DNA of 31,475 nt from a virus. Both the position numbers and the translations under genes were made by a program. How positions within the stretch are numbered: the stretch's first letter is position 1; every line of letters begins with the position of its first letter. Positions 1-31,475 of the stretch are shown one piece after another. The notes beneath the pieces are model-generated. The model searched no databases. It was not told where the DNA came from and worked only from the letters and a program-made list of their open reading frames with translations. The stretch covers positions 1 to 31,475 of the IMG/VR virus record IMGVR_UViG_3300033571_010750; one strand, 5' to 3'.

Positions 1-1041
1 CAGGCGCAGGAATACCACGACCGCCGACGTTCTGAACTTTGGCGGGCGCAGAAATTCGGAGAGCACACAATCACCTTTGATACGGCAGCGCTTGCATGGT
101 GGAAAGAACTCGCCAGCGCCAAGCGCAGTGCAGAAACCGACCGCATTCGACTCAGGCGAGTCACCGAGGAATTCACAGGCGTGAACATAGCCACGATCAA
201 CACACCGGCTTTGGATGCCTTTGCCGTCAAGATCGCGCGCGAGGGAAGCAAGCCGAGCACCGTCAACAAAGTTTTGGCCGTGGCAAGCGGCATCCTTCGC
301 CACTCCGCGCGCAAAGGGTGGCTCCCGGCAATGCCCGTGGTGCCATGGGCCAAGGTCAAGAAGGCCGATTACGAATGGCTTACCCAAGACGAAGCCGCGC
401 GCCTTCTGGCGTTGTTGCCCGAGCACCTGGACACGCTAACCCGCTTTGCGCTGATGACCGGCCTGCGGCGCCAGAACGTCACTCATCTGGAATGGTCACG
501 CGTTGACCTTGAGCGCCGCCAGTGCTGGATCAAGGCCGAGGACAGCAAGAACGGCCGGCCGCTCGCCATACCTCTGAATACGGATGCCGTAGCCGTTCTC
601 CAAGCCCAGCAGGGCAAGCACATGCGCTGGTGCTTCCCTTACCGTGGCAAGGCCGTGATGCACACCACCACCAAGGCTTGGAAACGCGCCGTGGAAGCGA
701 TAGGCAGGCCCATGGTGACGTTCCACGACATGCGGCACACGTGGGCGTCATGGCACATCCAGAACGGCACAAAGTTGGAAGAACTGCAACGGCTGGGCGG
801 ATGGGAAACCTTGTCGATGGTGATGGTGTACGCGCATCACGCGGAAGGGTTTGCCGACGCCAAGGCTGGCAATGTGTCCCTACCGAATTTCCTACCGGCC
901 AGCGACGAGGTATTGAATCAGGACTTTGCCGATGTGACGCAAGCCGATGATTTGACAGGTAAAAAAATGGGGTGGCTGATGGGACTCGAACCCACGACAA
1001 CTGGAATCACAAGCCCCATAGCGCGAAAGAAAGCCGCATGA
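1..1041 (+). CDS. int: Tyrosine recombinase integrase (5' end outside window)
   Basis: This is the site-specific recombinase that integrates and excises the phage at a tRNA-His gene. The frame is open from base 1, so the N-terminus is missing; 346 residues are visible. The first ~115 visible residues look like the SAM-like core-binding domain. The catalytic domain follows, with the first Arg in TGLRRQN (codon 466-468), the HDMRHTW box (His 724, Arg 733), a GGWE turn and the nucleophilic Tyr of MVYAHH (codon 829-831). The last ~25 residues (MGLEPTTTGIT) are the antisense translation of tRNA-His, because the attachment core lies inside the gene, as in many tRNA-targeting integrases. The stop overlaps the next start as ATGA. 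The family call is secure; the missing start and promoter lie to the left. Confidence 0.95.
   Translation, partial: QAQEYHDRRRSELWRAQKFGEHTITFDTAALAWWKELASAKRSAETDRIRLRRVTEEFTGVNIATINTPALDAFAVKIAREGSKPSTVNKVLAVASGILRHSARKGWLPAMPVVPWAKVKKADYEWLTQDEAARLLALLPEHLDTLTRFALMTGLRRQNVTHLEWSRVDLERRQCWIKAEDSKNGRPLAIPLNTDAVAVLQAQQGKHMRWCFPYRGKAVMHTTTKAWKRAVEAIGRPMVTFHDMRHTWASWHIQNGTKLEELQRLGGWETLSMVMVYAHHAEGFADAKAGNVSLPNFLPASDEVLNQDFADVTQADDLTGKKMGWLMGLEPTTTGITSPIARKKAA
968..1012 (-). other. attP core: 3' 45 nt of tRNA-His(GTG)
   Basis: Read on the minus strand this is the 3' part of tRNA-His. It runs from the anticodon loop (TTGTGATTCCAG, anticodon GTG) through the variable region and T-arm (GTGGG TTCGAGT CCCAT) to the acceptor CAGCCAC, discriminator C and CCA. 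The 5' half of the tRNA is absent; the sequence past 1012 is unrelated. It is therefore the phage copy of the crossover region, placed to rebuild the host tRNA on integration. The core lies inside the integrase gene. Phage genes flank it on both sides, which fits attP rather than attL or attR. Confidence 0.88.
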
Positions 1042-1358
1042 AAACAATCACTTACGGCGTGCGCGATGCAGGAAACGACGCGTCAGGACGCCACAAAACG
1101 CCGCGGGTTGCAACGGGATTACTACCGGGCGCAAGTATGTCTCTTTACTGCTGCGCCTGCCGTGCCGATGTGCCCGCGCGCCTGACCGATGGCGGAGAGA
1201 TTTACCCGCACCGGGCAGACCTTGCCGACCTCCCGTTCTGGAAGTGCGACGCCTGCAACAACTTTGTTGGCTGTCACCACCAAACCAAAAACAGGACGCA
1301 TCCGCTTGGGTGCATACCATCCCCAGAAATCAAGAACGCGCGCAAGGAAAATCCATAA
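1038..1358 (+). CDS. Zinc-ribbon protein coupled to integrase
   Basis: A 106-residue protein whose ATG overlaps the integrase stop (ATGA), so it is probably translated by coupling. The core has two Cys pairs, CCAC near residues 38-41 and CDAC near 71-74, then a VGCHH segment and a PLG motif. This matches the small phage and bacterial zinc-finger-containing family with YPHRADLADLPFW-type cores (DUF3268-like, from memory). An internal ATG at 1137 lies just before the Cys motifs and could be an alternative start. It ends about 20 residues after the PLG motif, and the family may normally be longer, so a C-terminal truncation is possible. The function is unknown. It sits on the far side of the attachment core from int, so integration would separate the two genes. 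Confidence 0.7.
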   Translation: MKTITYGVRDAGNDASGRHKTPRVATGLLPGASMSLYCCACRADVPARLTDGGEIYPHRADLADLPFWKCDACNNFVGCHHQTKNRTHPLGCIPSPEIKNARKENP

Positions 1359-1382
1359 AAGCGGTGGCATTCCTGTGGTCTA

Positions 1383-3218
1383 CTACTTAATTGAACGAGA
1401 TAATTCTACCCATCTGTCGCTTATTGATGCTGGTATTTTACGCATCGTCACAACGGAATAGGTTGTGGGCGTCACGTTTACGGAGCCGGTGAGCATAAAC
1501 GTTACTGAATGCACGAGAGTCGTGTTGCCGTTCGTGAAAACTAAATGAACGATCTGATCGTCACTTGCATCATCGAGCGTTGTTATGCTGGTTGCGCCGG
1601 TATTTGACAGCAACAGGGAGCCGATTTTGTCCACCGAGGGTGTTGTATCTCCATCAGCTGCCGCGCTGGAAAGAGATCGAAACTCTTGAATAGCAAAGCC
1701 GCCTGCATCAGACACACGAGCGATGTCAGTAAGCCCATCGCTCGCCATGAAACGAAGTCCAACATCATCTTGCCAGAACAAAAAAGGCATCGACACTTCA
1801 TTATTAGATGAGTTTGTTGGATAGCCTTTTATAGAAACCCTTTTACTAGTGCCGGTCGCTCGCAAATCCATCACGTAATTGCCGCTTGGATCGGTTGGCG
1901 CTACCTTGTGTGTGAAAGTAGACCCAAGCGCACCGTTGCCTATTAGCCAACGCCCGTACTGGTCAACTAAAAAAATAGAACGGTCAGCCGAGTCTAGGTA
2001 TGTCCATGACACGCCGCCATCGCTTGAGGTGCCGCTGGAATGTGTTGGCGGTGTTGCCCCCGTGGTGCCCGCCCCGGTGCTAACGTAGTGCTTATCATCG
2101 TTTTCCCGGTACACTCCAGCGCCGGAAATAACTTGTCCAGATGCCCAGCGTTCATACCGACCTGCGATAGAAAGCCACGGCGCAAGTAATCGCACACCCC
2201 AAGACCAAAAATCACCTCCGCTCTCCTTGCGAAACTGCTGTATGGCTGCCCCTCTAAAGCCGCGCTTATCCGCAGCGCCTAAAGCAAACTGTCCGACGCT
2301 CCATAACAAGGATGCGAGTCTGTTTGTGGCTGACGTGGTTCCAGCAGTTCCGAAGTTATTGAGGTTTACTACCGCATGGTGCCCACTGTCCACAGACCAA
2401 TGAGTATCATCCGGCGCGGAATCTTTCGATACGACCCCAAAGTGCTTGGTGCTTTCACCCGCAGCAGAAAAGTCATTGATGCCGCTGAAATCAATGAACA
2501 CGACATCATCCGGCAAAGTCGCCTGACTGAGTAATGATGCCCTGTCATATTTCACGTTAGGGGGGATGATGAATGTCTTTTTCCCACTGTTAACAGCAGC
2601 GTCAAGTATCGTTGCGGTGTTATCTGTAGTTCCATCGGCAACAACCCCTGTAAAGTCTGTTACCGATGTTAGATCGGTGCGCAACTTTTCTTTTAGGTTA
2701 CGCTGAACGCCGCCCGTAGCGGTGTGCGTTGTGGATACCAGCGCGGCGTCTGTCGCTGTGCCCGTTCCTTCGACAAGTATCGGCTGGTTGTCCTCGTCGA
2801 AGTTGATGTACTTCCCGAAGCGGTTGGCGGGTAGCATCATGTTCCCGCTAGCCGAGTCGCCAGGCGCAACGCGTAAACTTACGGCGTCCACAACCTGCAT
2901 CATTAGCCATAAGCGATCAAAATCAGGGTTTACATTGTCCGCGTTCCAGTCGCCAAATTGCTGATAATCTTGCTCTCGAAGAAGCCGCAATTTCCGGTAA
3001 ATGATGACAACATCACCATTTGTTGGCGCAACGGAAAACGTCACATTGCCGCCAGATACTTGCCCCACCCCTGAAACCGTGAAGCCAGAAGTCTGCTCGA
3101 CGTTATCGACTTTTACGCCAATATCCTCGTCATCCTCGATCTTGAAGGTGTAAGGGAAAACCGTGGTTACACCGTTCGCCGTGGCGGACGTTATAGGGGT
3201 CTGTACTGGGGCTGTCAT
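1383..3218 (-). CDS. Tail fibre / tailspike with T7-type N-terminus
   Basis: A 611-residue receptor-binding protein. Residues 1-~130 resemble the T7 gp17 N-terminal tail-attachment domain (PYTFKIEDDEDIGVKVDNVEQ, then RLLREQDYQQFGDW and DFDRLWLMMQ). Around residues 170-230 there is a pectate-lyase-3-like start of a beta-helix (FTGVVADGTTDNTATI, FIIPPNV), as in tailspikes. The rest is Gly/Ser/Thr-rich beta structure ending in a compact C-terminal domain. The start has a GAGG Shine-Dalgarno and lies 63 nt after the terminase gene, with one copy of the 17-bp hairpin element between them. The gene is visibly more A+T-rich than its neighbours, which suggests a replaced host-range module. No catalytic residues or diversity-generating repeat were identified. 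Confidence 0.9.
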   Translation of the reverse strand: MTAPVQTPITSATANGVTTVFPYTFKIEDDEDIGVKVDNVEQTSGFTVSGVGQVSGGNVTFSVAPTNGDVVIIYRKLRLLREQDYQQFGDWNADNVNPDFDRLWLMMQVVDAVSLRVAPGDSASGNMMLPANRFGKYINFDEDNQPILVEGTGTATDAALVSTTHTATGGVQRNLKEKLRTDLTSVTDFTGVVADGTTDNTATILDAAVNSGKKTFIIPPNVKYDRASLLSQATLPDDVVFIDFSGINDFSAAGESTKHFGVVSKDSAPDDTHWSVDSGHHAVVNLNNFGTAGTTSATNRLASLLWSVGQFALGAADKRGFRGAAIQQFRKESGGDFWSWGVRLLAPWLSIAGRYERWASGQVISGAGVYRENDDKHYVSTGAGTTGATPPTHSSGTSSDGGVSWTYLDSADRSIFLVDQYGRWLIGNGALGSTFTHKVAPTDPSGNYVMDLRATGTSKRVSIKGYPTNSSNNEVSMPFLFWQDDVGLRFMASDGLTDIARVSDAGGFAIQEFRSLSSAAADGDTTPSVDKIGSLLLSNTGATSITTLDDASDDQIVHLVFTNGNTTLVHSVTFMLTGSVNVTPTTYSVVTMRKIPASISDRWVELSRSIK

Positions 3219-3266
3219 CGGCTTGCCTCTGCTGGTTTGCGTGCCAGAAGTGTGCCTTTGGTGCCC

Positions 3267-3283
3267 TGTCGGTTTCCCGACTT
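3267..3283 (-). repeat. 17-bp hairpin element, copy 1 (terL/tail fibre)
   Basis: Minus-strand sequence AAGTCGGGAAACCGACA. It forms a perfect 5-bp stem GTCGG/CCGAC closed by a GAAA (GNRA-type) tetraloop. It overlaps the terminase TAA stop and lies about 50 nt upstream of the tail-fibre start. Identical copies are at 19776-19792 and 25166-25182. No U-tract follows, so it is not a standard intrinsic terminator. Confidence 0.75.
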
Positions 3284-4925
3284 ATCGCACGAATTCGGCC
3301 TCGTGAACGTCGCCAGCCGGCCGCCAGTGCGCCCGATCCGGCGCCCGCTCGCTGTCCCGGATATGCACCTTGATCCGCTCCGGCGTGTCGGTGATAGCCG
3401 CTGCCGACGCGTCAACGTAGTCGTCCGCCTGATTCTGGGTTTCCGGGTTAAAGTCCTTCATCTGATCCCAGATTGGGCCGTCCAGCACATCCACGTGTGC
3501 CCACAGCATGCCCGCCGACATGACCGGCTCAAACGCCTCCAGGATGCGCTTGTTCTTGTTGGCGATACTTGGCTCCTCGGCCACGCCGCACGCAATCTTG
3601 CGCTGTTTCATGCACGCCTTGAGCATGGCGGGCGCGAACACTCCGGCGCCGTTGTTCTCCACCACCACCCGCGGCACGTGGAACCGCTCCACCATGTCGC
3701 AAATCTGCCACACCTGCCCGCCGGTAAAGCGCCCGGCTTTGTCCGTTTCCACGATCTCGCCCGTGAGCGCCTCCACCCGGTGCAGGTAGCGCCTCCCGTA
3801 ATCGTCCTGCAAAAGCAGGGCAACGGCCGAAACGTCGCTGTTGAGCTTGGCCGAAGATGGATCCCAGCGCATGGCCATCCCCGCGATACGCGCGCTGCCC
3901 AGCCACATTGAGGCCGTCTTGTTGGCGTACCTGATGACCGGCTCGACGTTGTACGGGATGATGCGCTCCGGGTCTAGGCGGGTTTCACCGATGGGCTTGG
4001 CCTCAAGCTGGTATTGGCTGTCCCAAGCGTTGAGCGTACGCGTCTCCTTGCGCTTAAGCTCGATTTCCTCGCGGGTGAACCGCTCCGGCCAGGCGCACAA
4101 GCTGCAAATGTCGATCACCATTTTTGGCGGGGTGTGGAACTCGATGCCGTTGGCGTTGCGCCGGTAGTCGATGCCCTCCACCATCATTCGAGCGAATTTG
4201 CCAATACCGGCCAGCACGTACAGCCCATCACCTCCCACCGGGTGCGAGTAGGCGTACCGCGTCTTTGTGTCGGTCTGCTCGTAGCGCACCATGTGCTCAA
4301 ACAACGGGATTTTGAGCAAGTCCGCGCCCCCTTCGATCTGTTCCGTGTAGATGCTGTCGTGCGTGTGTGGCGTGCCTACGAATGTCTTTTGCCAGTCCAC
4401 CGTAAGGATGTGGGTAGACTCCTCGATTTTCTGGCGCAGGTTCAGCCGCGACTCGGCTTTTTTGATGTTCTTCGGCACTTCAATATCGTCGAAGTCCGCA
4501 TCGTCCGCGCGCGAGCCGGTGGCGTTGCTGTTCACGCCCACCGCCTCCATGCTTGGGTTTCTGGCGTCGCCAGCACCCACCACCCAAAACGACATGGCCC
4601 CCGGCCTGCCCGGTGGCAGCATGCCCACGCAAAGCGGATGCCTGCGCAATACGTTCAGGGTGTCGCGCGTCAGCTTGCCCGCCAGCTTATCGTCGGCGGC
4701 GTAGATCAAAGAGCGGTTATTGCGGTTGCGATATAGCTTGTATGCCTTCCACACCGCGTAAATGGTGGATTTTGCAGCGCCGCGGAACACCATCAGCACG
4801 CGCACCCGCGCCTTGCAGGTGTCCAGCCATTGGCATATACGCACATGCAGCAGCGGGACTTTCCAGCCTTGCAGCCGTGCCCACATGATGAAGAAGGTCA
4901 GAAACGAGACTTCACGATTTGCCAT
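3282..4925 (-). CDS. terL: Terminase large subunit
   Basis: The DNA-packaging motor ATPase and headful or cos nuclease. With the ATG at 4925 it is 547 residues long; a TTG five codons upstream is also possible. Residues 47-54 (FRGAAKST) are the Walker A loop in the variant common in T7-like and BPP-1-like terminases. DDADFDDIE at 141-149 is a Walker B-like acidic strand. The C-terminal half carries acidic blocks expected of an RNase H-like nuclease (MRWDPSSAKLNSDVSAV, VVVENNGAG, DDYVDASAAAI). The start overlaps the end of the small subunit by 14 nt, a normal packaging-module coupling. The stop overlaps the first hairpin element. Confidence 0.93.
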   Translation of the reverse strand: MANREVSFLTFFIMWARLQGWKVPLLHVRICQWLDTCKARVRVLMVFRGAAKSTIYAVWKAYKLYRNRNNRSLIYAADDKLAGKLTRDTLNVLRRHPLCVGMLPPGRPGAMSFWVVGAGDARNPSMEAVGVNSNATGSRADDADFDDIEVPKNIKKAESRLNLRQKIEESTHILTVDWQKTFVGTPHTHDSIYTEQIEGGADLLKIPLFEHMVRYEQTDTKTRYAYSHPVGGDGLYVLAGIGKFARMMVEGIDYRRNANGIEFHTPPKMVIDICSLCAWPERFTREEIELKRKETRTLNAWDSQYQLEAKPIGETRLDPERIIPYNVEPVIRYANKTASMWLGSARIAGMAMRWDPSSAKLNSDVSAVALLLQDDYGRRYLHRVEALTGEIVETDKAGRFTGGQVWQICDMVERFHVPRVVVENNGAGVFAPAMLKACMKQRKIACGVAEEPSIANKNKRILEAFEPVMSAGMLWAHVDVLDGPIWDQMKDFNPETQNQADDYVDASAAAITDTPERIKVHIRDSERAPDRAHWRPAGDVHEAEFVR

Positions 4926-5289
4926 GTACGTGCCGGTCAAAGGCAGCCTTTTTTGTGGTGCGCTGCAAGGAATCCAGCAGCTTTGTCGCGTCCTTCTCGG
5001 CGGCCTTTATCTCGGCGTCAAGCAGGTTTTCCGATGCCGGGTCATCATTGCCCAGCCCCGCGCCTGCGGGCGTTTTGGACGTGTGCGCCAGGTTATCCAT
5101 TCGGCAAATAAGCGACAGCGTGGCCACGGCATTTTTCTTGCACCAGTAGCGATCACCGCGCGTTTGCTGATCCATCTCGGCTGGCAGCACGTCATGCCCA
5201 GGCCAGTTTTCCGGCTCTGCCTCCTGCACAAAAACATCCACGAGGCGGGCGGACAGGTCTTGTAGTTTGCTGTATTGGTCGGGCCTCAT
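4912..5289 (-). CDS. terS: Probable terminase small subunit
   Basis: A 125-residue protein immediately upstream of and overlapping terL; position is the main evidence for its role as the DNA-recognition subunit of packaging. The ATG at 5289 has a clear AGGAAAGG Shine-Dalgarno and is preferred to a start 11 codons upstream. It is a mostly helical charged protein (DLSARLVDVFVQEAEPENWPGHD, KKNAVATLSLICRMD, ENLLDAEIKAAEKDATKLLDSL) with a segment that could be a DNA-binding helix pair. The sequence resembles small proteins preceding terL in Bordetella and Burkholderia podoviruses. Confidence 0.72.
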   Translation of the reverse strand: MRPDQYSKLQDLSARLVDVFVQEAEPENWPGHDVLPAEMDQQTRGDRYWCKKNAVATLSLICRMDNLAHTSKTPAGAGLGNDDPASENLLDAEIKAAEKDATKLLDSLQRTTKKAAFDRHVHGKS

Positions 5290-5315
5290 ATTCCCTTTCC
5301 TGTAGAATTCAAAGA

Positions 5316-5588
5316 ATGCCACTGCCCGTCACCCTCGCCGCCGCCCTGCTGATCTTCGGCAGCGCGTGCGCGGCTGCGTTTGCACTGTCGTACCCGGTGC
5401 TTGAATGGGCGGGAAATCAGCGTTCCGACTTTGCCGCCACCATCGCCGTGTTTTGGTGTGTCGCCGTGTTCGCGGCGTGCATGGTCTGCGGCTTCCGCGT
5501 GCTGTTCCGGTACGCGCGATGGGAAACTGAGCGGGAACGCGGGCAGCATCAGCGCGCCACCTCCGAAGGCCGCAACCAGAATTCCTGA
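5316..5588 (+). CDS. Two-TM membrane protein on the opposite strand
   Basis: A 90-residue protein, unrecognised as a family, encoded against the leftward late operon in the only sizeable gap there. Residues 3-27 and 41-64 are clear transmembrane segments (LPVTLAAALLIFGSACAAAF; TIAVFWCVAVFAACMVCGF), followed by a basic, hydrophilic tail. Codon third positions are strongly G/C in this frame, as in the phage's real genes, while the antisense frame gives a Pro/Arg/His-rich product. It starts 26 nt from the divergent terS start and overlaps the end of the convergent virion gene by about 40 nt. The Shine-Dalgarno is weak and no clear promoter was seen. A moron-type role such as superinfection exclusion is inference only. 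Confidence 0.62.
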   Translation: MPLPVTLAAALLIFGSACAAAFALSYPVLEWAGNQRSDFAATIAVFWCVAVFAACMVCGFRVLFRYARWETERERGQHQRATSEGRNQNS

Positions 5589-8044
5589 TTGTTTTCCTTC
5601 TGTATGCGCGCTTCCATGCGCCGCAGGTATCCGGGGTTCATCGCCTCCTGTATCTCGTACAAAACCAAGTAATCCAGCGCGGGCTTGACGTAAAACAGAT
5701 TCACAAACGGCGTATTGCTGACTACCGTTTTCATCGCGCTACTCGCCACGTCATCCCCGTTCATCAAGCGTGCGCGCAGTTCGTCAATATCGGCAACCGT
5801 CGAAAGGACTGGCCCGCCCAGCGTCTCCAGCAGTGAGCGCCCGAAACGCGAGGATTCACCCAGCACGAAATCGCCATAGATGCCCATGGCGCCGCCCTGC
5901 ATCATCGCCGCCCCCATGGTCTTGGGCGAGAGTGGATCGCGCGGCTCCCGGCCTTTGAGCAAGTCCTTGATGCTCATGGCGGCGTAACCAAAAAGCGTGG
6001 TGTACAGCACCAGTTGTGCAATGCCGGTAAATTCCGTCATCCCGGCCTGTCGCGCCGTGTCCGCACCGTAGCCGTAAAGTTCGCGCCCGAATACCTTGTG
6101 CATCAGGGCCGTGGGAAAGCTCTTGAACTGCGAGATGTACCGCAGTAGCTCACCTTCGACGGTGCCCGGCTGCGTGCCGCGTTGCAGCCACCAGCGCGAG
6201 CGCGCATCGGGTTCGATCACGGCATGGTGCGCGCGGTCGATGTAGAAGCTGCGCAAGGATGCCGCGAGGTCTGCGCGCAGGTTTTCTGCGGCTCGCTCGC
6301 TGGCTGGTAGGCCTTTGCTGGCAAGGTAGGCCGTCAGATCGGCCCGGCTCACCGCCTGCATCCCCTCTGGCGTCAGGTATGGCCGGTCATCGGCCAGCTT
6401 CACCCCGGACTGTCGCAGCAAATCCCACTTGCCGGAATCAATGCCGTAAAGCGACAGCGTGCGCGCCGCGCTTTCGGGTAGGCCGTCCCATGCCTTGCCC
6501 GCCTGCAACGCCATGTAGTGCGCGCTCGACAGGGCTGACGCGGATCGCAGGCTTTCCGTCCACCAGGTCAGCCCGTTCATGCGGAAAAACTTCTGCATTG
6601 CCCACGTCATGCCCTTTCCGGTCAGGTCTTGGGCGTCGAAGCGCGCGAATACCTCTCCCAGCATGGACTCATGGAACACACCCAGTGATGCCAGCATGTC
6701 AGCTTGCTCGCCCTTGGGCCTACCCTGCAATACGCCGCCAATGGCCTCGGTGATACCCGACAGAAACCCCTTGCCCTGAGCATACCGAACCTCTGACGCG
6801 TAAACAGGCACGTCCGTTATCGAAGTAATGACAGCGCCGCCCAGCTTGCTTATCGACTGCCACGCGCGCAGGTTCGCCCCCACCTTGGCTGCGGTGGCGT
6901 TACCCGGAATGCTTGCGCGCCCATCCACGTGCGCCAGCATGTCGATTACCTGCCGCTGCATGTCGGAGAACTGGCCGCGCTCCTGCCCCTTGAGCGTATC
7001 CGCCACGCGCGACATTGCCGCCTCAAGGTTCGCTTGCGGGTTGGTGCCCAGCACTTTCATGATACCGGCCTGCTTTGCCGCAGACTGCAGCCCGGTCAAC
7101 ACCGCCTCATTGAGATTGCCGACGCCAAATTTCGCGTTGTAGTCAAACCACGCATCAGCATCCAGAAAGTGCAGCGTGCGCGATTGGGACGCGCGCTTGG
7201 CGATGTTCGATGGCCCCTTGAACCCCGCCATTTCCGCGCCGGGTATGGCGTTCATGTGGTCGCCGCTCGACAGGTCATCGAACACGCCGCGCAGGAAAGC
7301 ATCGCGGTTCAATTCGGGGTTTTCGGATTCGATGCGCCGCCAGTCCAGGCGCGGCTCGATCTCCCCGCGCCACTGGTCGAAACCAGCGGCGTGAATCTTG
7401 TACATGTCGTGAGACTGGCGGACGATGTAGCCCTCGAGCTTGCCGATCCACGAGCCGAAGCGGTTTCGGGTCAGGCGTGACGCCTCTTGGTAGGTGTGCA
7501 CGATCTTGGCGATGTCTACGGCCTGATCCGCCAGCCCGCGCATATCCGGCGTGTCCTTGCCCAACTGCCACAGCGCGCGGGCAATGTCTCTGTCCATAGC
7601 GCCAGCCGTAAACACCTCGCGCAGCCCGGCCTTGTCCAGATCGTGCGCCAGTGCGCCGATCCACTCCCCGGCGAACTGCTTCTGTTCGGCAGCGGCCGAT
7701 GCGCGCCCGCCCACCTTTAGCCGTTCGGTGCCCGCCACCAGCGCAAAAGCGCCCTCACGGAAGCCTTTGGCCGTGGCCGGGAATTGACGGATGAACGACT
7801 CGGCGCGCATGCGCACTTGCAAATTCAGGTACGCGTTTCGTTTCTCGATCACGGCAGCGATCTTCATGCCGTTGTAAACGTCATCGGCTGCGGCCATTGC
7901 CGGGTCTTGCAGGCTGTCGGCTTTGATCCCGGATTCACGCTCTCGCTTGGCCGCGCGCAGTTCAGTAATCAGGCGCTCAAGCTCGCCGTCCGTAAGGTCT
8001 GGAACAGCCTTTACCATCACTTCTTCGCATGCGCTACGGGCCAT
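5549..8044 (-). CDS. Large internal virion / DNA-ejection protein
   Basis: An 831-residue protein, last in the block of virion-core genes before terminase. The N-terminal third is helical and charged (LERLITELRAAKRERESG). The middle is mixed, and the C-terminal ~200 residues have several hydrophobic stretches (GIAQLVLYTTLFGYAAMSIKD, MMQGGAMGIYGDFVLGE, VSNTPFVNLFYVKPALDYLVLYEI), as expected for a protein that enters the host envelope during ejection. Size and position correspond to the gp15/gp16 type of T7 or the last ejection protein of BPP-1-like phages. No lytic transglycosylase motif was recognised. The ATG at 8044 shares a base with the upstream stop (TGATG). Confidence 0.75.
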   Translation of the reverse strand: MARSACEEVMVKAVPDLTDGELERLITELRAAKRERESGIKADSLQDPAMAAADDVYNGMKIAAVIEKRNAYLNLQVRMRAESFIRQFPATAKGFREGAFALVAGTERLKVGGRASAAAEQKQFAGEWIGALAHDLDKAGLREVFTAGAMDRDIARALWQLGKDTPDMRGLADQAVDIAKIVHTYQEASRLTRNRFGSWIGKLEGYIVRQSHDMYKIHAAGFDQWRGEIEPRLDWRRIESENPELNRDAFLRGVFDDLSSGDHMNAIPGAEMAGFKGPSNIAKRASQSRTLHFLDADAWFDYNAKFGVGNLNEAVLTGLQSAAKQAGIMKVLGTNPQANLEAAMSRVADTLKGQERGQFSDMQRQVIDMLAHVDGRASIPGNATAAKVGANLRAWQSISKLGGAVITSITDVPVYASEVRYAQGKGFLSGITEAIGGVLQGRPKGEQADMLASLGVFHESMLGEVFARFDAQDLTGKGMTWAMQKFFRMNGLTWWTESLRSASALSSAHYMALQAGKAWDGLPESAARTLSLYGIDSGKWDLLRQSGVKLADDRPYLTPEGMQAVSRADLTAYLASKGLPASERAAENLRADLAASLRSFYIDRAHHAVIEPDARSRWWLQRGTQPGTVEGELLRYISQFKSFPTALMHKVFGRELYGYGADTARQAGMTEFTGIAQLVLYTTLFGYAAMSIKDLLKGREPRDPLSPKTMGAAMMQGGAMGIYGDFVLGESSRFGRSLLETLGGPVLSTVADIDELRARLMNGDDVASSAMKTVVSNTPFVNLFYVKPALDYLVLYEIQEAMNPGYLRRMEARIQKENNQEFWLRPSEVAR

Positions 8045-9717
8045 CACGCCACCCCGCAGGCAGCGCCCGCACGCAGGGCTTTTGAGTAGGCTTCCGCGCG
8101 CTGTATCGCTGCGTCGTACGGCTTCAATTCGTCCAGCAAGTCACGCATACCCAGCGCCTCCGCCATTACCTTTGTCTGTTCCACGTGAAACGCCATTTCT
8201 TCGTCTGCCGATTTCACATCCGCTGGCTTGGATGTCGCCGCCTGCGCGTGTGCGGCTGCGCTGGCTTTTGGCTCGTGCGCCATGTAAGGCGCGCTTTGAG
8301 CGGCGGCGCGTGCACCGGCCACGGCCTGCTGTTCGGTCGAGCCGGTAAGCTGGCGAATGCTGGGGTCTACGGCCAGCAGTGAATCCACGGTGATTTGCCG
8401 CCCCTCCACCGCCTGCGCAATCGCGGCGCGCATGGCTGACTGCCGGGTTTCCGGGGATACGCGATCCAGCAACAGCGCCGCCTCCATGGGATTGCGGCCC
8501 AGGTCGATCAGGCGTTGTGCGTCTGCGGCCATGCGCGCGGACAAATCGCGCTTGGCGGTCACCGCGCCGGGGCTGTCCGGCGAGTTGCCGCGGGCAAGCG
8601 TTTCCCGGTCAATGGTATCCATCGCCGCCAGCGTCTTACCCATGCGTTCGTTGATGTAGTCGGCCTCGTGGCCCTTTTCGAGCGCCTTGATGAAGATGGA
8701 ATCTTCGGCGTTTCGCTCGAATGCAGGGGTAGCCAGCACGCGGGCGGCACGATCAACTTCCGGGCTGCGCTGGTTTTGAAGGGCTAGGTTATCGTCTGCG
8801 GTGCGCAGAAATCCCGGCTTGGCCTCGGCGTCCGCGATGCGCTGCGCCAGATTGAGCGCGTCTACCGCCTTGGGGTTCGGCTTCAACACGGGCGGCTCAA
8901 ACACGGCCCGCGCCACTTCTGGTGGCATGCCCGCCGCTGCCTGCTCGCGCGGGGTCGGTGTCCCGGTATCAGCCGCCATCCGCCACCACCCCGGCTGCAC
9001 CACGTCACGGAAAGCCCCGCCAGCAGCGTGCAGACCGCCGCCAAAGATGCCGCCGAAGCCGATATTGAGCAGGCTATCAACCATCGTGTAATCGGCCTGC
9101 TCGCCACGCTGGGCGGCGTAGATGATTGGCTCAAGGACGGCAGCACCAACAATGCCCTCTGCCGCGCCCACGCCCGCCCGAACACCGGCCCGGCCCAATG
9201 CGCCGCCAGTGCCCGCCACCATCGCCGCGTAACGCCCTGGCCCCACCACCGGGATAAACGCCGAAGCGATGTTGAGCGGGTCAAACAAGGATTCAACCAG
9301 CCCCACGCCAAGCCGCGCCGCGCCCGCCGCCAAGCCATCCGGCCCACGGCTGAAAACATCCTGCCGCCGCAGTTCTTCGCGCTTGGCCTTGATGAGCAAC
9401 TCCAGCGCCCTTTCGTTGATACCGGAGTCCGGCACGGTCAGCGGCAAGCGCTCTTGCTTGATGCGCTCGCGGGCGGTGGCGGCATCCACCCGCCGCGCTT
9501 CTTCGTAGGTGGGCGGAATACCCAGCATGGGGTCGCCGGGGTCAAGCACCGTATCTCGGCGCGCGGTGAACTGATCGTTCAGGCGGCGCAAAGAGTTCAG
9601 CGGGTTGGTATTCTGCGTATCCTCAGACTGTGTGCGCAGGGTGTCGAGCAATGAAGCCGGGTATTCCGCAAGCGGTGCGCCCCGGCGCAGGTTCATTTCT
9701 CCAGCGTATAGGGGCAT
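8044..9717 (-). CDS. Internal virion protein with hydrophobic core
   Basis: A 557-residue virion-core protein, third-from-last in the ejection block. The N-terminal ~130 residues are hydrophilic. A long Gly/Ala-rich hydrophobic region follows (VVGPGRYAAMVAGTGGALG, GVGAAEGIVGAAVLEPIIY, LLNIGFGGIFGGGLHAAGG), able to form membrane-inserting helices. The last ~250 residues are Ala/Arg/Glu-rich and helical. Such amphipathic, membrane-competent proteins between the gp14-like and largest core proteins build the trans-envelope conduit in short-tailed phages. The ATG at 9717 follows the upstream stop at once (TGATATG); an ATG seven codons in, with a better GGAG, is an alternative. Confidence 0.72.
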   Translation of the reverse strand: MPLYAGEMNLRRGAPLAEYPASLLDTLRTQSEDTQNTNPLNSLRRLNDQFTARRDTVLDPGDPMLGIPPTYEEARRVDAATARERIKQERLPLTVPDSGINERALELLIKAKREELRRQDVFSRGPDGLAAGAARLGVGLVESLFDPLNIASAFIPVVGPGRYAAMVAGTGGALGRAGVRAGVGAAEGIVGAAVLEPIIYAAQRGEQADYTMVDSLLNIGFGGIFGGGLHAAGGAFRDVVQPGWWRMAADTGTPTPREQAAAGMPPEVARAVFEPPVLKPNPKAVDALNLAQRIADAEAKPGFLRTADDNLALQNQRSPEVDRAARVLATPAFERNAEDSIFIKALEKGHEADYINERMGKTLAAMDTIDRETLARGNSPDSPGAVTAKRDLSARMAADAQRLIDLGRNPMEAALLLDRVSPETRQSAMRAAIAQAVEGRQITVDSLLAVDPSIRQLTGSTEQQAVAGARAAAQSAPYMAHEPKASAAAHAQAATSKPADVKSADEEMAFHVEQTKVMAEALGMRDLLDELKPYDAAIQRAEAYSKALRAGAACGVA

Positions 9718-9718
9718 A

Positions 9719-12304
9719 TCAGCGCCCCCCCCTCATCTCAGCCACTACCTTTGCGCGCTCTTGCGTCAATATCCTGCGCGCCTCCGATGTCAGGTTGCGG
9801 TTGTTCAGTTCGGCATCGATCTCGGACAGGTTAAATTCCAGTTGCTTCGCGCGTGAACCCTGCGGCGCGTCAGCGCGAGGCGAGACAGGCGCGGCGGGGG
9901 GTGTTGACGATGGCGCAGGCGCAGGCTTTGGCGTGACCCGCATCCCGGTTGCCGCGCCGCCACGAGATTCTTCAAATGGCATGACGGCCGCTGGCGCGTC
10001 TGGTTTTTTGGCGATGTCCTGCAACTGCTTCCATGTGTAGGTAATCGGCCCGCCGTTGCCGTGTTCTACGGATTGCTCGCCGCTTCTTCCGCGCATCCAT
10101 AGCTGCACGCCGGAATCGTCGCCCAGCGTCACAAAAAAACCATTTGCCTTGAGCGATGCGGCCAACTGTTTCGCCGTGTATTCTGCGCCAAGGATTGCCG
10201 CCTCATGCGCGGGAACCCTAACCGGGATGTTTCCTGACTCAGCCAGCGCGCGATTCATGCCGCGAATGGCTTGGCGAGCGTCGATGTCTTTTGACTTCGG
10301 TATGCGCGCGTTGCCATGCACCTCGTAACGATCATTGAACACATCACGCGCCGCCCGCTTGGCGGCGTCAATGGGTTTGATGTTTTGCCCGCGATAAATG
10401 AGCGCCAGCTTTTCCGCTGCCTGCTCGTAGTCGTTGTACGATTCCGCGCCTCCAGTAGTCCAGCCCCACAGCGAACGGCGAGCGCCGTCGAGTTCCGCGG
10501 CGAGTGTCTCGTTGATGACTTTGGAATCTTCGCTGCTGACGCCTTTTTTCAGTTCAGCAATCGGCATGTTAGCGTGCATGGACAGCACCGAAGCAGCAGG
10601 AGAATCGCCAAGGTTTGCCACTACACGAGCGGTCGGCCCGATGTCCTTGGCGATCTGCGAGTAAACCTGCGGCCAGTACTTGCCCCACATATCGGCCTGC
10701 ATCTGCAACATGACAGCCGGGCCTTGTCCGCCCTCCGGTTGCGTCACGAACTGGTTGGCGATTGCGGTCGCCATTTGCTTTGGCAGCACTGGCAGCGCAC
10801 GCGATACACGCCCCGCTTGCGCCGGAGTGTTGCCAAGCCGCTCTTGCTCTGCGATGGTGGCAGCGGCAAAGCGTTGCGCGGCGTCCCTGCGCTGGGCGGC
10901 GGGAATCACCGGGTTATTTATCGTTTCCTGCAACAACTCGAAAGCGGGCTTTACCGTGTTTGGCGACGATTGGATGGTAAACATCACCGGGTCATCCGTC
11001 TGCGCCTGATTGACGCGCCGCACGGCATCGGCAATGGTATTCGCGCGGGCAACTGAGTCCGCATACCCGGCGCCGGTCTGCTGCGGTAGCGCCGCATCCA
11101 CAGCGGCGGCACGCTCGCGCACCGGCATGGCTTGCACCTGTGTGATCACATCCGCCATCGCCTGCGATTGCTGGTAACGCTTTTGCACCTCCTGCGCCTG
11201 CGGGCCAAAGGCGGCGAACATGGACGGGTCAATCATCGTGCGCTTGCCGTCATTCGCAGCAACTTCAGCGTCACGTAGCAGGCCGTTTGCCTGATGCACC
11301 AACAGGCTGCGCGTTTGCGAAAGCTGCTGTTTTGCCATGCCGATCACGCGCATTTTCATGTCGGATGGCAAGCGGTCAAAAATGGTATCCGTGGATTTTC
11401 CGTAGGTTTCGCCAGTGGTCACGCGCACGTTTGTGATGCCCGCCTCATTTGCGGCCATGGCCATCGCCTCGGCCTCTTGCGGGTTCTTGGCGTTCGTCAC
11501 CAGACCACGCATGGCGATGTCGTTCGCCATCACTGGAGCCGCCGCCGCAAACAACGCCGCGCCCATGTTGTCACGCCGCGCCGGGTCTAGTGCGCCCTCG
11601 TTTTTCTGGAACAGGTCAAGCGCATACAGCGGGTCTTTCATGCGCGCGGTCGCAAAGCGCTTTTCCCATGCGGAATTTTCGTACACCTTGGCCCGTAGCG
11701 CGGCATCGTTGGCGTCCAGTCCCATCGCCCTGCTTTGCGCCGCCGCTTCATTGCGAGCGATGGTGATGGCCTCGTTAAACGCCGCATCGTTGTCGTATGA
11801 CATCGCGGCGGAATCAATGCTTTGCTGCGCACGGCTCTGGCTTGCAGATAGCTGCACAACGCGGTTTTGCGTCTGTGCGTGGCGCGATATGCTGTCGATA
11901 GCGCTATTCAGGCGAGAACCCGATACCAGGTCAAACGCGGATTTTGCTTTCGGGTCTTTGATCCCGGCGCTGATCTCATCGCGTATTGCCTTGGCGGATT
12001 TCGTGGTGTCTGCGTAGCTTGAAATAGCATTGCTGCCGACCTTCCCCATGTACCCTTTGTCGGGATCGTGCTGCAATTCCATGAGTCGGCGCGTCAACTC
12101 GGTGTCGGCGTTTTTCGCCTGCACTTCGGTTTCGTGCGCGCGAATCTCTTGCAGGGCCTGCGTCGCATAGCTGACACCGACCTCGCCAAGTTTTTGCAGC
12201 CCAGCCCCGCCATTGTCAAACGCCCCCGAAGGGATGTTGACGCGCGGCGCGGGGTCTGCGATGGCGTTGCCGAAATTGCCGATTGGTATGCGTGCCATTG
12301 TCAA
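9719..12304 (-). CDS. Large internal virion protein (gp15-like position)
   Basis: An 861-residue, mostly helical, Ala/Gln/Asp-rich protein. The opening (MARIPIGNFGNAI, then LQKLGEVGVSYATQALQEIRAHETEVQ) is typical of the large core proteins of BPP-1-like and related podoviruses, in which a short N-terminal segment precedes a long helical domain. The C-terminal ~100 residues contain a Pro/Ala/Ser linker, then a charged coiled-coil-like tail (LEFNLSEIDAELNNRNLTSE). No enzyme motif was seen. By order it corresponds to T7 gp15. Gene spacing is 3 nt from the upstream gene and 1 nt to the downstream start. Confidence 0.75.
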   Translation of the reverse strand: MTMARIPIGNFGNAIADPAPRVNIPSGAFDNGGAGLQKLGEVGVSYATQALQEIRAHETEVQAKNADTELTRRLMELQHDPDKGYMGKVGSNAISSYADTTKSAKAIRDEISAGIKDPKAKSAFDLVSGSRLNSAIDSISRHAQTQNRVVQLSASQSRAQQSIDSAAMSYDNDAAFNEAITIARNEAAAQSRAMGLDANDAALRAKVYENSAWEKRFATARMKDPLYALDLFQKNEGALDPARRDNMGAALFAAAAPVMANDIAMRGLVTNAKNPQEAEAMAMAANEAGITNVRVTTGETYGKSTDTIFDRLPSDMKMRVIGMAKQQLSQTRSLLVHQANGLLRDAEVAANDGKRTMIDPSMFAAFGPQAQEVQKRYQQSQAMADVITQVQAMPVRERAAAVDAALPQQTGAGYADSVARANTIADAVRRVNQAQTDDPVMFTIQSSPNTVKPAFELLQETINNPVIPAAQRRDAAQRFAAATIAEQERLGNTPAQAGRVSRALPVLPKQMATAIANQFVTQPEGGQGPAVMLQMQADMWGKYWPQVYSQIAKDIGPTARVVANLGDSPAASVLSMHANMPIAELKKGVSSEDSKVINETLAAELDGARRSLWGWTTGGAESYNDYEQAAEKLALIYRGQNIKPIDAAKRAARDVFNDRYEVHGNARIPKSKDIDARQAIRGMNRALAESGNIPVRVPAHEAAILGAEYTAKQLAASLKANGFFVTLGDDSGVQLWMRGRSGEQSVEHGNGGPITYTWKQLQDIAKKPDAPAAVMPFEESRGGAATGMRVTPKPAPAPSSTPPAAPVSPRADAPQGSRAKQLEFNLSEIDAELNNRNLTSEARRILTQERAKVVAEMRGGR

Positions 12305-12307
12305 ATC

Positions 12308-12817
12308 CTATTCTTGAGGAAACGCACCGGGCGCATACCCTAATTTGTTGGTTCCGCCGCCCGCCGTGGTGCGCCAGTTGCCTTTGTAGTAGTCGCGCGC
12401 CGCGCCCAGCACGGAACCGGCGGCATTGAAATACGAATTGGTCACTGCGTTGTCCCCAGCCGTTTGCAGTAGCGATGCTTCCTGCGTGGCCGATGACATG
12501 GCGCGCTTGCCGCTTAGGATGGCAGACAGCGCATCCTCCTCGACGTTGGTTGAGATGGTCTTGTCGATCTCCAGCGGCGTGCCCTCGCCCAGCTTGACGC
12601 CAGATGCAGCGAGCGCCGCCTTTGCCTCACCGCGCTGTGCCCGGCCCGCTTTGCGGATTTTCTCTGCCTGCGCCTGCGCGGCGTCTTGTCGATACAGACC
12701 CTCGTTCAGCGTTTGCACCGCGCGGGCGTCTGCCTCCTGTTTCCTGGCTTGCCCTTGCTGGATGGCGCCCAGCGCGGAGATACCTGCGGCAACTGCCATT
12801 ATTATCGGGTAGCACAT
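12308..12817 (-). CDS. Internal virion protein B-like (gp14-like)
   Basis: A 169-residue protein. A hydrophobic N-terminus (MCYPIIMAVAAGISALGAIQQG) leads into a long Ala/Gln/Lys helix (ARKQEADARAVQTLNEGLYRQ), then KAALAASGVKLGEGTPLEI. This arrangement is characteristic of T7 gp14-type core proteins, which form the outer-membrane part of the ejection conduit. Its place between the gp13-like and gp15-like genes agrees. The start overlaps the end of the upstream acetyltransferase-like gene by 16 nt. Confidence 0.78.
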   Translation of the reverse strand: MCYPIIMAVAAGISALGAIQQGQARKQEADARAVQTLNEGLYRQDAAQAQAEKIRKAGRAQRGEAKAALAASGVKLGEGTPLEIDKTISTNVEEDALSAILSGKRAMSSATQEASLLQTAGDNAVTNSYFNAAGSVLGAARDYYKGNWRTTAGGGTNKLGYAPGAFPQE

Positions 12818-13263
12818 TTGTTAGCCTTCCAAAAGTCGTAGAAATTGGGGTTATCGTGGGCGGGCTTGTCGGAGATCGTGAACCCAAGCCAGCGCAGCCA
12901 CGCAAGTGATACGGTGTTGTCCACATGCACGCGGTTGAATAACAGCAGGTTATCGCCCATCATGCGCTCGACCTCGCCCACGGACGCGCGCAGGAATTCA
13001 CGGCCCACGCGGTGGATTGCATCAGTTCCCAGCATCCAAGGGCTGGCCACACCCGGCGCAGCGGTCGGCGTGACCCCATATACCGCTGCCACGTCATCCC
13101 CCACCACGGCGGCACGCGTCCAGGTGGATATGCGGGCGCTTTCCCGCACGGCTTCGGCCGGGTCGGGTAAGCCGGTGGCGCGCAGTTCCACCACGTCAGC
13201 GGCGCGCAGGTGCGCGGCGACGTATTCAACATCGGCGGGCGTAGCGTCGCGCAGTTGCATCAT
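12802..13263 (-). CDS. GNAT-like internal virion protein A (gp13-like)
   Basis: A 153-residue protein with the outline of a GNAT fold (MQLRDATPADVEYVAAHLR at the start; MLGTDAIHRVGREFLR; NLLLFNRVHVDNTVSLAWLRWLGF at the end). It matches the DUF2833 family that includes T7 internal virion protein gp13, needed for morphogenesis rather than known as an active acetyltransferase. The ATG at 13263 overlaps the Rz stop as ATGA and has a GGAAAG ribosome site; a second ATG follows directly. Enzymatic activity cannot be judged from the sequence. Confidence 0.78.
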   Translation of the reverse strand: MMQLRDATPADVEYVAAHLRAADVVELRATGLPDPAEAVRESARISTWTRAAVVGDDVAAVYGVTPTAAPGVASPWMLGTDAIHRVGREFLRASVGEVERMMGDNLLLFNRVHVDNTVSLAWLRWLGFTISDKPAHDNPNFYDFWKANKCATR

Positions 13264-13751
13264 TGGCTTTCCGCCCATCGTTTTGCGGCGTCAAGGTCTA
13301 CTCGGCAAGAATCGCCCGCCGCAGCGATTCGCGCGCCTGATTGATCGAGTTCGCCCATTGCTCGCTCAAACTCGGAGCGGTTGACGCAGGCTCGCGCAGG
13401 ACTTGCGGCAGTGGGGGCGGGGGCGGGCAAGTAACCGCCAACGGCACGGCTTTGGGCAAGCTGCATCCAGCCACGAAAAGCATCAGCAGCAGCGGCGCGA
13501 GCGTTCTTAAGGTCGGCATCAGCAATCCTCTTTCGTTTCAAATCGTTGTCGGCTTGCGCTTGTGCGCGCAGCCGGGCCGCGTTTCCTTCGGTTTCCACCT
13601 TGGCCTTGAACTCGGAAAAATCGCGCGCCAGCGCGTCATATCGCGCCTGGCCAAAAGCGTGCATCCACCACGCCCCGAACGCAGCGCACGCCAGCATAAG
13701 CACGCCCAGCGCCGCCCACTTGGCCCACCATGGCAGGATCAGACTTAGCAC
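13260..13751 (-). CDS. Rz-like inner-membrane spanin
   Basis: A 163-residue i-spanin, acting in the last lysis step by joining inner and outer membranes. The N-terminus has one transmembrane anchor (residues ~9-31, WAKWAALGVLMLACAAFGAWW). A long helical, Ala/Arg/Lys-rich periplasmic coiled coil follows (YDALARDFSEFKAKVETEG, AQADNDLKRKRIADADLKN). The o-spanin gene is nested entirely inside it in another frame, the classical Rz/Rz1 arrangement. It overlaps the endolysin end by 7 nt upstream and the gp13-like start by 4 nt downstream. Confidence 0.85.
   Translation of the reverse strand: MLSLILPWWAKWAALGVLMLACAAFGAWWMHAFGQARYDALARDFSEFKAKVETEGNAARLRAQAQADNDLKRKRIADADLKNARAAAADAFRGWMQLAQSRAVGGYLPAPAPTAASPARACVNRSEFERAMGELDQSGARIAAAGDSCRVDLDAAKRWAESQ
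13298..13519 (-). CDS. Rz1-like outer-membrane lipoprotein spanin, nested in Rz
   Basis: A 73-residue lipoprotein read in a shifted frame wholly within the Rz gene. A signal peptide (LRTLAPLLLMLFVAGC) ends in a lipobox with the lipidated Cys at residue 19. A Pro-rich stretch (TCPPPPPLPQV) and a short amphipathic helix follow, exactly the o-spanin pattern. The ATG at 13519 is chosen; a TTG two codons upstream is possible. Mature Rz1 would sit in the outer membrane and bind the Rz coiled coil. Confidence 0.85.
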   Translation of the reverse strand: MPTLRTLAPLLLMLFVAGCSLPKAVPLAVTCPPPPPLPQVLREPASTAPSLSEQWANSINQARESLRRAILAE

Positions 13752-14260
13752 CCGGCAATCCTTTTCGCCTCATCTGCCACGGCGCGAACTCGATTAAGCC
13801 ATCCTGCGCCAAAGGTGCTAAACGTGGGTAATGAGCGGTAAAACGCCTCTTTCGCCGCGCTATAGGACTTCATCAGTGCAGCCGGATCGCTGGCCAAAAC
13901 TTGCGCCATGGTGACGGGGCCGATAATGCCATCCTGCGTTAGGCCAAGTGCTGCTTGTAGCGTTTTCGCCGCGCGGCCAACACCAGCATTGACAGCAAAA
14001 TCAAAGACCATGTAATCAACACCGCGAGGCAAGTTGTCGCAGTGCGATGGCATCCAATACCCCTCATGGTAAATTTCCTCGATTTCGGTTTGCGTGATGG
14101 CGCGCAGTTCCGTTTTTGTCACGGTACGTTGCTTGTAACGGCGATAGGTGTCCATGGTGACGCCGCGCATGGTCGCGCCTCCAGGGTCGCTGGGATGGTC
14201 TGACCATCCGCCTTCTGACTGCAAAACAAGAGCAAGCGCTTGTTTAAAATTTTCTGTCAC
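13745..14260 (-). CDS. Endolysin, GH108 N-acetylmuramidase
   Basis: A 171-residue peptidoglycan hydrolase. The N-terminal signature SEGGWSDHPSDPGGAT carries the catalytic Glu (residue 16) of glycoside hydrolase family 108, followed by the usual MRGVTMDTY segment. The C-terminal half (NAGVGRAAKTLQAALGL, DGIIGPVT) is the predicted PG_binding_3 domain of this family. There is no signal peptide or membrane anchor, so release through a holin is expected. The start is GTG overlapping the previous stop (GTGA), with a GAGGAT ribosome site. Confidence 0.92.
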   Translation of the reverse strand: MTENFKQALALVLQSEGGWSDHPSDPGGATMRGVTMDTYRRYKQRTVTKTELRAITQTEIEEIYHEGYWMPSHCDNLPRGVDYMVFDFAVNAGVGRAAKTLQAALGLTQDGIIGPVTMAQVLASDPAALMKSYSAAKEAFYRSLPTFSTFGAGWLNRVRAVADEAKRIAGC

Positions 14261-14553
14261 GTCCGATCCTCCACCCGCCGCGCGGGCATGCTTTTGCGAA
14301 AACGGTTTACCCGCCGCGCCACGTGCCGCAGCCAGAACACCGCCAGCCCGCCCAGCAGCAGCATGTATTCGCCGTGCATCTCGTAGGTACGCATGCCCGT
14401 GGCGGCCTCAATGATGATGATCGCCCCGCCCAGCGCAATGGCGCCAAGCGAAATCTTGCCGACGATGCCATCGTTGTACTTGCACCACAGGCACAGGAAC
14501 AACGCGATACCCACCAGCATGCCCAGCGACGTAAACACAATGAATTCCTTCAT
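14257..14553 (-). CDS. Small membrane protein, holin or antiholin candidate
   Basis: A 98-residue protein with three hydrophobic segments (IVFTSLGMLVGIALFLCLW; ISLGAIALGGAIIIIEAAT; YMLLLGGLAVFWLRHVA) and a strongly basic C-terminus (RRVNRFRKSMPARR). The ATG at 14553 begins the membrane-protein part; a longer reading starting at 14835 adds only an Arg/Gly/Cys-rich non-protein-like stretch and was rejected. It lies between another three-TM protein and the endolysin, so one of the pair is probably the holin and the other an antiholin or second holin. Sequence alone does not decide which. Confidence 0.72.
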   Translation of the reverse strand: MKEFIVFTSLGMLVGIALFLCLWCKYNDGIVGKISLGAIALGGAIIIIEAATGMRTYEMHGEYMLLLGGLAVFWLRHVARRVNRFRKSMPARRVEDRT

Positions 14554-14558
14554 AATGT

Positions 14559-14888
14559 TCACGACCCCGGACGCTTTACCCAAGTGGCGATCTGCTCGCC
14601 CCATTTGCTTTCGCGGATGATCGTTTGCAGCGCAGCAAGCAGGCTCATGCCGAACACCCCCAACACAAACCCAACAGCGCCGGTGGCCGCCTCCGATAGC
14701 GTGAAGTACTCCGCCAGCGCAGGCGCGCCCACGTAAGCGCACGCCGCCCCGCCCGAGCAATACACCAGCCGCGTGAGCCAGTGCATGCCCGGCTGGGCGA
14801 AGTACATCGACAGGCATGCGCCGATGAGCCCCCACAACAACACGCCCTTGCTTTTGATGCCGAGGGCTGCGGCCAGTTGCTCGATCAT
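14559..14888 (-). CDS. Putative holin
   Basis: A 109-residue protein with three predicted membrane spans (GVLLWGLIGACLSMYFAQ; LVYCSGGAACAYVGAPAL; AVGFVLGVFGMSLLAAL) and a charged C-terminal tail, the topology of a class I holin. It sits directly upstream of the second membrane protein and the endolysin, and its ATG overlaps the upstream stop (ATGA). It would form the inner-membrane lesion that lets the signal-less endolysin out. The family was not identified by name. Confidence 0.75.
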   Translation of the reverse strand: MIEQLAAALGIKSKGVLLWGLIGACLSMYFAQPGMHWLTRLVYCSGGAACAYVGAPALAEYFTLSEAATGAVGFVLGVFGMSLLAALQTIIRESKWGEQIATWVKRPGS

Positions 14889-15349
14889 TGCAATAACTCC
14901 CTTGCCCGCGCTGCGGTAATGGTGAATCTATAACCGGATGCCGGGTTAGCCAGCCACTCCGCGATTGAGTCCGTACGCTCCGGGTAGTGACGCAACTGGA
15001 CGCGGTACGCCCACACTTCGGCCCACAATCGGTAATGCTCTGATTTCAGATACAGGTCGCCGTGCACGCGCTCGCCCCACGGGATAGACAACGCCGCGCA
15101 CAACAGCCCTACAGCCAGCGGCACGACTGGCGACACGATGTAACCAGTCACAAACCACAGCAACGCCGTAACCGCGATGCAAAGCTGCCATTGGTCTACG
15201 TGAGTAAGCTCATGCGCAAGCAACCCGGAATCGCCTTTGAACTCCGGACGGATGCGAACCTCGTTGCGATACTGCGCACCCGCACCAGTAGATGCAACGC
15301 CATCTGATGTGTAAATCACCTTTGCGCGCCAGCGGTCAAAAAGCCTCAC
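14885..15349 (-). CDS. Membrane-anchored HExxH zincin-like protein
   Basis: A 154-residue protein at the head of the lysis cassette. Residues 44-54 contain LAHELTHVDQW, a full HExxH zinc-protease motif (His46, Glu47, His50). A downstream EVWAYRVQ segment (Glu111) is well placed to be the third zinc ligand, as in ExxAYxxQ-type gluzincin relatives. Two hydrophobic spans fill residues ~56-90, between the motif and the third ligand. The start is GTG just after the nozzle-gene stop, with a run of G as ribosome site. Protease activity is inferred from the motif. Possible roles are cleavage of an envelope or lysis protein, or a structural zincin fold. Confidence 0.68.
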   Translation of the reverse strand: MRLFDRWRAKVIYTSDGVASTGAGAQYRNEVRIRPEFKGDSGLLAHELTHVDQWQLCIAVTALLWFVTGYIVSPVVPLAVGLLCAALSIPWGERVHGDLYLKSEHYRLWAEVWAYRVQLRHYPERTDSIAEWLANPASGYRFTITAARARELLQ

Positions 15350-15350
15350 A

Positions 15351-17594
15351 TCACCCCCCGTTGTATGTAATGCTGCGGATCACCGCCAGCAAATGAAAAG
15401 GCATGGGCGCGGTTTGCGTGATTACGTCGCTGGTCGCGCCCCTCGCCCAGCCGATAGACGATGCCCGCTTGTCTCCGGTGAACACCTCCGGCGCGAAGTC
15501 CAGTTGATCCGGCCCGGTGATGCGCCCCGGCACGGCCTCAGAACCGTTGAGCGTGACGCCCAGCGTGTTGTTCACCCTGATGGTGATCTCGTTGGTGCTG
15601 ATGGCGTCGGATTGCGCGCTGCCCTGCCCGGTCTGAATCTCCGGCGTCAGTAGCTCCACGGTCGGAGTTACCATCTTGCCGATAAGGGTGCGCCGCGCCG
15701 TGCGTGGTAGGGTGATGGTGTTCGCTGCAACGGTAAATTCGCCCATGTCCACACCGTCTGCAATGCAACGCACCGTCTCTCCGTTGAGATGCGCCGCCGT
15801 CCATGTTGCAGTGCCGCCTACGCTGTCCTGAGATAGTGCGCAGTCCAGTTGAAAACCCCACGAAAGCGGCTCATCGGCAACCGGGTAATCGTTGTAATCG
15901 GGCGATGCCGTTCCGTAGATCGGATACCAGTCAGGCTGCATGCGCTCAATGTAGCGTTTCGTGCTGCCGTTGATTGAGCGGCGGATGATGAGCCACACCT
16001 GTTCCGTGCCACCGCTGGGCAGGATGCCCATGGACTCTACCGCGCCGTCAATCTCATGGCGCGTAAAGGCGATCATGTCTAAATCCCGATCTATGGTGCA
16101 AGACACCAGCCTCCCATTGGTTAGCCACGCCCACAATACCGGCTCCGGCTCCTGCTGAAACACCATGCCAGCAATACCCGTTTCGGTGATGTGTTCAGAA
16201 AGCGTGGTGATGTCCGGGGCTTTGTAGCCGTCCTGGTCATACTGGAAGCCCATGGCACGCAGCTTGCGTAACGCGCGCTGTACAAACATGGTTTCTTTGC
16301 CGACTTGCACGGGCTTTACGTTGGCTGCACCGTGCGGGGACTGCGGCTTTACCTGCACATTTGTCGGCGTGATTGGCTTCTCTACACCGGATTGCATCGA
16401 ATATTCGCCGCCGTAGGTCAGCACCAGCAGGTTACGTGCTGATACGAGCCACTGGATTTGATTGGCTTGGTTGTTGCCAGCCAGCGCAAAAGCAAAAGCG
16501 TGATCGTCGTTTGTGCCTGATGTGAAGTCGAGCGGCTCACCGCTGCGGCTACCCCATACGGTCTGCGGTTTCTGCGTGGTGCCAGCGGCAACTAGGCGTT
16601 GCTCGTGCAGCGCACCTGTTCGCGGGTATCCCTTGGTTGCGCTCCACGCCGCATCCTCAAGCGTCCATGCCAGCGCGGGCGCGGCGACTGCTGAAATCAG
16701 TTCGGTAACAATGGTCGCATCCACCACGGTCGCGCTTGTGTATGCCGTGATTTTGGCCAGCCCTTTATTGACGCGCACATATTTGCCAACGTCATCCGAG
16801 CGCCAACCGTCTGCTGAAAGCGTTAGGGTGATGGTGGCGCCAACCGGAGTGGCCGCGCTGGGCGTCAACGTGGTTTGTGGGCTGCTGTCCAGGTTCCACG
16901 CGCCACCGGTGATGGCGGTGGAGTCAAACAGCGAATTGACGGTGCCACTTACTACCGTTGTGCTGGTAAACCCGGTGATCACAAACACGCCGCCGTTTTG
17001 GGTGATGGCGCGGCCGACGTCCGATGTTAGAAACGATGCCGCTGATGCGGTCATGGTGCGGCCAGTGCCAAGCGTGTTGGCGGATAGCGTCAGGCTCGCA
17101 GCCGGGTAGCGTCCATCCTCGGCAAACGGAAGCGCGGTAAACGGCGCGTTCTGGCACGCCCAATTCGCATCCGCGAACGTGCGCAGCCGGTTGGGGTAAA
17201 CGCTGCCGTGAAACAGGTACATGGCGTCCTCGGCCTGCGCGAAGTCCATATCCGCAACGTATGCCGTGGTGTAGGGCGTGGTGATCTCGTATGGCGCTCC
17301 GATGCGCGTGCCGTCCGGCTTGTAGAAACGGGCGTAGGTGTTGCCCATCTCGATCATGTACGCCTTGTCCCGATTGATGATGTAGGGGATCAGGCGCGTG
17401 CGCGCGGCGCTGTCCTTTACCTCTTTGATGAACTCAGTCCCGGCGCGCTTCTTGACCCCGCCCAGCGTGCGGCACAGCACATTGACGAGCCGCTTTGCTG
17501 CGTGCGGGTATCTGGCAATATCCACGCGGCCATACGCAAACGGCGACAACTCGCCCGCGCTGAAATCCGTTTGAATGACTTTGACTTTTGGCAT
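15351..17594 (-). CDS. Tail nozzle protein (tail tubular protein B-like)
   Basis: A 747-residue structural protein. The opening (QTDFSAGELSPFAYGRVDIARYPHAAKRLVNVL, spread over residues 8-40, then GGVKKRAGTEF) is highly characteristic of podoviral nozzle / T7 gp12-like proteins that form the end of the short tail and gate DNA exit. The interior is beta-rich, with Thr/Ala/Val repeats around residues 190-310 that look like an inserted Ig-like or platform domain. It follows the gatekeeper gene with a one-base stop/start overlap (TAATG), the usual gp11-gp12 pair. Confidence 0.88.
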   Translation of the reverse strand: MPKVKVIQTDFSAGELSPFAYGRVDIARYPHAAKRLVNVLCRTLGGVKKRAGTEFIKEVKDSAARTRLIPYIINRDKAYMIEMGNTYARFYKPDGTRIGAPYEITTPYTTAYVADMDFAQAEDAMYLFHGSVYPNRLRTFADANWACQNAPFTALPFAEDGRYPAASLTLSANTLGTGRTMTASAASFLTSDVGRAITQNGGVFVITGFTSTTVVSGTVNSLFDSTAITGGAWNLDSSPQTTLTPSAATPVGATITLTLSADGWRSDDVGKYVRVNKGLAKITAYTSATVVDATIVTELISAVAAPALAWTLEDAAWSATKGYPRTGALHEQRLVAAGTTQKPQTVWGSRSGEPLDFTSGTNDDHAFAFALAGNNQANQIQWLVSARNLLVLTYGGEYSMQSGVEKPITPTNVQVKPQSPHGAANVKPVQVGKETMFVQRALRKLRAMGFQYDQDGYKAPDITTLSEHITETGIAGMVFQQEPEPVLWAWLTNGRLVSCTIDRDLDMIAFTRHEIDGAVESMGILPSGGTEQVWLIIRRSINGSTKRYIERMQPDWYPIYGTASPDYNDYPVADEPLSWGFQLDCALSQDSVGGTATWTAAHLNGETVRCIADGVDMGEFTVAANTITLPRTARRTLIGKMVTPTVELLTPEIQTGQGSAQSDAISTNEITIRVNNTLGVTLNGSEAVPGRITGPDQLDFAPEVFTGDKRASSIGWARGATSDVITQTAPMPFHLLAVIRSITYNGG

Positions 17595-18166
17595 TACGCC
17601 AACCGGTGCGCGAGCGTCGGAAAGTCGCCCATCGTTTCGGGCGGGTTTTCTTGGCCGTCAACGGTGCGCGCCGCCTTGAGCACGTCTTTTACAATCTGCT
17701 CCTCGCTCGCCTGTTTGGTGGTGGATTTGGTAATCGGGTATGTCAGCGCGGCAACCATCACCTGCGTCATGGCGTCCACCAGCAGCGCGTCCCACGTGGC
17801 CGGTTCCTCGTTGCGGAAGATGTAGCGCAGTCGGCAAATGGTCGAGTCCATGAGGATGTACCCGCCCTCGATCTCGTACTCGTCGTAGCCGTTTTCCTCG
17901 TCGCCTACGGACAGCACGCGCAGGCAGTCGCCCGGCAGGGGGAACTTGTATGCCCATCCAAATGCTGGCTCAGTCGTGTCTGGCGACAGCACCACGCGCT
18001 TTATCGCGCAGTTCCACGGATGAGAGCGCAATACCCTATCGCGCTTCATTGGGAACAGGTTCACACACAGCCGCGTCCTGGCGTTGTCAACGTCGAAGCT
18101 GTCGATAGATTCATCACCCAGCAGCAGCAGCGCGTTGGAGCATATTGATACGGCACTGGTTGGCAT
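17594..18166 (-). CDS. Tail gatekeeper (tail tubular protein A-like)
   Basis: A 190-residue adaptor that joins portal to nozzle. The sequence (SICSNALLLLGDESIDSF, LFPMKRDRVLRSHPWNCAIKR, FGWAYKFPLPGDCLRVL, EEPATWDALLVDAMTQVMVAALTYPIT) fits the T7 gp11-like gatekeeper family found across podoviruses. The ATG at 18166 has a GAGGT ribosome site. The gene begins 19 nt after the strong terminator, so its expression depends on readthrough or a local promoter. Confidence 0.87.
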   Translation of the reverse strand: MPTSAVSICSNALLLLGDESIDSFDVDNARTRLCVNLFPMKRDRVLRSHPWNCAIKRVVLSPDTTEPAFGWAYKFPLPGDCLRVLSVGDEENGYDEYEIEGGYILMDSTICRLRYIFRNEEPATWDALLVDAMTQVMVAALTYPITKSTTKQASEEQIVKDVLKAARTVDGQENPPETMGDFPTLAHRLA

Positions 18167-18184
18167 GCTGCTACCTCATTCAAG

Positions 18185-18214
18185 AAAAAAACCCGGCCCT
18201 TTTCAGGAACCGGG
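18185..18214 (-). terminator. Intrinsic terminator downstream of the capsid genes
   Basis: On the minus strand an 8-bp stem (CCCGGTTC / GGGCCGGG, with two G-U pairs) closes a 7-nt loop and is followed by seven Ts. It lies between the capsid-associated gene (stop 18256) and the gatekeeper gene (start 18166). This is the same genomic place as T7 terminator T-phi after gene 10, so it probably boosts capsid over tail expression. Confidence 0.85.
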
Positions 18215-18255
18215 CTTAAAGGCCGCTTGCGCGACAGATTGCTTGTTGCTTTTGC

Positions 18256-18717
18256 TTACGGGAACAGGAACGGAACCTCGATCTTGATTTGCGCGTTCGC
18301 GGTGGGCGTGCCGCCGTTGAGAGTGGCGTACATGTAGGAGTCCACCAGCGTGACGTACTCCACGCCGTCTTTCACCAGCGCGCCGCTGTTGAGAATCGAA
18401 CGTACGGCTGCGGTTGCCACGTCTACCGCGGCGGCGATGCCGTCCGCGTCTATGGCGGTGCCGTCCGACACCTTGCGCAACCCCACGTCGAGCGTAATGC
18501 TGGTGCCCATATCTGCGCAGTTCACGTAGCCGTTGCTCAGGATGCGCGAACCCTTGGGGATGACATGGGGTGATGCAATGGTGTCGCCGTTGGCCCACGT
18601 CACCGTGTCCGGCGAGGTAATGACGATAACCTTCGGATCACCGATGCCCATTTTCGGGCGCTGGTATTTGGTGCCGGCCGCCACGTATGCGGCCTGTTTG
18701 CTTACGACTTCAGCCAT
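18256..18717 (-). CDS. Capsid-associated structural protein, possible decoration protein
   Basis: A 153-residue, beta-rich protein encoded directly after the major capsid gene and before the terminator, so co-expressed at high level with capsid. It has no recognised motif. Visible features are a Val/Thr/Asp-rich pattern (GDPKVIVITSPDTVTWANGD, DGVEYVTLVDSYMYATL) and an Ala-rich helix (AIDADGIAAAVDVATAAVRS). It has a strong AAGGAG ribosome site. Position suggests a head decoration or head-stabilising protein; this is inference. Confidence 0.7.
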   Translation of the reverse strand: MAEVVSKQAAYVAAGTKYQRPKMGIGDPKVIVITSPDTVTWANGDTIASPHVIPKGSRILSNGYVNCADMGTSITLDVGLRKVSDGTAIDADGIAAAVDVATAAVRSILNSGALVKDGVEYVTLVDSYMYATLNGGTPTANAQIKIEVPFLFP

Positions 18718-18741
18718 GATTTATCTCCTTGTTCGTGGCGG

Positions 18742-19608
18742 TTATTGGAAGGCGATTTGAACGACTTTGTACTCGTCCTGACGGCCCGCCCCATACGAGG
18801 CGCCCATCGAGACTTGCCACAAGTCTTTCTTGTCGCCGCGCCGGGTCACATTGCCCTCTTCGTAGCCGCGCGCAAAGTGGATGCCGGACTTGGCCCAGGC
18901 GTACAGGTAGTACGTCGAACTGGTCAGCGTCACGTTCTGGTACGGAATCCACGTGAAGCCCATCCACTTGCGGCCAACGTCGCCATCTTGGATCATCTTG
19001 ACGGCCATGAAATCGGCGCTGGTCAGCGTCGTATCGGTCATGATGTCCTCCATGGCCTTGTCGTTGTACATAAAGTACAACTCCTCGCCTGCATGCTCGT
19101 CCGCCTCGTTCGCGCGGAAGATGCTCTTGGCTTGGATGATCTTGGCCTTGGTCAGACCGGCAGAGCCGTGCGCGATCAACTGGCCAGCTGGCAAGGTGTT
19201 CGCGGTGACGCCGTCCTTGGAACTGATGGACGCGCCCAATGCGGTATAGATGATGCTGTCGGCCTTCCTGTTTCGCGCGCTGATCAGTTGGCGCATGTAA
19301 TCGCCACCGGTCACAGGGTTGACGATCATCTTCGGGATGTCGTTGCGGTCGAGCGGCAGCGCCTTGTAGTAGTCGGTCATCGTCGCAAGGCGGTTGCTGT
19401 GGTTCGGGTCGCCCCACTCGGTATCGCCGTGACGCACCGTGTTGGCGTCCATCTCGACGGTGCCGATGTTGTTGATGGTGAAACCGTCGCCGCTGATCTG
19501 GCCGCGATCCGTGACCGCTTTCATCAGGCGGGATTCGGTTTGCTGGGCAGCGTGGCGGATGCTTGTGTCCCACTGCTGCACGAATGCTTGGGTGATCGTG
19601 TCGGACAT
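18742..19608 (-). CDS. Major capsid protein
   Basis: A 288-residue protein that builds the icosahedral head. It follows the scaffold gene and has a strong AGGAG ribosome site. The pattern (ITQAFVQQWDTSIRHAAQQTESRL, MDANTVRHGDTEWGDPNHSNR, TDYYKALPLDRNDIPKMI, WMGFTWIPYQNV, AWAKSGIHFARG) matches the podoviral Phage_capsid_2-type coat proteins with HK97-like fold that lack a cleaved propeptide. The 185-nt leader upstream is non-coding and rich in hairpins. Confidence 0.9.
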   Translation of the reverse strand: MSDTITQAFVQQWDTSIRHAAQQTESRLMKAVTDRGQISGDGFTINNIGTVEMDANTVRHGDTEWGDPNHSNRLATMTDYYKALPLDRNDIPKMIVNPVTGGDYMRQLISARNRKADSIIYTALGASISSKDGVTANTLPAGQLIAHGSAGLTKAKIIQAKSIFRANEADEHAGEELYFMYNDKAMEDIMTDTTLTSADFMAVKMIQDGDVGRKWMGFTWIPYQNVTLTSSTYYLYAWAKSGIHFARGYEEGNVTRRGDKKDLWQVSMGASYGAGRQDEYKVVQIAFQ

Positions 19609-19648
19609 GAAAAACTCCTGAATAAGTTGATAGGTTCATCAGCCTTCC

Positions 19649-19674
19649 CAGGGTGTCCGGTTAAACCGGGCCTG
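19649..19674 (-). repeat. Capsid-leader hairpin, promoter-proximal to capsid
   Basis: The palindrome CCGGTT-T-AACCGG (19657-19669), with an outer CAGG/CCTG pairing, forms a long imperfect stem. In the transcript it is followed by ACACCC-type sequence, as for the other two related hairpins. No U-tract follows it. Confidence 0.6.
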
Positions 19675-19681
19675 CTACGTT

Positions 19682-19703
19682 CTGGCGCTGGCTTAAGCGT
19701 CAG
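19682..19703 (-). repeat. Capsid-leader imperfect hairpin
   Basis: Arms CTG-G-CGCT and AGCG-T-CAG pair around a GGCTTA loop, with one G-U pair. It lies between the two larger hairpins of the leader. It is the weakest of the set. Confidence 0.4.
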
Positions 19704-19715
19704 GTGCGGGCATCA

Positions 19716-19754
19716 CAGCACAGGGTGTCCGCTCGCCACTTCGGGCCTGTGCTG
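19716..19754 (-). repeat. Capsid-leader hairpin with 9-bp stem
   Basis: A perfect 9-bp stem, CAGCACAGG/CCTGTGCTG, encloses a 21-nt loop containing further short pairing (CCG/CGG). The inner sequence shares AGGCCCG and CGGACACCCT with the hairpin at 19649-19674, so the two are diverged copies of one design. Confidence 0.65.
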
Positions 19755-19775
19755 CGCATTATGTTTTTGGCGGGG

Positions 19776-19792
19776 TGTCGGTTTCCCGACTT
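19776..19792 (-). repeat. 17-bp hairpin element, copy 2 (scaffold/capsid)
   Basis: Same 17 bp as the copies at 3267 and 25166, with stem GTCGG/CCGAC and GAAA loop. It begins two bases after the scaffold TAA and opens the capsid leader. Identity to the 25166 copy extends to AAAA before and CC after the core. Confidence 0.75.
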
Positions 19793-19793
19793 T

Positions 19794-20708
19794 TTAAATG
19801 ATCAGTATTGCTGATCCGCTTTTTTTAACGTCCGAAGCGGCCTTTGCCTCGAAGTAATCGCGTACCTGCTTGCTCACGCGCGCATGGTCAACGTGTTTCG
19901 GGTTGTTGTAGGCCTCGGAATCCAGCAAATGCTCAACGGTTTGTCCCGCAGGCAGTGCGGCGCCGGGGTTGATGGCTTTATCCTCGCCAAGCTCGCCGCC
20001 GATGCGATTGAGCATCCGAATGAAGCGCGGATCGTTGCCGTACTCTTGGATAAGCGCTTGAGCATCTTCGCCGCCATAGGCCACGGCTGCGTTGTATGCC
20101 TTTTTCGTCTCGGCCTTGTACTGATCTTCTGATTTCCACTCTTTGCGCAAGTCGGCCACGCAATCATCGGCAGACAGCGTGCGCGAACCCTCGACCAGCT
20201 TGGGCGCGATCTCCATGTACCGGCCCATGGCCAGGTCGATTTGCTTTTGCGTATACCCGGCTGCGTGAGCTTCCTTTAGAAACTCGCCCATGATCGGGTC
20301 GGCCTTGGGGTCCCACTTCCCTTTAAGCGCATCGGGCACCGCCACCGTGTATTCGTCCGGCGTTTTGGGCCGCACGTCACCAGTGCCCAGGCGTGCCGAT
20401 AGGTGGCCGTATGCCTCGCCCAGCTTCTTGCTCGAAGCCTCAAGGTCTATCGTGCCGTCAGGCGCCTTGACGTGGTACTTCTCCGGGATGAAGTGCTTAT
20501 CGCCAGCGCCTTGGGCTAGGGCTGTGCCTGCGTCTGCGCCTGCTCCTGCGCCCTGCGCGGCTGCTCCGCTGGCTGGTGCGGTTCCACCCGCTGCTCCTCC
20601 GTCTGCGCCGCCTGCTGCTGCTCCAGCATCGCCGCCACCGCCGCCGCCGCCATCTGCTCCACCACCAGCCGAATCGCAAAGCACATTGAAAAGTCCTTTC
20701 AAAAACAT
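19794..20708 (-). CDS. Capsid scaffolding protein
   Basis: A 304-residue assembly scaffold. After a short hydrophobic start, residues ~14-70 are an extreme Gly/Ala/Asp low-complexity region. The conserved scaffold segment follows (FIPEKYHVKAPDGTIDLEAS, then KLGEAYGHLSARLGTGD, PKTPDEYTVAVPDALKGKWD), as seen ahead of the coat gene in T7-like and BPP-1-like phages. The C-terminal half is helical and charged. The ATG at 20708 has a GAGGAG ribosome site. The Gly/Ala run is coded by repetitive GC-rich codons and may vary in length between relatives. Confidence 0.86.
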   Translation of the reverse strand: MFLKGLFNVLCDSAGGGADGGGGGGGDAGAAAGGADGGAAGGTAPASGAAAQGAGAGADAGTALAQGAGDKHFIPEKYHVKAPDGTIDLEASSKKLGEAYGHLSARLGTGDVRPKTPDEYTVAVPDALKGKWDPKADPIMGEFLKEAHAAGYTQKQIDLAMGRYMEIAPKLVEGSRTLSADDCVADLRKEWKSEDQYKAETKKAYNAAVAYGGEDAQALIQEYGNDPRFIRMLNRIGGELGEDKAINPGAALPAGQTVEHLLDSEAYNNPKHVDHARVSKQVRDYFEAKAASDVKKSGSAILII

Positions 20709-20711
20709 GGG

Positions 20712-20948
20712 TTACTCCTCGTTCTCGTTGGTCTGCACGCCATTGGCGCGGTTGATTTGCGTGTTGATGTAGTCGATCACCTTGCGCATGCCGCCCCGCT
20801 CGTAGGTCTGCAACACGGCATCGATTCCGCCCTTGCTGACTTGTGGCTGGTAAAAGCGCTGAATGAGGTCATCGAGGATGCGCGCGCCGCGTCTATCGAC
20901 CTCAAACATGTCGGCATAGTCCTGCGCGGTTGGACGTTGTTCGCTCAT
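20712..20948 (-). CDS. Bbp19-like small phage protein
   Basis: A 78-residue protein (DYADMFEVDRRGARILDDL, then QTYERGGMRKVIDYINTQIN) resembling the Bbp19 family named after Bordetella phage BPP-1, usually encoded beside the scaffold and capsid genes. The start overlaps the previous stop by 4 nt and it ends 3 nt before the scaffold ATG. The family's function is not known to me; a minor morphogenesis role is inferred from context. Confidence 0.68.
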   Translation of the reverse strand: MSEQRPTAQDYADMFEVDRRGARILDDLIQRFYQPQVSKGGIDAVLQTYERGGMRKVIDYINTQINRANGVQTNENEE

Positions 20949-21259
20949 GCGGCTTTTTTCACTGGCGCTACCTTGCGCGGAATCTGCATGCGTGAAATCT
21001 TGTAGCCGCCGCGCTCCTCGGTGAAAGTAACCAAGCCCATTCTCATAACGTCCGCGAGCCTCTTGTATTTCTTGTATTCGTGCGGCTTCATCTTGCGGCG
21101 ATCCGTAAAATCAATCACGAAAAGCTGATCAATCCCTGCGTTAATGAGCGCATCGTTTATGCTTTCCCCGGCCTCAAGGTCACGCGCGATGCCGAAAGCA
21201 ACAATCGTTGACCCGGTATCCACTTCACCAAGCCCCATACCCCTGATAACGATGGTCAT
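20945..21259 (-). CDS. Conserved phage protein of unknown function
   Basis: A 104-residue protein, not recognised. The N-terminal half is beta-like (MTIVIRGMGLGEVDTGSTIVAFG). The middle and C-terminus are basic and helical (RRKMKPHEYKKYKRLADVMR), ending in PRKVAPVKKAA. Start and stop both overlap neighbours by 4 nt, so it is a tightly coupled member of the head operon. Confidence 0.65.
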   Translation of the reverse strand: MTIVIRGMGLGEVDTGSTIVAFGIARDLEAGESINDALINAGIDQLFVIDFTDRRKMKPHEYKKYKRLADVMRMGLVTFTEERGGYKISRMQIPRKVAPVKKAA

Positions 21260-21909
21260 GCAAGCCTGTTCCGCAGTTCTGCGCCAGTCCCGTTGTATGC
21301 CGTGGTTCCAGCGGCGTCCTTGTAAATCAGCGCCGTCATGTAAGGCGTTACGCTGTCATCGTCGTAGATCGTCAGCACTCCGCTTGCGGGGTCTGTCTTG
21401 ATTCTGTTCCGAAGAATCTTCTGGCAAATCGTGATTGATGCATTGTCCGGTGCCGTATAGCCGGATGTTGCCAGCCGGGATGACACTGCGGCATCGAGGT
21501 TTGATGCGTTTAGACCCGTGACACTGCCAACAGAACCAACAACATTACCACCTACATTTCCGGTAACGCTTGCAACAGCACCACCGGCAAACGTGCTGCG
21601 GCTGGATACATCCGCATCAGTAGCCCCGGCCTCGACCAACAACACCAAATCGCATGGGTCAGCACCAGGCGCGGTAATGTGAATCGCCAAATCCCCAACG
21701 GTATCCGTCATGCCAGCCGTCAACGCAATCGAATACCATCCGGCAGACCGCCCCGTTACGGTGGGCGCGATGCTTGCAAATGCGCCGCCGTCCTTGCTTG
21801 CCGTGATGGTCAATGTGAGACTGTCAACTCCCGTGACGTGATCGGTAGATGAAACCATAATCACCATCACGTTTTTTGCTGTGCTTTGCTTGACCTTACG
21901 CATTGGCAA
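21256..21909 (-). CDS. Structural protein with repetitive glycine/valine segment
   Basis: A 217-residue protein. The N-terminal half is beta-sandwich-like (LTLTITASKDGGAFASIAPT, GWYSIALTAGMTDTVGDLAI). The middle has short repeats (SVTGNVGGNVVGSVGSVTG), then LDAAVSSRLATSGYTAPDNA. The end (ILRNRIKTDPASGVLTIYDDD, then YNGTGAELRNRLA) is a module I associate with many phage virion proteins of unclear role. It lies between the portal and scaffold groups. A head-surface or neck appendage is inferred. Confidence 0.68.
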   Translation of the reverse strand: MPMRKVKQSTAKNVMVIMVSSTDHVTGVDSLTLTITASKDGGAFASIAPTVTGRSAGWYSIALTAGMTDTVGDLAIHITAPGADPCDLVLLVEAGATDADVSSRSTFAGGAVASVTGNVGGNVVGSVGSVTGLNASNLDAAVSSRLATSGYTAPDNASITICQKILRNRIKTDPASGVLTIYDDDSVTPYMTALIYKDAAGTTAYNGTGAELRNRLA

Positions 21910-22363
21910 CGCGGCTGCGCGAATAGGTATTGCTGCCGCCAGAGTCCGGGGCCGTTGGGTCGCGCAAGTAAATCGAAACGCTTGCGTTACCGGCGAGAAT
22001 GTTGCGCGTAGTCCCTGCCCTATCAGGTGATCCGGAAAGATACGCCACCGCGTAATACAGTAGGCCTGGGCTCACGGGCGAAAAATTGAATACGCCTGCG
22101 CCATCGCTGGTTGTCGCATCAACCCGCGCATCATCAATCACCCGGTACAACTCCACAGAACACCCGCCAAGAGCGGCCCCCGCACCTGTTAGCGTGTTGC
22201 CGCCAATGAGCAGTGGCGGCAGGTATATGGGAGGGCGCGGCGTGATCCCGGACAGAGAAGGGCCAAGCGCTCGACGGTGACGTGATATTGCGCCGATGCC
22301 GCGCCCGACTAAATTATGCTCATCCATCTTGATCAGACGGACATTCCGCCCGTAGTAAATCAT
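21896..22363 (-). CDS. Protein with carboxypeptidase-regulatory/Ig-like domain
   Basis: A 155-residue protein. After a basic, Pro-rich lead (PSLSGITPRPPIYLPPLLIG), residues ~55-135 form a predicted beta-sandwich of the carboxypeptidase-regulatory type (LYRVIDDARVDATTSDGAGVFNF, given here in parts: ATTSDGAGVFNF, PGLLYYAVAYLSGSPD). Ig-like folds of this sort are common on phage surfaces and are thought to bind carbohydrates. It overlaps both neighbours slightly (1 nt and 14 nt). Confidence 0.65.
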   Translation of the reverse strand: MIYYGRNVRLIKMDEHNLVGRGIGAISRHRRALGPSLSGITPRPPIYLPPLLIGGNTLTGAGAALGGCSVELYRVIDDARVDATTSDGAGVFNFSPVSPGLLYYAVAYLSGSPDRAGTTRNILAGNASVSIYLRDPTAPDSGGSNTYSRSRVANA

Positions 22364-22917
22364 TAGTTCAGAGAGACGAAATCAAAATCATGAACTTGCA
22401 TGGTTTCCGCGGTTGATCCGCTGCGCAGCGCTTGCGGACTCAGCACCAGCGATGCGCTTGTGAGATCGCACGCGCCGGATACGACTGGAGCCGTAGCAGG
22501 AACAAGGAAAGTACCTGCTGCGATAACCGATGTGCCAAACGTCGCGCGCCCGTTCACAAAAAGCGTCCCCGTCGCGCCCGTGCTTCGGCAATGCGTCCAG
22601 ACTTCCCATATCCACGAAATATTCGTCTGTGACGCCACCAACGTCTGAGCGGCAGAAGATGCCAAAACAACGCCGTTGGCGTCCGCGCCAGTGCCATACA
22701 GCAAGCCTAGCGTGAGGTTTCCGGGTGTGAGCGCTGTCGTGATACGCCCAAACATCCGCATGTACGTCTTTTTTCCGACGCGGCCAAAGTAATGCGTGCC
22801 GAGCGGCGGGAGGTTTGAGACTGGCAGCAATGCCTTATTTGTCGCCGCCAGCGTCACAGCGGACGCGTCTGCGCCCATAAACGGCTCGCGCAAATCGCAA
22901 TAAAATGCACCATCCAT
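22363..22917 (-). CDS. Beta-rich virion protein, unknown
   Basis: A 184-residue protein, not recognised. It is rich in Thr, Ala, Val and Gly with alternating hydrophobics (TYMRMFGRITTALTPGNLTL, SWIWEVWTHCRSTGATGTLF), suggesting a jelly-roll or lectin-like sandwich. It is the first of three beta-rich genes between portal and the head-assembly genes, all with minimal spacing, so they are probably minor capsid or appendage proteins. Confidence 0.65.
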   Translation of the reverse strand: MDGAFYCDLREPFMGADASAVTLAATNKALLPVSNLPPLGTHYFGRVGKKTYMRMFGRITTALTPGNLTLGLLYGTGADANGVVLASSAAQTLVASQTNISWIWEVWTHCRSTGATGTLFVNGRATFGTSVIAAGTFLVPATAPVVSGACDLTSASLVLSPQALRSGSTAETMQVHDFDFVSLN

Positions 22918-22933
22918 GATCTACCTCGTGTGG

Positions 22934-24547
22934 TTATGCGGCAGCCTTGTTGATGATGGCCTCGCCCGCGGTTTGCCCAAGCTGCGCCATTTGCGCCTGC
23001 GCCTGCGCCTGCTTCTGCTGCTCGACACGCGCGGCGCGCATCTTCTCTACATCACGCGGCGCACGCATCACCTTGACCGGCACGCCCAGGAACTTGCCCC
23101 GCTGCCGTGCGGCCTCGTCAAAGTCGTACACGTCAAGTACGCCGGGATCAACTTGGGCCTCTGCCATCAGCGATTGCTCCATGCGATCCATTGCGGTGAC
23201 ATCCTCCAGCCTTTGCGAGCGCGCGAGCGGGCTGATGTATTTCACCGTGTAGATTTTCCCTTGCAGCGACTCTGGAGCAACGCCCAGCACACCAGCGCGA
23301 TACGCAAGGCCGAAGCAGCGCTTGACCAGCGGTTGCAGGTATTCCGCTTGCAGGCGTCCGTAGATCGGCCCCAGCAATTGCCGGATCAACTGCACGCGCA
23401 CGTGTACCTCTGTCGCCGTCATCGCGGGGCCGTCCTGCGGCTGCAACTGGTCGGCCAGCATGATCTTGCGAATCGTGGCCTGTAGCCGCTCTTCGCTGCT
23501 GAAAGCAACATCGAAACGCGCGCTCGATTTCAACTCCTTCATCGAGTCGGTGCTGTTGGCGATGATGACCTTGCGCGGGCCGATCTTGATATTTTTGGGG
23601 TTCAGAACACCATCGTCGGTGGCGATGTACATGCCACTCATGGCCATATCAAGCGCGGCCAATTCCATGGCCTTGATATCGTTGATGGTGCGAATGCTAC
23701 CTAGCGCCGCGCTCATCGGGCCGGTGCCGTATGGCGTTCCCGGCGTCAGCATCCAGCGCGGCACGCAGCATGGAAACTCGTGATATCCGCTCTCGCGCAA
23801 CAGGTGCTTGTCGTGTACCTCGACATGGCACGATGAAAAAGGCAGGTTTACGGCGCGCTTCCCGCCCACCACGTACATTTTGCGCGGGTAAATCGCGTGC
23901 AGCACAGTTACCTTCTCCTCGTACTTCTCCTCCTCGTGAAGGCGCGCAACTCGCGGCGAAACGTTGTCGATGCCGTACTCCGTAACCACCTGATCAACGG
24001 TAAGCTCGACCTCTCGAAAAATGGTATCAACCACCCCGCCCGGCTTGCTCGCGGACACAAAGCACTGCGCAATCGGCCATTGCTCGAAGTGATACCCGCC
24101 GCCTTCGGCCTCGTCGATGTACAACACAAACCAGCCAGCGGGCACGATGTCGATGCAGCACTCGAAAGCCTGCGCGTCGAAGTTCGCGGCGTGAATGTTG
24201 TCGAAGATAAAGCGCGCGGCCTGATCCAGCCAGCGCGATTCATCGGTGCCGCTACCTTCGTCCTCGCTGTAGTTTCCAGCGTCGAGGCCCAGCCAGATTG
24301 AGGATGACGGCGTGTTTCCGGATACCAGCGCCGCGCTCAGTATTCGCGCGCTGTCCGCCGCCGTATCGTCGAGAATGCGATTTTTCTTTGTCTGCGCATC
24401 TTGCGGCAGCACAACGCTTGATTGCAGGCCGCTGCCACGCTCAGGAAACGAGTAATCGAAACACTCTTTCCATGCCTGCTCGTGCGGCTGCCTGGTCGCG
24501 CGCAGCGACTCCAGGCGCTTGCAAATGGCGGTGGCTTTGTCGCTCAT
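22934..24547 (-). CDS. Portal (head-tail connector) protein
   Basis: A 537-residue portal forming the dodecameric DNA channel at one vertex. The opening (AICKRLESLRATRQPHEQAW, then CFDYSFPERGSGLQ) is the hallmark of the T7 gp8-like Head-tail_con family. Further family features are RILSAALVSGNTPSSSIWLGL and PYGTGPMSAALGSIRTIND. The C-terminus ends in a Gln/Ala-rich helix (VEQQKQAQAQAQMAQLGQT). The length is normal for the family. The start overlaps the upstream stop (ATGA). Confidence 0.93.
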   Translation of the reverse strand: MSDKATAICKRLESLRATRQPHEQAWKECFDYSFPERGSGLQSSVVLPQDAQTKKNRILDDTAADSARILSAALVSGNTPSSSIWLGLDAGNYSEDEGSGTDESRWLDQAARFIFDNIHAANFDAQAFECCIDIVPAGWFVLYIDEAEGGGYHFEQWPIAQCFVSASKPGGVVDTIFREVELTVDQVVTEYGIDNVSPRVARLHEEEKYEEKVTVLHAIYPRKMYVVGGKRAVNLPFSSCHVEVHDKHLLRESGYHEFPCCVPRWMLTPGTPYGTGPMSAALGSIRTINDIKAMELAALDMAMSGMYIATDDGVLNPKNIKIGPRKVIIANSTDSMKELKSSARFDVAFSSEERLQATIRKIMLADQLQPQDGPAMTATEVHVRVQLIRQLLGPIYGRLQAEYLQPLVKRCFGLAYRAGVLGVAPESLQGKIYTVKYISPLARSQRLEDVTAMDRMEQSLMAEAQVDPGVLDVYDFDEAARQRGKFLGVPVKVMRAPRDVEKMRAARVEQQKQAQAQAQMAQLGQTAGEAIINKAAA

Positions 24548-24792
24548 GCACCGCTGCCGCCGCTGCCGAGTACGGTTTGATTGGGCACTGCGCCAGCGCT
24601 TTGAAGCACGGTTGTGCCGTCGCCATCAGCGGCCAGCAATCCCTTCTGCGCGCGCTTGCGGCGGGCGTCTGAGATCAAGGCCTCGTTGGCCTTCGCCGCT
24701 GCGTCTGCTTCCGCTGCGCGGCGCTCTGCCGCTGGATCAACAACCGGCATTTGCGGCGAGCTTCCACCACCGAACAATGCACCGAAGCACAT
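24544..24792 (-). CDS. Small structural protein upstream of portal
   Basis: An 82-residue protein. The N-terminus (MCFGALFGGGSSPQMP) is followed by an Ala/Glu helix (AAERRAAEADAAAKANEALI) and a Gly-rich end. Short proteins of this style, beginning MCxxx(F/L)FGG, often precede the portal in T7-like and BPP-1-like genomes. It may be a minor virion protein. It overlaps the portal start by 4 nt. Confidence 0.62.
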   Translation of the reverse strand: MCFGALFGGGSSPQMPVVDPAAERRAAEADAAAKANEALISDARRKRAQKGLLAADGDGTTVLQSAGAVPNQTVLGSGGSGA

Positions 24793-24798
24793 GGCCGT

Positions 24799-25119
24799 TT
24801 ACGCCTTAAACGCGTTGGGATGCGAACCCATGCGCGGTGGCACAATCCATCCCTGCTTGGTCAGCACGGCGCGGCTGATTTTGCTCGCGTCAATGCTGCC
24901 CTGATCGGGCAAATCTTCGGCCTCTGCGCGCGCCTTGGTCGGTACGGCTCGCCCCTCAAGGCGCTCGATTCGATCCAGCATCCGGTTGAGGTCTGACACT
25001 CGCACAGTCACCGTTTCTTCGGCGGCTGGCGCATCGGATGCGGGCACTTGGGCCGCAACATCCTGAGACTCATCGGGCGGCTGTTGGCCGGGATTCTGCG
25101 GGGTTCTGGTAGGCCTCAT
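24799..25119 (-). CDS. First gene of the late block, unknown
   Basis: A 106-residue protein, unrecognised. The N-terminal 40 residues are Pro/Gln/Ala-rich and likely disordered. A short predicted coiled-coil helix follows (VRVSDLNRMLDRIERLEGRA), then a C-terminal region with SKISRAVLTKQGWIVPPR. It has a GAGGATCGC ribosome site before the ATG. It follows hairpin copy 3, so it marks the start of the structural gene block. Confidence 0.65.
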   Translation of the reverse strand: MRPTRTPQNPGQQPPDESQDVAAQVPASDAPAAEETVTVRVSDLNRMLDRIERLEGRAVPTKARAEAEDLPDQGSIDASKISRAVLTKQGWIVPPRMGSHPNAFKA

Positions 25120-25165
25120 GCGATCCTCGTCGGTTTGCGATGCCGAGAGGATGCGCCGGGTTAGG

Positions 25166-25182
25166 TGTCGGTTTCCCGACTT
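25166..25182 (-). repeat. 17-bp hairpin element, copy 3 (early/late boundary)
   Basis: Same 17-bp element as at 3267 and 19776, 6 nt after the TAA of the HTH gene ending at 25189 and 46 nt before the first late gene. It marks the junction between early or regulatory genes and the structural block. Confidence 0.75.
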
Positions 25183-25188
25183 TTCGCG

Positions 25189-25473
25189 TTACCGGCTGCG
25201 CTCGTGCACACGGTGCACCACGTGCGCCACTGGCAGAGGCGGTATCATGACCTCGCGCCACAGGGCCAGCATGCGCTCACCGTCCGGGTGCTTGGGTGTA
25301 GCACCCTGCCGCCAGCCGATGATCGTCGTTCGCGGCACGTCGATTGCAACGCTGATCGTTGCCAGCGTGTGCCCTCGTCGGCAAACGTCCTCAACGACTC
25401 GGAACCAATCGACGGTTTCAGTTTTTGTCATCGGCAATGCGGGGTGGTCAACTGGACGGCTGATTTTTATCAT
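25189..25473 (-). CDS. HTH protein at the early/late boundary
   Basis: A 94-residue protein with a central helix-turn-helix (CRRGHTLATISVAIDVPRTT, then IIGWRQGATPKHPDGERML). The ATG at 25473 has an AGAGGA ribosome site; a TTG two codons upstream is the alternative. It overlaps the previous gene by 26 nt. The last gene of the early operon, just before the hairpin element and late genes, is the position of a late-gene activator or Q-like factor, so that role is plausible but unproven. Confidence 0.66.
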   Translation of the reverse strand: MIKISRPVDHPALPMTKTETVDWFRVVEDVCRRGHTLATISVAIDVPRTTIIGWRQGATPKHPDGERMLALWREVMIPPLPVAHVVHRVHERSR

Positions 25474-25711
25474 TGCCAATCATCCTCTGACCCATTCCAA
25501 CAACCACCCCGAACTGGTGTGCTTTCCCCTCTGTAAGCAACGACATTTTTGCAGCATTGATCTCTACTTGAATGTTGTCGTTAAGGGTTTTCATGTTTGC
25601 TGCGATAGCCATCCCGCGCGACACGTCGCAATCCCCATTGCGCAGAGCAACTATTGTTTCAATAATCATCCGCCGCACATCACCGAACGTGCAAATCTGA
25701 TTTATGTCCAC
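25448..25711 (-). CDS. Small phage protein, unknown
   Basis: An 87-residue helical protein (CTFGDVRRMIIETIVALRNG, ISRGMAIAANMKTLNDNIQVE-like central helix, read in part as RGMAIAANMKTLNDNIQVEI). Small proteins of this kind occur in early regions of many proteobacterial phages. The start is GTG with a GGAG ribosome site 8 nt away; it overlaps the previous gene by 32 nt. No function can be assigned. Confidence 0.62.
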   Translation of the reverse strand: MDINQICTFGDVRRMIIETIVALRNGDCDVSRGMAIAANMKTLNDNIQVEINAAKMSLLTEGKAHQFGVVVGMGQRMIGNDKNQPSS

Positions 25712-26111
25712 GACTCATTCTCCGTAGTAAAAAACACATTAAAAAAATCTCTCGATCAATCGGAGTTTTAATTTTTAATTTTTTTTCTTCTAACCAAAAA
25801 TCTAGCGAAAACTCCCTTGGCACAGGGCATGATCCTCTCAACATACCAAATGCTTCTTCTCTCGTCGTGTAACACCGGCCAAGCCACGTTAGAGGCCCAT
25901 CAAATCCATCCGCCAACTTTCGAACGGTACGCAAAACCTCATCGCCACTCAGATATCGTTCGCGCGACAAACGCACCAAAGCTCGTCTCACGCGCACAAC
26001 AGGCCCAAAAATCAAGCGTGCTGGTCTGCGTACGCCGCCCTTTTTTGTGTTTTTCGCAAAATTTTCCGCGAGCCTATCCGTCACCTCGGCAAATGCGCGC
26101 GCGCGGTTCAT
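25680..26111 (-). CDS. Early phage protein with basic core, unknown
   Basis: A 143-residue protein starting at the ATG that overlaps the upstream stop (ATGA); a longer reading from 26369 only adds a shadow of the upstream gene. It is strongly basic (RRPARLIFGPVVRVRRALVR), suggesting nucleic-acid contact. The C-terminal ~45 residues are coded by a markedly A+T-rich stretch (about 25700-25800) and are Lys/Phe/Leu-rich, unlike the rest, so this end may have been acquired or shifted in frame. Confidence 0.58.
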   Translation of the reverse strand: MNRARAFAEVTDRLAENFAKNTKKGGVRRPARLIFGPVVRVRRALVRLSRERYLSGDEVLRTVRKLADGFDGPLTWLGRCYTTREEAFGMLRGSCPVPREFSLDFWLEEKKLKIKTPIDREIFLMCFLLRRMSRGHKSDLHVR

Positions 26112-26479
26112 GCGGACGCCGGGCGCTTTGCCGCCATCCGCAGCTTGTCCAGCCATTCGCGGGTCTGCGGCGGAATCTCGCGCGACCGCGGCGGCGTCAG
26201 CATTCGATCCACGCCCAACGCTGGCACTGGCGGCAACGACGCGATGAAATTTTTCGGCGCTGGCCACCTTTCGCAGTTCGCCGCCATCGTCAGGAAAGCC
26301 CGCCGTATGCGCGGCTCGTCTCTCGCCTGATCCCAGGTGTGCGGCAGACTCGCCAGCACGGCCAGCCAAGCGTTCGCAAGCGACTCTATGGTGTCACCGG
26401 ATGGAGAGCCTTGCAGCCGCAGCATCAGCATGCCTTGCAGCCCCTTGATCACCGATTTTTTTAACCACTCAGGGCGCAT
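26108..26479 (-). CDS. Early phage protein next to the replication gene
   Basis: A 123-residue helical protein (ESLANAWLAVLASLPHTWDQ; IRRAFLTMAANCERWPAPKN). The phrase W(P)APKNFIASLP recurs in phage proteins encoded next to DUF1376-type replication genes, where a helicase-loader-like role has been proposed; that link is from memory and weak. The ATG overlaps the upstream stop region by 11 nt, with a GAGAGG ribosome site. Confidence 0.6.
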   Translation of the reverse strand: MRPEWLKKSVIKGLQGMLMLRLQGSPSGDTIESLANAWLAVLASLPHTWDQARDEPRIRRAFLTMAANCERWPAPKNFIASLPPVPALGVDRMLTPPRSREIPPQTREWLDKLRMAAKRPASA

Positions 26480-27191
26480 TTTTCATCCTCTCCAAGACCA
26501 TTATCGACTCCATCGTTGCGCTGGGTTTTCGTGCGAAGTTCAACAGCCGTTCGCGGTTTGCCAGATCGTTTCTCACGATCCCCAGCGCGTAGCCAAACCC
26601 CTTCCCCCGGTCAACCGCTGTTTTCCCTGCGGTTTCAAAGTCGCCAATGGTTGCGCCTTTCGAGATTAATTCAATTAAATCAGGATGTTGCGGGTTAACT
26701 TGCCCAATACCCGCAGACCTCAACGCCACACAAACCGCTGTTGCGGTACTGGGAATCACCACAGGTGTGTTGTTGATGTTGGTTTTTATTTCTGGATTCT
26801 GGCTAATGGATTCTGGATTCTGGTTAGGTTCACGAAATGAGGACGAATCGTTGCACGAATCGTGCCGTTTACGCTTGGCCTCGCGTGCAACGGCAATTGC
26901 ACGATTCGTCTCCGCTTGCTTGGTGTATGAGGCAAGTTCTTCGTCACACCTTTTGTTATGCCATCCGTCATCGCCCAGAGCAAAGAACTCGTTCAGCACC
27001 ACAGCAACGGCTTCGCGTTCCGCCTTGCTGTTTGCGCGAACCAGCCTGCATGCCTGCTTGATGTCGGCGGGGATCGGTGACTCGGTGCGGTAATAGGCGC
27101 GCATCAGACGCGAGTACGCAGCGTCCTCAAGCATCGACAGGTGCGCGGTGTCGGCGTCGTAGTCGCCTATGTGGTGTTTGTAGAAGTTCAC
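26469..27191 (-). CDS. DUF1376 (YdaU-like) replication protein
   Basis: A 240-residue protein. Residues 1-~75 (MNFYKHHIGDYDADTAHLSM, then EDAAYSRLMRAYY) are a DUF1376 / YdaU-like winged-helix domain, typical of phage replication-initiation proteins. Residues ~85-150 are a basic then Asn/Ser/Pro-rich linker, and the remainder is a small helical domain. The linker DNA carries several short direct and inverted repeats (26791-26910), as lambda O carries its origin. The start is GTG with a poor ribosome site. The gene lies downstream of the divergent plus-strand cassette and has its own A+T-rich upstream region. Confidence 0.82.
   Translation of the reverse strand: MNFYKHHIGDYDADTAHLSMLEDAAYSRLMRAYYRTESPIPADIKQACRLVRANSKAEREAVAVVLNEFFALGDDGWHNKRCDEELASYTKQAETNRAIAVAREAKRKRHDSCNDSSSFREPNQNPESISQNPEIKTNINNTPVVIPSTATAVCVALRSAGIGQVNPQHPDLIELISKGATIGDFETAGKTAVDRGKGFGYALGIVRNDLANRERLLNFARKPSATMESIMVLERMKNAP
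26791..26910 (-). repeat. Repeat cluster in replication gene, candidate origin
   Basis: Within the linker of the DUF1376 gene, GGATTCTGG occurs three times (26794, 26808, 26815, plus strand). GACGAATCG at 26842, CACGAATCG at 26854 (inside the palindrome GCACGAATCGTGC, 26853-26865) and an inverted CGATTCGTC at 26902-26910 form a second family. An A/T-rich run lies beside them at about 26779-26792. Iterons plus A/T-rich DNA inside an initiator gene is the lambda-type origin layout. Confidence 0.45.
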
Positions 27192-27204
27192 TATTTATCC
27201 AATA

Positions 27205-27217
27205 AAATCAGTGATTT
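27205..27217. promoter_or_regulatory. Palindrome in the leftward control region
   Basis: AAATCA-G-TGATTT is a perfect 13-bp palindrome 14 nt upstream of the DUF1376 GTG start. On the minus strand it lies between TTGATA and GATAAA boxes separated by 17 nt, so it could be an operator in the spacer of a leftward promoter. Those boxes leave almost no leader before the start codon, so the promoter assignment is weak. Confidence 0.4.
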
Positions 27218-27250
27218 ATCAAAATAGTTTGGTTTGTGCTTAAAAAGGTG

Positions 27251-27278
27251 TTGACCTTACGCGCAATGCGCGTATAAT
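27251..27278 (+). promoter_or_regulatory. Strong sigma-70 promoter of the rightward cassette
   Basis: TTGACC and a perfect TATAAT separated by 16 nt, driving the two plus-strand genes that start at 27337. It is the best consensus promoter seen in the window. The spacer is filled by a palindromic operator. A good AGGAGA ribosome site (27325-27330) precedes the first gene. Confidence 0.8.
27258..27274. promoter_or_regulatory. Operator palindrome in the cassette promoter
   Basis: TACGCGC-AAT-GCGCGTA has perfect 7-bp arms and lies between the -35 and -10 boxes. A dimeric HTH protein bound here would block RNA polymerase. The cassette's own second gene encodes an HTH protein and is the obvious candidate for autorepression. 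Confidence 0.72.
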
Positions 27279-27336
27279 TCAAACCGTCGATACACGACAA
27301 CCGCGCCTCGGGATCAGGGGCCACAGGAGATGAAAA

Positions 27337-27594
27337 ATGAAGGTTACAAACTACAGCGTCAATGAAAACGGACTGAAAGAAATTCAGCAATTTCTTGCTG
27401 AGAATCACAAACTCGGCGGCGATCACTTCACCAAAGATATGCTTCGCGCTTGGGCAGCAGACGCAGAATTTCAGCTTGCGGAGGGGAATCCCCCTAGCAT
27501 CGAAATTAAATCGTGGGACTCGATACACGGCGCCACAATCGAATACACGATCACAAAGCGCGGCCTTGATTCGTATGTTGTCGAAATTGAGTAA
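27337..27594 (+). CDS. Small acidic protein, first gene of autoregulated cassette
   Basis: An 85-residue, acidic protein (VNENGLKEIQQFLAENHKLG, then MLRAWAADAEFQLAEGNPPS, ending VVEIE). There is no signal peptide, membrane span or Cys. It is driven by the strong promoter at 27251 and has an AGGAGA ribosome site. It overlaps the HTH gene. Sequence-similar small proteins in other phages seem likely, but I cannot name the family. The context (tiny acidic protein, then HTH autoregulator, in a cassette oriented against the early operon) is that of anti-CRISPR/aca pairs; a toxin-antitoxin pair or other moron is the alternative. Confidence 0.78.
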   Translation: MKVTNYSVNENGLKEIQQFLAENHKLGGDHFTKDMLRAWAADAEFQLAEGNPPSIEIKSWDSIHGATIEYTITKRGLDSYVVEIE

Positions 27595-27814
27595 CCACCA
27601 AAACCGCTCCGGGGGCCGCGCAAGCGGTTCCCGCAACCCAACACCGCAAGAAATCATCACCGCGCGCACCAAGGCCGGTTTAACGCAAACGTCAGCAGCG
27701 GAATTGCTGCACACAACTTGCCGCGTGTGGCAGCAGTGGGAGGCAGGCGATAGGCGCATGCATCCTGCGTTTTGGGAGTTGTTCCGGCTCAAGCTCACCC
27801 CAAATACTCCTTAA
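27575..27814 (+). CDS. XRE/Aca-like HTH autoregulator
   Basis: A 79-residue protein. After a basic N-terminal lead comes a helix-turn-helix (NPTPQEIITARTKAGLTQTS, then AAELLHTTCRVWQQWEAGDR), ending HPAFWELFRLKL. This Trp/Gln-rich HTH type is common in Burkholderiales prophages and resembles small Aca-type regulators in size and layout. The ATG at 27575 overlaps the preceding gene by 20 nt, so translation is probably coupled; the fold needs only the part from residue ~20. The 3' end overlaps the convergent nuclease gene by 20 nt. Confidence 0.78.
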   Translation: MLSKLSNHQNRSGGRASGSRNPTPQEIITARTKAGLTQTSAAELLHTTCRVWQQWEAGDRRMHPAFWELFRLKLTPNTP

Positions 27815-28190
27815 TCATACGCATTGCCGCCGTAGCGCCTGCACAAAACCGCGCGCTGTAACCCTGCTGAATCAGCGCATCAAGATAAATCCGCTGATCG
27901 CGCTCGTGCTGGTTACGAGGCTTCGTCCAGTCGGCCCGCTTAAGCTCAATCCGCAGACCGTGATAACCGTTGCGCGGCACGTCCAGCACTAAATCAGGCG
28001 CACCAGGGCGCATTCCCTGGCTTTTGAGCGCGTTGACCTGGCGCGACCTTGCCCCGGCATCACCGGCCAGTACGGCGCCGTTAGGCACCGCGTACAGCAG
28101 CTCTGGGTTGATTCCCTTGCTTGGGGCAAAACTGTCCCACCAGTCGATTAGGGCGGATTGCTCTTGGCGCTCAGTTGGGATGGGCTTCAT
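27795..28190 (-). CDS. VRR-NUC family nuclease
   Basis: A 131-residue PD-(D/E)xK-type nuclease. Motifs visible are YAVPNGA (residues 33-39), the PGAPD box (63-67) with the catalytic Asp and IELK (81-84) with Glu and Lys, then a YLDALIQQGYSARFCAG end, all typical of stand-alone phage VRR-NUC proteins. These are thought to act on branched or replication intermediates. The ATG at 28190 overlaps the methyltransferase stop (ATGA), so the two are coupled. It is the last early gene before the plus-strand cassette. Confidence 0.9.
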   Translation of the reverse strand: MKPIPTERQEQSALIDWWDSFAPSKGINPELLYAVPNGAVLAGDAGARSRQVNALKSQGMRPGAPDLVLDVPRNGYHGLRIELKRADWTKPRNQHERDQRIYLDALIQQGYSARFCAGATAAMRMIKEYLG

Positions 28191-28768
28191 AAAAACGCCG
28201 TCCATTGATCGGACATCGCATCCGCAATGCCGGGGAAAAATCTCGACCGTTCGCGCCACCTGTCCGGGCTTGGCGGCATGCGATGCACTCGCGGCGTGCG
28301 GCCTTCAACAATCTTTGTGGGTGTCAGCTTCGGCAGATTGCGCAGCCACAAGCACGTGCGCTTGGTTTCTCCGTGGCCGAACTGCCACGGCTGCACGGAT
28401 TGCGCTGGCTCCTGATAATTGCGGATCAGCGCCTTTGCGTGCCGGTGCATCACCGGGTTTTCCACACAGACGCGCTCTATCGGCGCATTCCAGAAATCAG
28501 AAAACAACTCGGCAGCCTGCCGCAAATCAGCCCACAGATTGCGCTCCGCCAGCCAGCGCACGCCTGAGTTACAGAGCCGGGTGCATGGCGGGTGCGCCAC
28601 CATCAGCAAATCCCAGCCATCGTTCAAAATTTCGCGCGCATCGCCCTGGATGTGGAAGTCAGAACGATCCTCAGACGGCAACAAATCGCACGACCATGCC
28701 TCATGCCCGCGCCGCTTAAAAGCGTTGCGCACTATCCCGGAAAACTCGCAGGCGACAAGGACTCTCAC
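28187..28768 (-). CDS. DNA (cytosine-5) methyltransferase-like protein
   Basis: A 193-residue Dcm-like enzyme. Residues 3-30 (VLVACEFSGIVRNAFKRRGH) form the AdoMet-binding motif I. HPPCTRL has the Pro-Cys catalytic pair at residues 61-62. ENP at 103-105 stands for the ENV motif. GHGETKRTCLWLRNLPKL matches motif VIII of small phage cytosine methyltransferases. It lacks a long target-recognition domain. A role in shielding phage DNA from restriction is the usual inference. Coupled on both sides by short overlaps. Confidence 0.86.
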   Translation of the reverse strand: MRVLVACEFSGIVRNAFKRRGHEAWSCDLLPSEDRSDFHIQGDAREILNDGWDLLMVAHPPCTRLCNSGVRWLAERNLWADLRQAAELFSDFWNAPIERVCVENPVMHRHAKALIRNYQEPAQSVQPWQFGHGETKRTCLWLRNLPKLTPTKIVEGRTPRVHRMPPSPDRWRERSRFFPGIADAMSDQWTAFL

Positions 28769-28974
28769 GCCACCACCTCAAACACAGCCCAGCGCTGAAA
28801 CGGTGGCCACGGGCGCGACAGCGCAGCATCACGGGCTTCCTTGCGCCGCTTGCTCTCGTGAATGCACGCCTTGCAATTGGGATGCAGCCCGCCCAGGGCA
28901 TTCCGGTTGCGATGGAAAAACGTATCATCGAACGGCAAATAGGTTCCGCACTTGCGGCACAGTCGCAGGATCAT
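28765..28974 (-). CDS. Zinc-ribbon phage protein
   Basis: A 69-residue protein with two Cys pairs, CRKC near the start and CKAC near residue 40, framed by LPFDDTFFHRNRNALGGLHP. The layout resembles the zinc ribbon found before HNH nucleases, but no HNH motif follows, so it is a stand-alone zinc ribbon. The ATG at 28974 shares a base with the upstream stop (TGATG). Confidence 0.72.
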   Translation of the reverse strand: MILRLCRKCGTYLPFDDTFFHRNRNALGGLHPNCKACIHESKRRKEARDAALSRPWPPFQRWAVFEVVA

Positions 28975-29447
28975 CAGCAGACCACCAACACCGCACACCC
29001 GCCCCGAGCAGCCCCATTGCGCCGGATAAATCCGCGCTCGATCATGCCCGCAACGCGGCGGCTGACCTGAACATCAGTAAGCCCGGTTTTATCGCCAATC
29101 TCTTTGGCCGTCAGGCCCGTAAAATCAGCGTAGTGCAGCGAGTGCAAAATCATGCTTTCGTGCTTTTCAGCAAACCCGGCCGCTTTTTCCGCCGCAGCCT
29201 TGCTAGTGCCTGGATCGTCTTTGCGGGCCAAGGCGCGCGGCTCGATCACCGGCTCTACGCCTCGCCTCTCGTCCGGCTTCCCAATGCGCCTGTCGCCTTC
29301 CTGCGCAAACGTCACGCGAGGATCAAGGCCCGCCCGTTTAAAATCATCCACGGCAGCCGTCACGATGGGCATGGCCGCACGGTTGGCCGCGGCTTGTGCG
29401 CTGCGCTTATTAAGGATTTGTTGGGCGGATTCGCCAAGGGCCATCAC
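28974..29447 (-). CDS. Winged-helix phage protein
   Basis: A 157-residue protein. The N-terminal half is basic (AVDDFKRAGLDPRVTFAQEG). Residues ~78-150 (TSKAAAEKAAGFAEKHESMI, then TGLTAKEIGDKTGLTDVQVS, RRVAGMIERGFIRR) form a clear winged-helix DNA-binding domain. It may be an early transcription or replication regulator. Start and stop overlap neighbours by a few bases. Confidence 0.7.
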   Translation of the reverse strand: MMALGESAQQILNKRSAQAAANRAAMPIVTAAVDDFKRAGLDPRVTFAQEGDRRIGKPDERRGVEPVIEPRALARKDDPGTSKAAAEKAAGFAEKHESMILHSLHYADFTGLTAKEIGDKTGLTDVQVSRRVAGMIERGFIRRNGAARGGCAVLVVC

Positions 29448-29851
29448 GCGGCCCCCATCGTGCTAAACACAGCCGAGCGCGTGCTTTGCGGCAGATCACG
29501 CAGGCACAAGTTCCAATGGTCAAACAACCGCGCTTGCAACGGCACAAACGCGCGCACCTTCAGCGCCATGCCGCTTTTGTTGTCGCGCCTCATGTAGCGA
29601 ATATCCGCGCCGTCTGTGCGCTTGATGATCTTGCCCACGTGCCGCAGATGATTCAGCGCGTTGGAAACCTTTTTGTTGATGGCTTTCGCGGGCATGTCAT
29701 CGCCTGCAAACGCCGCAATCTCAGGCGCCGCGCACAGTTCGGCGTGATTCATGTCTTGCGCTGATTTCGCAAGCAAATCGAGTATGGCGTTGCTGATTCC
29801 TGTCCCCGCGCATACGTGCTTCCCATTGCTCACAAAGCGGCTGTTTACCAT
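29444..29851 (-). CDS. Probable winged-helix early protein
   Basis: A 135-residue protein with a helical segment (TGISNAILDLLAKSAQDMNH) and a helix-turn-helix-like part (MPAKAINKKVSNALNHLRHV, then GKIIKRTDGADIRY), suggesting a second small DNA-binding protein in the early operon. The name and role are not recognised. It overlaps the upstream gene by 7 nt and the downstream one by 4 nt. Confidence 0.62.
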   Translation of the reverse strand: MVNSRFVSNGKHVCAGTGISNAILDLLAKSAQDMNHAELCAAPEIAAFAGDDMPAKAINKKVSNALNHLRHVGKIIKRTDGADIRYMRRDNKSGMALKVRAFVPLQARLFDHWNLCLRDLPQSTRSAVFSTMGAA

Positions 29852-30042
29852 TCGCGTCCCCTCCTGGTTAGTTGACCAATTGACCGGCGCGCGCGCTCTG
29901 CGAGCACCTTGATTTCGAGTCGAGCAATGTCGGCAATGCGATCAATCACAAGCTCGTGCGCCGGGCGTTGTGTCGGCGTCTGCGGTGGCGGCGGTAGGTC
30001 GTGCAGCGCGCGGCGCAGTTGGGCAAGGTTAAATTCGCTCAT
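29845..30042 (-). CDS. Small early protein downstream of cII
   Basis: A 65-residue protein. A Pro-rich segment (DLPPPPQTPTQRP) is followed by a basic helix (LEIKVLAERARRSIGQLTRR). The ATG at 30042 overlaps the cII stop as ATGA. A longer reading upstream is a shadow of cII. Not recognised as a family. Confidence 0.6.
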   Translation of the reverse strand: MSEFNLAQLRRALHDLPPPPQTPTQRPAHELVIDRIADIARLEIKVLAERARRSIGQLTRRGREW

Positions 30043-30356
30043 GACTCCTCCCATTCCAGTTGATCGGTGCTTTCCATCTGCGATAGATGTTGCTTCGCGA
30101 GCGTCATGATTGCGTTGATCTGCTTCTGGTCGAAGCACTTCGCGCTCTGCGGAACAACCTTTAACCCTGCGGCATCAAGGTATGCCGCGACATCCTGCAA
30201 GCCACCGGCAATCCACTTCGACACCTTTGATTCGCACACACCTACAGCGCGAGCCACCTGCACCTGTCCGGTTCTGTGAAGGGCCGACAAGATCGTTGCC
30301 TCGATCTTTCTCGCTCTTTCCGATTGCTGTCGTGAAGATGTCTGCATGTCAGTCAC
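30039..30356 (-). CDS. cII: CII-like transcriptional activator
   Basis: A 105-residue protein resembling lambda CII, the activator that promotes lysogeny. SERARKIEATILSALHRTGQ leads into a helix-turn-helix (VQVARAVGVCESKVSKWIAG), then LKVVPQSAKCFDQKQINAI, the usual CII order. The GTG at 30356 has a GGAGG ribosome site at 7 nt; an ATG three codons on is an alternative. It lies just downstream of the cro-distal terminator, exactly as cII lies after tR1 in lambda. Confidence 0.85.
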   Translation of the reverse strand: MTDMQTSSRQQSERARKIEATILSALHRTGQVQVARAVGVCESKVSKWIAGGLQDVAAYLDAAGLKVVPQSAKCFDQKQINAIMTLAKQHLSQMESTDQLEWEES

Positions 30357-30370
30357 TTACCTACCTCCCC

Positions 30371-30409
30371 AAAAAAATACCCCCGCGCCGGGAATCCCCA
30401 GCGCAGGGG
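30371..30409 (-). terminator. tR1-like intrinsic terminator between cro and cII
   Basis: On the minus strand a 9-bp stem (CCCCTGCGC / GCGCGGGGG, one G-U pair) closes a 12-nt loop that can itself pair, and is followed by TATTTTTTT. It ends 15 nt before the cII start. Position and form match lambda tR1, where antitermination controls cII and downstream genes. No N-like gene was recognised in the window. Confidence 0.82.
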
Positions 30410-30541
30410 CAAAGCTCGCAGAGAGGGAGGAGGAACCCCGCGAGCAATCCATGCGGTTCACCACGCCGCAGGACACGCACATCAGCGCGCACCTTGGGGA
30501 TGCGCTGCGTGCTGTGTTTGTTGAAAGGGGTAGGCGGTGAG

Positions 30542-30775
30542 TCATGCTGCCGCTTTACTGTTGCGGATGTACTGCCAATCAACGTCATCGCGCAGAGATT
30601 CAACAGTTATCGCGCCACTGGACTCGCGTTCAATGTTGATGCACAGCGACTCACCAAGGCTTTGTCCGGCGCTGATGGCCTTGCGGAGATACGCCAAGGT
30701 TGTGCCGCACCGCTTGCAAAACGGCTCGCGCTCCGGGATCGGCATTGCGTTTAGGTACTCGAGTAGGTTTTTCAT
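30542..30775 (-). CDS. cro: Cro/YdaS-like repressor
   Basis: A 77-residue protein of the YdaS/Cro-like type (MKNLLEYLNAMPIPEREPFC, then KRCGTTLAYLRKAISAGQSL, ending ESLRDDVDWQYIRN). It is the first gene of the leftward early operon, divergent from the CI-like gene with two operators between them. No ribosome site precedes the ATG and the likely promoter -10 box is six bases upstream, so the mRNA may be leaderless. Confidence 0.85.
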   Translation of the reverse strand: MKNLLEYLNAMPIPEREPFCKRCGTTLAYLRKAISAGQSLGESLCINIERESSGAITVESLRDDVDWQYIRNSKAAA

Positions 30776-30781
30776 GCGCAG

Positions 30782-30810
30782 ATATTACCGAATGGTAATG
30801 TTTTCTGCAA
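30782..30810 (-). promoter_or_regulatory. Probable cro promoter (PR-like)
   Basis: TTGCAG and TAATAT separated by 17 nt on the minus strand; the -10 ends six bases before the cro ATG. Both boxes are imperfect. The -10 and spacer overlap operator 1 and the -35 touches operator 2, which supports a repressed promoter. Confidence 0.55.
30784..30799. promoter_or_regulatory. Immunity operator 1
   Basis: ATTACC-GAAT-GGTAAT has perfect 6-bp arms, overlapping the cro -10 region. It shares half-sites with operator 2. Confidence 0.75.
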
Positions 30811-30824
30811 TACCTTTCAGTAAT
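30809..30824. promoter_or_regulatory. Immunity operator 2
   Basis: AATACC-TTTC-AGTAAT repeats the half-sites of operator 1 (TACC and GTA at the same places) with a different centre. Its start is 25 bp from the start of operator 1. It lies between the divergent cro and CI-like genes. Confidence 0.65.
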
Positions 30825-30845
30825 TTCAAAGATTGCGGACGGAGC

Positions 30846-30858
30846 GGATAATTTATCC
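30846..30858 (+). promoter_or_regulatory. Palindrome with -10-like box at the CI start
   Basis: GGATAA-T-TTATCC ends directly before the CI ATG and contains GATAAT, a good -10 box (30847-30852). The preceding -35 is weak. A start site here would give a leaderless CI mRNA, as at lambda PRM. The GGAG upstream is 14 nt from the ATG, too far for a normal ribosome site. It could also be a third operator. Confidence 0.42.
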
Positions 30859-31293
30859 ATGAATATTCAAGAAGTTAGGCGCTCAAGGCTCCGTCAATTG
30901 ATCCGGGAAAAGTTCAACAACCGGCAAGCGGACTTTGTTGCGGCGACAGAGATCAACCAAGGAGAGCTGTCATCGCTTTTAAAAACAAAGTCATTTGGCG
31001 AAAAGAAAGCCCGCAAGATTGAATTGCTTGTAAACGCCTCGCCTGGCTGGTTGGATCAAAAAACGGATCAACCGGAACAAGCGGCAATCAATACCGACCA
31101 AGACCCCCGTGCGGCACTACTGGTGGAGGACTACTTCTGGCTGACTGAGGCGGAAAAAAAGAAGGTGCTGGCCGAGGTAAAGGCAATGGCCGATGGCAAC
31201 CGCATCGTGATTAAGGAAATGTCCGGGAAACTTAACCCGCCTCCAGACGAGTACGTAGGCAAGATTTTGAACGGGAAAAAGGCGAAGCGATGA
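30859..31293 (+). CDS. Short CI-like repressor without peptidase domain
   Basis: A 144-residue protein divergent from cro. Residues ~8-52 (RSRLRQLIREKFNNRQADFV, then TEINQGELSSLLKTKSFGEK) are an HTH of the phage-repressor type. The rest is a charged helix and tail, with no LexA/S24 peptidase signature and no Ser-Lys dyad motif. It therefore probably cannot autocleave with RecA, and induction must work by another route such as an antirepressor. Stop and next start overlap (ATGA). Confidence 0.83.
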   Translation: MNIQEVRRSRLRQLIREKFNNRQADFVAATEINQGELSSLLKTKSFGEKKARKIELLVNASPGWLDQKTDQPEQAAINTDQDPRAALLVEDYFWLTEAEKKKVLAEVKAMADGNRIVIKEMSGKLNPPPDEYVGKILNGKKAKR

Positions 31294-31418
31294 GATATTT
31301 CATTCTGGCAATGGCGTTGTTAGCGCAGCAATATCCAAGACCATCGACATCAAACCCCTTCGGCGGGAAAAAAATACGCCGTCATCACCATGTGGCCAAG
31401 GAGAGCGCCGGATTATGA
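31290..31418 (+). CDS. Small protein coupled to the repressor
   Basis: A 42-residue ORF whose ATG overlaps the repressor stop (ATGA). It has a hydrophobic N-terminus (MRYFILAMALLAQQ), possibly a signal or anchor, and a basic His-rich end (RRHHHVAKESAGL). Overlaps on both sides favour a real gene. It would be made in the lysogen with the repressor. Not recognised. Confidence 0.5.
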   Translation: MRYFILAMALLAQQYPRPSTSNPFGGKKIRRHHHVAKESAGL

Positions 31419-31475
31419 AAATCTGTGGATACATTCTTGCTGTCTTGGCTGTGGTGTGGTTCATAAACGGGCTTA
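31415..31475 (+). CDS. Small membrane protein, cut by window end
   Basis: An ORF starting with an ATGA overlap on the previous small ORF; 20 residues are visible (MKICGYILAVLAVVWFINGL), forming one hydrophobic span, before the window ends. It could be a lysogen-expressed membrane protein. Function and length are unknown. Confidence 0.45.
   Translation, partial: MKICGYILAVLAVVWFINGL

Follow-up and report, generated by a model that had tools for sequence, protein, structure and literature searches.

A repeated palindrome at three gene boundaries

The window analyzed here, the whole stretch of DNA under study, is a single IMG/VR record of 31,475 bases. It encodes podovirus virion genes (terminase, portal, tail and internal virion proteins) together with an integrase gene. 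Between their tail and internal virion genes, relatives carry a gene annotated as an N-acetyltransferase, and the window gene in a similar place (14885-15349, minus strand) gave only a weak eCIS-core match. The features relevant to this study are listed below, with promoter elements and transcription starts given as predictions.

1383-3218, minus strand: tail fibre gene
3249-3254, minus strand: CACACT, -10 hexamer of the tail-fibre promoter (predicted start ~3242, 24 nt leader to the ATG at 3218)
3267-3283, minus strand: proposed activator box of the tail-fibre promoter; exact match
18710-19639, minus strand: major capsid gene, assigned by position and annotated relatives
19647-19676, minus strand: capsid mRNA leader hairpin 2, same motif as hairpin 1
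19719-19751, minus strand: capsid mRNA leader hairpin 1 (CAGG-C-CCG..CGG-ACAC-CCTG), beginning at the predicted 5' end
19758-19763, minus strand: CATAAT, -10 hexamer of the capsid promoter (predicted start ~19751, 112 nt leader to the ATG at 19639)
19776-19792, minus strand: proposed activator box of the capsid promoter; exact match
24799-25119, minus strand: first late gene, proposed to be driven by the first late promoter
25148-25153, minus strand: CATCCT, -10 hexamer of the first late promoter, at the offset (+14 to +19) found in 39 of 40 sites (predicted start ~25141, 22 nt leader to the ATG at 25119)
25166-25182, minus strand: proposed activator box of the portal/first late module, palindrome GTCGG-GAAA-CCGAC; exact match, same place in relatives
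25189-25479, minus strand: small HTH protein of the phrog_16553 family, proposed cognate late activator; likelier start ATG at 25473

A preliminary description of this DNA had reported an identical 17-bp element in three places and one orientation, and had judged such a repetition unlikely by chance. Exact searches agree: AAGTCGGGAAACCGACA occurs as three perfect 17-mers on the minus strand, and allowing up to 3 mismatches returned only the same three copies in the window. In 100 dinucleotide shuffles the mean was 0.05 copies, and none of the 100 reached 3. The placement of each copy within 7 nt of a stop codon, and just upstream of the tail fibre, capsid and first late genes, is equally accurate. 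The element at 3267-3283 overlaps the terminase stop codon (3282-3284), the one at 19776-19792 lies 1 nt from the scaffold stop codon (19794-19796), and the one at 25166-25182 lies 6 nt from the stop codon of the HTH gene (25189-25191); the downstream genes start at 3218, 19639 and 25119. The shared identity comprises a 14 bp palindrome and 3 flanking bases, beyond which the copies diverge.

The preliminary description also proposed a motif scan of related phages. Used as a query, the portal protein retrieved 80 viral loci with 52-71% identity. In most of these, GTCGG-NNNN-CCGAC is found again, with its orientation and gene boundaries unchanged: one position is directly in front of the capsid, and the other precedes the portal by a few hundred to ~1,100 bases. 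The exact form is present in 34 of 42 whole records. Loops in these relatives read GATT, GAAT, GATC or GAAA, and arm variants include CCGAA, CCGTC, CCGTT, CTGAC, GGCAGG..CTGCC and GTCCAG..AATGCC. An exact 17-mer search of viral contigs gave seven matches, among them one from the same phage (L005) and one from a true relative with the HTH gene (L007); the other five, with neither a -10 nor an HTH profile match, were set aside as probable chance. Separately, an unrelated viral contig carries an exactly repeated, GC-rich inverted repeat (L003:265 and 1232).

The palindrome lies at a fixed distance from a -10 hexamer

Collecting sites by their core sequence and removing near-duplicates left 40 non-redundant sites. 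At 39 of these, an A is found at position 15 and a T at position 19 after the core, as in a sigma70 -10 hexamer (NANNNT) that starts 14 nt after the palindrome and is separated from it by a 13 bp spacer. At any other offset, the same signature is present in at most 4 of the 40 sites. The sole exception, L015, has a -10 that looks shifted by one base. Most sites were found independently of the -10; the few divergent cores in L011-L014 and L017 are not independent in this count, because the -10 was a condition of the search that first found them. A -35 hexamer is absent from the 40 sites, with a mean best match of 2.38 of 6 positions compared to 2.74 in shuffled sequence.

Because the -10 lies at a fixed offset and the -35 is missing, the palindrome would occupy positions -39 to -26 of late promoters. 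The box promoters show both marks of the activator-dependent class in which a box stands in for the -35: a sigma70 -10 at fixed distance and no recognizable -35. Judged from this layout, each copy of the element is probably the upstream half of a late promoter, with the box in the place of the -35.

Several sites are present per prophage

An Escherichia coli prophage, STEC383, contains exactly five sites, all with the -10, which precede the first late gene (portal module), the capsid, the terminase small subunit (identified by position), the tail fibre and the holin. The STEC383 terminase promoter shares sequence with a hairpin that, with its T run, resembles a terminator (L215:34249-34310), and one transcript may therefore stop at the point where the following one starts. 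In YeP4, an induced podovirus prophage of Yersinia (PMC6548840), sites lie at the same boundaries and one precedes the lysis genes, mostly in the asymmetric form CCGAA.

We also ran the pattern of core plus -10 over whole bacterial genomes. Three Pseudomonas genomes of 4.7-6.3 Mb (G045, G048 and G050) each contain it four times, on one strand and within 18-19 kb, and a reversed-pattern control gave 0 matches in them. These genomes had been chosen for one prior match, and the further matches are independent. The HTH gene is in the same position in all three. Cases with two sites occur in Burkholderia and Herbaspirillum. Most of the 80 genome matches of the pattern are probably chance, as the HTH gene is found in only four of those loci.

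A small HTH protein is linked to the boxes

Among the window genes right of the capsid, many loci contain relatives only of the HTH protein (25189-25479) and of the structural genes around the portal. Relatives of the HTH protein were found in 76 loci by BLAST and 77 by profile, making it the only broadly conserved non-virion gene, and most loci without it end short of its expected position. The gene lies just upstream of the first site, and in many genomes its 3' end is overlapped by the first box. The phrog_16553 profile matches the window protein with an E value of 4.3e-14 and 25 of 25 members of the set; PHROGs labels this family "transcriptional repressor", while Pfam and NCBIfam gave only weak generic HTH matches. 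AlphaFold2 predicts an all-helical, four-helix HTH core with a pLDDT of ~90 or more. Structure comparison of this model gave XRE/lambda-repressor-like matches, such as C.BclI, C.Esp1396I and P22 c2, but no match was statistically strong: Foldseek E values were above 0.1 and the best Z score was 7.5. A MarR-like gene at 28974-29447 was dropped as a candidate box binder, being not conserved in relatives.

If one protein reads all boxes of a genome, they should change in concert. Indeed, altered boxes are shared within genomes, with CCGTC twice, CCGTT twice, GGCAGG..CTGCC twice, and CCGAA; GTCCAGAAAATGCC occurs twice in one genome, identical at 14 of 14 positions. Residue 50 of the HTH protein, the first of the recognition helix, also varies with the base after the core (+1): in 25 of 25 regulators, R accompanies A and K accompanies C. 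A rare T also occurs at this base. The R/K idea was formed on the viral loci and two genome loci, and the rule then held in genomes outside its making (L218, L219 and L221). On the HTH tree, residue 50 and the +1 base change four times each and always as a pair. The covariation is suggestive rather than proof, because only two of the four paired changes fall on well-supported branches, and a sign test with 4 pairs cannot reach 0.05. DNA specificity may thus be readable in part from one recognition-helix residue.

The preliminary description had offered two interpretations of the element, of which one, that a late regulator (for example the HTH protein) binds it as DNA, is well supported by the conservation and adjacency of the HTH gene, the concerted sites, the R/K-A/C covariation and the fixed distance to the -10; the promoter layout itself had been missed. 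We conclude that the HTH protein at 25189-25479 is the likely cognate binder of the box.

Loci that depart from the pattern

One relative, L016, has no boxes and no HTH gene beside its late genes. At two places where relatives have box promoters (L016:567-579 and 7307-7319), it instead carries extended -10 promoters with CGTGNTATRRTTC; the promoter sequences there are CGTGCTATGATTC and CGTGGTATAGTTC. CGTGNTATRRTTC is found nowhere else in the L016 locus, with 0.13 matches expected. The contig is incomplete, so an HTH gene could lie elsewhere. The main counter-example to an HTH activator is L061, which has intact box promoters (L061:7961-9226) and no detected HTH gene in its 37.5 kb contig. The genes upstream in L061 are a lysis module and a terminase-small-like gene, which suggests that this region is a module swapped by mosaic exchange through recombination. 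Distant HTH homologues in TPWB-05 and Piluca are accompanied by no recognizable box, and scanning these two phages and vB_EcoM_APEC for a more strongly diverged box gave nothing convincing.

A double hairpin in the capsid mRNA leader

The capsid leader contains two copies of a hairpin, the first of which begins exactly at the predicted capsid transcription start, 19751. The motif, CAGG-C-CCG..CGG-AYAC-CCTG, stands in tandem on the minus strand at 19647-19676 and 19719-19751. Among 18 hairpins from nine phages, 98.4% of cells are paired and compensatory changes occur at 4 of 7 pairs; the covariation score was reached by 0 of 500 shuffles. Sequences known to share the motif were selected by eye for this alignment, and the covariation counts therefore outweigh the percentage paired. 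A covariance model found the double hairpin in capsid leaders outside the training genomes, including those of Burkholderia and Pseudomonas prophages, and the double hairpin has no Rfam match at the curated threshold. It is possibly an undescribed structured RNA, which might act as a 5' stabilizer or in translational control. An RNA element near a predicted mRNA end thus does exist here, in a sequence other than the 17-bp element. A candidate box in enterobacterial capsid leaders, GCCGGGAAACCGAC, was rejected, since it is part of leader hairpin 2 and no -10 stands at the expected distance from it.

Alternative explanations

The other interpretation in the preliminary description, an RNA hairpin with a GNRA loop that stabilizes or processes mRNA ends, fared poorly. 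GTCGG-GAAA-CCGAC folds as RNA and its stem is preserved in several variants, but the loop is not fixed as GNRA, reading GATT, GAAT and GATC besides GAAA, and the proposed check for stem covariation revealed at least one broken pair in 10 of 17 distinct variants. With loops and arms varying in this way, an RNA hairpin is not what has been conserved. Moreover, the spacing from the element to the -10 is fixed, the element precedes the predicted transcription start, and the 17-bp element has no Rfam match. We regard an RNA hairpin as very improbable. An intrinsic terminator was rejected as well, as the sole T run, at 19777, belongs to the plus strand, which is antisense here, and not to the coding strand. 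Slightly less probable than the RNA hairpin is a promoter for a phage-encoded single-subunit RNA polymerase like that of T7 or N4. Conserved repeats ahead of late modules in a T7-like set of particle genes would suit such an enzyme, but the conserved hexamer is of the host sigma70 type and the annotations of YeP4, Piluca and the E. coli prophage list no RNA polymerase gene. A PF00940 search of ten records also gave no match, which is weak evidence given that no control genome matched either.

A closer rival is that the HTH protein represses at the box and holds the late promoters off during lysogeny or at an early stage of infection. The family label says repressor, the predicted fold resembles P22 c2 and other repressors, and a site over the -35 suits a repressor as well as an activator. 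However, with the box in place of any -35 element, the promoter should be weak unaided. L016, whose late genes have no HTH gene next to them, carries stronger extended -10 promoters at these places, and annotated relatives already have a separate CI/LexA-like repressor. We therefore consider repression unlikely, though less so than the RNA hairpin or the phage polymerase promoter. Judged from promoter sequence, the box promoters are most likely poorly used by the host polymerase alone and activated by the HTH protein.

A proposed late-gene switch

We consider it highly probable that the boxes belong to late promoters activated by the HTH protein in place of -35 recognition. The protein, whose gene (25189-25479) would be the final one in the early/replication operon, would bind the palindrome, probably as a dimer. 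There, the palindrome would take the place of the -35 (positions -39 to -26), with 13 bp between it and a weak sigma70 -10, and the bound protein would recruit or stabilize the host RNA polymerase. Transcription is predicted to start ~26 nt after the palindrome, and the late modules would be switched on together. The sequences show the element, its position, the spacing to the -10, the lack of a -35, and the linkage and covariation with the HTH gene; from these we infer that the protein binds, that it activates and does not repress, where transcripts start, and when.

Neither 14-mer occurs in the papers searched, the preliminary description knew of no account of the element, and the YeP4-6 paper does not mention promoters (PMC6548840). 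As far as we could find, no late-gene switch has been described for temperate T7-like podoviruses without a recognizable RNA polymerase. With moderate confidence, we propose that this is such an undescribed switch, in which a small XRE-type protein substitutes for -35 recognition at as many as five promoters in widespread temperate T7-like podovirus prophages, with a specificity partly readable from one residue. The analysis provides a candidate regulator, box, promoters and specificity residue in one step for a large, little-studied group of temperate podoviruses, with prophages in Enterobacterales, Pseudomonas, Burkholderia and Herbaspirillum. If true, it would give a function to genes labeled hypothetical or repressor, and it offers candidate orthogonal activator-promoter pairs.

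Comparison with known systems

The proposed arrangement resembles the middle promoters of phage T4, a sigma appropriation system with MotA and AsiA. There, the -35 gives way to a MotA box that lies 12 ± 1 bp from a host-type -10 (PMC2988021). As with T4 MotA/AsiA, a host-type -10 is retained and a phage box substitutes for the -35, here with a 13 bp spacer. Unlike the T4 system, the box is palindromic, the regulator is predicted to be an XRE-like all-helical HTH protein rather than a MotA double wing, and the targets are late genes of a temperate podovirus. Phage Mu C offers a second parallel, as one activator serves four late promoters with non-consensus -35 and -10 elements (PMC4461284). A single phage activator is likewise proposed here for several dispersed late units; the likeness is one of promoter organization, and the box sequence and the set of units differ. 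The C proteins of restriction-modification systems have the small XRE HTH fold that is predicted for the phage protein, and C.BclI and C.Esp1396I were the top Foldseek matches, but the E values exceed 0.1, identity is ~15% and the gene context is different. Lambda CII is also a small activator that acts over the -35 region, where it binds direct TTGC repeats flanking the -35. In contrast, the site described here is a palindrome, and it stands before other target genes.

Follow-up and report, generated by a model that had tools for sequence, protein, structure and literature searches.

A predicted aca10-type early operon and a recurrent two-hairpin leader RNA in a viral sequence

The two-gene cassette at positions 27251–27814 (plus strand) of an IMG/VR virus record is likely to be an early operon of the acr-aca10 type, autoregulated and carried by a tailed phage. 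The record was analysed over its full 31,475 bases, referred to below as the window, and elsewhere encodes tail, head-tail adaptor and endolysin proteins and, at 30859–31290, a repressor-like one. On infection the strong promoter would fire at once and give a short mRNA, the leader of which would fold into two hairpins ahead of the Shine-Dalgarno sequence. An 85-aa protein would be translated first and, as its associations suggest, would block a host defence; an Aca10-type protein would come next, dimerise on a palindrome inside the promoter and shut the operon off. Judged from sequence, the promoter, the operator and the place of the HTH protein in the Aca10 family are firm parts of this explanation, and so are the predicted leader hairpins, which comparison and covariation support. 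The elements of the cassette are as follows.

27251–27278, plus strand: sigma-70-type promoter, TTGACC-N16-TATAAT, 11 of 12 consensus positions
27258–27274, strandless: operator of the Aca10 type formed by the perfect palindrome TACGCGCA-A-TGCGCGTA; close to the published Aca10 operator and conserved in related loci
27286–27298, plus strand: leader hairpin P1 (GUCG-AUACA-CGAC), about 8 nt past the -10 box; most related leaders have a hairpin here, with covarying sequence
27305–27321, plus strand: leader hairpin P2 (GCCUC-GGGAUCA-GGGGC), directly before the Shine-Dalgarno sequence; core present in at least 120 viral stretches
27325–27329, plus strand: Shine-Dalgarno sequence AGGAG
27337–27594, plus strand: acidic 85-aa protein (pI 4.9), first member of a new family in phages and plasmids; candidate anti-CRISPR or other counter-defence protein
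27587–27814, plus strand: predicted Aca10-family HTH repressor; TTG start at 27587 likely, ATG at 27575 possible; 36/57 identity to Aca10 (7XI5), DNA-contact residues conserved

Promoter and layout of the cassette

The -35 box (27251–27256) and the -10 box (27273–27278) are separated by a spacer of 16 nt. The near-consensus promoter named in a preliminary description of this DNA was confirmed as the sole promoter-like site within 26500–28500, where shuffled sequences yield 1.2 sites at the much laxer cut-off of 9/12. The palindrome TACGCGCAATGCGCGTA fills the spacer and reaches two bases into the -10 box; it is perfect, as had been described, but its length is 8+1+8 rather than 7+7, and it is one of only two equally perfect palindromes across the 31-kb window. 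The small acidic protein and the HTH reading frame, which overlaps the 3' end of the 85-aa frame, are both present, and the cassette indeed lies opposite to its main flanking genes, a DUF1376 primosomal-like gene (26469–27191) and a VRR-NUC gene (27795–28259), both on the minus strand. The HTH frame ends at 27814 as expected; its product had been given as 79 aa, counted from the ATG, but because relatives begin with M-x-N-H-P-N-R the TTG is probably the start, which gives 75 aa. No known phage closely related to the window was found, similarity being confined to short patches, and relatives of the adjacent VRR-NUC gene, sought in order to locate an empty site, were not found.

The HTH protein and its operator

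The HTH protein is a member of the Aca10 family. It matches PDB 7XI5, which is Aca10 of Pseudomonas citronellolis (PMC9410881), at an E-value of 8.7e-22, and 36 of the 57 aligned residues are identical (63%), covering 57 of Aca10's 65 residues. The Aca survey collected Aca10 homologues at a cover of 80–100% and an identity of 50–100%, and the HTH protein falls within both ranges. Residues Q22, R34, Q37, R44 and E52 of Aca10 are conserved in it. Q22, Q37 and R44 are the DNA-binding residues of Aca10 and G49 and E52 its dimer residues; G49 is replaced by Ala in the window protein, likewise in most relatives.

The published Aca10 operator AATACGCTCATTGAGCGTATT overlaps the -35 and -10 boxes (PMC9410881). 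When compared with the 19-bp minimal site ATACGCTCATTGAGCGTAT, the window palindrome differs in one base per arm, in the centre and in one end base. The linkage of operator and regulator was examined in loci fetched by HTH similarity, allowing up to two mismatches from the joint consensus. Operator sites were present in 38 upstream regions (90 kb searched) against 0 in the remaining 228 kb of those loci, the independent cases being fewer than 38 because near-identical contigs are included in the count. As related HTH genes of other phages are preceded by the same operator, the cassette arrangement is not due to chance. Residue 33 of the HTH protein apparently tracks the operator half-site: Cys33 occurred with ACGCGCA in 13/15 cases and Leu33 with ACGCTCA in 10/10 (Fisher p 2e-5, without kinship correction). 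From the matching operator and the published work on Aca10 we infer that the HTH protein would repress the cassette promoter. The aca-like half of the cassette, an Aca10-family protein with a palindrome of the Aca10 operator type, is strongly supported.

The acrIC7-acrIC6-aca10 operon of P. citronellolis (PMC9410881, PMC7913775; 7XI5) resembles the cassette in its repressor family, in a near-identical palindrome over the spacer and -10 box, in the small genes upstream of the repressor and in potential leader hairpins, seen in L036. In contrast to that operon, the window has one cargo gene, unrelated to AcrIC6 and AcrIC7, and combines ACGCGCA with Cys33, whereas Aca10 combines ACGCTCA with Leu33. 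The window protein also differs from Aca10 by an N-terminal NHQNR extension.

A recurrent two-hairpin leader

The leader shows the same order of elements between operator and first gene in loci with unrelated cargo, namely a variable P1, the P2 core CGCGCCTCGGG-n-CAGGGGC and the Shine-Dalgarno sequence. Searching with the P2 core pattern by itself gives at least 120 viral stretches. Among the matches listed, 125 distinct P2 sites were obtained, 90% of which are followed immediately by a Shine-Dalgarno sequence and a start codon (control 6%). At 30% of the 125 sites listed, P1 forms a stem of 6 or more Watson-Crick pairs that ends beside P2, compared to 0.8% in shuffled sequences and 2–4% in neighbouring controls, and a promoter of at least 9/12 lies upstream of the leader at 50% of them (shuffled 8%).

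In 18 leaders aligned in one register, covariation of P1 amounted to 28 cells with two-sided change against 7.4 in shuffled sequences (0/500 shuffles as high), a count that serves as an illustration only because a stem at this place was the criterion by which the leaders were picked; sliding the P1 partner strand destroys the pairing. For leaders selected by protein or operator rather than by their own sequence, the two-stem score exceeded that of shuffles in 18/38 at p <0.05. Among these leaders, other stems can occupy the P2 position: GCCUCAG/CUGAGGC in L020, GCCAGG/CCUGGC in L060 and CGGGC/GCCCG in L034. The folding energy of the single window leader is unexceptional (z -0.8), and the leader claim therefore rests on comparison and not on energy. 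The leader matched no family in Rfam, permissive settings included. Two papers on Aca10 and Aca promoters mention no leader, hairpin or stem-loop; a description elsewhere is conceivable.

At 52 of the 131 leader sites listed, an Aca10-type HTH gene follows on the same strand at a distance of up to 2.5 kb (upstream control 2), a share that is somewhat inflated because some sites came from loci fetched by HTH or operator. The first genes behind the leader are diverse and form 96 clusters out of 119 among the matches listed, mostly unrelated and of unknown function. Families recognised among them are DUF932, RadC, the ArdC N-terminal domain, DUF3560, DUF2958 and a small number of others; ArdC acts against restriction (PMC7213743).

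Two further features of these loci were observed. The two-hairpin leader, which is common to operons that differ in operator and have unrelated first genes, occurs as many as three times within a single contig (L139). The motif NHPNR (NHQNR in the window HTH protein, 27590–27605) stands at the start of many Aca10-type HTH proteins and of unrelated early proteins as well, namely 19 of the 123 leader-linked first genes listed (e.g., L094, L100, L112, L113, L123, L200 and L203); it may be conserved because of the nucleotide sequence past the start codon rather than because of the peptide.

Aca2 of phage ZF40 exerts control at both the DNA and the RNA level. As in the Aca2 operon, the first gene of an Acr-type operon is here separated from the operator by a structured leader; the cassette differs in that RNA binding by Aca10-type proteins is not indicated here and in that the P2 core is kept while operators change. 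This constancy fits action of a common factor (ribosome, nuclease or host protein) no less well than action of the repressor. We tentatively propose that promoter and leader belong to a portable module found in many phages and at least one conjugative plasmid, which would consist of a strong promoter with an exchangeable HTH operator, the two-hairpin leader with a variable P1 and a conserved P2 that adjoins the Shine-Dalgarno region, an exchangeable counter-defence or takeover gene and often an Aca10-type repressor. The leader might add control at the RNA level, be it by binding of the repressor as for Aca2, by a host factor or by protection of the mRNA.

The 85-aa protein family

The 85-aa protein founds a new family. 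Searches of Pfam, PHROGs, NCBIfam, PADLOC and PDB gave no match for it. Its AlphaFold2 model is confident (pLDDT 91), with a strand-helix-helix-strands arrangement; Foldseek returned nothing from PDB for this model and only unnamed proteins among viral models. Profile searches with the two proteins linked the HTH protein to Aca10 and the 85-aa protein to neither an Acr nor a toxin.

Members of the family occur in phage contigs, in a prophage of a betaproteobacterial MAG and on conjugative plasmids. The relative on a Citrobacter freundii conjugative plasmid matches the MAG relative at 66%, and that on a Verminephrobacter conjugative plasmid is partial and adjoins an XRE regulator. In bacterial chromosomes the family is rare (1/369 genomes in the class sampled). 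Its members stand behind different palindromes: CTACGAACATTGTTCGTAG in L230, ACGGAATCCGT in L122 and L233, TATGCGCAATGCGCATA in L227 and TATAGGCCTATA in L002. In L003, listed with L230 as sharing one operator, an Aca10-like HTH gene lies three genes downstream of the 85-aa relative, and in L233 an Aca-like HTH gene follows the relative. Near the relatives in L002, L004, L066, L223 and L231 no Aca10-like gene was found, which counts against the acr reading; the link to the regulator is therefore not obligatory.

In L235 two family members stand in tandem (2643–2888 and 2989–3369), the second of which is fused to a C-terminal domain also present in the cargo of L018. In L224 (2501–2764) a truncated domain of the 85-aa family is fused to a domain ending in ARGVPLHDxxARLxRLLxxAxxW, which resembles the second cargo gene of an Aca10 operon (L060) and the partner genes at L002:3261–3509 and L223:4298–4540. 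The distribution of this domain suggests modular exchange.

Cargo of related operons and the role of the 85-aa protein

Across related loci, the genes between operator and HTH gene are highly diverse. The cargo of L055/L056 and L031–L033 matches the NCBIfam model of AcrIF11, the one Acr family of verified function in the scanned cargo, so that these related loci have the verified acr neighbour that is the usual mark of an aca gene. They share with the window the repressor family, the operator type and a small cargo gene in first position; they differ in encoding an ADP-ribosyltransferase from an established Acr family as cargo and in having leaders that show no clear P1 or P2. L036 carries the published acrIC7-acrIC6-aca10 promoter and operator, and its HTH protein is identical to Aca10 over a 57-aa core. 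According to the Aca survey, known acr genes are found with different aca genes, just as the 85-aa family is found behind different operators; only a minority (~15%) of aca-like genes adjoin known acr genes, which counts against reading the cargo gene as an acr.

We consider it fairly probable, by association, that the 85-aa protein acts against some host defence, its gene sharing an operon with an aca-type gene. That CRISPR-Cas is the target, again by association, is a real possibility, though not one we would favour. The gene is thus best described as a putative counter-defence or host-takeover gene, perhaps an anti-CRISPR. Neither in sequence nor in fold did the family resemble a known Acr in Pfam, NCBIfam, PHROGs or PDB, and this counts against the acr reading. 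Most Acr families are unrelated to each other, so similarity to a known Acr is not required. Anti-CRISPR activity is no more than plausible, since ArdC-like, RadC, DUF932 and many genes of unknown function likewise occur in operons of the same build. The proposed acr-aca cassette therefore stands in its aca half, backed by AcrIF11 in related loci and the match in L036, while the acr half stays tentative: likeness to a known Acr is missing in sequence and predicted fold, and other cargo occurs behind the same regulator and leader.

The relative in L066 lies in a prophage, and the MAG that holds it has a type II Cas9-Cas1 locus and array, a setting that speaks for the acr reading. Cas9 (1136 aa), Cas1 and the array with 36-nt repeats were located at L239:8262–11672 and 12957–13158 of that MAG, the array being split over two contigs. 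In this one host, the four complete spacers had no second target in the genome, so that self-targeting was not found, which counts against the acr reading.

With regulator and operator working as described, the 85-aa protein could instead be a general early host-takeover protein, acting for example on host replication, transcription or DNA repair and not directed at immunity. The many clusters of first genes behind the same leader, RadC and DUF932 included, agree with this, as does the isolated relative in L004, flanked by an SbcC-like gene and a large ATPase-like gene. We regard it as unlikely, since the spread over phages, prophage and conjugative plasmids and the moves between regulators fit counter-defence better, and AcrIF11 is a counter-defence protein. 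A toxin-antitoxin pair of the HigBA or MqsRA kind (85-aa toxin, HTH antitoxin and autorepressor), mentioned in the preliminary description for its similar two-gene layout, shares the overlapping genes, the palindrome in the promoter and the HTH fold class of HigA and MqsA, but is very improbable given that the 85-aa protein resembles no toxin by profile or fold, that relatives exist without an adjoining HTH gene, that the HTH protein matches Aca10 much better than HigA or MqsA (E-values no better than 7e-4) and that the gene upstream of the HTH gene is freely exchanged among loci.

Significance

The acr-aca10-type reading of the cassette gives an Aca10-type locus that is well supported and has a matching operator, and with the 85-aa protein a new small family that is a candidate anti-CRISPR. 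The leader is a recurrent, previously unnamed RNA before many unrelated phage early genes. Because it occurs in at least 120 viral stretches, precedes 96 clusters of first genes that are mostly unknown and is accompanied by an Aca10-type HTH gene at 52 of the 131 sites listed, the leader pattern may serve as a practical marker for candidate counter-defence genes, independent of their similarity to known Acrs.
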